A stretch of DNA of 61,142 bases from a virus: positions 1-61,142 of IMG/VR virus record IMGVR_UViG_3300032116_000194. One strand, 5' to 3'. Under the pieces are notes generated by a model. It saw nothing but the letters and a program-made list of their open reading frames with translations, was not told the DNA's origin and searched no databases. Position 1 is the first letter of the stretch. Each line of letters begins with the position of its first letter. The translations under genes were made by a program, and so were the position numbers. Below are positions 1-61,142 of this stretch, one piece after another.

Positions 1-116
1 TTTTTTACAATATTGATGGGGTAGGTATACCCCCCCCCTAAAATATATACGCGCCTAAGGGACACTAGTCCACAACAGAATACCCCCGCTGCGCTTTTGT
101 CGGAACAAATGGGGTA

Positions 117-617
117 GTGGCTCAATCTTCTTTGATTATGTCAGACTCACTGGTGATTGGCGGTACTCCGATAGTATCGGAGGCCGTCAAGGCTCAAGTT
201 CTGTCGTCTTTCAAGGGCGGAAGTCTCCACACTCCTACCCAGGTATCTGGGATAGAGTGCGACGAGGCTTTCTTTGCTCTTGCAAAGGACGGCACGCACG
301 AAGTAACAATCCTCTCTCACGAGGGTGTGGTGAAATCTGGCCGCACAACCAAACTGTCCAACGGGGCAGTTGTGGCCACAGGGGAAGACGTCTACAGGGC
401 GTTGTGTACCCTGCAAATTGGTACACTGCAGGCAAAGTTGCGCCTGCATTTGTGTGATTTACTGCCACTGGTGAAAGCCGGTGGCAAAGGTAAGATGTCC
501 TTCGGGACGTATTACCCGGACCCAAACGATAAGGGTCCAGACGCGGTGAAATATCTCGTGCCCAAAGCGGCGGAGAGATACACGGCCTCTGAAATCGCTG
601 CGGCGATGGAGGCTTAA
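117..617 (+). CDS. Hypothetical protein, 166 aa (GTG start) or 159 aa (ATG at 138)
   Basis: Family not recognised. The protein is soluble, with no signal peptide or membrane segment. Codon use is GC-richer (many CTC, GCG, GGC) than in the small genes that follow, which suggests a different history or expression level. GTG at 117 gives the longest form, and ATG at 138 (MSDSLVIGG) is an equally good start; neither has a Shine-Dalgarno site. It ends at TAA and is followed 11 nt later by the first copy of a covarying two-hairpin RNA motif. As the first gene of the left arm it may be an early function, but that is inference from position only. Confidence 0.7.
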   Translation: MAQSSLIMSDSLVIGGTPIVSEAVKAQVLSSFKGGSLHTPTQVSGIECDEAFFALAKDGTHEVTILSHEGVVKSGRTTKLSNGAVVATGEDVYRALCTLQIGTLQAKLRLHLCDLLPLVKAGGKGKMSFGTYYPDPNDKGPDAVKYLVPKAAERYTASEIAAAMEA

Positions 618-628
618 GAAGGATTAAG

Positions 629-666
629 ACTCGAATGAACGAGTGAAAGGACGTTTCGTAATGTCC
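629..666 (+). repeat. Two-hairpin RNA motif, copy 1
   Basis: Hairpin 1 is ACTCG/CGAGT closing an AATGAA hexaloop. After a 4-nt GAAA linker, hairpin 2 is GGACGTT/AATGTCC closing TCGT. The same architecture with compensatory stem changes recurs at 1509-1546, 38 nt in both cases and just after a stop codon. Function unknown. Confidence 0.75.
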
Positions 667-687
667 AAAACTAACAACATATCTTTT

Positions 688-787
688 AACCGCTAACTAC
701 CCCATTGTTCCCTAAACACTGTAAATAACTTACTTAACCGTAAGTTGTACATAAATATAGCGGTTCAAACCAAGCCGCTCTTTTTTT
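688..787 (+). promoter_or_regulatory. Attenuator-like leader with competing stems
   Basis: AACCGCTA (688-695) is a perfect complement of TAGCGGTT (758-765). The second segment can instead form the terminator stem AGCGG (759-763)/CCGCT (775-779), which a T run follows directly. A small hairpin, ACTTAC/GTAAGT, lies between them. The two pairings cannot coexist, which is the layout of a transcription attenuator ahead of the gene at 823. Ligand or trigger unknown. Confidence 0.5.
759..787 (+). terminator. Intrinsic terminator
   Basis: Stem AGCGG/CCGCT followed by seven T. It overlaps the antiterminator strand of the leader at 688-787. Confidence 0.65.
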
Positions 788-822
788 AACCAAAACCCCG
801 CTAGCCAAGCGGACATATAAAT

Positions 823-1035
823 ATGGCAAATCTCATGCTACAAATCATAGCGTATGAAGAAAAAACAATGGCCTCAGGATGCACTGTCTTCAGTGTGGCC
901 TACCTCACAAAAAACGGTAAAGCCGAAAAAGCCATATTCCAAAATGTATCCGGAAGCATAGATATGATATACGGAAATTGTAAGGAGGTTAAAAACATAA
1001 GGGAATTCATAAAAGAATACAATGAAGATAAATAA
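823..1035 (+). CDS. Hypothetical small protein, 70 aa
   Basis: Unrecognised soluble protein (MANLMLQIIAYEEKTMASG...) with alternating hydrophobic segments typical of a small alpha/beta fold and a charged C-terminus (EYNEDK). It is preceded by an attenuator-like leader and followed at once by a G5/C5 terminator, so it appears to be an independently regulated single-gene unit. Start at ATG 823; an internal ATG at residue 16 is possible. Confidence 0.7.
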   Translation: MANLMLQIIAYEEKTMASGCTVFSVAYLTKNGKAEKAIFQNVSGSIDMIYGNCKEVKNIREFIKEYNEDK

Positions 1036-1060
1036 GGGGGAAGCAATTCCCCCTCTTTTC
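1034..1060 (+). terminator. Intrinsic terminator
   Basis: GGGGG-aagcaatt-CCCCC followed by TCTTTTC, overlapping the stop codon of the upstream gene. Confidence 0.8.
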
Positions 1061-1161
1061 TTCAACTCCGATTGGGGAGTATAAACCGTGTTAGGCCAAT
1101 CGCGTTCATTTAATGAGGTCACATTTAACAAAAAACACTGGCGAGTGTAAACGCATCTCTC

Positions 1162-1500
1162 ATGGTAAAGACATTCACCATATCAAACAAAAAAACAGGC
1201 GTACGAATTCCAGTAACCATGATCTTCAAAGGGTATACCCCTAAAGAAGACGGTTTCCAACCAATGGAAATCTGGGAAGTAAACGGAGTAGAAATGCATT
1301 TCCATGATGGAAGTGTAAACTACATCTTTTACCAGTGTTTGAGACGATGGGGAGTAATCCCCGAAAAGAGGAAAAAAAGACGTGTTTCACCAAGGATTGC
1401 TTCCCGTATTGAACGGGATTACAATATCTTCGGAAGAAAACGAAACAGCAAAGACAGGATTCCAGCACATTGGCTGGAGATGACCTCAGACAGGGGTTGA
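1162..1500 (+). CDS. Hypothetical basic protein, 112 aa
   Basis: Unrecognised. The N-terminal half looks like a beta-rich domain (MVKTFTISNKKTGVRIPVTM). The C-terminal half is strongly basic (EKRKKRRVSPRIASR and GRKRNSKDR), which suggests nucleic-acid binding by composition only. It stops at TGA, one of the left-arm genes where TGA must terminate; the next in-frame stop (TAA) is two codons later. The second copy of the two-hairpin motif begins 8 nt downstream. Confidence 0.7.
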   Translation: MVKTFTISNKKTGVRIPVTMIFKGYTPKEDGFQPMEIWEVNGVEMHFHDGSVNYIFYQCLRRWGVIPEKRKKRRVSPRIASRIERDYNIFGRKRNSKDRIPAHWLEMTSDRG

Positions 1501-1508
1501 AGGAATTA

Positions 1509-1546
1509 ACCTGAATGAACAGGTGTAAGGGCAGTTTGTACTGTCC
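1509..1546 (+). repeat. Two-hairpin RNA motif, copy 2
   Basis: ACCTG/CAGGT closes the same AATGAA loop as copy 1. After a GTAA linker, GGGCAGT/ACTGTCC closes TTGT. Stem positions differ from copy 1 by paired substitutions (T-A to C-G, C-G to T-A, T-A to G-C). Confidence 0.75.
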
Positions 1547-1876
1547 AACTATTTTTTCTCTAAATCCTAGGACAAACCAACGGTAAATCCTATCCTAGGT
1601 AAGGTTCCACGCATAGGGAATTAGCGTGTAATAAAACAATTCCCACAGCACACTCCCTGTTCCACGAAAGTGGCATTGCCGATTGTTTGTTTAGGCATGT
1701 AAGTAAACTAAAACATTCTGATGGTGATAAATCACTGCATATCCAGAGAAAACTGGTGGATATGTGGATGTACACGTGCTTAAGTGCTGCTGACCAGATA
1801 CGCTTTTTAGCCTATCTCGCGTCTTTGCCTGAGTTCCCAGATAAGCGTGTATTTTTTCAAACTTAAATCTAACAAC
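1547..1876 (+). ncRNA. Long structured noncoding region with predicted pseudoknot
   Basis: No credible gene occupies this stretch. It holds CCTAGG inverted repeats (1566-1598) and an H-type pseudoknot: CACGC 1608-1612 pairs GCGTG 1624-1628 while loop GGGAATT 1616-1622 pairs AATTCCC 1638-1644. It also has a CCAC-GAAA-GTGG tetraloop hairpin (1662-1673), GTGAT/ATCAC, CATATCCA/TGGATATG, and a closing ATACGCTT/AAGCGTGT stem followed by T6. It could be a long 5' leader of the gene at 1877 or a separate small RNA ending at the T run. Confidence 0.5.
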
Positions 1877-1879
1877 ATG
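1869..1879 (+). promoter_or_regulatory. CTAA-N3-ATG start context
   Basis: CTAAC-AAC-ATG. CTAA plus one base, three nucleotides before ATG, recurs at 2246, 2968, 6848, 6997 and 11556. It replaces a purine-rich Shine-Dalgarno site. Confidence 0.5.
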
Positions 1880-2116
1880 GAAAATTTAACCCACACCAAA
1901 CTCAAAGAAGTGACAGACCACGAAGAAACTAAAAAAGTGGAAAATCATTTCGCTGATTTGGTTTCTAAGGTAAATTCTTTGCAGGGGATATCTCCTGAAG
2001 ACAGGGACGACGTTATCATGGAAATAGCGTGGCTGAAAACTCGCGTATCTAAATACGCTAACGCAGTCTACGTTATGGGCAAACTTCATGGCGAATCTGA
2101 TGCGATCCTCACCTAA
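1877..2116 (+). CDS. Hypothetical helical protein, 79 aa
   Basis: Unrecognised, acidic and mostly helical (MENLTHTKLKEVTDHEETKK...). ATG 1877 is chosen over upstream in-frame codons because it carries the CTAAC-N3-ATG context seen in several neighbours. It is bounded by the structured region 1547-1876 upstream and a terminator downstream, so it is a one-gene unit. Confidence 0.7.
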   Translation: MENLTHTKLKEVTDHEETKKVENHFADLVSKVNSLQGISPEDRDDVIMEIAWLKTRVSKYANAVYVMGKLHGESDAILT

Positions 2117-2126
2117 AGTAAATACC

Positions 2127-2153
2127 GGGGGAGATCTATTCTCCCCCATTTTC
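2127..2153 (+). terminator. Intrinsic terminator
   Basis: GGGGGAG-atctatt-CTCCCCC followed by ATTTTC. Confidence 0.8.
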
Positions 2154-2253
2154 TCGTATATGTTCCTTGGAAACGAGATTAAATAAATTCCTAAATACAC
2201 GGAGGGCATGGTAGCTCAACCTCAATCATTGTTCACTGTTTAAACCTAAAAAA

Positions 2254-2565
2254 ATGGTTAACGTTCTGAAGTTTAACAACACCAAGAAACCAGTTTTTGT
2301 TCAGCTTCTTTCTCCAGACTTTGTGGAACTCCCCACAAATAATCTGGACCCCTTGGGTAACCCAATTACTCAAGCTGTGGAACTCCATCCCACCCTTTGG
2401 CAGATGGACGGTGTGTACTTCAAGGTTGTCTCTTTTTCACAATCTGCAAAGGGTTATCTTACCCTTAAGATTGTAGGCATATCCTCGAAAAAGGAGGATT
2501 TCGTGGTATGCATTGACCTTCGGAAAAGAAAAACAACTCCTCCCGAAGACGTATTTGGTGGATGA
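2254..2565 (+). CDS. Hypothetical protein, 103 aa
   Basis: Unrecognised beta-rich soluble protein (MVNVLKFNNTKKPVFVQLLS...). The start follows CTAAA-AAA-ATG. It ends in TGA, and reading that codon as Trp would add only a short meaningless tail, so TGA is taken as stop. A nested hairpin terminator lies 90 nt downstream. Confidence 0.7.
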   Translation: MVNVLKFNNTKKPVFVQLLSPDFVELPTNNLDPLGNPITQAVELHPTLWQMDGVYFKVVSFSQSAKGYLTLKIVGISSKKEDFVVCIDLRKRKTTPPEDVFGG

Positions 2566-2635
2566 CGTAGCGACTGTACGTATGTAGTACTCCTTAAGTG
2601 GACTGTATCAAAAGAAAAACACAAATTTCTAATTG

Positions 2636-2692
2636 AAGGGTTGATTTAGATTGTAAGGGCGGCAGAAATGTTGCCCTTATTTTAACCCTTAC
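2636..2692 (+). terminator. Nested terminator/antiterminator hairpin
   Basis: AAGGGC (2655-2660)/GCCCTT (2673-2678) followed by ATTTT forms a terminator. It sits inside an outer perfect stem AAGGGTT (2636-2642)/AACCCTT (2684-2690). GTAAGGG (2653-2659) could alternatively pair CCCTTAC (2686-2692). Confidence 0.55.
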
Positions 2693-2708
2693 AAAATATC
2701 TCTATCTC

Positions 2709-2957
2709 ATGAAAAGAAAGAGAAAACAAATGGTGGCACAGTATACTGCGTTTATAAGCGACCCTAAAGGTGGAAGCTACTTTAAAACGTATAAGTATAT
2801 TGGTGCTGCTTGTTCAGTAGTAGTACAAGCCTTACATTTAGGGTATTACGCCACTGTGTATGACTGTTACGGAGAAATCCCAAGCAATGTCATATTCAAC
2901 AACGGCCGTATTCTAAAAAGGCTTAAACCTTATAAAAACGAAATTCTTCACATCTAA
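2709..2957 (+). CDS. Hypothetical basic protein, 82 aa
   Basis: Unrecognised. The basic N-terminus (KRKRKQ) precedes an aromatic-rich domain (YKYIGAACSVVVQALHLGYY). The alternation of hydrophobics does not look like a strong membrane helix. It ends TAA, and the next gene starts 18 nt downstream, so the two are probably cotranscribed. Confidence 0.65.
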   Translation: MKRKRKQMVAQYTAFISDPKGGSYFKTYKYIGAACSVVVQALHLGYYATVYDCYGEIPSNVIFNNGRILKRLKPYKNEILHI

Positions 2958-2975
2958 AAATATAAACCTAACAAC

Positions 2976-3227
2976 ATGAGAAAATTCTTTCTCCTCTTTG
3001 CAGCACAAAACATCGTGCTTATAATCATCGCTTTCTTCACCATCTGCTCTCTTGCTTCTTGCGAGGACAACATGGTAGAAGCGAAATCAATTTGTATCTC
3101 AGGTGAAAAAGCAGGTCAACATAAGATCTGCTGGATTGATCGTCGTTTAATCGACGAAACAAATCCTGCACCTGACACAATCAAAGGAAAAAACTCGACT
3201 TTCGTAATCCTCGAAGTTGTGGAATAA
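2976..3227 (+). CDS. Small predicted lipoprotein, 83 aa
   Basis: The N-terminus has a basic start (MRKFF), a long hydrophobic stretch and a lipobox-like LASC at about residues 26-29, followed by acidic residues (EDN). This fits a signal peptidase II substrate that would be lipidated and held at a membrane. The mature part is about 55 residues and unrecognised. The start has the CTAAC-AAC-ATG context. Phage lipoproteins in this position often act in superinfection exclusion, but nothing here proves that role. Confidence 0.7.
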   Translation: MRKFFLLFAAQNIVLIIIAFFTICSLASCEDNMVEAKSICISGEKAGQHKICWIDRRLIDETNPAPDTIKGKNSTFVILEVVE

Positions 3228-3249
3228 AAAGGTTTAATAGTGAGAACGA

Positions 3250-3283
3250 AGGATCTTCCCAAAAGAGGGAGGGTTCTTTTTTT
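3250..3283 (+). terminator. Intrinsic terminator
   Basis: GATCTTCCC (3252-3260)/GGGAGGGTTC (3267-3276) followed by a long T run. Confidence 0.75.
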
Positions 3284-3353
3284 AAGTTAAGAGGTTCAAA
3301 GCCCTCGTAAAGCAGTGAGGACGTAACAACGTAAACTCGCTTAACTTAAAAAC
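3282..3353 (+). promoter_or_regulatory. Three-way-junction leader touching a start codon
   Basis: TTAAGTTAAG (3282-3291) pairs perfectly with CTTAACTTAA (3340-3349). Inside are two hairpins, CCTC (3303-3306)/GAGG (3317-3320) and ACGT-aaca-ACGT (3321-3332). The closing strand ends 4 nt before ATG 3354, so folding would cover the initiation region. Confidence 0.55.
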
Positions 3354-3632
3354 ATGGCGATTCATTACGATAAAGAATACCTTTCTCAAAATGCTGACTG
3401 TTCTAAAGAGATACCTCTTATGGATCAGTTAAGGTTTTTAACCAATTACGCTAAAAGAAAGGATCTTATAATATACTTAAAAAAAGTGCCTATAATAAAA
3501 AATCTACACATCACTCCAGAAGATACCTTTGAAGATGTAAAAGAACGCTACGAGAACAAGCTTGCTACTCCTCGTAGAAAATATAAAAAGAAAACTTTTC
3601 ATGAGAGTCTTGAGGGCCCCATTCAAAAGTGA
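3354..3632 (+). CDS. Hypothetical basic protein, 92 aa
   Basis: Unrecognised, soluble and lysine-rich (KRKDLIIYLKKVPIIKN, RRKYKKKTF), with a probable helical core. Preceded by the junction-like leader at 3282-3353. It ends at TGA 3630-3632 (TAA is 10 codons further on), and the stop lies inside the downstream terminator stem. Confidence 0.65.
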   Translation: MAIHYDKEYLSQNADCSKEIPLMDQLRFLTNYAKRKDLIIYLKKVPIIKNLHITPEDTFEDVKERYENKLATPRRKYKKKTFHESLEGPIQK

Positions 3633-3648
3633 GTGGGGTTCCTCTTGA
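3612..3648 (+). terminator. Intrinsic terminator overlapping the gene end
   Basis: GAGGGCCCCATTC/GAGTGGGGTTCCTC stem with loop AAAAGT, followed by a weak T-rich tail. Confidence 0.6.
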
Positions 3649-3683
3649 TTTAAGAAATTGTTTCACTATTTAAATCTCTTTTT

Positions 3684-3839
3684 ATGAAAATGAGTAATGA
3701 ACTCAACCGTGCGATCAAACTTTTTCTGCTCGCTCTGGCGGTTGTCGTCACTGTATTCCTCTGCTCCTGTGCTCCTAAAATGAGCTGCACTAACCCTCAA
3801 ACTGACTATTGGAAGGCACGAGGAATTACAAAAGACTGA
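3684..3839 (+). CDS. Tiny predicted lipoprotein, 51 aa
   Basis: Starts MKMSNELNRAIK, then a hydrophobic segment (LFLLALAVVVTVFL) ending in a lipobox-like LCSC near residue 30. About 20 residues of mature peptide remain. Stops at TGA, with a terminator directly downstream. Size and architecture match small phage lipoproteins such as outer spanins or exclusion factors; no family assigned. Confidence 0.65.
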   Translation: MKMSNELNRAIKLFLLALAVVVTVFLCSCAPKMSCTNPQTDYWKARGITKD

Positions 3840-3851
3840 CGATGGTTGGCT

Positions 3852-3890
3852 GCTCCTTCGCTTTAAAAGTAAAGTGGGGGAGCTTCTTTT
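3852..3890 (+). terminator. Intrinsic terminator
   Basis: GCTCCTTCGCTTT/AAAGTGGGGGAGC followed by TTCTTTT. Confidence 0.7.
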
Positions 3891-3951
3891 GAATTAAGAA
3901 ATTCTGGTAATGTCTTCTAAAGAGAGGGCACATCAGGATCTAGCATAACGA

Positions 3952-3997
3952 AAGGTTTAGATACTACTCTTCTGTCGTAAGATAGGGGAGTATTTTC
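3952..3997 (+). repeat. Terminator-like repeat unit 1
   Basis: Begins AAGGTTTAG, has the loop sequence GTCGTAAGAT, stem ATACT/AGTAT extended by CTCTT/AGGGG, and ends ATTTTC. Unit 2 (4051-4097) has the same frame with different stem bases. Confidence 0.6.
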
Positions 3998-4050
3998 ATT
4001 GAAGCTGTTTTATTGTCATACCACTGTTGAAAAACAGCGGATGCTGATGT

Positions 4051-4097
4051 AAGGTTTTAGTTTGCCCTTGTAGTCGTAAGATTGTGGGGGCATTTTC
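4051..4097 (+). repeat. Terminator-like repeat unit 2
   Basis: Begins AAGGTTTTAG, has the same loop GTCGTAAGAT, stem TGCCC/GGGCA and the end ATTTTC. The loop is conserved and the stem changed relative to unit 1, which implies selection on the structure and the loop. Confidence 0.6.
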
Positions 4098-4180
4098 CCG
4101 GTACACAGGTGGTTTGTAATGTAACTCAGTGTTCGCACGCTTTACAAAACAAATTGTGGGTTCGACTCCCATTACCGGGG
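4097..4180 (+). ncRNA. tRNA-like element (acceptor and T arm only)
   Basis: CCCGGTA (4097-4103) pairs perfectly with TACCGGG (4173-4179), followed by G and then CA of the next start codon. GTGGG-TTCGACT-CCCAT (4156-4172) is a good T arm with the canonical TTCGA loop. I cannot fold a normal D arm or anticodon arm in the middle 50 nt, which instead forms TGTAA/TTACA around GTG-TTCG-CAC. It could be a degenerate tRNA, a tRNA mimic in the 5' leader of the next gene, or a tRNA folding in a way I cannot see. Confidence 0.35.
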
Positions 4181-4181
4181 C

Positions 4182-4451
4182 ATGAAAGCAATAGATAAAT
4201 TCACGGCTTTGATGATGTTCGCAATTGGTATAGCGGGCATCGCTCTTATAATAAACTCTATCCCAAGAAAAACTAATACAACTTTAATCCCTGACACAAT
4301 AATTTCTGACACTGATTATTATGTATTCGATAGTGAATACATATATCTTTGTAAGAAAGATTCAATCATTTATAAACAGGCAAAAAATGAAACTGTTTTT
4401 CTTTATCTTGATGGGATTTTTCCCCCTTCTGGTCTCGGCACAGTCCGATAA
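4182..4451 (+). CDS. Small membrane protein, 89 aa
   Basis: One N-terminal transmembrane helix (LMMFAIGIAGIALIINS) follows a short positive start, then a polar domain of about 60 residues. The start codon directly abuts the tRNA-like element. The last 65 nt overlap the next gene in another frame, so translation of the two may be coupled. Family unknown. Confidence 0.65.
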   Translation: MKAIDKFTALMMFAIGIAGIALIINSIPRKTNTTLIPDTIISDTDYYVFDSEYIYLCKKDSIIYKQAKNETVFLYLDGIFPPSGLGTVR

Positions 4452-4992
4452 GTCAACAATCCAAATCGGTGTATCTTCTTATTCCCAGAATTCTTTGGGA
4501 GAAGAATACACTATCCACACCGCTGAAAAAATGGGTGATACTGTTATCGCTCATTCTTATACAGCACAAGCCTACGGCGATTTACGCCAAATCGGCCAAT
4601 TTATTACAGACTCCCTGACAATCCAAGATGTTGATTGGGTACACTGGCCTGCAAACTTTTCCCTAGACTTAAAAAATGGGGTTTTTGTAATGCACAGTAA
4701 AGAAGAAGACTCAGATTCCATTGGAATATCTGCAGTCTACACCGATCCGAATATTGTGATACGTATTGAACACCCGCGTTCTGCCTCCATTTTCTATCAA
4801 TTTGAATGGGGAGAATGTTATTGGGATGACTCCCATCAATCACATCCCGAAACTACAGTGCGTTTAGTTTATCGCTACGGAGAGTTTTCTCTACAAGCAA
4901 TAGACTGCATTGGAAGATCTGTTTATGCAATGGGTACATCCGAAAACGCGGTGCTTCTTTGGAATATCTTCAGCCCTATATGGGAAAGATAA
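4387..4992 (+). CDS. Predicted secreted protein, 201 aa
   Basis: ATG 4387 gives a textbook signal peptide (MKLFFFILMGFFPLLVSAQS, likely cleavage after SAQ). An upstream in-frame ATG would bury it, so 4387 is preferred. The mature protein is beta-rich with many aromatic residues (VDWVHWPANFSLDL, FYQFEWGECYW), compatible with a periplasmic or outer-membrane-associated role. No family recognised. A terminator follows. Confidence 0.75.
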   Translation: MKLFFFILMGFFPLLVSAQSDKSTIQIGVSSYSQNSLGEEYTIHTAEKMGDTVIAHSYTAQAYGDLRQIGQFITDSLTIQDVDWVHWPANFSLDLKNGVFVMHSKEEDSDSIGISAVYTDPNIVIRIEHPRSASIFYQFEWGECYWDDSHQSHPETTVRLVYRYGEFSLQAIDCIGRSVYAMGTSENAVLLWNIFSPIWER

Positions 4993-5017
4993 AAAAACCA
5001 GTTTGAATTGTTTTCAT

Positions 5018-5054
5018 AAGGGGGATGATGTAATGTTGTCTCCCTTAATCTTTT
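5018..5054 (+). terminator. Intrinsic terminator
   Basis: AAGGGGGA/TCTCCCTT stem with a 13-nt loop, followed by AATCTTTT. Confidence 0.65.
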
Positions 5055-5061
5055 GAACAAC

Positions 5062-5400
5062 ATGAACTTCCAAAAGAATGTACTTGTCGCTGATTTAAAG
5101 GCCTCTCAGAGCTTTTATTTTAGCATTGGCGTACTATACTCACTCGTCTCGTTTTTAAACGATTCTGATGCATCTTCAACGCTTTTTATAATACGTCAAT
5201 TTGCTAGAGAATATAAAGTTTTGCAAACGCCGGAAATGATATATCAAAAATATATGTCAATTTCTGAACACAATGCGCCAAACTTTTATACTGTAGTTGG
5301 AGACACTATACGGCCAAGTAATTCAAACTCACCGAAATCTTTCTACGCTGCCTCTTTACAGGAAGCAGTAGAGTTTTGTAAACAAAATAAAATTTTCTGA
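5062..5400 (+). CDS. Hypothetical protein, 112 aa
   Basis: Unrecognised soluble protein (MNFQKNVLVADLKASQSFYF...) with a helical C-terminus (LQEAVEFCKQNKIF). ATG 5062 is preferred over TTG 5053. It stops at TGA, and the next small gene starts at the base right after it. It heads a chain of seven tightly packed genes (5062-6411), most of them tiny membrane proteins. Confidence 0.7.
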   Translation: MNFQKNVLVADLKASQSFYFSIGVLYSLVSFLNDSDASSTLFIIRQFAREYKVLQTPEMIYQKYMSISEHNAPNFYTVVGDTIRPSNSNSPKSFYAASLQEAVEFCKQNKIF

Positions 5401-5574
5401 ATGCTGAAACTCCTTTATGTGAAGAGGTTTAACACCTTTCATCTTTTTACCGCTGCAATTGTCGGTGCTGCTATTAAGCATGCTTTTGACAACTTTACAG
5501 CAGAACAATTGTTCACCTACCTTTTCCTTTTCGGATTGGGTACATTTTTAAGGAACGATGGAAAAATTTGCTGA
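5401..5574 (+). CDS. Tiny membrane protein, 57 aa
   Basis: ATG follows the TGA stop of the preceding gene with no gap. The product (MLKLLYVKRFNTFHLFTAAI...) has one or two hydrophobic segments (HLFTAAIVGAAI, LFTYLFLFGLGTFL). It stops at TGA after overlapping the next start by 17 nt. Small size and packing support a real, translation-coupled gene; role unknown. Confidence 0.6.
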   Translation: MLKLLYVKRFNTFHLFTAAIVGAAIKHAFDNFTAEQLFTYLFLFGLGTFLRNDGKIC

Positions 5575-5836
5575 TTTCATTCTCAAAATTGTAATGATTT
5601 TGGGACTTTTGTTGGCCGCCTTATTTTACGGCACAATGTGCATAATTGAAGGAAGTTTCTTTGAATTTCTATTTGAAGAATATGGTTTTCAATTTCGCAC
5701 AACAACTTACCCACTTCTTTACGACTTACTAGTTGTCATTAAAGTAATGCTAGCTATAAGAATCGTAAAACGCATTGGGCTTATGATCTACAAAAATTTT
5801 ATTGACCCTAACTTTGACTACAGTAAATACGTATGA
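5558..5836 (+). CDS. Membrane protein with two to three helices, 92 aa
   Basis: Hydrophobic helices at about residues 8-28 (ILKIVMILGLLLAALFYGTM) and 50-75. It ends in ATGA, where the TGA stop shares bases with the next start, a classic coupling signal that requires TGA to terminate here. Could be holin-like by topology, but no family assigned. Confidence 0.7.
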   Translation: MEKFADFILKIVMILGLLLAALFYGTMCIIEGSFFEFLFEEYGFQFRTTTYPLLYDLLVVIKVMLAIRIVKRIGLMIYKNFIDPNFDYSKYV

Positions 5837-6033
5837 ATAAATATTGCATAGCTTCCTTAGGAGTAATTTGCTTCTGGGCATTTCTAACTGGAAGTATAAC
5901 TCTTTTGTGTATGTACATTCTTCAAAGCAGAAACTTTTGCGTTTTTGGTATTTGTCTTCTCTTTGCAGGTTTTACATCACACAAAATAGTCCTCGCTTTA
6001 TTAGATTATCTTTCTAAAAAGTTTGACCGATGA
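5833..6033 (+). CDS. Small membrane protein, 66 aa
   Basis: Two predicted helices (IASLGVICFWAFLTGSITLL and VFGICLLFAGFTSHKIVLAL) with a basic C-terminus (KKFDR). Both ends form ATGA overlaps with neighbours, so the gene is part of a translationally coupled chain. Topology resembles class II holins, but this is not diagnostic. Confidence 0.7.
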   Translation: MNKYCIASLGVICFWAFLTGSITLLCMYILQSRNFCVFGICLLFAGFTSHKIVLALLDYLSKKFDR

Positions 6034-6143
6034 AAAGCGAGTTTACAACATTTCTTTTTCACCTGTGGATTCTTATTACCGCAATCATAATTGCAGTTGG
6101 CATCCACAAATTTGTTTCACACATTAAAAAAAGAAAACAATGA
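6030..6143 (+). CDS. Tiny membrane peptide, 37 aa
   Basis: MKSEFTTFLFHLWILITAII... is a single-helix peptide ending in a basic tail (HIKKRKQ). ATGA overlap at both ends. It is short, but the perfect overlap chain supports translation. Confidence 0.6.
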   Translation: MKSEFTTFLFHLWILITAIIIAVGIHKFVSHIKKRKQ

Positions 6144-6229
6144 TTATTGCAATCGCACTCGGATTTCTTTGCGGGTTCTTTAACCCTTTCGCAGAATTGT
6201 TTCAAACAGAAAAACTCATTGTGGCATGA
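6140..6229 (+). CDS. Tiny hydrophobic peptide, 29 aa
   Basis: MIIAIALGFLCGFFNPFAEL followed by a short tail. ATGA overlaps on both sides. A single hydrophobic helix, the smallest member of the chain; supported mainly by coupling geometry. Confidence 0.5.
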   Translation: MIIAIALGFLCGFFNPFAELFQTEKLIVA

Positions 6230-6411
6230 AAAAACTCAAATTTTTAATTGCCGTTATAATAGGAATGATTCCAATTGGAATGCTTGCACATTTCATTTGG
6301 CATTCTTCTATGAGAGACAATGATGTTTTCTTTGTTATTATGTTGGTTTTAGTTGTCAAATTTATTTCGGCTCCAATTACATCCTTCATCTTTAACAAAC
6401 TTCCCCTCTAG
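6226..6411 (+). CDS. Small membrane protein, 61 aa
   Basis: Last gene of the coupled chain. Two hydrophobic helices (LKFLIAVIIGMIPIGMLAHF and FVIMLVLVVKFISAPI). Starts in an ATGA overlap and ends TAG, after which the strand logic changes (a leftward gene follows). Confidence 0.65.
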   Translation: MKKLKFLIAVIIGMIPIGMLAHFIWHSSMRDNDVFFVIMLVLVVKFISAPITSFIFNKLPL

Positions 6412-6445
6412 ATATAGGTATCCCCTGTCCCACTTTCAGGGACTC

Positions 6446-6622
6446 TTAAGGGTAAGCCTTATCTTCTTTCACAACTACAACTTGATCCTCCTTGTCCGGG
6501 GTACATCTACAGCAGTGCAACGAAAACCTCGTTACAATCGTAATACTCTTTATCGTTAGAGCAACAACGCCACGATTAGTAAGTTTCCTTACGACACGTA
6601 CCTGGTTGGCTTCATGGGTCAT
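6446..6622 (-). CDS. Leftward small protein, 58 aa, under a Bacteroidetes-type promoter
   Basis: The only credible leftward gene in the left 35 kb. The product MTHEANQVRVVRKLTNRGV... is basic, with a CCRC cluster (RFSLHCCRCTPDKED) and an acidic tail. It is preceded on its own strand by a structured leader of about 160 nt and a near-consensus host promoter (6789-6819). A possible TTG start lies two codons upstream. Divergent position and a host-type promoter suggest an immediate-early or regulatory role; this is inference. Alternatively the transcript is a noncoding RNA and the reading frame is fortuitous. Confidence 0.45.
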   Translation of the reverse strand: MTHEANQVRVVRKLTNRGVVALTIKSITIVTRFSLHCCRCTPDKEDQVVVVKEDKAYP

Positions 6623-6783
6623 ACCCAAGCTAATTGTAACTCACTGTAGGCTGTATGTAGTTTAGTTTCGTATCTATCGGAGAAAACCCTCAATTCAGAG
6701 GTAATCCGACTTCTAACCCCCCTCTTGACCTTACCGAAGGGTGATGTAGGGGTGAACTAGGATTTCCAACGTCCTAGTAATAC
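6623..6783 (-). promoter_or_regulatory. Structured 5' leader of the leftward gene
   Basis: Read leftward from a start site near 6783. A perfect 7-bp hairpin (TCCTAGT 6772-6778 with ACTAGGA 6756-6762) lies at the 5' end, followed by a C-rich/G-rich segment (6715-6755) and further short stems. No gene is seen on either strand here. Confidence 0.45.
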
Positions 6784-6788
6784 AGGCG

Positions 6789-6819
6789 CAAAGATACAAA
6801 ATTAAAATACAAAAAGCAA
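6789..6819 (-). promoter_or_regulatory. Bacteroidetes-type promoter, leftward
   Basis: On the minus strand TATCTTTG (6796 to 6789) matches the TAnnTTTG -7 box. TTG at 6819-6817 (also TTTG at 6813-6810) provides the -33 element at a 20-nt spacing. The surroundings are very AT-rich. Confidence 0.65.
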
Positions 6820-6838
6820 GTTTTTTGTCAACTTTTTT

Positions 6839-6855
6839 AACAAAATTCTAAGCCA
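6839..6855 (+). repeat. AACAAAATTCTAAG start-context repeat, copy 1
   Basis: The 14-mer AACAAAATTCTAAG at 6839-6852 is repeated exactly at 6988-7001. In both places it ends 3 nt before an ATG. It is a longer version of the CTAA-N3-ATG context. Confidence 0.65.
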
Positions 6856-7017
6856 ATGGATAAAATTTCCATAACTAAAGAGCAGTACTTTGCTATCTAC
6901 GCAGATGCTATAGTGACTGCAGTTGGAATTGCTTGGTTTGTAATTGTACTTTACAGTAACTACCAGCACGTATTTTCTCACGTCTTTAACAAAATTCTAA
7001 GAAGATGCAAGAAATAA
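6856..7017 (+). CDS. Tiny membrane protein, 53 aa
   Basis: MDKISITKEQYFAIYADAIV... with one transmembrane helix (IVTAVGIAWFVIVLY) and a basic tail (NKILRRCKK). Its last 30 nt contain the second copy of the 14-nt start-context repeat and the start of the next gene, so the two are coupled. Confidence 0.65.
   Translation: MDKISITKEQYFAIYADAIVTAVGIAWFVIVLYSNYQHVFSHVFNKILRRCKK
6988..7004 (+). repeat. AACAAAATTCTAAG start-context repeat, copy 2
   Basis: Exact copy of 6839-6852 at 6988-7001, embedded in the end of the upstream gene and again 3 nt before an ATG (7005). Confidence 0.65.
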
Positions 7018-7310
7018 ATCTCACTGAGGAAGAATTCATGATTCTTTCTATCGGCGCGGTAGTAATTGCGATACTCATATCAGCAATGCTATCAAAGAAA
7101 AGCAAAGCTCTTCCGGAACCGACGTTTACCGATGCAATGCAACGGGTAAGAGACAAAGTTCTTTCACTACTTGAGCTCCCCGAACGCGACTACCCGAACG
7201 CCTATGAACAGTTCAAAATTCTCTTTGACGAGTATCAAGAACTCAAGAAAATGCGCGAAAGAGCGCAAAACACATGGTCCAAGAACGGTAAACAGCCCGA
7301 TGAAAATTAG
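7005..7310 (+). CDS. Membrane-anchored protein with helical tail, 101 aa
   Basis: One N-terminal helix (MILSIGAVVIAILISAML) follows an acidic start (LTEEE). A charged helical domain follows (FKILFDEYQELKKMRERAQ). It lies between tiny membrane proteins and upstream of the anchored glucosaminidase, an arrangement reminiscent of a holin/spanin region. Function not assigned. Stop TAG overlaps the next ATG. Confidence 0.7.
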   Translation: MQEINLTEEEFMILSIGAVVIAILISAMLSKKSKALPEPTFTDAMQRVRDKVLSLLELPERDYPNAYEQFKILFDEYQELKKMRERAQNTWSKNGKQPDEN

Positions 7311-7470
7311 GTTGTTGCCCACACTATTTCTCCCCTACAATACAGTACCGTTCCTGTATTGGGTTTTAGTAGTAGTGGGCTTTTTAATTTCACCAATAAA
7401 AAACTCGCCGTATGTCAATACAAAAATGGCAACCCCCTGTGGTGCAAAAAACGGTTACGAAAGAACCTAA
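7300..7470 (+). CDS. Small membrane protein, 56 aa
   Basis: ATG 7300 sits within the last codons of the preceding gene. The product has a hydrophobic helix (FLYWVLVVVGFLISPI) and a short polar end. It overlaps the glucosaminidase gene by 59 nt in another frame. Plausible holin-type partner by location only. Confidence 0.5.
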   Translation: MKIRLLPTLFLPYNTVPFLYWVLVVVGFLISPIKNSPYVNTKMATPCGAKNGYERT

Positions 7471-8236
7471 AACATCAGCCAGCAGCGCCATAGCATTTTG
7501 CATGGTTATAACTCTGGCAGTCCTCATTATGCGGACAGAACCCAAATCAAAAGAGAACACCGAAATTCCAGCTGAAGCACTGGATTCTCTGGAAAAAACA
7601 GTTCCTCCACTTGTGGAATCTGTAATCCCTGTTCAGGAAGAAGTTGTGGAGCCCAAAACAATTCCAAGGGCAGAAGCATCTGTCAGCAGAAAGCTCAAAC
7701 CTGCCGAAAAAGGCCGCATTGTTTATAAAAAACCTCCTAAGGTTATAAAAAGAACAATAGAGGTCTTTTCTGCCGGTAAGCCGAATTTTTTGTTACTCCC
7801 AAAACAAGCAAGACCGGCTGCATTCATCAAATACGCTCTGCCTTTTGCAAAGAAAATTCAAGAAGATTATGGTATTCCCATAGCTATTTCTGTAGGGCAA
7901 GCGCTTTTGGAATCTGGATCCGGAACAAACAAACTGTCGCAATTCCACAACTATTTTGCGATGAAATGTTTTGGAAAAAGATGTCAGAAAGGTCACTGCA
8001 TACAACATCCAGATGATCACAAAAACGACAGATTCTACCGGTATCAAACCGCCCAAGCTGCGTTTACTGCTTACGCTGAACTTCTATCTGGCAAAAGATA
8101 CGGGTCTCTAAAGAAGCACGGAAACGATTACAAAAAATGGGCTTATGGGTTGAAGCGTTGCCGTTATGCTACAGCGCCTCATTATGCTCAAACCCTCATC
8201 TCTATTATAGAGAAGCACAACTTGGATCAATATTGA
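7412..8236 (+). CDS. Membrane-anchored glucosaminidase (endolysin-like), 274 aa
   Basis: Predicted to cleave the glycan strand of peptidoglycan. An N-terminal hydrophobic segment (SSAIAFCMVITLAVLIM, about residues 24-40) could be an anchor or signal-arrest sequence. A proline- and glutamate-rich linker follows to about residue 110, then a FlgJ/LytG-like glucosaminidase domain from about residue 130. The family's catalytic Glu fits ALLESGSG (about residue 167), followed by the typical FAMKCFG. It stops at TGA and is followed by a terminator. It lies after a run of small membrane proteins, consistent with a lysis cassette. Domain call confident; timing inferred. Confidence 0.85.
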   Translation: MSIQKWQPPVVQKTVTKEPKTSASSAIAFCMVITLAVLIMRTEPKSKENTEIPAEALDSLEKTVPPLVESVIPVQEEVVEPKTIPRAEASVSRKLKPAEKGRIVYKKPPKVIKRTIEVFSAGKPNFLLLPKQARPAAFIKYALPFAKKIQEDYGIPIAISVGQALLESGSGTNKLSQFHNYFAMKCFGKRCQKGHCIQHPDDHKNDRFYRYQTAQAAFTAYAELLSGKRYGSLKKHGNDYKKWAYGLKRCRYATAPHYAQTLISIIEKHNLDQY

Positions 8237-8242
8237 GTTCAC

Positions 8243-8265
8243 GGGGGGATTTATTCCCCCCTTAT
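8243..8265 (+). terminator. Intrinsic terminator
   Basis: GGGGGG-atttatt-CCCCCC followed by TTATAAAAT. It separates the lysin gene from the MoxR/VWA operon. Confidence 0.75.
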
Positions 8266-8276
8266 AAAATCAAAAA

Positions 8277-9314
8277 ATGTCAGTAGACGAACTAATCAGT
8301 GCTCTTATAGAGCGTTACCCAAATGTACCGGAGACAGTTGAAGCTGTTTCTGTGTCTTTGGTTAACCACAAGAACTGTATTCTATACGGTCTTGGCGGTC
8401 ACGCTAAATCAGGTCTAATAGAAGAGGCAATAAAAATACTCAAAGGTGAGGAATTCTATCATACAGAAGTTTTCCTTCACGCCTGTTCATCAGAGTCTTC
8501 TAGTGACCATTTTATTGGTTACGCAGACGCTAAGGCGTACAGAGAGACAGGCATAAAGACCTACATAACAAATAATATCATGTATAATTTCAAAATAGTC
8601 GTTCTCGAGGAGGGCCTTGACCTTCCAGAAGATTTTCCTCCCGGTATGCGCGATCCCCTTACGCGTAAACAATACTGTAACGGATTTACGTGTGTACCAT
8701 CCAGAATGGAAAGCTTGTTTATCTGCACCAATGTAGACCCACACGTGTGGGCAAAGACAGATTCACAAAAAGCTTTTATAGACCGCTTTCACTACGTAGT
8801 TAAGTCCGAATGGAATAACTACGAAGCAGAGTCATTCGATAGAATGTTTGCTTCTATGGGCATAGCTGATGCTCAAGCAAAGCTGGTATCTACATTTGCT
8901 GCTTTCGTGAATTCTACTGGCTTTATGTCACCTCGTAGCGCTGTACGATTTTACCAAGCCTATAAAGAGCTTGGAAACTCAGCATATCTGAAGAACTTCA
9001 ACGGTATCTCTTCAGATCTCCACGCTAAATTCGTCGAGATGGAGAAAATGATGCCGTATCTGGAAACTCTGCAAAAGATACTCACAAATCTGTCTGAAGC
9101 AGAGAGTATGGAGCGCACAATGAGAACGCAAAGCGATTGCATGCAGGCCATCCAGAAATTCAATACCGCAAACGTGCTGCTAACCACTATCAGAGACGTT
9201 CCGTTTACCGGCGAGTACACAAATCAACTCGAGTTGGCAAGCGAAAGATTATCCCAGATCTCCCAAAGACTCACCCAAAAGTTAACAACTCTCCCAAATG
9301 CACCCATCCTTTAG
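8277..9314 (+). CDS. MoxR-type AAA+ ATPase, 345 aa
   Basis: A chaperone-like AAA+ ATPase. Walker A is GLGGHAKSG (about residues 40-48), close to the MoxR pattern. Walker B is IVVLEEG (about 106-112), with Glu in place of the usual Asp. Sensor 1 is FICTNVDP (about 147-154). The next gene encodes a VWA protein and overlaps it by 17 nt. MoxR-VWA pairs are an established two-component remodelling module in which the ATPase acts on a VWA-bound client. The C-terminal 100 residues are helical. The client in this phage is unknown. Confidence 0.85.
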   Translation: MSVDELISALIERYPNVPETVEAVSVSLVNHKNCILYGLGGHAKSGLIEEAIKILKGEEFYHTEVFLHACSSESSSDHFIGYADAKAYRETGIKTYITNNIMYNFKIVVLEEGLDLPEDFPPGMRDPLTRKQYCNGFTCVPSRMESLFICTNVDPHVWAKTDSQKAFIDRFHYVVKSEWNNYEAESFDRMFASMGIADAQAKLVSTFAAFVNSTGFMSPRSAVRFYQAYKELGNSAYLKNFNGISSDLHAKFVEMEKMMPYLETLQKILTNLSEAESMERTMRTQSDCMQAIQKFNTANVLLTTIRDVPFTGEYTNQLELASERLSQISQRLTQKLTTLPNAPIL

Positions 9315-10452
9315 TGGAAATGCTGCTGATTTATATAATAAGTACAATATAGACCATTTTCAAAAGGAAGAATTCGATAACTTTTTGGACGTAATGAGCC
9401 ATTTAGTTTTCGAGAATCCCAAAAAAGCTATAACCAAGTTTGAAGGGAACAAAAAAAGCAAAGAAATTCTCGCTGACTTACTGCCAATGCTTAAAAACAA
9501 TGGCATGACTTTTGATAAGAAAGCGAAATTTGCTCTTAAATATATTGCTTCTAATACCGCTAATCAGCATAAAGTAAAAATGAAATCTAATAAAGTCTCT
9601 GAAGAAATAGATGGATTTGATAAGCAAGAGGGCGAAGACAATCCGGGTGGAAAATCCGGTGGAGCTCCTCTTGGCAGATTCTTTGAAGGCAACAGAGCTA
9701 ATGTAGGTAGACCTAAAAGCTATTTTTCAGATATCCCCAAAATCGTGGATAACTTTAAGTTCCTTGATTTTATTAAGGGTTCTGTAAATAGTGATCTTAT
9801 AGAAGGCAAGCCTAAAGTAAAGTATAAAAAGCGAAAGTATAAAAAAGATAAAGACATTGACTATATAACTGACGAAGACTTTGCGTTAGAGGACGATCTA
9901 TTTTTCTTAAATTTGATCGACAAGACGCTTAGAGTAAAGCTTCCGATGAAAATAAGTAAATGCAAGAGAGACCTAATCGTCCTTATAGACGACTCAGGCT
10001 CAATGTCAGTCGCTTATGTTGTTGAAAAAGTGCTTAGCATTTTGAATGCAATGTTCGACGAAGTCCTTAAAGGAAACGTACGTTTGTTGGTTGCACCGTT
10101 CGAGGAGACTCGGGATACTTTATTTGAAGTGCACGACTCTAAGTCAGTCGAGTTCTTTAAAGATGCCTTTAGAACTGGTTGTGGTGGTACTACTGATTTG
10201 GATTCAATTCTAAGTGAGTTAAGTTCCTCCATAAAATCAGGCGTGGTTGATGGCATTACCCTATCTCCAGAGACTAACGTTTTAATAATCAACGATGGTC
10301 AAGATTACGTGTCCCCAAGAAAAATGCCAGTGACTATTCACTGCTACTGCTTAGGTCTAGCAAACTATGACCTTAAATCTCTTTGTGAGAGCAGCGGTGG
10401 TGAGTACATTACTGTTGATGTACTGGATCCAGACGAAGATGATGATTATTGA
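9298..10452 (+). CDS. VWA-domain protein, MoxR partner, 384 aa
   Basis: The C-terminal half is a von Willebrand A domain with an intact metal-ion-dependent adhesion site: DDSGS (about residues 230-234), a Thr in GGTTDLDS (about 298), and Asp in INDGQD (about 332). The N-terminal half is lysine-rich and helical, with a glycine-rich linker (NPGGKSGGAPLG). It overlaps the MoxR gene by 17 nt, so the pair is almost certainly coexpressed. It stops at TGA, overlapping the next ATG by 14 nt. Probable role: adaptor that presents a substrate to the MoxR ATPase. Confidence 0.85.
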   Translation: MHPSFSGNAADLYNKYNIDHFQKEEFDNFLDVMSHLVFENPKKAITKFEGNKKSKEILADLLPMLKNNGMTFDKKAKFALKYIASNTANQHKVKMKSNKVSEEIDGFDKQEGEDNPGGKSGGAPLGRFFEGNRANVGRPKSYFSDIPKIVDNFKFLDFIKGSVNSDLIEGKPKVKYKKRKYKKDKDIDYITDEDFALEDDLFFLNLIDKTLRVKLPMKISKCKRDLIVLIDDSGSMSVAYVVEKVLSILNAMFDEVLKGNVRLLVAPFEETRDTLFEVHDSKSVEFFKDAFRTGCGGTTDLDSILSELSSSIKSGVVDGITLSPETNVLIINDGQDYVSPRKMPVTIHCYCLGLANYDLKSLCESSGGEYITVDVLDPDEDDDY

Positions 10453-11482
10453 TCTACATACCTATTTCGGGGCATTTAATCCCGAAGATAAACCCAGGCC
10501 CGGATTCAGAATTCGGGATGGAACTCTAATAGTTTTAACTCATTCTAAACCCAAAAACAAACTCTTTTCTCTAATCCCAGCTACAAACATCTTTTCCGAG
10601 CACTTTAAATGTAAGTACGATTACGTTTATATGTGTTTAGCGGACAATCAGTGCGCTAAAAGGTACAACAATGTACCCGGAGGAAAAATATTCTTTTCTT
10701 CACACCAAAACTTTCTTTCAGAAATGGCATTTATCAATGGCATTATCCCAACAATGACTGACGCTGACTTTGGACTCGGCGCAACTACAACTATCACCCC
10801 TGATGAGATCGTCTTGGCGATTCTTACGCCGGAGGATGAGCAAACTCCTCGAGAAAAGGAGATCATCACCGCGCTGAAGAACCGTGACGGTGAGAACTTC
10901 GGCAACAACATCCGCGCTGTCCAAGAGGCGCAGATCCTCGAGAAGCTCGTCCAACTCAATGTTACCGGCACACCAACTTTCCCTGCGCTCCAGACAGAAC
11001 TGGATGAGGTGATCACCATGCTCAACGCCAAGTCTCAAGACGATGTCGCTATTGGCGTGATGGGTCTGAACCTCAACATGGAGGTTCAGCAGGATGTACC
11101 TGTTGATCCCGCTGAAGTCGTGGAAGTCCTGAACGATCGGATTGCAGAAGGTGCCATTTCGGCAACCACCGAAGTAGAAGTACCCGTATCCGAAGTGGAG
11201 GAAATCGAACAAATGCCGCTGCCTGTGAATGACGCTGCTGCTGATTCCCTGCAAGTATCTGCAACTGTTGCTCCCGGCCACGTCAGCTTCCCTGCAAATA
11301 CCCTTGCCGATACTCTTACTAAGGTCGGCAAGATCAGTACTGCAGCAAGAGATCTGGCAGCAGAAGCCGATAACTTGAAAAACGACCTTCTCGAAGCCAC
11401 CGTCAACGCTCTTCAAGCAATGACCGTTGATCCTCGTGAAACAACAGTGGATGCTGAAATCGCTGAGACCACTCAGCTGTAA
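10439..11482 (+). CDS. Hypothetical protein with acidic repetitive tail, 347 aa
   Basis: Third gene of the MoxR-VWA cluster. Start ATG 10439 overlaps the VWA stop. Residues 1-100 are AT-rich in codons and contain Cys (FKCKYDYVYMCLADNQCAKR). From about residue 105 codon use becomes markedly GC-rich, and the protein turns acidic and Ala/Val/Glu-rich (EVEVPVSEVEEIEQMPLPV). The change suggests a fusion or recombination joint. No family recognised. It may be the client or scaffold of the MoxR-VWA pair, by context only. Confidence 0.7.
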   Translation: MMIIDLHTYFGAFNPEDKPRPGFRIRDGTLIVLTHSKPKNKLFSLIPATNIFSEHFKCKYDYVYMCLADNQCAKRYNNVPGGKIFFSSHQNFLSEMAFINGIIPTMTDADFGLGATTTITPDEIVLAILTPEDEQTPREKEIITALKNRDGENFGNNIRAVQEAQILEKLVQLNVTGTPTFPALQTELDEVITMLNAKSQDDVAIGVMGLNLNMEVQQDVPVDPAEVVEVLNDRIAEGAISATTEVEVPVSEVEEIEQMPLPVNDAAADSLQVSATVAPGHVSFPANTLADTLTKVGKISTAARDLAAEADNLKNDLLEATVNALQAMTVDPRETTVDAEIAETTQL

Positions 11483-11510
11483 CTTCAGCCCAAGTCCGGC
11501 AAGTTCCTAA

Positions 11511-11563
11511 ACAATTTTCTAACTAGGGGGAGGGGAAACTCTCCCCCACAATTTTCTAACACC
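11511..11563 (+). promoter_or_regulatory. Terminator flanked by direct repeats carrying the start context
   Basis: ACAATTTTCTAAC occurs at 11511-11523 and again at 11548-11560. Between them GGGGGAG (11526-11532)/CTCCCCC (11541-11547) forms a hairpin followed by ACAATTTT. The second repeat ends 3 nt before ATG 11564. Confidence 0.6.
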
Positions 11564-12220
11564 ATGGTTCACCTTCCTTCTATCGAATATCCACCGGTAA
11601 TGATAAACGGTCAAAAGTATTACGTACCCAGTGCGGCTCTTTTGACGCTATCAAAAAATCAGGTTCCTCAAGCGAAACTAAAGCTTGTGCCTGAGAAGCG
11701 CCCAATAGAACGCCCGGAGTTTGCGAATGTATTTCTTGACCAGATCCAAAGAATTGTCATCGGTCAGCAAGCAAGCGCGATAAAAGAAGAAATGTCCGAA
11801 TACCCCAATTTTACCATACACGAGAACATCTGTCTCACGGGTCAAATAACCCAGAACAAAGACGGGCAGTTCATTTTCGCCAATGATATACAGGTCCATC
11901 CCAGAGCATACCTGGCTGGTGTACCTATTTCGTCTGGCGGAAAAGAGAATATGCTGTACGTTCTCATCGAGAGCCAGAAAGTACGTCTGGTTATTGACGA
12001 AAGAGGAAAACTGATGAATCCCAGAAGCGCTCCAATCCCTCTCAGGATGGCCGACCTTATCCAGAAACTCAAAGACACGCACGATTCTGAAGTGAAAGAT
12101 GTCTCCTATGGGCAGGGTACAAACAGAGCTATCATACTTCCGAGGATGGAGAATGGCTTCAACTACTTTATCGCCAACCAACTCGAAGATCTGTTCGGGG
12201 TAAATGAAATCAGGTTATGA
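11564..12220 (+). CDS. Hypothetical protein, 218 aa
   Basis: Unrecognised soluble protein, mixed alpha/beta (MVHLPSIEYPPVMINGQKYY...), with a proline-rich linker (KLVPEKRPIERPEF) near residue 45-60. It ends in ATGA, so its TGA stop and the next start share bases. Probably in one operon with the gene at 12217 and downstream of the MoxR-VWA module. Confidence 0.7.
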   Translation: MVHLPSIEYPPVMINGQKYYVPSAALLTLSKNQVPQAKLKLVPEKRPIERPEFANVFLDQIQRIVIGQQASAIKEEMSEYPNFTIHENICLTGQITQNKDGQFIFANDIQVHPRAYLAGVPISSGGKENMLYVLIESQKVRLVIDERGKLMNPRSAPIPLRMADLIQKLKDTHDSEVKDVSYGQGTNRAIILPRMENGFNYFIANQLEDLFGVNEIRL

Positions 12221-12777
12221 TCAGATCATACACACCCGTTAAAGGCGGAATGATGTTGATTGAACTCTTCCCGTCGAGAATAGAAATTTCTCTGGAAATC
12301 AGGTTGAACAAAGCGCAATTATCCGCCCTGAATTCGCAGCAAAAAGTCAAGCTAGAGGCGGATTTGAGGCAGAATATCAAACTATTCTGTCATTACCCAA
12401 CAGACTTGCTTCGATTTGACCTGAATAAGTACGACGGCAGACGTTCGGGCAGTATCATAATAATATGCAGACTCTTTTATGAAGAGATGCATACTTATGG
12501 ACTCGCTCTTATGAGAATTCAACGCGGCATATCAGACGTCGCAAAAAGAATCAAGGATGCAATACGCACTGAAACTGGTGGTATTCAGTTTTCTCGTAAT
12601 CCTTCTCCTACCCGAAAAAGAGTTCGAGCTAGTGTCGCAGCTAGTAAAGAACTTATTAGGGAGAGTGGTAAGCAGAAGCGAGACATTGGTGTACTCACCA
12701 GAGAAATCGAAAGACTCACTAAGCGTCGACAAACCTCTAGAGCCGATAACGCTCCAAAAGGTAAAAAACGCGATTGA
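12217..12777 (+). CDS. Hypothetical protein with basic tail, 186 aa
   Basis: Unrecognised. The first 110 residues look like a compact domain (MIRSYTPVKGGMMLIELFPS...). The last 75 residues are very basic (SPTRKRVRASVAASKEL, ERLTKRRQTSR) and overlap the next gene out of frame for 221 nt. The tail may be a genuine nucleic-acid-binding extension or a by-product of the overlap. Stop TGA. Confidence 0.65.
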   Translation: MIRSYTPVKGGMMLIELFPSRIEISLEIRLNKAQLSALNSQQKVKLEADLRQNIKLFCHYPTDLLRFDLNKYDGRRSGSIIIICRLFYEEMHTYGLALMRIQRGISDVAKRIKDAIRTETGGIQFSRNPSPTRKRVRASVAASKELIRESGKQKRDIGVLTREIERLTKRRQTSRADNAPKGKKRD

Positions 12778-13156
12778 CGACGCGAACATAAAGTTCAAGT
12801 GGGTAGTACTGGCACAAGCAGTTCATGAGACTGACAACTTTAATAGCAACATATTTAAGCAGAATAAAAACTGTTTTGGTATGAAAGTCTCCCAAAGAGG
12901 TTATGCGCTTAAAGAAAAAAACGGTCATGCTGCTTACAGTGATGTGAAAGAGTCAATATTAGATTACGGCGCTTATCAACGTTGTATTCTGCATCTTGCC
13001 TCAAAACGTGGTTTGAAAATCGAAACGGAAGAGCAGTATTTGTGGTTACTAAACAACTTACCTTTTGGCCCTAACTCTAGGTATGCCGAAGATGAGGAGT
13101 ACACACAAAGAGTGCGCTTTCACATGGAGAAGTTAAAAAAATCGGTATCTTGGTAG
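12557..13156 (+). CDS. Second glucosaminidase-like protein, 199 aa
   Basis: A membrane-targeted muralytic candidate. The N-terminus is hydrophobic (LKLVVFSFLVILLLPE), consistent with a signal or anchor. The C-terminal domain matches the FlgJ/LytG glucosaminidase pattern: WVVLAQAVHETDNF (catalytic Glu candidate near residue 94), NCFGMK, and YSDVKESILDYG. The first 221 nt overlap the upstream gene in another frame, which is unusual for a domain-bearing gene. With the 7.4-kb enzyme this makes two related wall hydrolases in the window, possibly one for entry and one for lysis. Confidence 0.75.
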   Translation: MQYALKLVVFSFLVILLLPEKEFELVSQLVKNLLGRVVSRSETLVYSPEKSKDSLSVDKPLEPITLQKVKNAIDDANIKFKWVVLAQAVHETDNFNSNIFKQNKNCFGMKVSQRGYALKEKNGHAAYSDVKESILDYGAYQRCILHLASKRGLKIETEEQYLWLLNNLPFGPNSRYAEDEEYTQRVRFHMEKLKKSVSW

Positions 13157-13345
13157 AAATTCCCACTATCTCGATACTTTGTGCTAATTGGGAATTTTCC
13201 TTGGGGCGGTCTAGGAGCCTTCTGAAGCCCGCGCGAAGGGGGGAATGGTTTCTTGGTTGGGGTCATACCTCTTCCTGTGGAATCTAGTACCCTAAGTAGT
13301 CAGGTGTGAGGTACCCACTCCACAAGGCCGCCTCTTGGTTTTTTA
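13157..13345 (+). ncRNA. Structured leader or small RNA ahead of the membrane AAA+ gene
   Basis: AAATTCCC (13157-13164)/GGGAATTT (13190-13197) forms a terminator-like hairpin. After it, GGCGGTCT (13205-13212) pairs AGGCCGCC (13325-13332), enclosing about 110 nt. Inside are TGTGGA (13276-13281)/TCCACA (13319-13324) and, nested within it, GTACC (13287-13291)/GGTAC (13310-13314). A T6 run follows the outer stem. The multibranched closed form resembles a riboswitch or attenuator, but no known class is recognised. Confidence 0.55.
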
Positions 13346-13365
13346 AAACTTAAAACAACTCAAAA

Positions 13366-14757
13366 ATGTTATTACTGTTCTTACTGCTACTCGCAGCCCC
13401 GCTCATCGGACTTTTCTATGTAGGCTACAAAAACTACATGAGGGAAGATGACGTGATTCAACAAAATCAAGCGGTAATGGAGGAAATCAAGGACAATGTC
13501 CAGAAAGTCGCCTCCAACATCAATCGGCAATTACCGACAATCGCTGGTATCATTGATTCGATTTCTAATTCTGCCAGCAAGATGAAGGAAATTCCAGATG
13601 CTATCAGAGGGCTCTCTAACGGAAATCAAGAAATGTTTACCAGTATTGATCTGAGTAAATATGTCACGAGTGTTCCGTTGCTACAGCTTTTGGACAAGTA
13701 CCGAGAGTTTGAGTATGAAATCCAGTACGTGTATCGTGTCGATGGTGATCCCACCTCTTACGACAACAATTCGTTCTGGTATGTCCTGCTCTACAAAGTC
13801 ATCAACGAACGGGTGGAGGAGTTTTATCTACGTATCGGAATAAATTACGCGTCGAAAGCTTATGTGGCTAATCTGGAGACAGAGTATATGCCGTATATGC
13901 TGGATGATACCCTTCCGATAGTAACATCCGTGCTTTACTACGCGAAGAAAGAATGCGACGCTGATTGCCAATTTGATCTGCTCTCGCAAACCAGGTCTCT
14001 CACGAACAATCTCACTAAGATCACTCTGCAAAGGCCTAAGGCGAACAACGTCATGAATCCTTTTCGCCTGAACGACTACGGAGGTTTAACCGCTTCTACG
14101 CAAAAGATAAACACAATTCCACCGGAATTCCTCAAGCTGGCGTATCAAGGTAAGTTGGTTGGTCGAGAGGCAAGAAGCTACAATCCTGTTCAGCTCGTAC
14201 CAAAACTGGTAGAATTCTGGAAAGAAGATGCAGCAAACTTACTACTGTACGGCGGAAAGGGCACCGGCAAATCAACACTCATGCGCGCTTTGATGCATGA
14301 ATGTTCGTCTCAAGGAGTATGTGTAGCGCTTCTTTCCGGCAGCGATCTGCAGCACCTCAAGACAAGTGGATTTCTCAAATCTGTAGAGATGCTCACAGCC
14401 TCAGAAAAGTCGCTGGTTATCTTTGTGGATGAGTTCTACCCTCTGTCCACAGAAGTGATGGCAATACTCAAGAACTTCCTGAGCGGCTCCGATCAGATGG
14501 AGAGGGTGTCAATGGTATTTTGTACCAACAATGTTCCTGAAGACTTCGACGAAAGCTTTACTCGAGTGGGAAGGATAGAAGAAATCATCCAGACCCTGCC
14601 CTTCACGAAGGAAGAAGAAGCCAAATCGCTGTATGAATACTTCAAGGGAACCTACCCGGATAAAGTCTGGGCTCCTTTTGTGTATTCAGAAGGCATGACG
14701 ATCGCTACAATCGCAGCATTTGGCCGGGCAAAGAAGTTGACAGAAACAATACTGTAG
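13366..14757 (+). CDS. Membrane-anchored AAA+ ATPase, 463 aa
   Basis: The N-terminal helix (LLLFLLLLAAPLIGLFYVG, residues 2-21) precedes a coiled-coil-like segment (about 25-75), a middle domain (100-250) and a C-terminal AAA+ core. Walker A is GGKGTGKST (about 299-307), Walker B is LVIFVDEF (about 352-359), sensor 1 is VFCTNN, and the Arg-finger region is TRVGRIEEI (about 403). The layout resembles BCS1-like membrane AAA+ proteins. Codon use is GC-richer than nearby genes. It is preceded by a long structured leader and followed by a terminator, so it is a regulated single gene. Possible role: membrane remodelling or protein translocation during infection; not established. Confidence 0.8.
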   Translation: MLLLFLLLLAAPLIGLFYVGYKNYMREDDVIQQNQAVMEEIKDNVQKVASNINRQLPTIAGIIDSISNSASKMKEIPDAIRGLSNGNQEMFTSIDLSKYVTSVPLLQLLDKYREFEYEIQYVYRVDGDPTSYDNNSFWYVLLYKVINERVEEFYLRIGINYASKAYVANLETEYMPYMLDDTLPIVTSVLYYAKKECDADCQFDLLSQTRSLTNNLTKITLQRPKANNVMNPFRLNDYGGLTASTQKINTIPPEFLKLAYQGKLVGREARSYNPVQLVPKLVEFWKEDAANLLLYGGKGTGKSTLMRALMHECSSQGVCVALLSGSDLQHLKTSGFLKSVEMLTASEKSLVIFVDEFYPLSTEVMAILKNFLSGSDQMERVSMVFCTNNVPEDFDESFTRVGRIEEIIQTLPFTKEEEAKSLYEYFKGTYPDKVWAPFVYSEGMTIATIAAFGRAKKLTETIL

Positions 14758-14779
14758 AAACCTGTATTTCTCCAAACCA

Positions 14780-14816
14780 AGAGGGGTGTCGTAAAAGATG
14801 CCCCTCTAACTTTTAA
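14780..14816 (+). terminator. Intrinsic terminator
   Basis: AGAGGGGTGTC/GATGCCCCTCT stem with a GTAAAA loop, then AACTTTT. Confidence 0.75.
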
Positions 14817-14819
14817 ATT

Positions 14820-15479
14820 ATGAAAAGACTGATACGAGTCGGAAACTCAGTCATTATCGGTGGTGATGGCGTAGTTACGAAAACCCGACATTTTAAAGGC
14901 TCAAGTGTAACCTATGATAAAGAAGTAGATCTTGTAGTAGGCGAACTTACAATAGTTTCTTATAACATGCATTTACAAAGCGTAACGGCAGTTGATAGTA
15001 ATGGTGAGAAAATAGAAATTCCTTTCAGCATTCAACCCCTTCGCATCGGTCCTTATGGCTTTGAGAGTTATTTACATCCAAGTATGCTAAAGTTTTCTCA
15101 TTCAGGTTTTATAGAAGCTTTAAGTGATAATAATTTGTGTATACATAGAGTTACTGGTCAGAAGTGTAGACTAATCTTAGACTCCGACTTTATTAATACG
15201 GGTTCATTTAGACTAGAAGCCATAAGTGGTCCTGAAAGAACATCTAGATCTTTTAAATCAGAAAAATGGGATAGAAGAACTTTACGAGACTACTTAGATT
15301 CTATTAAAGGTAAAGTGATTAAGGGAAAAGCTAAAATAGGGTATTTAATCTACAAAGATGCTTGTCATGAAAGCGTTCTAGTGAATCCCGGTGAAGATTT
15401 AGTTGTAGTACTCGTATTTGAAGACGGTACCGCAATGAGCCTCCCCTACAAAAACTTTCAATCGGTAAAATGGAAATAA
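14820..15479 (+). CDS. Hypothetical protein, 219 aa
   Basis: Unrecognised beta-rich soluble protein (MKRLIRVGNSVIIGGDGVVT...), with repeated Gly/Val strands and an SH3-like C-terminal stretch (DLVVVLVFEDGTAMSLPYKN). AT-rich codons. It overlaps the next gene by 10 nt. Heads a tightly packed run of overlapping genes reaching 17473. Confidence 0.7.
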   Translation: MKRLIRVGNSVIIGGDGVVTKTRHFKGSSVTYDKEVDLVVGELTIVSYNMHLQSVTAVDSNGEKIEIPFSIQPLRIGPYGFESYLHPSMLKFSHSGFIEALSDNNLCIHRVTGQKCRLILDSDFINTGSFRLEAISGPERTSRSFKSEKWDRRTLRDYLDSIKGKVIKGKAKIGYLIYKDACHESVLVNPGEDLVVVLVFEDGTAMSLPYKNFQSVKWK

Positions 15480-16003
15480 CCATCCATCACCCTTCAAGTA
15501 GTGGTGAAAAACGAATAAAGCGAATAGTTGGCGTAACGGACGCAATGTTAGACTATGGTCACGAGATAAACGAGACAATAGTACCAGCTATTCGCATTGA
15601 ATCTACTGAAGCGCGTCCGTACTATGTCTCTGGTATAGAGCTCACTGCTCTAGAGACGTTATTTATTTACATTAAAGCCAATATATCCCTCAATAAAAAT
15701 ACAGTGATACCTCTTGATGTTTTCGATCCGGATACAAATAAAGAGGTAAAGCCCATGAGTATTTCTCAATATCTTAACGCGATTAAGTGGCAAAGATTTT
15801 CTAGAACAGAAGCCTTTGCAATCTTTTGCACTGAAGACATCCGCTCAATGACACACGGTAAATTCAATCCCGTTAAAAGAGCGGCTAGAGAAAGAAAAGA
15901 AACAATCATTGAACTGTGGAGACACCGTCTCCCAACAACTCAAGCAGATGTGTCTAAAAAAGAGTATTTTACTGCTTTGCTCAGTGAGCATATTGTCCTG
16001 TAG
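15470..16003 (+). CDS. Hypothetical protein, 177 aa
   Basis: Unrecognised (MEITIHHPSSSGEKRIKR...), soluble. The C-terminus is basic and helical (KRAARERKETIIELWRHRL). Its last 53 nt overlap the next gene, whose lipoprotein signal is encoded in the other frame. Start overlaps the previous stop. Confidence 0.65.
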   Translation: MEITIHHPSSSGEKRIKRIVGVTDAMLDYGHEINETIVPAIRIESTEARPYYVSGIELTALETLFIYIKANISLNKNTVIPLDVFDPDTNKEVKPMSISQYLNAIKWQRFSRTEAFAIFCTEDIRSMTHGKFNPVKRAARERKETIIELWRHRLPTTQADVSKKEYFTALLSEHIVL

Positions 16004-16364
16004 CGATGACGGAAAAGAATACGACATAGCGTCGTTTGCCCCAGTACCACTGGATTCCGTTCAAGTCGCTCCCCAACCTGCGAGCCGCAATTTCACAATC
16101 TCTCCTCCAAGTATTGACGGTAAAAGCTGCAAAGAATACACGATGAGCATCCAGCTCTATGTCAAACAAGACTCCGTGCGCAGCTACACACTCACCACCA
16201 GCTGTGGAAATCCTATCGCTAAGAAGGAATACAAAATTGAGCCTGGCGATACCAAAGAAAAGATCGCTAAAAGAGTCTCTAAAGACTTAGGCATCACCAT
16301 CCCACCGTCAAGTATTTCCAACAAACTTCCGCTTAAAAGAGGCGAAAAAATCACATTTCAATGA
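15951..16364 (+). CDS. Lipoprotein with LysM-like domain, 137 aa
   Basis: Signal MCLKKSILLLCSVSILSC with lipobox ILSC (Cys about residue 18), then DDGKE. ATG 15951 is chosen because it places the signal at the N-terminus. The C-terminal 45 residues resemble a LysM fold (YKIEPGDTKEKIAKRVSKDL, ending LKRGEKITFQ), which binds peptidoglycan. It would tether a lipid-anchored protein to the wall. Stop TGA overlaps the next ATG. Possible spanin-like or exclusion role; lipobox and LysM calls are from visible motifs. Confidence 0.7.
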   Translation, partial: CLKKSILLLCSVSILSCSDDGKEYDIASFAPVPLDSVQVAPQPASRNFTISPPSIDGKSCKEYTMSIQLYVKQDSVRSYTLTTSCGNPIAKKEYKIEPGDTKEKIAKRVSKDLGITIPPSSISNKLPLKRGEKITFQ

Positions 16365-16807
16365 TGCAGTACTGGTTCACAAGTACATCTTCTTCTTGGG
16401 AAAAATTTCGCGCTGAGATAGAACTTGAGTTAGAGGACTATAATATTGAATTTAATAACAATAAAAATTGCTCCAGAAAACAAACGAAGAAGCGTGACAT
16501 TTTCAAAAAACGAAAACACATCACCGACAAAGTAAAACAAAGAGTCGTTCAAGATGACACTATTCAAGACGTGGATTCTGCTGTTCTGGAAGCAATTATC
16601 TGGGGGGATCAATACCTCCGGTATAAACTTTCCCAAACCTATGGAAATAAACGAAAAAACGCTTCTGAAGTTAGGAGTCGATTCATTAAACAACGCCAGG
16701 GCGGAGGCCTTCCCGTTCCGGAATGGAGTTGGGAAGACGTACGTCGAAATCGAACTGTTCCTAACCAGCAAACTGGGAATAGCGATAGAAGAAGAGTTGT
16801 ATTATAG
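16361..16807 (+). CDS. Hypothetical basic protein, 148 aa
   Basis: Starts in the stop of the LysM lipoprotein. The central part is lysine/arginine-rich (CSRKQTKKRDIFKKRKHITDK). The last 55 residues overlap the gene at 16641 out of frame, so the true end may be functionally unimportant. No family recognised. Stop TAG. Confidence 0.55.
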   Translation: MMQYWFTSTSSSWEKFRAEIELELEDYNIEFNNNKNCSRKQTKKRDIFKKRKHITDKVKQRVVQDDTIQDVDSAVLEAIIWGDQYLRYKLSQTYGNKRKNASEVRSRFIKQRQGGGLPVPEWSWEDVRRNRTVPNQQTGNSDRRRVVL

Positions 16808-17000
16808 GAAAAATACTCCTAGGTACAAATTCACTTTCTACAAACCAAGTATCTTACACCTCATCCAAACTGACGGAACTAGGCAAGATGCTTACAAACG
16901 TGGAATCAAACGATGTTTTCTCCTTCTAAAAAGAATGCACAAAAAGCATTCATCGCAAACCCATACGGATTCCACCTCGCAGAGCACGTCTACAAAATAA
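16641..17000 (+). CDS. Hypothetical protein, 119 aa
   Basis: ATG 16641 gives a natural-looking N-terminus (MEINEKTLLKLGVDSLNNAR). The core is aromatic and basic (YYRKNTPRYKFTFYKPS). The C-terminal 29 residues overlap the next gene. It sits between two out-of-frame overlaps. Unrecognised. Confidence 0.6.
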   Translation: MEINEKTLLKLGVDSLNNARAEAFPFRNGVGKTYVEIELFLTSKLGIAIEEELYYRKNTPRYKFTFYKPSILHLIQTDGTRQDAYKRGIKRCFLLLKRMHKKHSSQTHTDSTSQSTSTK

Positions 17001-17473
17001 GAATGTTGTTTTTGCGTTATGGTTGGCAAGTTCAACTTCTGGAAACAGAGACACGAACGTATCATCCGAATTGCGTGCTAATAATACCAGATACCGGTGG
17101 CATCAATACCAACGTGAGTTACTTCAAAACTCCCGCTCCAGGCATTCCGCCTCAAGATCAGGGTATAGAGTCCTTCCGGTTAAACAGTTTGCATTACTGG
17201 GTAAACAAAAAAGTGCCAATTATTGGCTTAGGTTACTCAGCTTTCCTTACCTTTGCAGAAGTTTGTGGAGGTAATCTGCTTTGCGGTTCTGACGGTCTAT
17301 CCTTTATGCACCGCAATGACGTGGATATTTACGAGACGAAATTCTTTGGCAAAAGAGCTGCTGGCCTTGTTGATTATCAAATTGACGAGAGTCTCATCAG
17401 CCTTGCCGAGTCCCTTCTTCCAAAGGAGGCACCGCCGGAGGACGAAGTATTGGTATCGGTGCCCATTTTATAA
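16913..17473 (+). CDS. Degenerate class I glutamine amidotransferase-like protein, 186 aa
   Basis: Compared with gamma-glutamyl hydrolase (C26)/GATase1 folds, the strand-turn VLIIPDTGGINTNVSYF fits the PGG motif, and VPIIGLGYSAFLTFAEVCGG fits the nucleophile elbow (usual pattern PxxGxCxGxQ...GG). The elbow reads GLGYSA, so the expected nucleophile Cys is absent and glutaminase activity is unlikely. It might bind a gamma-glutamyl ligand or act as a structural partner. The ATP-grasp gene at 31701 is a possible companion. Last gene before TGA begins to be used as Trp. Stop TAA. Confidence 0.55.
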   Translation: MFSPSKKNAQKAFIANPYGFHLAEHVYKIRMLFLRYGWQVQLLETETRTYHPNCVLIIPDTGGINTNVSYFKTPAPGIPPQDQGIESFRLNSLHYWVNKKVPIIGLGYSAFLTFAEVCGGNLLCGSDGLSFMHRNDVDIYETKFFGKRAAGLVDYQIDESLISLAESLLPKEAPPEDEVLVSVPIL

Positions 17474-17475
17474 TA

Positions 17476-17787
17476 ATGGAAATTAATAAATCAATAGCTG
17501 TTTACGTTCGCGACCGAGTGTGAGTCTTGCGACGTAAAAAAGATCTTTTGCCTTTAAATGTGAGTTATACTGTTGACGGTCTTAAATGGACCGCAAACAA
17601 AATGGGGAAATCCCTGTTTTATAAGAATGCTCGTGTTTTCAAAGGTAGAATAATCTCAGAAGACGGACCATTAGTTGAGAATCCAGATGTGTTCTATGAA
17701 CCATTTGATGCAATAGATCACTATAATCTCGATCTGAGAAAAGCCGAACTAAGGAATTTAGATAAAGCATTAAAGATGCTATACTAA
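17476..17787 (+). CDS. Hypothetical protein, 103 aa; first gene with TGA read as Trp
   Basis: ATG 17476 opens a frame (MEINKSIAVYVRDRV) that reaches TGA at 17521 and continues VLRRKKDLLPLNV to TAA. Without recoding it would have to start at a TTG and lose its N-terminus. The conserved look of the body (VSYTVDGLKWTANKMG, GRIISEDGPLVENPDVFYEP) suggests a real small domain, unrecognised. It marks the left edge of the recoded region. Confidence 0.65.
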
Positions 17788-17800
17788 ATAGGCTGCTTAG

Positions 17801-17826
17801 CCCCGATCTTAGAAGAGGGGTATTGT
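17801..17826 (+). terminator. Weak intrinsic terminator
   Basis: CCCC (17801-17804)/GGGG (17817-17820) stem followed by TATTGTT. Confidence 0.4.
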
Positions 17827-17845
17827 TACATTAAATGTATAAATT

Positions 17846-18451
17846 TTGGAAAATAATCGACTATACAAGGCCTTTATGGTAATCTCAACTATTATCGGGT
17901 TAGTTCTTACCTTAGGCTTGTTTCACAAAAACAACGATCTAAAAAAGGACTTTCTTGAAATAAAATCGCGTACTGATTCTATGGCCATAACCATAGATTC
18001 TATGCGGTTTGAGCTTAACAACCTTAGAGAAACCCACCCCTATCAAAACAAACGGTGGAAGTCTAAGAGAACAGGTCTGTGTACCGAGGGCAATTTCTTT
18101 GGGTTTTTACTTTATACTCCAGTGGATACTAACATATCTTCTGAGTTCGCTATCGCTCTTTCTGATTGAAAGGGCCCAGTAGCTAAAGTAAATTCTGTGA
18201 GAAGGCACTCGAATTGTAAAAGTCAACATTACCACGGTAAAGCAATTGACTTAGCGTGGGATGAGACTGTTATTGCCTTCTTACTATCCGAAGAAGGTAG
18301 GTCTTGGCTAAAAGAGCATGAGGTAACTTTCTATATAGAAGGCAAACCCGGGAGCAAAAAAGTACGTCGTTATCTTTACGATGAGGTTGCTTCTGAGTAT
18401 GTATTCTTTAACCCTAATGCTAGCGGAGACCACATACATTTAAATATCTAA
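17846..18451 (+). CDS. M15-type zinc peptidase with membrane anchor, 201 aa (TGA at 18167 as Trp)
   Basis: Predicted peptidoglycan peptidase (D-Ala-D-Ala or L-Ala-D-Glu type). An N-terminal helix (AFMVISTIIGLVLTLGLF) is followed by a coiled segment. The catalytic domain has the M15 motifs SQHYHGKAIDL (pattern SxHxxGxAxD) and GDHIHLNI, where His residues bind zinc. Reading TGA 18167 as Trp (ALSDW-KGPV) joins the anchor to the catalytic half; otherwise the enzyme is split. TTG 17846 or ATG 17876 may start it. It is followed by a terminator and a small one-helix protein, so it may belong to a lysis unit. Confidence 0.8.
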
Positions 18452-18461
18452 TACTGATAGT

Positions 18462-18483
18462 GGGGGGAGAAATCCCCCCTTTA
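18462..18483 (+). terminator. Intrinsic terminator
   Basis: GGGGGG-agaaat-CCCCCC followed by TTTAT. Confidence 0.75.
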
Positions 18484-18496
18484 TCCATACTAAAAT

Positions 18497-18742
18497 ATGG
18501 AAGCTATCTTTTTTGTCCTCTTATCAACGATCGCAGGTTCGTTGTTTAAGCACTATCTGGAGCCCGTGGTGTTAAACAAAGCGGCTCATCTTTTCCCTCA
18601 ATCTAATATCTTTAACACTAAACCAGAAACAAAAGTAGAACCTACGGAGTTTAATAACGTAAGGTTTAAGCGCACTATCAATGGATATACAACAATCTAT
18701 GTTTCGAGTCCAACACGGACAGATACAACCTACGTCAGGTAA
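18497..18742 (+). CDS. Small membrane protein, 81 aa
   Basis: The N-terminal helix (AIFFVLLSTIAGSLFKHYL) precedes a polar C-terminal part of about 55 residues. The end overlaps the DNA polymerase start by about 60 nt. By place and topology it could be an accessory of the neighbouring peptidase; no family recognised. Confidence 0.6.
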   Translation: MEAIFFVLLSTIAGSLFKHYLEPVVLNKAAHLFPQSNIFNTKPETKVEPTEFNNVRFKRTINGYTTIYVSSPTRTDTTYVR

Positions 18743-20561
18743 AGAACTCACCAAAGAGATCAAGTCCTGAGACATAATAGCTTTAGATACAGAGGTAACT
18801 GGAGATTTTGATAATATCTTTGATAGAAGAATTGTCATGCTGCAGTTTGGTAACAAAGAAGTTCAGTACATTATAGACACAAGGAAAGCGGACCCCACTA
18901 AACTCCTCAAAGAATTATCCAAGAAAAAGATCATAGGTCATAATATTAAGTTCGACTACCAAGTTATAAAGACTAACTATGGGATTGAGCTTGAAGATCT
19001 ATTCGATACCATGCTTGCAGCACAAATACTGGAGTGTGGGATGGATGAGGAGAAGGGACATTTTACCCTAGAGCAAACCGCTAGACGCTACACAGGGTAT
19101 CATTACTACTCCAATCAAGGTAACTTATTTATTCCAGCAGTTACCAAAAAGATAAGGAGTTCTTTTTCTAGTATAGGAGATAAACCGTTTGAGTTAGAGC
19201 AGCTCTATTATGGAGCTCTTGACGTTTCGGTTGCATATCTCTTGTATGAGAAACAGAAGATTCAGCTTGAGAAAAATGAGCTTGAGTCAACAGCAGAGCT
19301 AGAGTTCAACTTCGTGAAAGTTCTTGCTGATATGGAATTGAGTGGTGTATATCTCAACCAAAAACAGTGGTTAGAGAATTATCGCAACACACTACAACAA
19401 ACCGAAGAATTGCGAAAGAAACTGGAGGAGTATCAACAACTAAACTGAAACTCCCACAAACAGGTTTTACCTGTACTCAAAGAGCTTGGTGTTGACGTGT
19501 CGATTATAGACAAGAAAACAGGTGAGATAAAGGAGTCTGTATCTCGTGAAGTCTTAAAGAAGCAAACAGCTAAGGCTGGTATTCTGAAGACTTATCTTGA
19601 CTATAAGCTTTCCCAAAAGGAATCATCTACCTATGGTGAAAAGTTTTTAAGGCACGTCAACCCAACTTCTCAAAGAGTTCACTCTTCTTATATGCAAATT
19701 ATGAGAACTGGAAGAACTTCTTCTACTAACCCTAATTGCCAGAATATAAAACGAGGATCTATATACCGATCAGCATTTCAAGCTGAAGAAGGTAACACCT
19801 TTGTAGGTGCAGACTTCTCTAATATAGAAGCAAGGATACTTGCTGATAAGTCTAATGACGAGAACTTTATTAACATCTTTATAAACAATGGTGATTACCA
19901 TTTAGAGACTGCTAAACTAGCTTTTGACAATCCTAATCTAACTAAAGGATCTGAAGAAAGACAGTTAGCAAAGACTATTAACTTCGCAATTGCTTTTGGT
20001 GCCGGAGCTAAGAAAGTATCAGAAGGTGCTGGAGTTACTTTACAGAAAGGAAAGGAACTATTAAATAAAGTTTATACTGCTTTCCCAAAACTTAATCCTT
20101 ACTTTATAGAGATGGGCAATCTCACAAGGGAAAGAGGATATGTTGTGTGTAATGAAGTATCAAAAAGAAGAAGTTATATACCGTTTTATAATGAATACTT
20201 AGAAGCTAAGAAACATTATAACTACTTTAAAGCAATGGGTTGGGATCCTCATCCTACTATTGCATCAGCATATAAAACTTGGGATTCTAAAATACAAAGA
20301 TGGTCACAAAACTTGCCTGTCCAAGCTACCGCTGCTGACATAGCAAAAGCCACTTGTATAGAACTCAGAGAGAAGTCTAAAAAAATACCGTTTAATCTGG
20401 TGTTATTCGTACATGATGAGGTAGTAATAGAATGTGAGAAAGACAAAGCAAACACTATTGCTAAACTCGTTGAGAAGATCGGATTACAATCGTCGCAGAA
20501 ATTCCTGAATCATTTAACAGTCCCTGCAGAAGCTCACGTATCTTCGCAGTGGGAAAAGTAA
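18681..20561 (+). CDS. Family A DNA polymerase, 626 aa (TGA at 18768 and 19446 as Trp)
   Basis: Replicative polymerase. Exonuclease motif ALDTEVTG lies near residue 35, followed by HNIKFDY and further exonuclease segments. Polymerase motif A is VGADFSNIEAR (about 375), motif B is RQLAKTINFAIAFG (about 430), and motif C is VHDEVV (about 577). Two TGA codons read as Trp (EIKSW-DII and QLNW-NSH) are needed to join the exonuclease and polymerase halves; the second falls in the conserved block before the palm. ATG 18681 or 18699 may start it. Ends TAA. One of the strongest supports for TGA as Trp. Confidence 0.95.
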
Positions 20562-20565
20562 GACC

Positions 20566-21651
20566 ATGCAAGAAGCAACAACGTTTTTTGTCGTCACCAT
20601 TCTTTCGATGGCGGCAGCACTTGGCTTTTTCTTCTATAGAGCCAAAAAAGACCCCCAGAATAAAAATCTGGAACCGGGCGCAGTTCTTATAAAATTCTTT
20701 ATAACCTATCCCCTAACGGTTTTCATAACCCTGCAATTAATCGCTATGATCTCAGAGGCAGCTTTGCTTGCTTCTATCCAAGACAAAGACATCAATGTAA
20801 CTGCTCGTATGACAGTTCACATGTTCCTAGCTGTTGTCGGCGGTTTGGGTGCGTTTGTTATGACAAAATACTTAGGTTCGGTCATCAGCGTTTTCTTCAT
20901 TAAAGAACCGATGCCTAAAAAGATCGGCTTGTTCTTAGGCAGCTCTATGCTGGCTTTGATATCGCTATTCTTTACCATCGGTTCTCCAATATTCAATCTG
21001 CACGCAATGGCACACTCGCTAAAGCAAACTGCAGAGCTTGAAATATTTCTCACATCTTTGTGGGTAATGCTGGGTATAGACCATCCTAATCACCTCACTT
21101 TCCTACTTTCTAAACACCATCTTCCATTAGACTACTCCCCGTTTCAGAATTTGCACTCCGGCGTAGTAACCAGTCTTGCCTTGAGCACAACTCACCTGCT
21201 GATAACTTTGTGGGAGGTTCTTGTGACTCTGACCCTTGCCATTAAGAATGACGGCATTCAGCACGCAATTCTCGGCGAGTTCTTCAATGTTCCCCCTGTA
21301 AAGGATGAGAAGAAAGAGGAAAAGAAGGAAGAGAAGAAGGAAGAAAAGAAAGAGGAGAAGAAAGAGGAAAACATTGATGCTACCAAAGTTAAGGACAAGG
21401 TACAAGAGCTTCTCAAAATTCACGGTATGACCGATCCAAAGAGGATTGACGATACAGCTCAGAAACTTGTTCCTTACATCTACAAACAGGCTGATGCTGG
21501 TTCAGTGAAGAAAGTCGCTGACCTTATGAACTTCATTCACAAGTATCGTGAGGCAGAGAAGAACAAACAAAACACTCAACCTATTAAGGATGAGATTCAT
21601 GACCTCGTAAAGGGCCTGACTAACGGCAGTTTCACCTTACCAAAAAACTAA
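20566..21651 (+). CDS. Multi-spanning membrane protein with KKEE tract, 361 aa
   Basis: Four to six hydrophobic helices lie between residues 5 and 235 (for example FFVVTILSMAAALGFFFY and LIKFFITYPLTVFITLQLIA). A low-complexity KKEE repeat (about 248-268) links to a soluble C-terminal domain of about 90 residues (VKDKVQELLKIHGMTDPKRI). No sense TGA. Location beside the polymerase suggests a membrane platform or host-interaction role, unproven. Confidence 0.75.
   Translation: MQEATTFFVVTILSMAAALGFFFYRAKKDPQNKNLEPGAVLIKFFITYPLTVFITLQLIAMISEAALLASIQDKDINVTARMTVHMFLAVVGGLGAFVMTKYLGSVISVFFIKEPMPKKIGLFLGSSMLALISLFFTIGSPIFNLHAMAHSLKQTAELEIFLTSLWVMLGIDHPNHLTFLLSKHHLPLDYSPFQNLHSGVVTSLALSTTHLLITLWEVLVTLTLAIKNDGIQHAILGEFFNVPPVKDEKKEEKKEEKKEEKKEEKKEENIDATKVKDKVQELLKIHGMTDPKRIDDTAQKLVPYIYKQADAGSVKKVADLMNFIHKYREAEKNKQNTQPIKDEIHDLVKGLTNGSFTLPKN
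21306..21371 (+). repeat. KKEE-coding low-complexity repeat
   Basis: Purine-only AAGAAGGAAGAG-type units encode about five KKEE repeats in the membrane protein. Such tracts vary by slippage. Confidence 0.8.
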
Positions 21652-21695
21652 CGGGCGTAACGTGTGACTATTGTAACAACACTAAAGTAAAATCG

Positions 21696-22358
21696 GTGTA
21701 CGCCAATACAACTAATCCGTGGAAAGATTTTTACCATGGCGATTGTAGAAGCTGCTTCGAGGTTAGGTGGCTAGACGCTGCGGGGATATGTGAGAAATGT
21801 AATAGAGGCAATTCAAAACTCTCTTTACGTACTCTAAACATTTGCGATAGTTGCATTACTGCAAATAAAATATCCCCAATATGCAAAAGATGTGCTTCAA
21901 TCGTTGAAGAATATGCTGAAGGTACTACTGAATGTATACAGTGTGCTTACGGTAAAGACTTTAAACCTGATCCACAATACGCCACTGGTGTGTGTATACA
22001 ATGCAAACGCGTTACGCACTTAGACGGTGATGAAACCTGCTTAAGCTGCCATATAATAAATTCGGCGGCTAATGCGCAAAACAACGACTGGGGTAACCTA
22101 AAAAGATGCGGTTGTGGAGAAGTAATTCACAAGAAGCAAAAGGTATGTCCCAATTGTGCAAGCAAACCTATAAATTTGCGTAAGGACAAGCTGTGTCACG
22201 GCTGTCAAACGCACTTCAAACCAATATCTATATACGACACCTTCTGCATACCTTGTAAAGAAAACATTCATCGAGGTGTGTGTACCTCTTGTAGAGAGCT
22301 TTCCAACTCTATGGACTCAAGGGGCTGGTGTTCTAAATGCCAATCATCTAATGGATAA
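21696..22358 (+). CDS. Multi-zinc-ribbon protein, about 220 aa
   Basis: At least nine CxxC knuckles (CRSC, CEKC, CDSC, CKRC, CIQC twice, CLSC, CPNC, CHGC, CIPC, CTSC, CSKC), an array of short zinc ribbons of rubredoxin/TFIIS-like spacing. The open frame extends upstream with another CxxC (TCDYC) before GTG 21696, so the true start may be a non-ATG codon near 21650. It overlaps the SF2 helicase start by 8 nt. Zinc-ribbon arrays commonly bind nucleic acid or polymerase; role here not known. Confidence 0.7.
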   Translation: MYANTTNPWKDFYHGDCRSCFEVRWLDAAGICEKCNRGNSKLSLRTLNICDSCITANKISPICKRCASIVEEYAEGTTECIQCAYGKDFKPDPQYATGVCIQCKRVTHLDGDETCLSCHIINSAANAQNNDWGNLKRCGCGEVIHKKQKVCPNCASKPINLRKDKLCHGCQTHFKPISIYDTFCIPCKENIHRGVCTSCRELSNSMDSRGWCSKCQSSNG

Positions 22359-23496
22359 AAGAACTCAAATGCAGGAGGAAGCAGTTGCCTCCTGAAAACA
22401 AAACAATGGATGGGGTACCCTGTTGATATATACGGGCGGGGGGAAAACACGATGCGGCTTAATGGCTTACCAAGATTTAGGCAAGCCCAGAACATTAGTG
22501 GTCACCTCCCGCCTGCCCATTCTAAATCAATGGAAAGAGGTTATGACAGGAACTAATATAAAGTTTATGTGTATCCAATCTGCCTACAAGCATAAAGGAT
22601 ATTACGACTTAGTTATAATAGATGAGGTTCATAGATCTTTATCACCTAAATATAGGGAAGTATTTAGCGGCATAAAAGCTAAGCATTTAATGTGCTTAAC
22701 AGCCACACTTCCAGAAGAAGCAGAGTATGTAGAGTTCTTAGCTAAAACTTGTCCAGTAATTTATGAGAAGAAGCTAAAAGATGCTTTAAAGGATGAGATG
22801 GTTCCTCAGTTTGAGATATATAACTTTTCAGTACCTCTACACAAAACTATATCTGGTAAGTACAAACTCTTTGACAATAAGTTTACGCAGTCAATGATAA
22901 AACTTACTAGAGTTCTAATGGATAATCCTAAACTGAAATCAAAATACAAAAATGTTTTTGAGTTAGCTCAAGCTGCTCAGTGGGCTTCTTTTGATAAGGA
23001 GACACAAGGATTATGTAAATCTTATTGGGCTGGGATGACTATGCGAAAGCAGTTAGTTTATTCTAATCCAGCGAAGCTAAAAGCAATTCGAGATATACTA
23101 AACCACATGGGGATGAGTCGCAAGTGGATAATCTTCACTAAGTCCATTGCATTTGCTAAAAGTTTGCAAGAGTATTTAGGAGGTAACACTGCTATATACC
23201 ACTCAAAACTAAAACCAATAGAAAGAGAATTAAACTTAATAGCATTTGAACAAAATCAGTTTAATATTCTTATAGCAGTTGACGCTTTAAACGAGGGATT
23301 AAATGTCTCGCAGGTAGAAGCAGCTATTTGTGCTGCTGGCGTATCTACAGAGTTAACAAATTCCCAGCAGTTAGGGCGAATCATACGTCCTGAAAAAGGA
23401 AAAAAGCCCGTGTTTATTAATCTGTACACAGAAGGTACGGTTGAGAAAACTTGGGTAGAAAAGAAACTTAAATCAAGCGGATTAAAAAGCAGATGA
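22351..23496 (+). CDS. SF2 DNA/RNA helicase, 381 aa (TGA at 22393 as Trp)
   Basis: DEAD/DEAH-like ATPase motor. ATG 22351 with TGA 22393 as Trp gives MDKRTQMQEEAVASWKQNNG, the expected Q-motif lead-in. Walker A is YTGGGKTR (about 25-32), motif II is IIDEVH (about 91), motif III is TATLP, and the C-terminal domain ends with QQLGRIIRPEKGK (motif VI). It reaches a TGA at 23494 that overlaps the next ATG. If that TGA were Trp the protein would run 27 residues more, to TAG at 23575-23577. The same gene therefore may hold a sense and a stop TGA. Confidence 0.9.
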
Positions 23497-24647
23497 GCAA
23501 GCACGGTGTACGACCTTCCGAAACAAGCATTACTAAGTTTATCCGAAGCAACAGAGTCTTCCTTCCCCCGAACATAGGTAAACATGTCAGGGGAGCTTCT
23601 TTGGAAGACTTTTGCCCTTTTTGTTTGGCTGAACATAATAACAACACAATATTTTATAGAAAGAAAATAAGCGAGCCTCTGAGCATTCTTCTTAATACAT
23701 ACTCTTGTGATATGTGCAACGAGGAGATAGAGAAGAAATCTTCTGATAAAAACATGGAGGATATGTTTGAAGAGTTCTCTGTTAGAGCTGGAGTTAAAGC
23801 CATACAAAGAATAGACGGGGTTGTGCATGAGGCAAGTTTTCCTAATGACACTCATAAATTCTATAACCACTTAAACCCAGATAAAGAGCCTTTTAGGATT
23901 ACCCCAGACTGCTGCTTGTTTTGTCAAGTTCATCTAGGGGCAGCAAAGAACGAACAAATAGATCCACAAAAGAAGTTGTTTGTAGAGTACTTTATACCTG
24001 TTGGTATGGAGATGTATCATCTTGACGGCGGACAAGTAAAAGTCTGCAGATCTTGTGATCTAGTCATGACTTCTAAGCTAAGTGATACATACATTGCTCA
24101 CCTACTAACTTTCTCAGGTATAGATATATGCAAAAGATGTGGCGATCAATATTTTGTAAATAATAGCGAGGTAGATAGTCGCAATGCTTCTCAAACTTTT
24201 GGGAAACATATGTGCCCAGAATGTTGTTATAATAATCTACAATCAGACGATAAGCTCATGTATGAGGGGGAAAACCTAATGGTTCCTTACTCAAATATAG
24301 TTAGAGACGAGTTCCATAAAATACAAAGATTCGTAGATGTTAATTGTTCTTACTGCTCTTCTCCAGTAGCTATTGATTTAACAATGCATCCTGAGGAAGT
24401 TATAAACAAGCACACAGAAACTAACTTAAAGTTTATTTGCGACGATTGTGTCTTCAGAGAGACTGCTCCTATAAACGTCTTAGTAAAAGACGACATAATT
24501 ACTAGAATCTTTAATATAAACGATAAATTCTACATTAAGAGAGTTACTACTAAAGGCAAGTTCCTAAACTTCGATACCTCTTTAAATGCAGAAGAAGTTT
24601 TAAAGTTTTTATTAGCTGAAGAAAATGAACAACTTACACTATACTAA
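23493..24647 (+). CDS. Zinc-binding protein with many CxxC pairs, 384 aa
   Basis: Contains about eight CxxC pairs (CPFC, CDMC, CLFC, CRSC, CKRC, CPEC, CSYC, CDDC), several preceded by His or aromatic residues. Arranged as zinc-finger pairs separated by 30-60 residue linkers. Start overlaps the helicase end. With the 21696 gene it flanks the SF2 helicase, so the three may form a functional group in replication or transcription. No single family recognised. Confidence 0.75.
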   Translation: MSKHGVRPSETSITKFIRSNRVFLPPNIGKHVRGASLEDFCPFCLAEHNNNTIFYRKKISEPLSILLNTYSCDMCNEEIEKKSSDKNMEDMFEEFSVRAGVKAIQRIDGVVHEASFPNDTHKFYNHLNPDKEPFRITPDCCLFCQVHLGAAKNEQIDPQKKLFVEYFIPVGMEMYHLDGGQVKVCRSCDLVMTSKLSDTYIAHLLTFSGIDICKRCGDQYFVNNSEVDSRNASQTFGKHMCPECCYNNLQSDDKLMYEGENLMVPYSNIVRDEFHKIQRFVDVNCSYCSSPVAIDLTMHPEEVINKHTETNLKFICDDCVFRETAPINVLVKDDIITRIFNINDKFYIKRVTTKGKFLNFDTSLNAEEVLKFLLAEENEQLTLY

Positions 24648-24880
24648 TGGAGGTATTAATAGAGGAATATGAGCACCATTCTAACGCGTATAGACTTGTC
24701 ATTAAGCTCTTTACTAATGGTGAACAATTCTACTATATCTCTACTATCGACAAAAATGGCAAACTAATAACAAAGACAACGTCAAACAGAATGTCAAATA
24801 TTTGGACGTTCTTGGAATCTTTTGATACTAGAGTATCAGACTTTTACAGTGCCTATGGTAATGAAGATGAAATCCGATAA
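24647..24880 (+). CDS. Small protein, member 1 of a tandem family, 77 aa
   Basis: Beta-rich (MEVLIEEYEHHSNAYRLVIK) followed by a helical end. The general plan (about three strands, a polar loop, then a C-terminal amphipathic helix) resembles its next three neighbours, which are also short and overlapping. Function unknown. Start shares a base with the preceding stop. Confidence 0.65.
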   Translation: MEVLIEEYEHHSNAYRLVIKLFTNGEQFYYISTIDKNGKLITKTTSNRMSNIWTFLESFDTRVSDFYSAYGNEDEIR

Positions 24881-25118
24881 TCAAAATATTTTGGCTACGA
24901 TTGACTTAGAGGACACCTCCAGTAGGAGTCCTGACAAATCCAGAATGGAAGCTGTTCTAATAGTTTATAAAACAAAATCTACAAAACGCATATCTTACGG
25001 CTCCTCGGTAAGCTACAAGTATCGCAGATCTCAACACCGTATAAGAAAGAGCTTCGGTCCTTTTGTTACTTTTGTAGAGGCGTTAGAAAAAGCTTTAATA
25101 TACTGGTATGGCGCATAG
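24858..25118 (+). CDS. Small protein, member 2 of a tandem family, about 86 aa
   Basis: Likely start at ATG 24858 (MVMKMKSDNQNILATIDLED); an upstream in-frame start at 24822 would deepen the overlap. Basic middle (YKTKSTKRISYGSSVSYKYR) and C-terminal helix (FVEALEKALIYWYG), similar in plan to the flanking small genes. Confidence 0.6.
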   Translation, partial: VMKMKSDNQNILATIDLEDTSSRSPDKSRMEAVLIVYKTKSTKRISYGSSVSYKYRRSQHRIRKSFGPFVTFVEALEKALIYWYGA

Positions 25119-25413
25119 AATCATTCAAATGTACTACGAGACTACTCATGGGTTTTTAAATCTTTATATAGAGCTAAATAGTTACACTGAAGAGGACAAA
25201 ATAAAATCTAAATTTAAAGCTTCTATTGTCGTAAGAAATGACGAGAGAGTTGCCGAAGAAATTACTGTTAACCAAACTACTTGGAATTCTTCCTTTATGT
25301 CTACTCTAGATGAAGGCATTCAACTTGCTTTTAAAGAAGGTGCAATAAAGCTACTCTTCTATAAAGAGCTAGAAGACTCTAACTACATTAACAGTCTTTT
25401 TTATGAAAAATAA
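25108..25413 (+). CDS. Small protein, member 3 of a tandem family, 101 aa
   Basis: MAHRIIQMYYETTHGFLNLY then KFKASIVVRNDERVAEEITV and a C-terminal helix (LDEGIQLAFKEGAIKLLFY). Overlaps both neighbours by about 10 nt. Comparable residues with member 4 (Y..hGFLnLyIelnsy against FYLqIysy) hint at divergence from one ancestor. Confidence 0.65.
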   Translation: MAHRIIQMYYETTHGFLNLYIELNSYTEEDKIKSKFKASIVVRNDERVAEEITVNQTTWNSSFMSTLDEGIQLAFKEGAIKLLFYKELEDSNYINSLFYEK

Positions 25414-25927
25414 AATGAGATTGCTTCACACGGAGGAATACGACGATTTCTATCTTCAAATATATTCCTATAAAGGTTTAGGCGCTCCAGAAGTGTTTAC
25501 CTTTCACATAAGCTTCCAAAAGAGTAAGGGCAGAAGATTTATTCTACTCACATCTCTAAGATATAAATATGTAACTGATACCGTTGAACATGGTATTTAT
25601 TTCTTTAAACAAATAGTGTCCTTCTTTGTCTCTTCAGAATTTAAGTCTATAGGCAAGTATGGTCACTTCGAATACGATGACTTTCATTTAAAATATATAA
25701 ATGTTGCTATTAACTTCAAATACTGTGAGTGCCTTAGATTCGATGAAGTTTCCAATAAGGTGTTTAGTGGAGATGTATCTTATCTATACAAGCCAGAGGA
25801 ACTACCCTCAAGAAGTTCCAGAGCAAGATCTGAGTTTACTCAAAAAAATGGACCTAATTCAGATAGACGCTACAAACAAGATCCAGTTGTCCAATACTGG
25901 GCAAGCGTTTCTTTTGAACTACCTTAA
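25403..25927 (+). CDS. Member 4 of a tandem family, up to 174 aa
   Basis: The first 100 residues (MKNKMRLLHTEEYDDFYLQI ...) follow the plan of member 3. The C-terminal 50 residues overlap the next gene out of frame and are Ser/Arg-rich, so they may not be under separate selection. No family recognised. Confidence 0.6.
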   Translation: MKNKMRLLHTEEYDDFYLQIYSYKGLGAPEVFTFHISFQKSKGRRFILLTSLRYKYVTDTVEHGIYFFKQIVSFFVSSEFKSIGKYGHFEYDDFHLKYINVAINFKYCECLRFDEVSNKVFSGDVSYLYKPEELPSRSSRARSEFTQKNGPNSDRRYKQDPVVQYWASVSFELP

Positions 25928-26264
25928 AGAAGATTTCGATTCAGACCTAAAGTATACCTCTGGGTTTGAGAAATTCTGGAAAACTTTTCCTGCTTCAGAT
26001 AAGTGGGATAGGTTTCAAGAAAGTAGAAAGCTAAGGGTGAATAAGAAAGAGACGTTTGTCCAGTATCTAAAAGCTTTAAATAATGTAACTGAAGAGTATC
26101 TACAAAAATCAATAGAGACAGAGATTGCTAATAAGAAAGCTTCGTCTCCACTAGAGAATCCTTTTAAGTATATGAAGGCTTCTTATAACTGGCTAGCTAA
26201 CGAAGAGTACAACAATGTTTCTTTTGAACAACAAAAAATAGTTTCAGACGACGACTTATTATAA
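25773..26264 (+). CDS. Probable replication accessory or helicase-loader protein, 163 aa
   Basis: Start ATG 25773 (MYLIYTSQRNYPQEVPEQDL). An N-terminal winged-helix-like part precedes FEKFWKTFPASDKWDRFQES and an ordered helical end (SPLENPFKYMKASYNWLA). This resembles C-terminal regions of phage replication-initiation or loader proteins. It sits directly before the DnaB-like helicase, as a loader usually does. Family call tentative. Confidence 0.6.
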   Translation: MYLIYTSQRNYPQEVPEQDLSLLKKMDLIQIDATNKIQLSNTGQAFLLNYLKEDFDSDLKYTSGFEKFWKTFPASDKWDRFQESRKLRVNKKETFVQYLKALNNVTEEYLQKSIETEIANKKASSPLENPFKYMKASYNWLANEEYNNVSFEQQKIVSDDDLL

Positions 26265-27241
26265 TGGAATATAGACACATATCCTATGGGGTTGATTCGG
26301 CCCTTAACTATATAGACAAGAGGAGAAAGGGCGAAATTGTGTCGCTTAAAACTTCCTTTAAAAAACTAAACAAAGCTCTAATGGCGGGCATTGACTGGGG
26401 TAGAATAATGACTATTGCAGGTCAGTCAGGAGCAGGTAAATCTACTATACTAGAACAATTTAAAAAAGATTTCTTAGACCTTAACGAAACTAAATTTGAG
26501 ATTTTATCGTTTGACTTTGAGATGTTAGTAGAGGATCAGATAGCTAGGTATCTAGCGTCTGTAAGAAACAAAACTCTTAAAGATATTTATTCAGCAAATA
26601 CTCCTTTAGAAGATATAGAGTATGAAGCTATCAAGAATGTACTTGACGAAAGAAAGAAATCTCCTATATTCTATGTAGATAATGCTGGTACTTCTGAGCA
26701 GATACAAAAAACTATTCTTACCTTTGCGCAAGAGAGAGATTTATTAAACAAAAACTATGGTTTGGTTGTTACTATTGACCACGTTCTATTGACTAAAGGA
26801 AAGACGGGAGAACAAGAGAAAGCAACAGTAGACTCTCTAATGGAGATGTTGAATGATGTGAAGAAATACTTTGCGCATATTGGCCTTAAATGTTTGATCA
26901 TTTGTCTAGGTCAGTTAAATAGAGAGATTGAAAAAATGGATAGGGTAGACAACCCTTTGTATCACTTCCCAAATAGAAATGATATCTTTGCTGCCTCATC
27001 AATATATCACACATCAGATTACGTTATAATAACACATAGACCATCAACCGTATCTGGAATAAAAGAAGGTTACGGTCCCCCAAGAAAAAACCACCCCAAA
27101 GGATTACCACTAAAGTATCCGGGGGATGAAACAAGAGACATGATTTACTGGCATATTATTAAGGAAAGATTTGGTAAGCCGGGGATTATAGCATTAGCCG
27201 AAGACTTTAAATTTTCTAAACTAGAAGAAGTAGAACTATAA
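26264..27241 (+). CDS. DnaB-like replicative helicase, 325 aa
   Basis: RecA-fold helicase of the DnaB/gp4 superfamily. Walker A is IAGQSGAGKST (about 47-57), a Walker B-like strand is LVVTIDHV, and CLIICLGQLNREIEKM with YVIITHRP near the C-terminus fit helicase motifs 3-4. The N-terminal primase-interaction domain of bacterial DnaB is missing, so this is the short phage form. It overlaps the upstream accessory gene and the downstream Sak4-like gene by one base. No sense TGA. Confidence 0.85.
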   Translation: MEYRHISYGVDSALNYIDKRRKGEIVSLKTSFKKLNKALMAGIDWGRIMTIAGQSGAGKSTILEQFKKDFLDLNETKFEILSFDFEMLVEDQIARYLASVRNKTLKDIYSANTPLEDIEYEAIKNVLDERKKSPIFYVDNAGTSEQIQKTILTFAQERDLLNKNYGLVVTIDHVLLTKGKTGEQEKATVDSLMEMLNDVKKYFAHIGLKCLIICLGQLNREIEKMDRVDNPLYHFPNRNDIFAASSIYHTSDYVIITHRPSTVSGIKEGYGPPRKNHPKGLPLKYPGDETRDMIYWHIIKERFGKPGIIALAEDFKFSKLEEVEL

Positions 27242-28773
27242 TGAACTTAGTACAAATCTCCGGAATGCCTGCTACCGGAAAAACAACAGGCGCTAGATTC
27301 TTAGACCCTAAGAAAACTTATTACATAGATGCAGACGGTAAGGGACTATCTTGGAAAGGATGAAAGTCAGATTATAATTCTGAGAATAAGAATTATGCTA
27401 AGACAACAGATATACCAACTATCTACAAACTTATCAAAACAATTTCAGAGAGCAAGCCAGATATTAACTGTATTGTTATAGATACTATTAACGCCATTAT
27501 GACCACCGAAGAAATGGAGATCTTAGAGAATCCATCTAGAGATCAGTGGAAGGATCAATAGCTAGGTCCTGTACCTGTCTAATTGCTGGAAACTCCTTAG
27601 AGTTTATTATACTACAAAGCAGCTTTGAAATATAGGCAAACTTGAATGTTAAAAAATAATAAAATTGGACAATCAGCAGCGAAGCTCCGAACAGGAGAAC
27701 GTTCAGAGATCATCCCTCCGAAGGGGAGTAGGGAAATTATTTATTCCCGAAATGGCAGGACTTCGTAAATGTGTATATTGTTTAATAGACAGTTCTAATA
27801 ATAGGATTAGATATATTGGTAAAACAGAATGCGCGTTATCAAAAAGATTAAGAGAGCATTTGCAAGACTCTAGAAGACATAATACTAAAGTCAGTAGGTG
27901 AGTGCACAATAGAATAGATAACGGATATGATATAATAATGCGCCCATTAATATGCGATGTAGATTTAAATGTGTGAGAAAAAAGATTTATAAAAATCTTT
28001 AAACATAAGAACTTTAAACTATTAAATATGACTGATGGGGGAGGCGGTGTTTTAGGCACAAAGCAAACTGAGGAAACAAAGATTAAAAAGTCTTTAGCTC
28101 TTTCGGGTAAAAAGAAAAGCCCAGAACACATAGACAAAATGAGAAAAGCTTTTTCAAAAACAGCATTTGTTTACAACGCTGTAAATGGTAAGTTTGTAGG
28201 GGAGTATAGCTCATTTAAGCAAGCCAGCAAAGATTTGATAGTTAATCATACAGGACTACTTCTTTCCGCTAAATACGGAAGACATGTAAAAAACTACAGA
28301 GCTTTTTATACATATCAAGGAAATGTAATTCCAGTAAAACCAAAATACTATAAGAAAACATCTATTGAGAAATATATAAACGAAGAAGATATGATCCAAG
28401 CCCCGTAGAAATATGGGGGTTCTTGTTAGCGACCTCAGTGTGGAATCTTTACAAAATGATGCGCGAAATTAAGCGAGACGATCTTGTCGTATTCGTTATG
28501 GCGCACTGTGAACCATACGATGTCAATGGCATCACGCATTACCGAACAATGACAAACGGTAAGAAGCTTTCTAAAATTAATCTAAATGCTTTTCTAGCAT
28601 ACAATCTATATACTAAAGTAACTAAAACCCCTGATAATAAATTTACCTACGATCTAATAACACAGTCTGATGGGACAACTGAGGCGAGAAGTGTTATGGG
28701 TGTTTTTGATCCTAAGATTGAGAACAACCTTGAGGTAATAAGAAAATCAGTCCTTGAGGCTGAAATTGGTTAA
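27241..28773 (+). CDS. Sak4-like RecA-fold ATPase, split by an intron (exons 27241-27555 and 28426-28773), 220 aa
   Basis: Exon 1 gives MNLVQISGMPATGKTTGARF (Walker A GMPATGKT) and a Walker B-like strand CIVIDTINAI, ending RDQWKD. Exon 2 continues LATSVWNLYKMMREI and VVFVMAHCEPY. The join D-L-A-T restores the family sequence typical of AAA_24/Sak4 single-strand annealing ATPases. TGA at 27361 is read as Trp (SWKGW-KSD). It lies between DnaB-like helicase and SSB, the usual place for a recombination ATPase. Confidence 0.85.
27556..28425 (+). other. Group I self-splicing intron
   Basis: Exon end AGGAT (27551-27555) pairs with intron GTCCT (27566-27570), placing the U-G wobble of P1 at the splice site. 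Intron GCTAG (27561-27565) pairs with the first exon 2 bases TTAGC (28426-28430) as P10. The intron ends in G. The core (27581-27750) holds short hairpins such as AAACTC-ctta-GAGTTT, CTCC-gaaca-GGAG and CCC-tccgaa-GGG. A homing endonuclease gene occupies the 3' part. Removing 870 nt fuses the exons in frame. Confidence 0.9.
27752..28408 (+). CDS. GIY-YIG homing endonuclease in the intron, 218 aa (TGA at 27899 and 27974 as Trp)
   Basis: The GIY-YIG catalytic module covers residues 1-90: KCVYCLID (GIY equivalent), RYIGKT (YIG), with the catalytic Arg in KRLREHL. A NUMOD3-like segment (EETKIKKSLALSGKKKSPEH) and a NUMOD1-like C-terminus (VYNAVNGKFVGEYSSFKQAS) provide DNA-binding modules. Two TGA codons (SRW-VHN and NVW-EKR) must be Trp, so the mobile element is adapted to the recoded genome. 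It would cut intronless alleles of the ATPase gene. Confidence 0.9.
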
Positions 28774-28792
28774 CTAAAACAATATAATCACT

Positions 28793-29371
28793 ATGTATCA
28801 AGCAACTATGTTCAAAGAAGAGTCTTACTCTGGTGGAGGCTCCAAAATCCCCGTAGGAATTCACACGGGAAATATCGTGTTTAACGGTCTATCCACTGAC
28901 TCTACATGAACTGATATAAACTTTTCGGAAGTAGCCACCGGAAAGGTAATTCATAAACGTCTCTTTGTACCAACTGGAGGTAATCCAAAAGAGGGAGAAA
29001 GCATTCAGGATGCGTACAACAGGGAAGTAACTAAAAACCTCAAGCATATTGTGCACATAATGACTGCACTGCTTGGAGATGAGGCTGTTGCCTCTTTCAG
29101 CGCAGAAGACTATAAGACCTTTGTTGCTAATGCCGCATCACTGCTTAATGAGCAAAAGGGTACCGCAGTAAACCTCAAAGTCGTTCCTGATTATAAGGAA
29201 AAGATGTATCCAGAGCTCCCCTCATATGGTAATTATGTGGAGAAAGCAGGAGGAGTATCTCGTCTTTCCTTTTCCAAGAAAGAATTGGAGGCAATCAGCG
29301 AAATGTCAGCAAATCGCGCTAAGAAAGATGACGGAGCAATGTCGCAAGAAGACGTAGACTCTCTCATTTAA
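28793..29371 (+). CDS. Phage single-stranded DNA-binding protein, 192 aa (TGA at 28907 as Trp)
   Basis: SSB-like protein: HTGNIVFNGLSTDST, then Trp from TGA, then TDINFSEVATGKVIHKRLFV follow the phage SSB/gp2.5-type beta pattern. The C-terminus is acidic (SQEDVDSLI), as expected for partner binding. Glycine-rich N-terminus (YSGGGSKIPVG). Placed between recombinase and primase genes. Without recoding the protein would lose its first 40 residues. Confidence 0.8.
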
Positions 29372-29377
29372 TGATTA

Positions 29378-29408
29378 GGGCGATAGGAGAAATCTTATCG
29401 CCCTTTTC
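29378..29408 (+). terminator. Intrinsic terminator
   Basis: GGGCGATA (29378-29385)/TATCGCCC (29396-29403) followed by TTTTC. Confidence 0.8.
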
Positions 29409-29455
29409 TATTTTACCTGGTGGGTAAAGAGTGGTTCGATTCCGCTCATAAAAGC

Positions 29456-29722
29456 ATGAAGACTTTATCTGAATTCATTAACGGTGATCCAAAGAAGCTC
29501 GAAGAACTTCTGAAGGTCAACCCCACTATTGGGGATTCCATTATAATAGGAACCTTTAGCTGTACTTTTATAGACAGCTTAGGAGAGACTATAAAACTAA
29601 CTAAACACTGGTTTATGTTCACTCGCTACTTCCACTTAAATATGGAGTCTCAGGCAGAGTGTTTTGTTATAGACAAATATAAGGCTGAAAAAATAATAAA
29701 AATAAGAGTACATAAAAAATGA
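29456..29722 (+). CDS. Hypothetical protein, 88 aa
   Basis: ATG 29456 follows a T-arm-like hairpin (29430-29450). Product MKTLSEFINGDPKKLEELLK..., with a beta-rich middle (SIIIGTFSCTFIDSL), unrecognised. It meets TGA 29720, which overlaps the primase ATG; read as Trp the frame would continue 13 residues to TAA 29761. Either end is possible. Confidence 0.65.
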   Translation: MKTLSEFINGDPKKLEELLKVNPTIGDSIIIGTFSCTFIDSLGETIKLTKHWFMFTRYFHLNMESQAECFVIDKYKAEKIIKIRVHKK

Positions 29723-30687
29723 AGGCAATCTACTACACTGCTGATTGAAAAACCTCAGTAAATCAAGAGGCAGCGTTTGAATACTACATGGGGCAAAAGA
29801 TAGTTCTTGGCAAACTATACAAATCCCCATTACGAGAGGACAAGAATCCAACAGCAGCATTCTTCTATTCAGAGAGAGAAACACTCTACTTTAATGATTT
29901 TGGTATAGCGAAGATGTACTCCGTTATAGACTTTGTTAAAGCCAAATTCAATTTAAATTACGAGCAAGCTCTATCTAAAATGATAGCTGATATACCGTTA
30001 ATGAAAGACGGTGCAGTAGAGATTCGTCCTAAAGAAGACGTACAGTATTCGTTCACTTCTTCACCTTTAGAAGAGGGAATGTATTACTGAAACAAATACA
30101 AGATACCCAAAAACATCGTAGCTAAATATAGTTTCTTTGTTAAGAATATCTATAGAAATGAAGAGTATTGGGCACGTTCAACTAAGGGCAATCCAATTTT
30201 TGCTTACAAGTTTCCATCAGGAAATATCAAAATCTATCGCCCTTTAAGTGGGGACAAGTCCAAGAAGTGGGGAGGGAATGCTAATACTAAAGACATAGGG
30301 GGACTATTCCAACTTCCACAGAAGGGAACAGTTCTTTTTATAACATCTTCTATCAAGGACATAATGGTCTTAAGACAACATGGGTTTAACGCTGTTTGCT
30401 TTAACGGAGAAGGATATGGGACCTCTGATAAAAGTTATTCAGAAATAAAGCCTTTCATCGTTGGCCTTAAGAAAAGATTTAAGCATATAATAATTTTTTT
30501 AGACAGTGACTCTGCGGGTATTGATTACTCTATGAAACTGTCATATAGAATAAAATGTAAATGAGTTTCTCTCCCCAGAGAAAAGGACATCTCCGACTTT
30601 CAAAAAAAGTTTGGCGTAAACAAGACTTTCAAACAGATCAAGAAATTGATCAAAAAAACACTCCAGTATGATAATCTCCCATTTTAA
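29719..30687 (+). CDS. DnaG-like primase, 322 aa (TGA at 29746, 30088 and 30562 as Trp)
   Basis: The N-terminal part matches the DnaG core without the zinc ribbon: KSPLREDKNPTAAFF and LYFNDFG. The TOPRIM part contains GTVLFITSSIKDIMVL (usual EGxxD region, here with Ser in place of the Glu) and IIIFLDSDSAG (DxD). Three TGA codons read as Trp join four pieces into one protein. The missing TOPRIM Glu is odd and might mean an altered active site. Lies next to SSB and downstream of the DnaB-like helicase. Confidence 0.85.
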
Positions 30688-31045
30688 GCGTCTAGAATTG
30701 ATCTTATTGATCTCTTTCACCTTGATGCTTTCTTCGGTAGCTGCGTCCATCGTAGTAATGTACGATTTCTTTGAGAAAACTTCGGACAAACTCGATGTGC
30801 TCGTACAGGACGCCGTCCTTGATAATACCTACTACGATGTGCATCTATGGGAGTACAGCGATGGATCTCCCTATCTATACCAGATCCCTACCGATCAACC
30901 AACTGAAGAGTCGGGTATAAAAGAATTCAAACACAGATGCGATTTTGATTGCGAAGAAGAGTGCCCGGATTCTGTTAGGGTTGTTCTTATGCGTACCGTG
31001 TTCAATCGCTCAGAAATCCTAAAAGACACCATGATATATCAATGA
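30668..31045 (+). CDS. Membrane-anchored small protein, 125 aa
   Basis: The N-terminal helix (LELILLISFTLMLSSVAASIVVM) is followed by an extracytoplasmic-type acidic domain with Cys residues (CDFDCEEECPDS). Overlaps the primase end by 20 nt and ends ATGA at the UDG start. If its TGA were read as Trp it would add about 7 residues before TAG. Function unknown. Confidence 0.65.
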   Translation: MIISHFKRLELILLISFTLMLSSVAASIVVMYDFFEKTSDKLDVLVQDAVLDNTYYDVHLWEYSDGSPYLYQIPTDQPTEESGIKEFKHRCDFDCEEECPDSVRVVLMRTVFNRSEILKDTMIYQ

Positions 31046-31701
31046 ACCACAGGAATATGAAGCCCTATGTAGGGGATAGTTGGGTATGGCCATTAAACAA
31101 GGCTTTCGATGTTTTCAAAAAAGACATCATCCCTTTTATAATGGCGGAAGAGGAAACCAAAAAAATCTACCCTACAACGCACTCAATTTTTCGGGCCTTT
31201 AAAGAGGTTCCATTTGACGACGTACGTGTAGTAATACTCGGTATGGACCCTTACCATGATGGCAGTGCAACTGGTATCGCTTTTGATAACCCAAGAAACG
31301 GGAAGATCTCACCATCTTTACGTAATATCTTTAAGGAGATCGAAGAAGATACCGGCAAGCCTTCTATGGGATTCGATAATTCTGTTTCATTTCTAGAGCA
31401 CCTCCCCCCACAAGGCGTTTTACTATTAAACACAGCACTCACAGTCGAACAAGGAAAACCTGAAAGCCATCTAGAAGTATGGCGTGAATTTACTTCTGAA
31501 GTTATAAACACTCTTAATAAGAAGGATAAACTAGTTTGGTTGCTTTGGGGCAAAAAAGCCCAGAAGTTTAAATCTAAAATCAATGCGAAACACATTATAA
31601 TAGAGAGTGCTCATCCCTCTCCCTTCAGCTACAGGCTGTTCAAAGGATGTAAATGTTTCACACAAGTTAACGATAAGTTAACTAAACCAATTATTTGGTA
31701 A
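31042..31701 (+). CDS. ung: Uracil-DNA glycosylase, family 1, 219 aa
   Basis: Removes uracil from DNA. The catalytic loop is GMDPYHDGSATG (family motif GQDPYH, here with Met in place of Gln), followed by LLLNTALTV and the minor-groove loop HPSP (about residue 189). ATG 31042 overlaps the previous stop; ATG 31057 (MKPYVGDSW) is an alternative. In a phage it may protect against dUMP incorporation or degrade host DNA. Ends TAA and shares a base with the next ATG. Confidence 0.9.
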   Translation: MNHRNMKPYVGDSWVWPLNKAFDVFKKDIIPFIMAEEETKKIYPTTHSIFRAFKEVPFDDVRVVILGMDPYHDGSATGIAFDNPRNGKISPSLRNIFKEIEEDTGKPSMGFDNSVSFLEHLPPQGVLLLNTALTVEQGKPESHLEVWREFTSEVINTLNKKDKLVWLLWGKKAQKFKSKINAKHIIIESAHPSPFSYRLFKGCKCFTQVNDKLTKPIIW

Positions 31702-32441
31702 TGAATTTCTTCTTAGATCCTGAAACAAGATCAAAAGTGGCTTCCGCTGGTTCTCTTTTCTTCGGGCCCACTTACCCATGTTCTGCATGCTTCAATGGCA
31801 CAATGGACAAAAAGTTCGTACAGAAAGTGCATATAAATCCTCCTGAAGCCGTCAGCTTGACGAAAGATAAGAACCGCCTGATGAAAGCCCTGAATCTCAA
31901 GGGCATACCCGTTCCAGACTTCTACAACAAAAAACAATTCTTCAACAAAGAAGATGCGTTTCTGGCAGTAGACTTCATGAACGAGTTTTCCTTTGACGAC
32001 GGCTTCTTCCCGGCGCTTTTGTCCCACGGCCTGCAAATGGACTTTAGCTCCCTGCAAGAAGTGGTGCAAGCGATCAATGCATTCAATGGACCGGGCTTCG
32101 AAGGTGTGTTCCAGAAAAAAACTGAAGGGGCAATTAGTGGCACTGTTACCACAATCCCCAACGCGCCGTCCAGACTGAACAACGGACGAAACTTCATTAC
32201 CGATGGCATCCTGCGTGAAGCAATGCCCTCTTGCCTTACCGACCGAGACGAAGCTTACGCTCTTGCAAAAGAGACTGTCGAAGCGCTCAATCTCGACTAC
32301 GCAACCGTTACAATCACTGTCGATCCTGACTCCAAAGAACTGGAGGTGGTCAACGTCAACACAAATCTCGTGCATGAGGATGCCTTGGCTCTGAGAAGCT
32401 ACATGGACAAACTGCACGTAGCCCTCAACAAGAAGAAATGA
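31701..32441 (+). CDS. ATP-grasp ligase-like protein, 246 aa
   Basis: Carboxylate-amine ligase fold. The N-terminal Cys-rich part (YPCSACFNG) precedes the ATP-grasp entry VSLTKDKNRLMKALNLKGIP, a central loop KTEGAISGTVT, and the metal-binding end ALNLDYATVTITVD and LEVVNVNTNL (the family's E...N pattern). Codon use is strikingly GC-rich against its neighbours, suggesting separate origin. It would join an amino acid or peptide to a carboxylate; substrate unknown. Stop TGA overlaps the next ATG; read as Trp it would add 14 residues to TAA. Confidence 0.7.
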   Translation: MNFFLDPETRSKVASAGSLFFGPTYPCSACFNGTMDKKFVQKVHINPPEAVSLTKDKNRLMKALNLKGIPVPDFYNKKQFFNKEDAFLAVDFMNEFSFDDGFFPALLSHGLQMDFSSLQEVVQAINAFNGPGFEGVFQKKTEGAISGTVTTIPNAPSRLNNGRNFITDGILREAMPSCLTDRDEAYALAKETVEALNLDYATVTITVDPDSKELEVVNVNTNLVHEDALALRSYMDKLHVALNKKK

Positions 32442-32812
32442 GAACCCGCAATAACCTCGAGGAATTCGCTTGAGAACAACTAACGAAGGAGGGGATAACT
32501 TTTGAGTACGAAAAGGAAATTGAGTTATTCCCTTCCTTTGTTTTTAAAGGAATTGACATCGAAAAGAGAAACAAACAACTTAAAGTAAAGAATAACAAGT
32601 ATCAAAATATTGTATATTCTCCAGACTTTAGCGGAAAGAATTGAGTAATCGAGACAAAGGGTCTTAGAAGGCCCGCATTTGACCTGAGATGAAAGATCTT
32701 TAAGTATACGATAAAGAATAAGGGGTGGTTACTATTAATGCCTACAAACCAAAAAGAGGTGTTAGTATGTATAGATATATTAAAAAAGTGAATAAAGAAT
32801 GATAGAGAATGA
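32438..32812 (+). CDS. PD-(D/E)XK endonuclease, about 124 aa (four TGA as Trp)
   Basis: Four TGA codons (32471, 32642, 32690, 32789) must be Trp to give one protein. The core YSPDFSGKNW-VIETKG has the D...ExK nuclease motif with the DUF1064/Holliday-type spacing, followed by LRRPAFDLRW-KIFKYTIKN. Stop is uncertain: the TGA at 32810 may end it or add 31 residues to TAA 32903. Small phage nucleases of this fold resolve or trim DNA branches. Confidence 0.75.
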
Positions 32813-33812
32813 TCCGATAACAGAATATTACAAATCTCCGAGAATATCCAACTCCCTGCTAAAAGCAATCGCAAATCCAAGAATACTAAAACTAAAGAAG
32901 GATAACCCAGAACTATTTGAAGATGACTCGGCTTCTTTAAGAATAGGCTCAGCAGTAGACTGTTTACTAACAGATCCTAAAGCCTGAGTTAGTAAGTTTA
33001 AAGTACTCGAAGTAAATAAGCCTTATGGTTTTATGGGCACATTTGTTTCTAACTTACCTAAGGGGATAACTAAAGACTCTCCTAAGGAAGATTACATGAG
33101 TGCTTACTGAATGAGTGGTTATAAGATGAGTGCTGATTGGGTGATTAATAAATTCTGAACTTCACCAGACGCTGTTGAATACTATAATACTTATAAAGAA
33201 GATGGGTATACAATTCTATCTAAAGATGAATACGACTCAGCTAAAAAGGCTGTATCTTTAGTTATGGATTCACCCTACGCATTTTCATACTTTCAAAGAA
33301 ATAAAATACATGAAGAATTACTTCACCAAGTACCTATATATTTTACTCTTAAAGATCATGAGTTTAAAGCTCTCTTGGATGGGATTAAGATCGACCACCA
33401 AGAAAAAACTATAGAGCCTTTTGATCTAAAAACAATAGGGAAATCTGTTTATGAATTCCCACTTAACTATATTCTATACGGCTACTACACACAAGCTGCT
33501 TTATATGAGTATGCTTTAAAGACAAAAGAGTCTCCAGTGTATGATCTACTTCAAGAAGGTTATACTCTAAAGGACTTTATCTTTATAGTAGCTGAGACTA
33601 AAACCTCATCTTTTAATCCCGCTTTAATCTACACTACCTCTAAGGAGGAGAGAGAAGCTGGGTTTACTGGAGGCAACTTTAATAACAAATATCATAAAGG
33701 AATTTACCAACTTCTTGAGGATTATCTTTGGCATGTGGAAACTGACCAATGAATATACCCTAGAGAAATCTATCAAAATGAAGGGAGGATACCCCTTAAA
33801 GTATTCACCTAA
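32799..33812 (+). CDS. RecB/lambda-type PD-(D/E)XK exonuclease, 337 aa (four TGA as Trp)
   Basis: TGA codons at 32985, 33108, 33156 and 33750 read as Trp give one frame ending TAA. MIENDPITEYYKSPRISNSL and GSAVDCLLTDP are typical N-terminal segments of phage PD-(D/E)XK exonucleases. The catalytic core is HEFKALLDGIKID with EPFDLKTIG (D...DxK). The C-terminal GIYQLLEDYLW-HVETDQ is helical. Together with the Sak4-like ATPase and SSB it can form a phage recombination set. Confidence 0.85.
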
Positions 33813-33842
33813 TAAAACTTAAACAGTCTAAAAGGTAACTAT

Positions 33843-34460
33843 ATGACACATAATCACGCAGTAAGCACCTACTTTATTTCTCCAATCTTTGAACTACGCA
33901 AGAACGAACCCCTCAGCGTTTTTGATAAAGCCTTCTATACCCAGACATATCTTGGTGACCATCAGCGTCCCGAGTATCGTAACTGAAAGGAAGGTAAGTA
34001 TTTCATAATGGAGTACAACTCTAGCATTCCTCAGGAACTTGTGGAGCACCTTAAATCAAATCCACATTTTAAAGAGCAGTATTCACCGCAGGATGGAAGA
34101 ATACTCTTTGTGTTCTCAACACCGGAAGAGGTAAGAGAGAACTTTGTCCTTAAAGTTATTGAGGGCAAATATTCTGAGGCAGATCGGAAAGTGGTAGACA
34201 AATACTTCCCTGATAATCCATCACACTCCCGCTACGGAAATAGGCTAGTTTTCCTAAAGAGCGATTTGTGGAAGCAAAGATGGGAGCGAGAGATAGGAGT
34301 TGTGTTGCCTGATGGTGCGGAAGTATATAGCAAACCATTTCCACGTAATGAAGTATATGGATACTATAACGACAGTGTCGAACTGAATGAGAAGGTCGCA
34401 GATCAAACTACGATCGAATTGGACCTTTCTCACGAGGATTACGAACTGAAATCGGCTTAA
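33843..34460 (+). CDS. Hypothetical protein, 205 aa (TGA at 33984 as Trp)
   Basis: ATG 33843 (MTHNHAVSTYFISPIFELRK) runs through TGA 33984 (PEYRNW-KEGKYF) to TAA. Mixed alpha/beta, acidic, unrecognised. It is preceded by a short AT-rich gap and overlaps the next gene by 74 nt. Confidence 0.7.
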
Positions 34461-34806
34461 GCTGATCGGGCGGTATGATAATCTCAAAGATCTATCGCTA
34501 AATGAGCTTGGGTTAAGTGAAAAAGACCTCTATGAATTAGAGGAAGTAAGGAGGGATAAGAAGACGTTTATACTTAAATCAATTGAACGCTCTTCCCCTT
34601 CTTTCGGAAGATTCATGTCCCAGGCTTACATTTATTATGAGACCGCAAAGAGCAAGAATAAGAAAGCTTTTGAGTCGGAGACTAAGAGTACGGTTGTGAA
34701 AAGACTGACTAAAAAGATCCACAAACTAAACGCCGAAACGTCACGAGTGCAGGACATTATGTCCATAGTTGTCGATCTTTACTTATTCTCAAGGGCTAAA
34801 AATTAG
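34387..34806 (+). CDS. Hypothetical basic helical protein, 139 aa (TGA at 34447 as Trp)
   Basis: ATG 34387 lies inside the upstream gene and reads MRRSQIKLRSNWTF; TGA 34447 as Trp continues NRLKLIGRYDNLKDLSLNEL and a lysine-rich helical body (KSKNKKAFESETKSTVVKR). Without recoding the start would have to be at 34615, losing half the protein. Unrecognised; ends TAG before a strong terminator. Confidence 0.65.
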
Positions 34807-34839
34807 CCTGAAGCAAAAGTAGACTTATGAAAACAAAGA

Positions 34840-34882
34840 ACCCCCACTCTCCATTACGGAGGGATGGGGGTTTTCTTTTTTA
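34840..34882 (+). terminator. Strong intrinsic terminator
   Basis: CCCCCACTCTCC/GGAGGGATGGGGG stem followed by TTTTCTTTTTT. Confidence 0.85.
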
Positions 34883-34907
34883 TTAACATTCACCAAACAA
34901 ATTAACA

Positions 34908-35513
34908 ATGACCAAAAAGAAATTTCTTCTGGTTCCACTGGAGCAACTCCGCCCACTATTCTCCACAGAAAATGGCATCGACAACCGTCCCATCGAAGAA
35001 ACTGAGGACATGATCGACTGCTTTCCAATGCAGTATGATGATCAGGATTTCCTTCTCGTAGCAGAGCCTTTGTTCATCGAAATGCGACGTCAACTCACGG
35101 ACATGAGGATCCCGTACCAAATAGCGGGGTATTACCCAAAGTCTGTTGATCCAGCCAAATTCTCCGGCGCTACCCTCGCTTCAGAAGAAACAAGGAAAAA
35201 GCTCATCAAGTGCTGCTTTTCGTACCATGAAGAAACGCCTCAATCCCTGGCAGAGAAACTCATTGATCCGGGCTACTGCGCCTGCAAAGGGGAGTGCAAC
35301 AACTGCAAAAATAAGCCGATGGCTGAGCAGGAGATTGATAAGTTTATCGAGGACTCTATCCTGACCATTATGACCATCACCGGCAAGAAGTCTCTCACCA
35401 AAGACGAGCAAGAACTGCTCAAGCTCTTCTACAGTATCCTGCCGATCCGCTGGCAAGACAAGTACAACCGAAAAGTAACTGATCTACTGGAAGCCCTTAA
35501 AGGAGTTCAGTAA
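34908..35513 (+). CDS. Hypothetical Cys-containing protein, 201 aa
   Basis: Unrecognised (MTKKKFLLVPLEQLRPLFST...). Contains a Cys cluster YCACKGECNNCKNK (about residues 123-136) that could bind a metal, and a helical C-terminus. GC-rich codons resemble those of the ATP-grasp gene and the first gene. Flanked by terminators on both sides, so it is a separate unit. Last rightward gene. Confidence 0.7.
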   Translation: MTKKKFLLVPLEQLRPLFSTENGIDNRPIEETEDMIDCFPMQYDDQDFLLVAEPLFIEMRRQLTDMRIPYQIAGYYPKSVDPAKFSGATLASEETRKKLIKCCFSYHEETPQSLAEKLIDPGYCACKGECNNCKNKPMAEQEIDKFIEDSILTIMTITGKKSLTKDEQELLKLFYSILPIRWQDKYNRKVTDLLEALKGVQ

Positions 35514-35520
35514 AAACAAA

Positions 35521-35563
35521 AACCCCCTGTCTTCTCTTGCGAGAGGGCAGGGGGATGTTTTTT
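35521..35563. terminator. Bidirectional terminator between convergent arms
   Basis: CCCCCTG (35523-35529)/CAGGGGG (35548-35554) with inner TCTC/GAGA, T6 on the right and A-rich on the left, so it can end transcription from both directions. Confidence 0.8.
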
Positions 35564-35575
35564 GAGTGACGCCCA

Positions 35576-38500
35576 CTATTTAAGTGGGTAGATGCCATAA
35601 AGAAAACTTGGGTCTTCATCATTACCAAGTATCTGTTCTATTTGTGATCTAGAAGAATAACCGGGTGTGAGAGTTAAAAACCCTCTAAGGCCCTTAGGCC
35701 AACCTTGTCTATCCACTTCTCCAGCCATACCTTCAGTAAGAAGTGCCCAGGTAGATTTACCTATTTTGTTTGCTACCTCCAAAGATACTACTGGTTTATC
35801 TGTTGCATCAAGAATATCTTTTAAGGAAAGGAATCGAGACATATCTGTTACAATTCTTGCAGCAGATTTTCCTAATGGAGTCTTTTCTTCTTCATCATCA
35901 AATGCCCAAGAGTAAATGGCTAACATTGTTAACCACCATATAAGCGTGTTTATTAATGAAGACATAGCTCTAATTCTTGCATTCTTCAAAGTAGCTTCTC
36001 CAAGATCTCCTCCAGTCATGTAATCCATATGCTTTCCCTGAATAGCAGCAAACAAAGCAGCAAAGAATATCTTTATTTGTCCCTGAAGTATTTCGGAATG
36101 CCATTCATACATAGGCATACCATCTGGCTTCTTTCCAACTAAAACATATTTACCAATACTGCGATCTCTATACTTAGACCCGAATAAAACTTTAACATAT
36201 TGGAATGCGTGTTTTTGAAATTGAGCTAAGAAGTCTCCCCATACAGAAGCTTCCATAGCGATTTTTTCATCTTTTCTGTAAGAGCCAGATACTCTTTCGT
36301 GAGTTCTTTTAAGAGCCTTTATCTCCATTGCCGTAAGCTCTTTAAGTTCGGTAGTTGTTCCGTCGGAGTTTTCTACTACGCCGCGAACACCCATGTTCCA
36401 CCCACCTTTATCATCATGAGCATCCCAAAGGGATATTTTGTTTCCATCTTTATCTAATACTTTAGTTGATTTTAATAATCCAGCCAAATGCCAAAGGGAT
36501 GAAAAGTTTTCAAATAATGAATAAGCAGCATAAGCATTTTCTCCAAGACCTATTTTAGAGACAGCTTCCATTTTTTTAATATCCTCGTCGCTTATTACGT
36601 AGTTATCTGGCAACCAATTAATCGCTTTAGCAATATTCCATAATTTAGATTCCTCTGGTTTTCCCATAATTGCCTTAGCAATATAATCATTAAAAACTAT
36701 TTTACCACCAACTAAATCTATTTGTCCTAGTTCTTCTACATCGACTCCATATATTTTAGACAAACCTTTTGTTACTATATTTTTAGTTGACTGGGATATT
36801 GTTTGCAATGTTACATATATACCATTTCTTATTGGGGAAATAACTTTGAATCCAAGTGTTAAAAAAGATACAGAAGTTCTTAGCCAACGAACTATTTCGA
36901 TTTCAGATATTCTTACGTCAGTGCCTTCTTTTATGCCTGTTACTTTTTCAGTTAACTTACCAGCTTTCCATCTTACTGCTCTGGTTAAAACTTTTTCAGT
37001 TTTTTGTCTCCCTAATATTTGAGTATATATTTCATCATCTAACCATTGAACTGTATTAGAATACCTAGCTTCTTCACCACTTTCCATAAGCTCTTCATCT
37101 AAAGCATTACGAACGCCCCTAGCTAGATCATAAAGAGGGTCCATTTCTTGCTTAGTTTTCATGGACATCATGAACATTTTGAAAGCGATTTGGCCGTTAA
37201 AGCTGTGGTTTTCTGCGTCTACTATACCTGGAGAATCAGTGTGTTTAAAATACCTAAATTGTATTCCTTCAGACCCTCTACCATATTTATCTTCAAAGAA
37301 ACCATTTAAGCTTCTTTTAAATTCTTCTCCAACAGTGGTTTTAAGACCCATTAATCCTGCTCCATAACCAGAAGTTTTTATTTCTTCCTCTCTAATTTCA
37401 TTTATACTTTTAGGTATTCTAGGCATGAAATCTAAGGGCATTTCTTCTGGTAAACCTAAAGAACTGTATCTATAAATAGGTTGTCTAGTTACTTCATCAA
37501 AACCAACTATTTCTTTAGCAAATTTATTATACTCCTCCTTCATTGTTTTATGAACGTAGTTTCTATAATCTTGCTCAGCTTTTGTCATTGGAACTTCTTT
37601 ACCATTCTTTACATAAGTATTTTTTGTATTAAGATAGTAACCACTTCCCCCTATCTCATCTGACTTTCTCCACATAAACGCGTAAAAATCTCTAGTATCC
37701 ATTTGTGTTTTAGAAGCAATAGCATTATGTGCGGCGACTACACCAGCAGCAAGAATTGGATTCCAAGTAGCCATAGAGGCGAAGTGAACCATTTCAAGTC
37801 CTTTCAAAGCTGCTTTATTCATTTTGTCGTTAGGACCAACCCTTTCATTCACTAGCTTTAAAAACAAATTATCATGGTTTTCTTCCAAATTTTTTGAAAA
37901 AATATTGAGCCTTTGTTTTGCTTCTAATAATACTTTATGTAAAACTTGTATTCTTGGGTTATCTACATCAGAAAAGTTTTTAATTTTCCAGAAAAAACCT
38001 AAGTCTGGAGTTTTAGATTTAAGATCTATAGTGGGTTCTTTTTCTATCTCCAGTATTGCCTGTGAGTATTTTATACTTAAAGCTTTTTTTCTTGGGTCTC
38101 TTTCTACTTGTTCCTTAGAAGATCTTAAATAAAGATCTGACAATTTGTTTTTTAAATAAATAAGTTTTTCGTCTCTAGACAAATGAGATATTTCAGAGTG
38201 TAGATCTATAAGTGATTGAGTTACCCCTTTGTAGTTAGACAATTTAAACAATCCCTTTTTCTCCATTTCATCATGGACTTTAGGGTGATTTGTTTTATAG
38301 TAATTTTGTATGGTAAAAAGATACGGTTCTAAGTCTAGTTCCATGGCCGTAGGATTACCCATAGCATCTATAACCAACAATTTAATAGACCTAAATTTTA
38401 AATCTGGAAATTTTTCTTTAAGCATTACAGTTCTCAAAGCTTTTTCCAAATAAGCTCTGGATAATCTAGAGTCATTTATACCAAATTCTTCCCCATATTT

Positions 38501-41500
38501 TATCATTTGGTTGGTATTAGAATCTCTAGTTAACCAACCTGTTTTAAAATCTACAAAAGTAGCTTCCCCGTTTTGATGCACAAAAAGTCCGTCATATGTT
38601 GTAGCAAGTTTATTACCATCCTTATCTACCATTAAATCAGAAACTATTACCCCTTCTGAAGAAACTTTGTCTCTTAATCCTGGGGGTAGAGTATTATCCA
38701 AGTCTACTATAACTCCCGCAGCTTCAAAAATTTTATCTAAATTATTTTTTATTCTTTTAATGCTGGGATGAGACTCTAATGAAATAAAATCTGCCTTAGT
38801 TGCTTTGGCATACTTAATAGCGTTTTGCTTAGCTTCTTCTTTCTTTTGTGGATTTTGTTCTAAAACATATTGAAAATAAGCGTGAATTAACTTACCTTTA
38901 TTTTTAAACTCATTTAATCTGGCTTCAATAGTTCTATACACATCTTGAAAAGTCAACCTTTCACCTTGTATAGTTATTGTTTCTTTTATTTCATCTTCGT
39001 TTTTATCATATATATTTACACCATTTCTAGCAAAAACTTTTTTCGCCTCATATTCAGCATCACTGTTAGAATAGCGTTTTTGCTTAGAAGAAAATTCTCC
39101 AACTTCCACATCCCCAACAAATGAAGTAATACGTTTAGCTTTTTCTCCAGTACTAATGTTTTCATAATATACAGAATTATCAAAAGAAGACCAGCCCTGT
39201 GCTTGTTTTTCTAACTCATTAATATAATCTATTTTAGGTTTCTTTTTAGCTCCAAGCCCATTGGCTACAGCTTCCTCGGCTTCATCTAATCTTTGATAAG
39301 CAGTTCTTATTACGTTATCAGAAATAGTCATACCCCTTTCAAAAGTATTTAAAACTTCTATTAGCGTTGAGGTAGCTGTCAAGGAATTTTTTAATCCTAA
39401 AAAGTTTTTAATATAATTTAAAAAGTATTTTAGATATAGATTATATTTATTACTTATAGCTTGCTCTCCTAAATACTGAACAACACTCTCTTCTCTATCC
39501 TCTATCCCATTGTTAACATAAGATTCTTTATAAAGAATTTCAAATGTTTGTGGAGAAGTTTGCATTAATGTAGATACAAATGGGTGATAATATTCGTGAA
39601 GCGGAGTATCTTCGGTCGCATAAGCAACGTTAATTACTACTATCTTTTCTTTCCCCTTATTTACATATTTACCTTTAAATTTTTGGTTTGGGTCATCTAT
39701 TATTTGATACGGTATTGAAAATCTAGCAGAAAGCTCTTCTAATAAATTAGTTAACTTTGTACTAGCTTTTACCGGTAAGAAAACATCTTGATTAGTTTCT
39801 GGAAACAAAGACATTTTTTCTTCCAGATTAACATTTTCTTCTCGTAATTCCTCTTTAAATGGAGAAACTTCCTGTTCAAAAGCATTATTTTGATTAGTTT
39901 CTGACCAGTTTATATGCCTGTATCCCTCGTAATTAAAATTGTAAGAATCTTTTGACTTAACGTACGGTACAAAAGCTTTCCAATCTATAAAATCTTTATC
40001 CCTACCCATTTTAAGTTTAGCGATCATGATTTCTTTCCAAAGCTTAAAGTAATTTTCATGCTCTTCTTGTTTAGGTTGCAGCCTAACAAAAAAGTCTACT
40101 ACGTATCCTGTTTCCTTAACCCATTCTCCTTTTCGATGCTTAACTTTTCTAGAAACAGTTGTTTTAACAGGTTTTTTAGTTTTAGGATCTTTTTTATAAA
40201 AAGAATATTGTTCTGTATGATAACCGTCTTCTTCATAAAATTGACCATCAATTACTCCTTGCGCAGTAAAAGATTCTTTTTTAGTGTGTTCCCCACCGTA
40301 AAATCCTTGTACAAATTCAAAACTTGGATACCTATCTTTAAATTTTGAAAACCAATCTAATCTTTGAATATGCGTTAAAGTGTTTTTAGAAACGTCATCA
40401 ATTTTTAAACCTTCAATGTAAGAATCTCTGATAGGAGCATACTCATTATTTACAATATCATTATATACTTCTTGATTTTGTGGGCTACTATTTAATTCGT
40501 ACGGAACTACCCAATCAATATCGTGGATAGTTTCATCTGCTGTGCGATAAACAGTTCCTGCTCTTCTTAACGCTAGCGAACCTGTTAGTACTAGATTGAG
40601 TTCTTTTTGACCAAACTCTACAAGGGATTTAGCGAAAGTATCACTTTCAATAGTATTTTTATAATACTTTCTTATTTGATCTTCTTTTAAATTATAGTTG
40701 AAGTACTGATAATTTTGATTTAATATTTCATCAGCAATAGACACCCCAATGTTATTTAATTCGCGTAACTTTTTAGTATTATCTGCAAAATAAAAATTAA
40801 TGTCTTTCAAAAAATCTTCTATCGCTTTTATGATTTTTTTCCACGTAGTAAAATCTTCTGACGTTCATTTGCTATCATTTAATTTTTCAAATGCAGTTGG
40901 ATTTTTATAGTACTGTATAAGTTTTTCTTGTAGAAAATCTAATATTACAAGATCTTTTATTTTATTTTTCCACTCTTTTGAATCTTCAATAAAACCTTCT
41001 TCGCGATTTATAATTTTTTTATGGTAATCAAATCTCTCATTGAATCTATCCCATTTACTGATAAGGTATCTAAGATTAGATTTAATTTTATTATTTTGTT
41101 TACCTAACATGTTATATGCAAAATAGGCTACTTCTCCAGTAACACTTTCTCCTTCTTGATAAGCAATAAATTTAGTTACTAAATCAGACATGGATAAAGC
41201 GTCAAAACCCAAGTCATTTTTTATAGAAGTGTATTCTTTAACTTCAATATTAAAGTCCTTTAAAAATCCTTTTACTAGTCTTTCTTCTAATTCTGGTATA
41301 ATTTCAATTTTGTTGCTTTGTTGCGCAAGATTTTCTACAATTACACTATCTCCTTCTAACCTAGCATTTAAACCATCAAATCTAGAATAAAAAATTCTAG
41401 CCATTAGTTCTTCTGAAAAAGTTGAACCCCCTAAAAAATCTGCATATTTAGTTCTAAAGAATACTGGGTTTCTTCGTATTGCAGTTAATATAGCATTGTA

Positions 41501-41620
41501 GACGGGTTCGTTAAACGAAGGAGTTACTGCTTCAGTATTATACAATACCAAAGCAGCTTCTTCTCCGTGCATTTCTACAAGCCTTCTCCACTCTTCTGAG
41601 TTTTTATTTGGACAGACCAT
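35576..41620 (-). CDS. Giant virion-type protein with nucleotidyltransferase-, zincin- and RecB-nuclease-like domains, 2014 aa (TGA at 40865 as Trp)
   Basis: Starts MVCPNKNSEEWRRLVEMHGE. TGA (40867-40865) as Trp joins residues 1-251 to the rest. About residues 335-430: LVLTGSLALRRAG, then ETIHDIDWVV and YVVDFFVRL, the GS...DxD...D pattern of nucleotidyltransferases. About residue 673: LHEYYHPF with ESVVQYLGEQ, an HExxH zincin. About residue 1022: TFVDFKTG with an upstream Asp (TTYDGLF), a RecB/Cas4-like nuclease core. A membrane helix (LINTLIWWLTMLAIYSWAF) lies near the C-terminus. Giant proteins in this position in crAss-like phages travel in the virion with RNA polymerase. The stop is TAG, and the start shares a base with the upstream stop. 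Confidence 0.8.
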
Positions 41621-44600
41621 TAGCACTTATTTTTTTGATTATAGACTTCTATAAAGTCTGCTGTTTTCATTCCTTTTTCTAATTCTTGTAAAAAGGTTTT
41701 ATCAAAAGTAAACATAGTTAAATTAGTTCCAGTATTAGCCGATACAAAAGCATACAGCCCATTACCAAAATAAAGTATATCTCCCTCTTTCTTTTTAGCA
41801 AGCGGTCCTTGTGCAGGGGTATAAACTAAACCACTTGCATCTTTAGTTAAACTAATATTTCCAACCATTTCAACGTCTAATTCGTTTTCTTTAATTGCTA
41901 TAGTTAGCTCTGGCGATTTTTGTTGAACATTAGTTGGCGGAAGTATTCTGTCTATATAATTCAATTTATTATAAAATAAATCTACAAGACCTCTATTTAA
42001 TATTTTATACCGTCTAACCGAATCAAAAACATCTTTAGTTATAACTATTGTTGCTCCATCTTTTACTTTTTCATTTAATATCACGGCAGTTTCATCTAGT
42101 ATATCTTGTTGTTGCTGCTCAGTTAAATCTTTTGGTATGTTAAAAAATGGTAACTTTATAGAACGTTCTTCTTTAGGAGAAATAACAATAGTAGATGCTT
42201 CTAAATCTTTACTTGTTCTTTCTTTTCTAAAATATTCTGATACCGTATCAACCACAACGGTAGCGTTAACATCGGTGTTAAGAAACTTTTTAAAACCTTT
42301 TCTAACCCTTTCAATTAATTGAGTGGAGTACATAGGTCTTTGTTCAGTTGCTCCTAAAATATAAGTAGTTACTCCCTCAGATTCTTGTATATCTTTAACG
42401 TAATAAGCAGTGGCTGTTGTTGGATCTACAGAATATAAATCAATCGCTAACACACGATCAAACTTTTGTAAAGATAGTTTTTTCTTTTTTAATCTTATTT
42501 TACCCCCTTGAATAATGCTACTATTAACAAGTTTATAATCTCCAAGATTAAACAAGGCTTTTAAATCAAACGATTTATCTAAATCGAAAAGAGAAAAATT
42601 ATAAGCACTAGGAGTTTTATCCCCTATTTTTACATAGTAGGACATACCACTTCCAGGAGTATCTACAAGCATAAACACACCTTGATCATAATAACTTATA
42701 AATCTAGGGGTAGATGCGTTCGGCGCTACTGGGAAAACTAAATCATAATGAACAGTGGCAGTAGCGTTTTCATTTTCAAATGTTCTACTAGTAATAGTAG
42801 TCTCACTTCTTAATTTTTCAATTACTTCTAATAAAGCTTTTGCATGTGTTCCTTGACCTCTAGCTTCCAATTTACCAGCATACAGTAGTGTAGCATTATC
42901 AAGTTTACCTTGATTAATCTGATCAAGTATCCATAATCTTTGTTCATCAAACTTTTCTAAAGCTTTAATGCCGCCTGTTACAATTTCTGATTCAGAAACA
43001 GCTCCATTTAACAACCAATCTTTGTACATTCTAACAGCTGCTCCTATACTGGATACTTTTATAGTATTACCGTAACCCATTTCACTAAAAGGATTACCAA
43101 AATGTTCATTAGGTTTAGCAGAAGTAGTCCTCATAGTATTTACACCTTCGGAAGTATAAACAGGTCTTGATTCTAAGTCACCTTTCCATTCTCTTGATAA
43201 ATCTATTGTAGGTTTAACAGTAGCAGGTAATTGACTTACTTGAATTCGAGGTGTGTTACTTGTTTGGTAATTTGTACTTCCAGCATAAATAGTTTTTTTG
43301 ATTTTAGTTTGCGGCACTGGAACTTTAACTGTAACTGGTTTTGCTTTTGGAAATCTACCAATAAGATCTGGTCTAGCCCTAACTAACTGATACAAAAACT
43401 TGTCTTTTATACTCAATAGGTTTGCGTCAGTAGTGTAAGAATCTTTTGGAATAACAGATTCCATGCGAGCAGCAAAAGCTTTAGCAAAAGCAAATCCCCA
43501 TTCGGGAGGAAATATTAATGAAAAACCGGTTTTCTCATAGTACATACTATCGGTCATCAAAGAGTATTTAAATAAATCTAATGCTAATTGCTTGCCACTA
43601 ATAAATTTTCCATCTCCAATTGGAACTTCTTCTGTATTATACAACTTTTCAAATCCGTCTCTAATTCTTTCTATTACTTCATCATCATCTAATTTGTCAG
43701 CTACTATCATAGCTCTATTAACGCCATTATAACTACTAAATTCTAGTGAGTTTACAAATGAGTTGTCATCTAATTCATTGTGTACTTTAAATAAAGTGTT
43801 TACAAATTCTCTTTGCCAGGCTCTAGCATTTTCAGCGTTTCCTTCAACATAATTTGAAACTTCGACATCCCCTATTTTAAATTTAAGATTGGAAGTTAAA
43901 AACTTAATTAATTCTTTCGAAACTTCTCCAGCCTTGTCCATAGAGTCATACGCACTAAATAAGTTTGCTTCTTTAGTTATATTTTCTACAAATCTTTGAA
44001 CTGTTGGTGAATATATATTAAATATTTGCTCCAAAACATTTCTAAAAGTTATTGCTGTTCTATAAAGCGCCTTAACGTGTGGCAAATTTAATATAGCGAC
44101 ATTAGAAAAAGCCGAAGAATTAGAGGGCTCAACTTTTCTGGATGTTGTTTTTCTTATTACGCGGTTAACATAGTTAGCTCTAATTTGATTGTTAGCTGTG
44201 TACATCATAGAGCTGAATTCTTTAACAAACTCTAAAGCTTCTTCTTTTTCTATACCAGTAATTCTGCCAACTATTCTTTCTGCAATACTCTTGATTTCTC
44301 CTCTAGTTCCAGTAGCCTCTCCTTTAAAGTGAGCTAAACTTTCTATGTTATCTATAAGCGAAGTTATCTGCCACATTTTATTCGGCAAATAACGAAGACC
44401 TTTATATATCATTGATTGTTTAAATGTCTCTTGGCCAAGAGGTATCATTGCTCGCATAGTTTCTAAAAGAAACAAATTGGCAATAAGAGTTTCAGCTTCT
44501 GACGCTTGTCCAGTGTAAACTTTTTCTAGAAGTTCATCAGTTAAACCTTTAGTACTTTTACCTTGTTGGCCGTACAAACCAAATAATATACTATTAAGAG

Positions 44601-45609
44601 GTAAAAAGCTTTGTCCAGATATTTTTGTTTCGGAGAGCTGTACGTTATACTCGTCTTTTAATATTCTAGCCACTTCAGGCCACAAGTCTTCATTACTTGC
44701 GTAAGTTTTGTGCAAGTCTTTACTTATCTCCTCAATACTTTCTTGTGTCCATCTTTTTCCTTCACTGATCTTAGCTATTACTGGAGATTTAAACATCAAA
44801 GATACTGAATTAAGAGGTACCCCACTAGCAAGAAGCGTCAAAAATATATTAGCATTTGTGTTTGTAATGCCCAGCAAGTGAAGCTTTTGCATTTTAACGT
44901 TGTCAATAGCAAGGTTAATTAATGTATCTATGTCTTCGAACACATTAGTACCATCAAAAGCTATGCGTCTAAATGCGTTTAAAGCTTTTCCATTTCATTT
45001 TATAAATGAAGAAGAAACAACTTCATTAGCCCCCTTACCAGAAAAAATCTTCATATCCGAAAATTTTGGATTCTCCCTTCCTGTTATTCTTAAGTGGGGC
45101 ATCTTTTCGATGAGCCTTTCGATAGTTGGAGCATCATTTTCTTGCATTAAAGTTTTTATCTCCGCACTATTAACAGACATTACAGTTTTAGTTCTGGTGT
45201 CTAATATTTCTGTTGGAGGAGTAGCGTCAAAGATATAACCAAACACTTTAGAGAAGTTGGCTACTATACCAGTAAGAGCAATACCGGAATAAGTGTTGTA
45301 TCTTATTTTTTCTTGTGTGGAGTAATCGGTAAGATTTCCTTTTGGATTAAGTGCTTCGTCAGCTTGTTTTTTAGTTACATAACCACTTACTTCCTTACCA
45401 TTTTTCTTTATTTCTAACCGAGTTCACAACTCCATTATAGACTCGGTTTTATTCATAAAATCATACCTCTCAACTATCACAGAAGCTAGTGGAGAAGGGG
45501 ATTCTACTCCTTCAAGTAAAACCCCCATTCCTTTTTCCAATAACATTTGCTTAAGTTCTTCTTTGGTATATTCTACATCATTTATTATATATTTACAAGT
45601 TACTGGCAT
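41620..45609 (-). CDS. Giant virion-type protein with DUF4326-like domain, 1329 aa (TGA at 44995 and 45424 as Trp)
   Basis: MPVTCKYIINDVEYTKEELK starts 10 nt inside the RNA polymerase gene end. Two TGA codons as Trp (IMELW-TRLE and SFIKW-NGKA) are needed. About residues 820-935: TTSAKPNEHFGNPFSEMGYG, YKDWLLNG, then LLYAGKLEARGQGTHAKALL, which matches the DUF4326 plan (GNPF ... WL ... H...L), though its usual Cys-rich segment is missing. The rest is helical and unrecognised. Sits between two other giant genes and is presumably cotranscribed and packaged with them. Confidence 0.75.
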
Positions 45610-48600
45610 ATCTGTTTAATTAAACCACTTTCTTCAAGAGTTTGTAGGAACTTATCATCATCTAATTTTTCGCTAAGTTCTTTTTTAAGCTCAGATCTAA
45701 GAGTTATTATTTTATCAAATGAAATAGGTGTAAGAAGATCTTTTCTATTTTTCATGTTCCTCATATTCGTAGAGAAATTATGAACAATAAAGTTTTTAGC
45801 AGCGTACTCAGCTATATCGGAAAGACTTTGTAATATTTTTTCTTTATCTTCAATAGCATTTTCAATTGCTTCTTTTTGAAGTTCTGATGCTCCTTGTAAC
45901 TGTTTAGTTAATGATTCTAATTGTTTATTTACCTTTAATATGTATTTATCTAAATACTCATATAGTTTGTAACCATCAAAATCAATTAATTCGTTATTTT
46001 TAAATCCATAAGGTTCATTAGCCTCAACTATTAATTTAGGATCATCTTGATGTTCTGGATCTATTCCTTTAATAAGTTCGTTTAAGTTTATAGTTTCATT
46101 TGGGTAATCTTTTCTAGCTACAAATAATGTATCAATATCGTAGTCAGATCCATGATAATAAACTATTAACGATGGGGCAATAATAACGTTTCCTTTAGAA
46201 CCTGGTGGAACTGGATAAAAACCAACAACTTTAAGTGGAACTAAAGAGTGGTAGTTTGATGTGGGGATACGGAAACCAATTATACCATCTTTAATTTGTT
46301 CCATATATGGTCTATATGTTTCAGGTAGTATAACTTCGCAAAATCCATTTTCATCTCTCCACTTAAGGTTACGCATTACACCATCAATTTTCACTGGTCC
46401 CAAATCTGCTTGAAGAACAAGTTTAGAACCAGGGAATCTAAAGCCAGTAGTTGCTTTTGTAAATATTGAAGATAAATTGGAAAGTACTCTATCTCCAATC
46501 AAAGGCATGTCTAATGGAACCTTATTTTTTCCTGTTCCCAAACTGAGCATTTCGTATACATCTCTTGCTCCCGGAAGTCCCTGAAGTAACGAGGTAAGCA
46601 TCCTGCGTATTTTGTTTTCAGTGCCTTTTGTAACACCACCTTTTCTAGTAAGCCTTAGTTTTCTAGATAAACCTCTTAATCCATTTTCTATTATAAATGC
46701 GTTTGCTTTATGCATTTCAAAAGTTTCTGCTGTATTTTTACCATTGGTATTCATCATAGCAGTACCTTGAGACTTATTAGCAACGCTGCCTTCAACATTC
46801 TTTGCCGGATTTAACTGGAAACGTAAGTTCTCATTATTAATATTAACAATAGCTTTCTCGTCTAAACTTGAAGCAATAATTCTACCAGTTTCGTCTAATT
46901 TAGCTTTTACAGCAGGGCTACCAATTTTAACAGCAGAAGCGAAAACCATTTGGTCTACCCCTTTTGCTCTCATGGCATCTGCATAAGAAGCTAGGTGAGG
47001 ATATTGTTTTATTAACTCCGGAGTTAATACTTTAACAGAATATTTAATAGCTCTAGGAACTCCATTTTCTATGGAGAAATAAACAGGTTTTAATATGACG
47101 TCCGCTTTAGCGTCAAAACCATAAGCAGAGGCAAGTTTCTCGTAAAACTCCGGCAGCATAAATCCTTCAGCATCTGAAGCTTCATACTCTTGGTCATAAG
47201 AAGAAGCCAGCATATCGTGAAGTGTTGGGTCTACTACTCTCTTAAGATCTTCTACAACTAAAACTTTAGAGGTTTTTGGCATACCAAATTTCTCATCCAC
47301 CAAAAGAGTATCTCCAGTAGCTGTTGCTATCTGGATACGTTTGGTTTGATCTTCTTTAGATTTATAAAAAGTTTCGTCTCCGTAAACTATTTGGGATAAA
47401 GAATATTGGTTGATTACATAGTTGTAATAAAAATACTCTAGTCCTTTTTTTACAGCAGCATTTTTCTGTTTAAAAAATCGTTCTTTTTCTTGATCAGTTA
47501 AATTGTTATCCCATTTAGGTATTGTTGCTAGTCCAAGCAAAGAAGATGCTTTACTGATTGCCCAAGTAGGTATCTGAACTTCTGGAGGAGAATTTAATTC
47601 TTCTTTAAAAGCTTCAAACAAACCGTTTTCCCCATTTACCATGTTAGCCACATGTTGTTTAACTGCTTTTAAAGCTTGCTGCTCGGTCATACTATCTACA
47701 TTCCCACTTAATCCTGCAAATGTAAATTCTTTCCAACGCTCTCTATAAGTTTTAGAGTTATTAAGTTCGGGATGAACTAAACTTCCATCAGGATTTTTTG
47801 CATCTGGATCAGGTCTATTTTTTTGAGCTCGTATTATTTGTAATATGGCTTCATCAATAGTCTCTTGAGTTCTAAAGCTATTAACTAAAACAGCTTGAAC
47901 GCTCGTACGGTTAGACGGAATTGGAAGAGCTTGATAATACTTACCTCCTCTATTTGCTAAAGTAACAAAAAAGTTTCCAGCAATATTTCTTTCTCTAAAC
48001 TCTTTAAGATTTTCTTTTCTAAGTGTCTTAGCAAATTTAGAACCATCTTTCCATTTAATAGAATCATGGTCCACTGTTTCAAATATATCGTTCTTTTTTG
48101 TAAAGAAAATATTGTCTTTCAAAAACACATCATTACTAGAAATTTTACCATCTTTAAGTTCAAAAATAGATAACTTTTTAAATGGTAATTTTTCTTTAAT
48201 TCTTTGGAATATATTGAATACATCTGTTTGCCAAGATGCGTCTATCCAACCATATGCTTTTTTACCATCGCCTCTAGTGTAACTTCCGGATTCGGCTAAC
48301 GTATAATGTGAATTAATCATGTTAGCTATTTCGTCCAAAAGTCCGTATTCATTTTCAAGCAATTCTGTTCCCGTAATTCTATCTTCAGGATTATCGGATT
48401 CACTTTTTTGAGCTGCGTCTAAGGCTGCATTATATCTAGAAGATATGCCATCTATACTTTTACTAAGTCGTTCAAATACAGCTTCTTTTGAACTAACTGA
48501 AGCATCACCTAATTTTTTAGTTACGCCTATGTCCTTTAAAAATGTATTAACAGCTTTAGTTTTATCCTCAATATTTTGACTGGCCTTTGCTTTTGCTATT

Positions 48601-51600
48601 TTTGTTTTTAAATCCTGCGTAAATAAATCTCTTCTATTTTCATTAACAGCTTTTTGCACGTAATCATTAAAAGCAAACTCCACATTAGCTACAAAAGTTC
48701 TTTGCCCACCTCCACTTCTTGCGATGTACCCAGACATTTTATAGACATACTTAAATCCTTTTTGCCAAACATATGGTTTAGATTTTCTAAGAGAACCAAC
48801 AGAAGAAAGCAATGATTTAATAAAATCTATATCTTCGTACAAATAATAAACTTTAGCAACATTTTCTTTAGTTAAAGAAGTTATTTCTGCTATTTCATTA
48901 ATTACATCATCTACCTTTTTACCAGCCTCAATAACGAATTCTCTGTATCTAGTTGGATTACTTTCTAAATCATTTCTAGTTACTTGTGAAACATCTTCAT
49001 TAAGGGTATCTACTACTGCATAAATAAATTTATGACTAGCGTCTTTTCTGAAAGAAATATTTTTGGGTAAATTTGGATCATTCAGCTTTTTCAAAATGTC
49101 AACAGCCATATTAGACATATAGTTATTAACAGCAACCTTAATGTTTGGTTTGTCTTTAATGTTGTAAGTAAAGGTTCTAGCCATTGCTTCTAGAGATTCT
49201 TTAAGGCTTCCCTTAGGTATTGAAGCAACTTTAGAAACAATGATTGTAAAAGCTGTGGATAAATCGGCGTAGTGTTTCTCGTTTTTAACAAAGTACTCTA
49301 TAGAAATCAAGCGTTGTTTAATAGATCCAGTAAGTTTAGTTTTAGGATCTACCAACATGCTGTCATATCTTTCGTCAGAGATTCCTAGCATTTCATCATC
49401 TTCTTCCAATTCAGACATTTCATCTGCTGAAACTTCTTCTCCTCTTTCTAATCTAGCTGTTATGTCTTCCCTTAATATTCTAATTTCTTCTAACTTTCTA
49501 TCTCTAAGGTCTTTAAGAAACTCTATAAAATCAACCCTGTTATTTGCATCAGAAAAATAATCATTATTAAAATTATTTAAGAAATCTTTATTGTTAAGTG
49601 CTTTTGTTACGGCTCTTTTAACAGTATTAATTTGATCTGGAGTATAACCTTCTGGAAAATCTGCAGCGTCCATATCTTTTACTGTTTGCAAATAAGCCAT
49701 GGCGTCTACAGTTATTTCAGCAAAAGACTTTACAGGAACATTTCCATTTTGCTCCGCCTTTCTTCTTTCTACTTGATCTCTAACTACTTTTTCTAATATA
49801 ATATCTTTAACTATTTTAAATTCATCATAGTTATCAAATACCGCTCTAACATTAACCGAAGATCTTTCTACAGATTCAAACCCCCTAACAGATTTATAAA
49901 ACGTTTTATTTTCTATTAAGTTAAAAAATTCTTCTATAGAATTCATGTGGTTATAACTAAAGCCTAACAAACGTTTTAATTTTTCCCAAAGCCTAGACAA
50001 TAATGACTTGCGTTTGGTAACAACAAAATCTTCAAATTCTTCAGCAAGTGCTTCTTCTAAAGCCTCTGGACTTAAATTTCCATACTTTTCTTGAGCTAAA
50101 GCTAAAGCTGCTATTTGTTCAGAAGGTTTTAGATATTCCCAAAATATTTTGTGGAATAACTCGTGCCTAACTACTTTTGAAGAAACGCCTCCAGAAGCAA
50201 GTTTAGCAAAGTGCAGTACGCCATTTTTATATAACCCCCAAACTTGTTTGCCTTGGTTATTAACAAGTTTACCATATTCAACTATATTAAAAAGTTCTCT
50301 TGGAGCATTTCCGGAAACAATTTCTCTTAACATAGAGAAAAAACTTCTAGGCGTATATCTATCTACAAGATTTTCCACTTCTTTCATACTAAGTGGGGTT
50401 CCTATATCTTCTGTTAAAAAACTTTTAGATCTACTCAGAGTTCCTTGTTTAATAACGTCTTTTAAAAATGATACCCAGTTATCATACGCGTCTTGGTTAT
50501 TTATAAAGTCAATTGCTAAATCGTCATCAATATTATACGCCTCTTGCATAATATCTGCGGCCTCAGCGTCTGCGTTATTGTTAATCCATTCTAACAAATT
50601 TTCAGCAAATCTAACTACTTTATTTTCAGCAGCCGCCACTACTTGTTCTACTTTTTGTTCAATCTTATCGTCAGGAGTTTCTTCTATTACTGTATTAATA
50701 TCCTCTGTTTTTACAACTGTGTTATCAACTATATTAGTAAAAGCTGCGGCTAAGTTTATTTGATTATCCAAATGCTTTTGCCTAGCTTCTCTACCAAATT
50801 CACTTACACCTTTTAAATATTGACCATTTATGTTGCCACCTTCTAAAAATGTGAAAATTAAACCATCAACAATCATTTGATAAATAACATCTTGAGGTAG
50901 ATTTTCGTCAATTAAAAGAGGTCTATATGGTATCCCTAATTCGTCTGCAACTTCTTTATAAGCCGCGCTAATTTCGTTTATTCTAGGAATTATTTTAGAA
51001 ACGTCTGTATTATATTTAACTACTAGTTGTAAAAATTCTTCTGCAAATCCAACCCCTCTATAATTATTTGCCCCGTAATTTTTTCTAACAAAACTTAGCA
51101 ATGGAAACAAATCTTTGGGAGAAACAGCTGTAACTCCTAAAAGCTTAATTAAAACGGAAGCCCTTAAAAAAGGTGTTGGTATTGAAGCGTAAGGTTTAAG
51201 GTTATCTATTACACCTACGGAATCAATTAAATCTTGTTTAACCATTTCCTTAGTAGTAGTTTTTATTCCTAACCTACTTTGTACAGCTGAAAGTATTTTA
51301 TTATTTACTTCCGTTTCGTAATACAACTTTTCTTTAGCGTTCTTTCTAAACTTTTCAAGAGCCTCTTCTAAAGTGTTACTTTTTAATGTGGATATAAATT
51401 CTGCTATTTCTTCCTGTGGAAACATTTCTTCTATAGTGTCGGCAGAAATAGTGTCTATTCCAGCAGCAACTAATAAAGCGTATTTTCTACTTCTTACAGT
51501 TTCAACTTGTTCAGTCGGGACAGCGTTTTTATTTTTAGCTACTATTATTCTAGTTTTATCTATTCTAGATAAATGACTCACAAATTGATTTACGGGTTGA

Positions 51601-54600
51601 TTCTCAATGTTAGTATCCTTATTATTTACACTGTTAGGAGATGGAGTTCTTAATCCAAATCCTCCAGATATTTTTGTAAGATTACCATCGCTATCTTTAG
51701 ACCCTATGAAAATATCAGATAAATCTTCACTAGTTAAAATATTAGAGTGAGGTATTTTTGTTGGATCAGATATAACATTAAGATAATTAACAATAGCTTT
51801 ATATCTAGCTGATTGCTCTAAGCCTCTTTGTTCTAAAGACGCCGCGTAAGTTCTTAATCTAGATTTCAAATCCTCTGAAATTAAAGGATTATTTGCTCCT
51901 CTGTTATCTCTTCTAATAAAAGTTATTGGTCCCAGTAATGTGGCAGCTTCAATACTTGTATTTGATTGTGTACCATTAGCTGTAGTTGTATAGTTGACTT
52001 TATAATTTCTAAGTAAAACTAGCTTACCAGCTCTCTCCCCTTGATCTATAGAAGCTACTAAGTTTTGAGATCCTATATCATTAAAAACACTTTGAGCAGG
52101 CCCTTTAAAAGCCCTTGTGTCATGCTTCCATTTTCCTTTGTCGTCTTTAACTCTATTTAAATCGCCGTGAATTAAAAAGTCAAGTTCTGAAGCAAGTTCT
52201 AATAGTTTTGGATCAATGCTTTCTCTTTTTAAGTCTGGAAAAAGATTTTTAAAACCTGCTTGTTTATTACTTAACAAAGTTATTGTTTTCATAGATTCAT
52301 CGTGATGAGCATCTGAAAAAACTTTAACTAAAGTATGCATAGGAAAAAACTGCATGTTTTGATAAACAACAGGTTCGCCAGCTTTTATCTTTCTATAAAC
52401 ATCAGGTAAGTAAGCGGATTTAAGTAAAAGATCTTCAAACTGTTTTAACTTATCTATAAAGTCGTAAAGCGGTTTGTATTTCTCGTCATTACTGTTAACT
52501 GGTTTTGTTGCTAATTGTATGAACTGAGGCTTAACAACATTCCCAGTTTTTAACTTGATGTTTTGTATTATTAAATAAGGTACTCCAGGTCTAGGTAATT
52601 TACTTGCAGGTATGTCTTTTCCAAATACTTTTCTTGCATCGTTTATACTTTTAAAAGCTATTATTTTACAATACCTAGAAAAGTTTTTAATAACTTCTTC
52701 AGCGTTTTCTAAAGCATCTCTCCCCCAAACTTGGTCTATATATTTTTCAAGTAGTGGTGCTCTAGAAATTTTACCGTCAGAATCTAGCATATCTGCTAAG
52801 TCTTCTTGTGGTTTACCATCGTATGTGTATTTTATACCTTGACTTCCTTCTTGTACGTACAATGTTTCATGACCAGTAACTTGTCCATTTATTTTATAAA
52901 TGTTATACAAGTTTGTATTTTGTAACGTAAATTCTGGAAGTTTCGAAGTGTTTATACCAACATTTCTCTCGAAATCTCCAAGTTCTTTGTCGTTAATAAC
53001 TCCAACAATTTGATAGTAAGTGTTCCCGCTATCACTCCCTGTTATTTTTTTTACCAAAACAACACGCTTTGCCTCTTCTCCAGTAGCCTTTCTAGAATTA
53101 TCTATAAAGACCATTAACTCATCTCCAATACTTAGTGGAGGTATACCGGAATCTTCGTTTCCTTCAAATATAGTAAAAGCTGGATTTTCTAAATTATACG
53201 GTTGAGACTTTTGAGAAACTCCTGTAGGTGGAGTACTGGGTGGTAAATTATTGTCAAAATTAATAACGACTGGTTCATTTATTACATGGAGTCCAGATTC
53301 TTCTTGTGGTTGTTGATCAAAACCCACTGAAGTTCCTTCGTTATCTGTAGCAGTTTTATTTTCTCCCGGAGCGTCTGGAGTTTCGTCTGGAGTTCTTTCT
53401 TCACTAGGTTTAACTGACTCTTCTTTAGCGGCTGGTCTAGTAATATCAACAGAAACATTTCCAGTTATTTCTGAGAGTACTTTTATTTGCTCATCTAAGT
53501 TTTTTATAGCTTCTTCCGATAAATTATCTTTTTTAGGATAGGGAGCTACTTTAGGATCTACAAAATGTGTTGCTCCTTTAGTGTTAGCAAGGTGCGCATA
53601 TGATGTTGCTCTTGAGGTTGCTGCATACATCCATTGGTTGTATATTGTTGGATTAGAAAAGTTTTTATTATCTTCAACAGATATATCAACGTATACCTCA
53701 TCAACCGTGATTCCCATAGCACTTGGCGCTAAAAGAACGTCAGCGTCAGGTAATGCTTTTTTATACTGCTGTAATTTTTCTTCGTTACCAACAATAATAA
53801 CTCTACTTCTTTGTGGATTAGCTGCCTTAGATTCAGCAAACTTTTTTACAATGCTTGTACCTGCTTCTGCATAAGTACCAAATATATTAATCATACTAAC
53901 CGATGGGTCTAAAGAAGACGCGGTTGGTATTTGACTAATTGGCGTGTCAGATTTAAATGCATTTTGTAAATCAACAACTTCAGAAACGCCAGAACGATAC
54001 GTAGTAGATAGGGGTGTTATTTGTTTTAAATTTTGCGATAATGCTACAGAATGTCCTAAGGGATCTCCTTTAGGAGTTCTTTGTCCTTTTCTATATTCAG
54101 CTTTAACCTCTTCAGTTCCTTCATAATATTCTTGTTCAGTAGTAACAAAGTTTGCTATATAATTATCATCTAAAGCTGGCTTAGATATATTTCCAGAAAC
54201 AGGTTGATTAGGGTCGTATAAAAATAAATATTTAACTCTGTTGCCTTTAGTTGTATTATTATACTTATTTACAGCTCTAACAAAATTGTTTATGTCCCCC
54301 CTATTTAAAGCCCCAGCTTCATCTACTATAATAAATTTTACTTTTGGGGACAATGTTCCGTTTTCTAATTCAGTGGTTAAATCCGTTATTTTCTTTGGAT
54401 TATCTGGATGTCCCAATGATTCCGCAATATTTTTTGCAGCTTTATCATAAGCAGCCGCACTTGCAATTTCTTCATTAGCATACCCCATTACATATTTAAA
54501 TAGTTTGGAAACTACTAAAGATTTTCCAGCTCCAGCTGGAGCTTTTAAAGCTGCTCCATTTTGAAATATTTCTGCATCGGAAATAACGCTAGAAGAAGCA

Positions 54601-57600
54601 AAAGTGACAAGCTCTCGAACTACTCTAATTTGAGAAGATGAAGGAACTGGAGCAGTCGGATTAGCTTTTAAATATTCTCTAATCTTTGTTAAAAATCCTA
54701 CGTGACTAAATCCAGATTCTTGAGCATCTTGTATTTGTGCTATTCCAACAAAAGCAGCATGAAGATTTATAAGGGCCAGTAAAGTTTCCTGAGGAACTTT
54801 TCCGTTATAGTTTTTAATGTTCTCTTTAAACTTAATAACATCATAATCTTTATTAAATTCTATTAGCGGTCCTAATACACTTTTATCCGGTTCCTTTTTT
54901 TCTATAACATTTAAAACTTGAAAAATACCTCTCAATGGGTTCTTTACAGCTTCCGATTTTATATAGTCGTCGTACACAGCTGGAGTAGCTGAAAGTGTTC
55001 CTGCTATATCATTGATAAAATCTAAACCATTTAAAAGCTTTGACAAGGTGCCTCTTAAAGCTTCAGCTATTTCATCAGCTCTTTCATCTTCGGTTAATAA
55101 ATCCATAACAGCCATAGAACCTAGTATAGGATCTGATTCTATAAGTTGCGCTAAAGAAACATCTTTAATTACTTTAGTTTTAGGCCTCTCTGTTTCAGTC
55201 TCTTTATTTTTTAAAGCTTGTAATTTTGCATTATATTCATCGTTAATCTTAGCGTATTGTCGAGACGTACCAATTTTGCTATCTAATTCCTGTTTTCTAT
55301 TATCCAAGTAGGCGTCCGCATCCGCTTTATTGTTGAATATTTTTAATCTTACAACTGGGGCTTTGGATAGTTTCCCATCCGTCATCTCCCCATACTCAAT
55401 AACTCTTTCTATTATAGTATAACCATCTCCATTATTTTCTGCAATCTTTGGGTCATAATCGTCAGCTAATAGAGATTGCTGAACAATAATTATCATTTTC
55501 TCATCAAATTCTTCTCCGACTTTTGATGAATTAGGGTTATCTTTATTAATAGGAGTTCCTTTAGTAGAACGCTTTACGGAATCCAACTCTCTGCTCTTTA
55601 ATGCGTCTAATTCTTTCTGCCATGATTTTCTTATGGCCGCTTCTTCTACTGCGGTATCTTCTGTTTGTTCAGAAGTAATAACTATTTCATTAGTATTAAG
55701 CGAATCGGCAAAAGATAACACAGCTTCAGCATAGTGAAGATCTTCTTTCTTATTCTTAAGTTCTATATTTCTTACATTTTCTTTTGTAAGTTCGAGCAGT
55801 ATCTCTAAATCTTTAATTATATCTTCAAGTTCTTTAGCAGTTTCCTTATAAGGTTTTTCTTCTATTTTAGATAATGCTTTTTCGTGTAGAGCTTTAGCAA
55901 AATTTAATTGTTTTTCAACAGCAGAAACATCGTCATAAAATTGAGAAATACTTCCATCTTCGTACTCAGCAATTTCAAAAAGCCTTTTTGGACCTTGAAG
56001 AAGCTCATCTAATACATCTTGTACATAGTCAGAGTCAGATTTAGATATATCATAAATTGATATTTGAGAGTCTATTTTAGATTGCATTTCTTTAAAATCT
56101 CTCATTTTATTTTTTGCTCTTCTAAAACTTATAAGCTCAGAGTACAATTTTGCATCTTCTTCTGTTATAGTATTTTCCGCTTTTTCATTTACTAGCATAT
56201 CTTCAAGATCCAATAAAGAATCTTGTTCAGTCATACCTCCCCTTACAAGAAGTTCTTTTTCCTTTTGTTCTATAAGAGAAAGAGTTGTGTTAATCGCATC
56301 TTTTAATTTTAAAGCTTGATCTGGATATATAAAGGTACCTTCTTTAGTAACTTTATCATAAACATCCATAACCGACTCTATTACATCTTCTAATCTATTT
56401 TCATTTAGTTTGATATAATTTATTAAATCGTTTAAGTGATCAGCATAAAACATAGTTCTTGCTGTATCCAGTTTGTTTTTTTGCCTAAGCATGTTAGAAC
56501 GCTTTGCGACAAAAGATTTAAAACTTTGCGGTGTAGTTTGATCGTTAGCTAAAAAAGTTTTTGGGCCGTCTCTAAGTGTTTTATACTCAGAAAGTTTATT
56601 AGCTGATACTAATTTATTGTACTCTTTAAGTCCTTCTCTCGGATTAGTTAATCTATCATAAACTTTACCTAAGTCTTCAATTGCATCATTGAGGTCTTTT
56701 TTCTTAGTAACTAATTCTGCAAGTCTAGCTTCTTCAGGCGAAGTTTTTGGACTTTGTTGTTCTCTACCTTCTAAATTATCTGTAGAAAAAGCATTCATTA
56801 TCCAACCAGCTTTTTGTTTATTAGGTATCTTTGAAGATACATCTAATATCTGCCTATCTAAATCTTCAACTAAAGAATAAAGATTTACTAATCTATTTCC
56901 AATTCCTCCAGCATAATTTTTAAGCATTTGAAATCTTGCTTCATCTTTTTCTCCATAAACTGGAGCAACCATGCCGTTTGTAGTCTGTAAGTAATTAGCT
57001 TCAAGTTTAGCTACATGTTCCTTATAAAACTCTATCCTATCATTTACTTCTTGTGGGGAATCTATTCCAAATCTTTTAAGTGAAGCTTCGCCCATGTCTT
57101 TAAAAGATTCGAGTTTTTTCATAAGCAAATCAGTGCTTCCACTCTTAAAAGCAGTTTGAGCTAAATTAGAAAGTTTTTCTAATTCGTACAACTTTAACTT
57201 AATTGGATCTGGTTCTTGTTTCATAGCTTCCAAATCTATTAAATTATCTAACTCTCCTTGAACTCTCATGTTAGCTGTGAACTCAGCAGCTTTTACCATG
57301 TCTTTCATGACATTTCCTTGATCATCAAGTTTTACTCCCCCACGTATTACATAATTACCATCTTCATCTAAAGACACTTGCTCAGCAATAGTATTATACT
57401 GCTCTTCATCTATTTCAGTATTTGTGTCGCCGACTTGATGAGTGTATTTAACAGTGCCATCAGGTTGTTCTTCCCTTGTAAGTTTTCCTTTCGTATCGTC
57501 TTCGTTTTGTACTAAAGAAGTGTTCACAAAATCTGTGTAAGCTTTGTTGAGGTCTTCTTTAGCTTTTTGTTTTTGAAGTCTTTCGTTTTTTGCTTCTCCC

Positions 57601-58895
57601 AAAACACCTCCCCCAAATGGTCTTCCAACAACAGGTAAAGAAGTGGCAATAGCAGATCCACCACCAATAAGTGCACCGGCACCTACTGCTTTTATGCGAT
57701 CTTCATCCGTCATGTATATACCTTCAGACACTAAATTATTAAGTGCGGAGTAAGCGTTTTCTAACCAGCTTTGTTTAAAGTTGTTACCTTCATTTACTTT
57801 TTGATTGGAATACTGTATGTTTTCTTCCATACCTTCAGAGAAAGCTTGGATAGCGAGTTCTTTACCCAACTTCATATAATCTCCTCCTCGTCCTTCCATG
57901 TATTTTTTAAAGCCCGTTGCTTTTGAAGGAGCTGCTTCTATAAAATTATCTAATGTTGGGGAATCTGCTAACTTTAATCCAAACTTGTTAGCTCTGCTAG
58001 CAACAGCCCCTTTAGATAATAAAGGTCTAAATAACCTAATAAAAGCTGTATCTGTAATTGCCCCCAACACCATGTCAGAGGCAAATACATTACCAAAATT
58101 TTTATCTGCTATTTGAGCTATTTGCTCGTCAGTGTAATCATTTTTACCAGCGTCCCTATCTGCCTTTAGTTTAGAAACAGTAGCTTTTCAAGCGTCATGA
58201 GCTTCAGCACCAGATTCATGTGTCCTTAACAAAGTTGATGCAATTCTTTCATCTAAGACACTAACAATTTTAGCATAATTATTTGGACGTAGTGTTTGAA
58301 AAAGTTTTGTATAACTAAGTGGTTTAGCTAAAGATGAAACTATTCTTGCTCCGAATCCTACTTTTCCTAACCAAGCTCCTCCAACAAGACTTTCAAATGA
58401 AATGCCTATCGTTTCTCTTAAAGAAGTGCCCAATTGCCCAGGATCACTGAGCTGTTGCATAAAAGTTCTTTCGTCAAAACCCATTTCTCTAAAAGTTGGA
58501 AAAGCGTCATCTATAGAATAACCTAAAGATTCATTAAGATCTCTTAATAAATTTGCATCGTATCCTTCTGAAAAAGTAGTTTTAGGATTTCCATCTAATA
58601 AATTCATTGCTCCATGACCTAAAGAACTTACCCCAGTAGCTAAAGCGACTGGAGCTTTTAAAGTTCTTAAACCTAGATTTCCTGCAAAGTTAAAAAATGT
58701 ATTTAATCCTGTTTGATTATTAAACCTAAGATTTTGTTGGTCTTCGTAATCTCTAAGACCTGAGTCATAGTAATTTCCAAATAGATTATTTAAAAATGTA
58801 TTTGCAGAGTTCATTCTTTCACCTTTTTCTAAGTAAGCCGGTTCTTTAAAAGCAGCTGACGTAGCAGGTGATATAAAATCGCTAATTTTTGGCAT
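45600..58895 (-). CDS. Giant virion RNA polymerase polyprotein with SF1 helicase and zincin domains, 4431 aa (TGA at 58188 as Trp)
   Basis: The largest gene in the window. About residues 4245-4255 read YYHGSDYDIDTLFV, the DxDxD catalytic core of the crAss-like two-barrel RNA polymerase. About residues 1445-1460: APAGAGKSLVVSKLF (Walker A), then FIIVDEAGAL, LFLYDPNQP, TTYRSG and YAATSRATSYAH (about 1755), an SF1 helicase. About residue 2910: VVRHELFHKIFW, an HExxH zincin. The N-terminus contains a glycine-rich hydrophobic stretch and coiled coils. TGA 58188 as Trp (AHDAW-KATV) adds 235 N-terminal residues. In characterised crAss-like phages the virion polymerase transcribes early genes after injection; the helicase and protease domains may assist entry or self-processing. 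Confidence 0.9.
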
Positions 58896-58910
58896 ATATA
58901 ATTTTATTTA

Positions 58911-60869
58911 TTAGTCTGATTGTGCTTGCAAAGCTTCGGCAGTTAACATCCATTTAGTGTCTCTAGGTAGTATGTTCATAAAAAGATCTTTCATAATAAA
59001 CATCTCCATTGCATTTGGTCCAAGAACTGAACCATCATCTGCCAATATTGGCTCTGCCTCTATTTCAGGTTGTCCTTTTTCATTTCACCTAGCTTGGTGA
59101 AAACTCACTACTTCTCTACCATTAACATAAGATTTTTTTGAAACAACGTACGCTGGCGTACCATCAACTTTTTTACCAAAAGGAATTGGCGTACTACCTT
59201 TTCCATTTATTAATGGTCTAAATAATTGATCTAATAATTTTTCTTGAGCGTTTTCAAAATCATTTCTAGCAGGAGCTATAGCATAAACATCTGCAGAACT
59301 TCCATCAAATGCGCCGGATGCAGCTGGATTTGGAATGATTACTGAACCACTAGGAAGATGTGTTGTGTATCCCATAGCAAAACCTAAAGCTGGTTGCTTA
59401 GATTTAATAACTCCTTTTTTCTCTTGTTCTGGGACTACTAAATTATTGTATATAGTTTCTTTATCTGGACCGGTATACTCTGTTATTTCTCCAGTATCAG
59501 CTGAAATTTTAAATACTTTTGATGTTCCTGCTTTTAGCCCTGGAAGTAATCTATCTGCAGCTTCTTGTGCAGCGCTAGTAGTGTTAAACGCCACATAATG
59601 TACATTAGACATTAAATTATTTTCCTTTTCCTCTTTATTATAAAGATTAATCAAATCTTTATCCGACATATTTGGATTAGCTTCTTTTATAGATTTTAAC
59701 CTGTCTCTGTTAAGCCCGGAATATTTTGGAGAAGTCATTAATTCAGAATATGGAATTGGCACGTCTTTTAATGGTTCTAAAGCTTTAGATAAAACATCAA
59801 GTTGTGGATTGACATACGCACCTAAAGTAAGAACTCCTTGCATAAATGGAGAAAGTTCTCCATCTGCTTTTGAAGTTGGAGCTAATGCTGGAGCAGCCGC
59901 TCCATTACCCGCAACTTTTAACTTACTAGTAACAAATCCACCATTATTGTCCATATCTACACCAAAGCCTTGTGTTTTAGCTTTAGTTGCTGCTTTAAAA
60001 GCTTCTTCAGCTTTGTAGTCTCTAACAAATTCATAATCCTTTCCAACTTCAGTAAACCCAGTTCTACCGGGTATAATATTTTGTTCATAGTCAGATGTAA
60101 TAGCTTCTGAAAAAGCATTCGGATCTTGATCTGTCAATTTAGCCAGCATTTGAATATATGATTGATAAGCAAAATCACTGTTTAACATTGCCTTCCAACC
60201 TGTACTAGCCTCCTTATAATCCTTGCCTTTTAACTTAACTTTTTCAAATACATGATAACCATCTAAAGTAACGTCTTGAGTAGCACGCATTTCTTCGGTA
60301 GTTCTTTCTGGAACTTTTGTCATGTACTCTTCAAAGTTTTTAGGCAAGTCATAAGCATTTGGTAAATCTATAGCTTCTATACTACTCCAAATACCTTTAT
60401 CTTTATCGAAAGTAACTCCAGGTTGTTTTTTATACCAAGATTTTAAAGCATTAAATTGTAGCGTATCTATTCCATTTTCTTTTGACCCCAATCTTTTTCT
60501 AGCATTTTGTATAGCAGTTACTTCTGTATTATAATCATTTTGGATAGCGTACATTTCTCCATTAGGAGAGAAGTCAGTTTTTATTTTTCTTTCTAATTCT
60601 CTACGATCTTTAGTGGCTTGAGAATAGTCCCCATTATACTTGCTTACAATAGCATCTATTTCATCACTATATTCTTTCATTTTCTGTGCCGCCCTAGGTT
60701 TATCAGGATCTCTAGCATTAATGTAGGTATCTCTAATTTTAGAAAGAGCTTCGTAGTTAACATCATATTGCTTTTGTGCAGCTTCTAAAGCTGTAGCAAT
60801 AAATTCCACAGGCGGAGTATAAAGGGACGCTTGGTAAGGCGTCCCCTTGTAAAATCTATTAACGGCCAT
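58911..60869 (-). CDS. Large virion-associated (cargo-like) protein, 652 aa (TGA at 59085 as Trp)
   Basis: MAVNRFYKGTPYQASLYTPP leads into a long helical region (ALEAAQKQYDVNYEALSKIR) and a mixed C-terminal part. TGA 59085 as Trp (HQARW-NEKG) adds 58 residues to TAA 58911. Located 15 nt upstream of the RNA polymerase gene in the same direction, as the cargo or internal virion proteins of crAss-like phages are. No domain recognised with certainty. Start overlaps the previous stop by 11 nt. Confidence 0.75.
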
Positions 60870-61142
60870 ATCTTCCTCCTTTTTTCATTTTACCTCCTGA
60901 ATAATATCCTTTTAATATTCCTCCAAGATATTTAGTAGCTGGGGTAGTTTCAGTCTTAGCTGCAGCGGGAGCTTCTTCTGCTAAGTTAACTTTTTCTCCG
61001 TTCATAATTCTTCTATAAACATCTGGGTACATTGTTTTTAAAATATTTAGTACGTCTGTACCTTGCTGCTTCTGATTTAACGCTGTTCCGAATCCTCCAA
61101 GAGAAGTCATCGCGTTATCCCAAGCCTCTTTATATGCAGCTC
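60859..61142 (-). CDS. Partial gene, C-terminal 93 aa
   Basis: The frame is open from the right edge (AYKEAWDNAMTSLGGFGTAL) to TAA at 60859, so its start lies outside the window. The C-terminus is glycine- and lysine-rich (GYYSGGKMKKGGRYGR). Same leftward unit as the virion genes. Unrecognised; probably structural by context. Confidence 0.7.
   Translation of the reverse strand, partial: AAYKEAWDNAMTSLGGFGTALNQKQQGTDVLNILKTMYPDVYRRIMNGEKVNLAEEAPAAAKTETTPATKYLGGILKGYYSGGKMKKGGRYGR

Follow-up and report, generated by a model that had tools for sequence, protein, structure and literature searches.

A 99.6-kb crAss-like phage probably reads UGA as tryptophan (Trp) in its replication and virion genes by means of a tRNA that carries two anticodons, an architecture that recurs elsewhere. 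The arm in the anticodon position (UCA) would read UGA on the ribosome, and the loop of the long variable arm, which repeats the anticodon loop of tRNA-Trp, would together with G73 supply identity for the host tryptophanyl-tRNA synthetase. Dozens of further viral contigs, a large share of which are UGA recoded, have the same architecture, and there seems to be an amber version, in which long-armed tRNAs carry a tRNA-Gln CUG loop beside a CUA anticodon. With a little less confidence, we think it likely that these tRNAs form a widespread, undescribed phage class, defined by a stop-reading anticodon and an in-register variable-arm hairpin in which the parent tRNA's identity anticodon is retained (CCA/UCA and CUG/CUA), such that decoding and charging are split.

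The window, that is, the whole 61,142-nt stretch of DNA analyzed here, is a fragment that can be completed from relatives to a circular genome of 99,633 bp, and L161 and L176 confirm the join at window position 1. The genome shows crAss-like features (a crAss-like TerL and a circle near 100 kb) and a crAss-like layout (replication and virion blocks that are opposed, with giant proteins). The best match for TerL was Cellulophaga phage phi14:2 (35.1% over 96%), and the other matches, among those listed, were mostly Crassvirales or Flavobacterium Fpv-type phages; four zeta phages that are tabulated as opal but lacking a suppressor did not appear by name among the 60 of 146 TerL matches listed. 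A PHROGs search with four right-arm proteins and a megablast search against a phage collection returned no match.

We found that long frames in the right part of the window are joined only if TGA is read as sense. In the chosen gene models there are 24 in-frame TGA codons, all in the right part, with 19 on the plus strand between 17521 and 34447 and 5 on the minus strand (40865, 44995, 45424, 58188, and 59085). Those at 34384 and 34447 lie within an overlap with the preceding gene and are avoided by choosing a later start. The 29 gene models of the left arm contain no sense TGA and 39 TGG codons, and 11 of them end in TGA. The initial annotation was thus right about sense TGA on the right and TGA stops on the left but gave higher numbers for both (27 and about 15, respectively). 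It also described a clean partition, which fails on the right side, where 4 of the 26 models in the recoded plus-strand block stop at TGA (23494, 29720, 31043, and 32439), each at an ATGA overlap. All four are TGA in the related genome G3 as well. On the minus strand, in the window and beyond, no model of 34 ends in TGA.

Table 1. Gene blocks and recoded genes in the window
Feature	Position	Strand	Pfam match
Left arm: 29 standard-code gene models, 11 with a TGA stop	117..17473	+	
Recoded replication block: 19 in-frame TGA codons in 26 models; 4 TGA stops, at ATGA overlaps	17476..35513	+	
Family A DNA polymerase; TGA at 18768 and 19446	18681..20561	+	PF01612, PF00476
Helicase; sense TGA at 22393; TGA at 23494 (ATGA) as a stop or for readthrough	22276..23496	+	PF04851, PF00271
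AAA_24 (Sak4-like) gene; TGA at 27361, 27899, and 27974	27241..28773	+	PF13479
Toprim primase; TGA at 29746, 30088, and 30562	29719..30687	+	PF13155
PDDEXK-like nuclease; TGA at 32985, 33108, 33156, and 33750	32799..33812	+	PF12684 (below its cut-off)
2016-aa protein; TGA at 40865 (site unaligned in G3)	35576..41626	-	
1329-aa protein; TGA at 44995 and 45424	41620..45609	-	
4431-aa protein; TGA at 58188	45600..58895	-	
652-aa protein; TGA at 59085	58911..60869	-	

The partition of TGA use appears to be largely real, and codon swaps relative to G3 are better evidence for it than P values or code-blind checks. The ratio of TGA to TGG differed between the left arm and the plus-strand block (0/39 versus 19/51; P = 1e-4) and less clearly between the left arm and the minus strand (0/39 versus 17/186; P = 0.08), but these values rest on models chosen by code, and the left-arm models, as standard-code open reading frames, are TGA free by construction. 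With automatic gene calling, reading TGA as sense raised coverage from 0.77 to 0.82 in the left zone and from 0.81 to 0.90 in the middle zone (in G3, from 0.78 to 0.86 and from 0.81 to 0.86), so the two zones were not separated in either genome. A third-codon-position test, applied to every TGA so as not to depend on gene models, was underpowered, as 272, 295, and 1045 TGA triplets in the three zones were short or unaligned and a further 14, 32, and 18 had too few changes; it scored a single TGA, at 91821 in TerL, as coding on both sides.

Comparison with G3 and with more distant proteins supports, at the level of sequence, a reading of TGA as Trp in the right part and as a stop in the left arm, as initially annotated. 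In the right part, three TGA/TGG swaps and no TGA/Ser swap were found relative to G3; of the 36 TGA codons compared, 33 aligned. The primase codon at 30088 is TGG in G3, and position 60387 in the gene for the 652-aa protein is TGG in this phage and TGA in G3. In the left arm, two of seven aligned TGA stops (5398 and 5834) are TAA in G3; of these two, one sits at an alignment-block edge. In the DNA polymerase gene, the matches to PF01612 and PF00476 extend across the two TGA codons, at which crAss001 has Leu (18768) and Trp (19446), and the helicase TGA at 22393 corresponds to Trp in phi14:2 and Val in Fpv20. Distant crAss-like relatives have Trp at 6 of 38 residues aligned to TGA sites, and all three aligned TerL proteins have Trp at TGA site 35. 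Across 175 TGA columns in loci with this type of long-armed UCA tRNA, scored in nonoverlapping gene models, Trp was the leading residue, with a share of 0.283 in this phage's clade and 0.289 in other phages. The DNA_pol_A profile matched only 9 of 50 records and was therefore of little use as a test of recoding, although one record (G024) has three TGA codons inside the match. Since left-arm TGA functions as a stop, we rejected as unlikely the idea that the host itself uses code 4. The AAA_24 gene is apparently split by a group I intron bearing a GIY-YIG open reading frame (PF01541); the intron match was under its cut-off.

The initial annotation saw no suppressor tRNA in the window. This was borne out, but the record is a fragment, and a tRNA lies outside it, about 4.3 kb to the left. 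When the completed genome was searched for a TCA anticodon, the check proposed at that stage, ARAGORN (default settings) found exactly one tRNA on the circle, 94 nt long with anticodon UCA, and the same single 94-nt UCA tRNA was found in G3. It has a long variable arm tipped by a tRNA-Trp-like anticodon loop, a C-C mismatch that closes the anticodon stem, and a G1-U72 acceptor pair (A1-U72 is common in the viral set). A BLAST search with this tRNA returned eight phage records at E values up to 0.1, among which the only tRNA-Trp was that of MD18 (E = 6e-3). TrpRS/TyrRS, release-factor, and SelA domains had no match in the three phage records.

ARAGORN labels the tRNA as selenocysteine, and it matches the Rfam tRNA-Sec model at 36 bits, under the cut-off of 47. 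Class II tRNAs bearing G73 usually accept serine, and Ser has a share of 0.092 at the TGA columns of this phage's clade (43 sites). It is nonetheless very improbable that this is a selenocysteine or serine tRNA and that TGA encodes Sec or Ser. No Ser codon stands opposite TGA in G3, Trp leads at the TGA columns both in the clade and in other phages (where Ser falls outside the nine leading residues), and the phage side, at least, offers no SelA domain. We rejected this reading.

A viral scan that took no account of the variable arm gave 42 contigs, and in 41 of them (29 of the 30 unique ones) that arm has UCCAA. ARAGORN called a UCA tRNA in 37 of the 42 but not in L159, L185, L248, L249, and L251, and all 37 have UCCAA. 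The first scan had found TCCAA in 13 of 24, with TCCAT in L112, and another yielded at least 120 loci, 80 of which were examined. By comparison, UCCAA occurred in none of 274 class II tRNAs (Ser, Leu, and Tyr) among the loci listed. A further set consisted of 45 unique viral tRNAs selected on TCCAA; all 45 have G73, and pairs 2 to 5 outside the 7-nt loop were paired in 44, 43, 43, and 40. The identity elements of tRNA-Trp are G73 and CCA in the anticodon loop (PMC9976931); this TCCAA-chosen set has G73 and a CCA loop, but that loop sits in the variable arm and the anticodon arm reads UCA. The set contains 41 distinct hairpins, in which pairing of the inner four positions reached 94.5% and 71 cells had changes on both sides; none of 500 shuffles scored as high, and pairing was 43 to 47% when the register was slid by one column. 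A BLAST search with one such tRNA, that of L152, matched 21 phage records; in 19, the match began in the CCA hairpin and extended to or near the 3' end (14 annotated as tRNA-Trp there, 2 without a feature, and 3 in unannotated records). Eleven unique cellular SelC-like tRNAs also have UCCAA in the variable loop, but out of the viral register (pairs 1 to 5 formed in 2, 3, 8, 3, and 3 of 11). A coding density gain of at least 0.10 with TGA as sense was seen in 33 of 48 tRNA loci versus 5 of 31 controls (P = 7e-6), and 15 of the 48 gained less. The 48 loci are not independent, as several tRNAs are identical and four come from this phage's clade, and the controls include L112, with its TCCAT form, and two SelC-like tRNAs (L067 and L070). 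The two hairpins, their register, their covariation, and an association with recoding are visible in the sequences compared.

We weighed two other readings of the second hairpin. In one, which we consider unlikely, suppression is ordinary: for charging, TrpRS would rely on G73, the acceptor stem, and two bases of the UCA anticodon (C35 and A36), and the CCA hairpin would be a functionless relic of an anticodon-arm duplication. Viral contigs do contain class I (short-armed) UCA tRNAs that lack a second hairpin (ARAGORN confirmed 26 of 27 pattern hits), and 8 of 22 such loci show a TGA density gain, so the second hairpin is not obligatory; moreover, both arms of some long-armed tRNAs read as near copies of the tRNA-Trp arm. 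A relic would be expected to drift, however, and the loop persists in 41 of the 42 contigs, which were selected with no regard to it, across differing acceptor and D-arm sequences, while the stem beneath it (in the set chosen for the loop) changes on both sides. A CUG loop in amber tRNAs would require a second coincidence. The other possibility, less likely still, is a switching tRNA whose hairpins trade places under the D arm, so that one fold would decode UGG and the alternative fold UGA. From the CCA hairpin onward, the AGGGGC group indeed resembles ordinary tRNA-Trp, as in the L152 matches above. In the phage studied here, though, the CCA stem lies about 1 nt from the T stem, which is more like a class II variable arm.

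The amber tRNAs came from a scan that gave at least 120 stretches, in which all 120 listed were examined. Among the matches listed, CTGA, as in the tRNA-Gln CUG loop, was present in all 13 long-armed amber tRNAs and TCTGA in 10 of 13, versus 13 and 1, respectively, of 274 class II controls among the loci listed. Among the loci listed, reading TAG as sense increased density in 11 of 12 amber loci versus 33 of 103 controls (P = 9e-5), and reading TGA as sense did so in 5 of 12 versus 34 of 103. The hairpin stem in this set is short and interrupted, and the residue test at TAG covered 13 sites only.

The initial annotation proposed that left-arm genes may be translated before a suppressor appears. 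Gene turnover could equally explain why the left arm lacks TGA sense codons, because this is the part of the genome most diverged from G3. In this explanation, turnover rather than timing is at work: left-arm genes are accessory genes, recently swapped with standard-code phages, that have had no time to gain TGA. We regard it as plausible, if somewhat short of probable. Left of 14.7 kb, the G3 alignment consists of nine blocks, eight at 74 to 88% identity and one at 94.7%, with unaligned gaps between them, and to the right the blocks are 92 to 99% identical. Against turnover, a 95%-identical block contains the models between 14.8 and 17.5 kb; none of these requires sense TGA, and one stops at TGA. 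The suppressor tRNA is on the other strand, within the first ~4 kb of the minus-strand unit, and replication genes (DNA polymerase and primase) already need TGA suppression.

This phage shares with the recoded crAss-like phages described in the available text of Yutin 2021 (PMC7886860) and PMC12386605 (zeta group) the reading of TGA as Trp, mostly in part of the genome, the presence of phage suppressor tRNAs, and introns beside recoding. Replication genes are recoded here, and Yutin 2021 likewise reports a recoded zeta PolB. Those sources, as far as available, also describe recoded genomes with no detected suppressor, for which they offer strong divergence of the suppressor as a possible explanation; the present phage, by contrast, has a long-armed tRNA that ARAGORN labels selenocysteine. 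With tRNA-Sec (SelC), as described in the parts available of PMC7609411 and PMC5330540, it shares the UCA anticodon, long variable arm, and G73, but the phage-type variable loop has CCA in anticodon register, the acceptor usually begins with A1-U72, phage TGA aligns with Trp, and no SelA domain was found in the phage. The tRNA-Trp genes of Proteus phage Stubb and Phaeobacter phage MD18 share the 3' part from the CCA hairpin and G73; unlike the two-hairpin tRNAs, they have a single anticodon arm, with CCA. A tRNA-Trp with a 4-bp anticodon stem decodes UGA (PMC13092985), and this phage's tRNA is likewise mismatched at the top of the anticodon stem; that tRNA-Trp has anticodon CCA, and the available text mentions no second hairpin. 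Two anticodon arms, one for a stop codon, have also been claimed for a chloroplast tRNA-Ser GCU (PMC10228390), which is a plastid tRNA rather than a phage suppressor and for which the available text proposes no identity role. Our literature search found no description of a phage two-anticodon suppressor.

Taken alone, the UGA partition adds another case to a phenomenon that is already known. In suppressor tRNAs, the anticodon change that allows a stop codon to be read can damage recognition by the synthetase, so that decoding and identity clash; if our proposal is true, a second, identity-bearing anticodon would resolve that clash. Two-anticodon tRNAs could explain recoded phages that seemingly lack a suppressor, and the two-hairpin architecture provides a simple signature for finding them. 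The layout also suggests a design principle for genetic-code expansion.

The window is a 61,142-base virus record, and its DNA polymerase recurs, unchanged or nearly so, in three IMG/VR contigs. G001 (57,133 bases) and G002 (86,941 bases) were >99.9% identical to the window across the overlap, and G003 (90,596 bases) aligned in blocks at 74 to 99% identity. Joined in sequence, the window, G002, and G001 closed a circle of 99,633 bases, and the join at window position 1 was confirmed by two additional contigs that span this position, L161 and L176. In window coordinates, a plus-strand unit carrying genes for DNA polymerase A, helicases, a Sak4-like AAA protein, a Toprim primase, and a uracil-DNA glycosylase ends at 35.5 kb, while minus-strand models (giant proteins, TerL, GroEL, GroES, and ThyX) run from ~99.3 kb down to 35.6 kb. 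The closest match to TerL was that of Cellulophaga phage phi14:2, at 35.1% across 96% of the query length. The Sak4-like gene is apparently split by an intron-like element, listed in the table together with two ribozyme matches. In another record, Bohxovirus sp. 'endotrachealis' (L033; PV686213.1), the alignment to the phage's TerL crosses a stop codon and six hypothetical proteins overlie TerL; this public record may therefore be recoded yet annotated with the standard code.

Coordinates and properties of the zones, RNA genes, and other features
Feature	Location	Strand	Properties
Left arm	window 117-17473	+	29 models; stops TAA 11, TGA 11, TAG 7; sense TGA 0, TGG 39
Recoded plus-strand block	window 17476-35513	+	26 models; stops TAA 18, TGA 4, TAG 4; sense TGA 19, TGG 51
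Minus strand	from 35.6 kb on, partly beyond window	-	34 models; stops TAA 25, TAG 9, TGA 0; sense TGA 17, TGG 186
Pistol ribozyme, candidate	window 1065-1123	+	30.7 bits, below cut-off 34.5
Twister-P3 ribozyme (left arm)	window 3284-3347	+	49.8 bits, cut-off 39.9; also in G003
Group I intron match with GIY-YIG ORF	window 27561-28423		37.3 bits, below cut-off 50; ORF has two in-frame TGA codons of its own
Suppressor tRNA candidate	L014:3424-3517	+ in L014	anticodon UCA, 94 nt, ARAGORN
tmRNA, phage-encoded	L014:2352-2598 (circle 96179-96425, outside window)	+ in L014 (- on circle)	Rfam 62.9 bits, cut-off 47
tmRNA, other two-hairpin-tRNA phages	L155:987-1411; L158:6634-7007; L189:7557-7980		ARAGORN calls
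Long-armed CUA tRNAs with tRNA-Gln-like CUG loop in variable arm	L261, L266, L276, L280, L282, L295, L297, L310, L317, L333, L347, L365, L370		

We compared the use of TGA among the three zones. The left arm differed from the plus-strand block in sense TGA/TGG (Fisher P = 1e-4) and weakly from the minus strand (P = 0.08), P values that are soft because left-arm models are standard-code open reading frames, TGA-free by construction. With automatic gene calling, the gain from reading TGA as sense was about equal in the left arm and in the middle. The initial annotation had counted 27 in-frame TGA codons and about 15 left-arm genes ending at TGA; both kinds of codon are present, at the lower counts of 24 sense TGA inside the window (those at 34384 and 34447 avoidable by a later start) and 11 TGA stops among 29 left-arm models. 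Against G003, the 36 sense TGA codons of the circle faced 30 TGA, 2 TGG, and 1 GGA, with 3 unaligned, and in the reverse comparison TGA of G003 faced one TGG and one GCA; TGA/TGG thus accounts for three of the five differences and a Ser codon for none. Among 38 residues aligned in distant relatives with TGA masked (phi14:2, Fpv20, crAss001, Azobacteroides phage, and Bohxovirus), Trp and Gly came 6 times each, Lys 5 times, Phe and Ala 4 times each, Leu 3 times, and Ser twice, besides ten others. All three phages that align at TerL site 35 have Trp in that place, and Trp also stood at DNA polymerase 256 (crAss001), helicase 40 (phi14:2), and primase 124 (phi14:2). Seven of the 11 left-arm TGA stops aligned with G003, as TGA in five and TAA in two (one at the edge of an alignment block). 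These swaps and residues bear out the earlier claim for Trp on the right, as the two TAA do for stop on the left, and the best reading of the sequence is that TGA would be a stop in the left arm and Trp beyond it.

The border is not as clean as first described, since four TGA stops (23494, 29720, 31043, and 32439) lie within the recoded plus-strand block. All four form ATGA overlaps with the next start, and all are TGA in G003 as well, a conservation that is uninformative because the following gene overlaps there. Another TAA or TAG comes 8 to 26 codons downstream here and 7 to 26 in G003; these may be true stops or sites of short readthrough. Turnover of left-arm genes is a fair rival explanation for the partition. 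If TGA is indeed Trp beyond the left arm, replication genes depend on a suppressor no less than virion genes, and so the suppressor tRNA should be made before or together with the replication block.

No tRNA was detected in the window, in agreement with the initial annotation, which had proposed an ARAGORN search of the complete genome. On the circle, ARAGORN (default settings) found a single tRNA, with a UCA anticodon, outside the window (minus strand 95260-95353, ~4.3 kb to the left of the window's first base), between GroEL and ThyX, and a UCA tRNA of 94 nt is likewise present in G003. ARAGORN labels it tRNA-Sec, and its Rfam tRNA-Sec score of 36 bits is below the cut-off of 47; SelA (PF03841) had no match in G001 to G003. 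Nor did PF00472 (release factor) or PF00579 (TrpRS/TyrRS). The variable arm has a 6-bp stem and the loop CTTCCAAAA, which includes the tRNA-Trp anticodon loop (pyrimidine-UCCAAA; CTCCAAA in phage tRNA-Trp). A C-C mismatch at its top shortens the anticodon stem to 4 bp, a feature shared with the unusual UGA-reading tRNA-Trp described in the available text of PMC13092985.

We scanned IMG/VR for further long-armed UCA tRNAs carrying such a second hairpin. A first scan found 24 among 80 loci examined of at least 120, with TCCAA in the variable region of 13. When TCCAA was itself a selection criterion, 60 viral and 21 cellular contigs were recovered, 74 of the 81 called UCA tRNAs by ARAGORN. The loop is constant by selection in this set, and the weight therefore falls on a scan that constrained the anticodon loop, long spacer, T loop, and U72-G73-CCA end and left the variable arm free, and on its ARAGORN calls. 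TCCAA was present in 41 of the 42 contigs (29 of 30 when identical sequences are counted once) and in all 37 that ARAGORN called UCA tRNAs; the single contig lacking it had another ARAGORN reading. When C72 was required instead, the scan yielded 7 contigs, all lacking TCCAA; 5 had TCCAT (CCA kept), and 3 had no ARAGORN tRNA call. Not one of the 274 class II Ser, Leu, and Tyr tRNAs in the loci retrieved contained TCCAA.

Among the unique viral tRNAs chosen for TCCAA (n = 45), the stem is consistent with a 7-nt loop, N-UCCAA-N (U33-C34-C35-A36-A37); pairs 2 to 5 formed in 44, 43, 43, and 40, the closing pair formed in 31, and G73 was present in all 45. Across 41 distinct hairpins, 94.5% of inner-four-pair cells were paired (84.1% when six pairs were counted), with both sides changed in 71 cells; 0 of 500 shuffles scored as high, and a one-column slide reduced pairing to 43 to 47%. 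Because double-sided changes keep pairing above all 500 shuffles, the variable-arm stem is, judging from sequence, preserved as a stem. Among 14 unique cellular TCCAA tRNAs, 11 were SelC-like and did not share the phage register (pairs 2 to 5 in 3, 8, 3, and 3 of 11), and three were phage-like and in register (3, 2, 3, and 3 of 3). SelC-like tRNAs with TCCAA came from L197, L198, L201, L203, L205, L206, L207, L208, L211, L212, L213, L215, and L216. The Bacteroides neonati MS4 contig L204 (NZ_HG726020.1), perhaps a prophage, has a two-hairpin UCA tRNA with exactly the sequence of the one in viral contig L191.

Presence of the two-hairpin tRNA went with recoding. Coding density rose by ≥0.10 with TGA as sense in 33 of 48 viral loci of ≥4 kb versus 5 of 31 low-GC controls (P = 7e-6; the loci are nonindependent, as 4 of the 48 belong to the phage's own clade and others share identical tRNAs), and with TAG as sense in 7 and 7, respectively. 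At 175 TGA sites facing another codon in these loci, mean shares were 0.287 for Trp, 0.123 for Tyr, and 0.080 for Phe. Trp reached 0.283 and Ser 0.092 at 43 sites of the own clade; at 132 sites of other phages, Trp reached 0.289 and Ser fell outside the nine leading residues. In comparison columns, TGG sites led with Tyr, Phe, and TGA, and Ser-codon sites with Ser. That Trp leads at TGA sites and Ser is low argues that the class II UCA tRNA is associated with Trp, not Ser.

The phage also encodes a tmRNA ~1 kb from the suppressor tRNA, with a tag of 30 residues ending in LVYA, the same in G003; bacterial tmRNA tags usually end in ALAA. The tags called at three other two-hairpin-tRNA loci have NKVKSLF in common and terminate in FA. 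Phages that recode may thus bring along a ribosome rescue system of their own, with altered tags.

A BLAST search with the two-hairpin tRNA of locus L152 matched 21 phage records. In 19, the match starts in the CCA hairpin and reaches the 3' end or nearly so, at a site annotated as tRNA-Trp in 14, with no feature in 2, and in unannotated records in 3; the remaining two records, both accessions of Bacillus phage Eldridge, matched in the 5' part, to what ARAGORN reads as tRNA-Trp. The phage's own UCA tRNA matched 8 records at E values up to 0.1, one, from Phaeobacter phage MD18, with a tRNA-Trp (85.4% starting at the CCA loop, E = 6e-3) and the others chiefly with the T arm of other tRNAs or with unannotated DNA. 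Since both arms read GGTCTYCAAAACC in several two-hairpin tRNAs, the simplest origin would be tandem duplication of the tRNA-Trp anticodon arm plus one C-to-U change.

The variable-arm-blind scan was repeated for anticodon CUA with G73. Among the matches listed, it supplied every one of at least 13 unique long-armed CUA tRNAs called by ARAGORN in all fetched loci, alongside at least 7 short-armed ones. CTGA occurred in the variable region of 13 of the 13 listed and TCTGA, which we take to be the loop expected for tRNA-Gln(CUG), in 10, versus 13 and 1 of 274 class II Ser, Leu, and Tyr tRNAs. Among the matches listed, 12 long-armed-CUA loci were ≥4 kb; density rose with TAG as sense in 11 versus 33 of 103 controls (P = 9e-5), and with TGA as sense in 5 versus 34 of 103. 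Phages are known to reassign UAG to Gln (code 15), according to the accessible part of PMC9523058. The extension of the two-hairpin design to amber tRNAs is less secure than the UCA case because the variable-arm stem is shorter and interrupted and the residue comparison covers 13 sites only, led by Lys, Asn, Glu, and Gln.

We propose that long-armed UCA and CUA tRNAs are two-anticodon suppressors. The UCA or CUA arm would pair with the stop codon, the variable-arm hairpin (CCA or CUG) would show the parent anticodon to TrpRS or GlnRS, and the two hairpins may swap places below the D arm. Phage recoding is reportedly the subject of Borges 2022. Bacterial Trp identity lies in G73, the anticodon, and acceptor pairs, as stated in the available portion of PMC9976931. 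In the literature searched, as far as its accessible text goes, no phage suppressor with a second anticodon is described; Arabidopsis chloroplast tRNA-Ser GCU is said to carry two anticodon arms in the available section of PMC10228390. The accessible texts of Yutin 2021 (PMC7886860) and the zeta-group paper (PMC12386605) report recoded crAss-like genomes with no detected suppressor and name a very divergent suppressor as one possible reason. The two-hairpin tRNA type is a candidate for this undetected suppressor of recoded crAss-like genomes.
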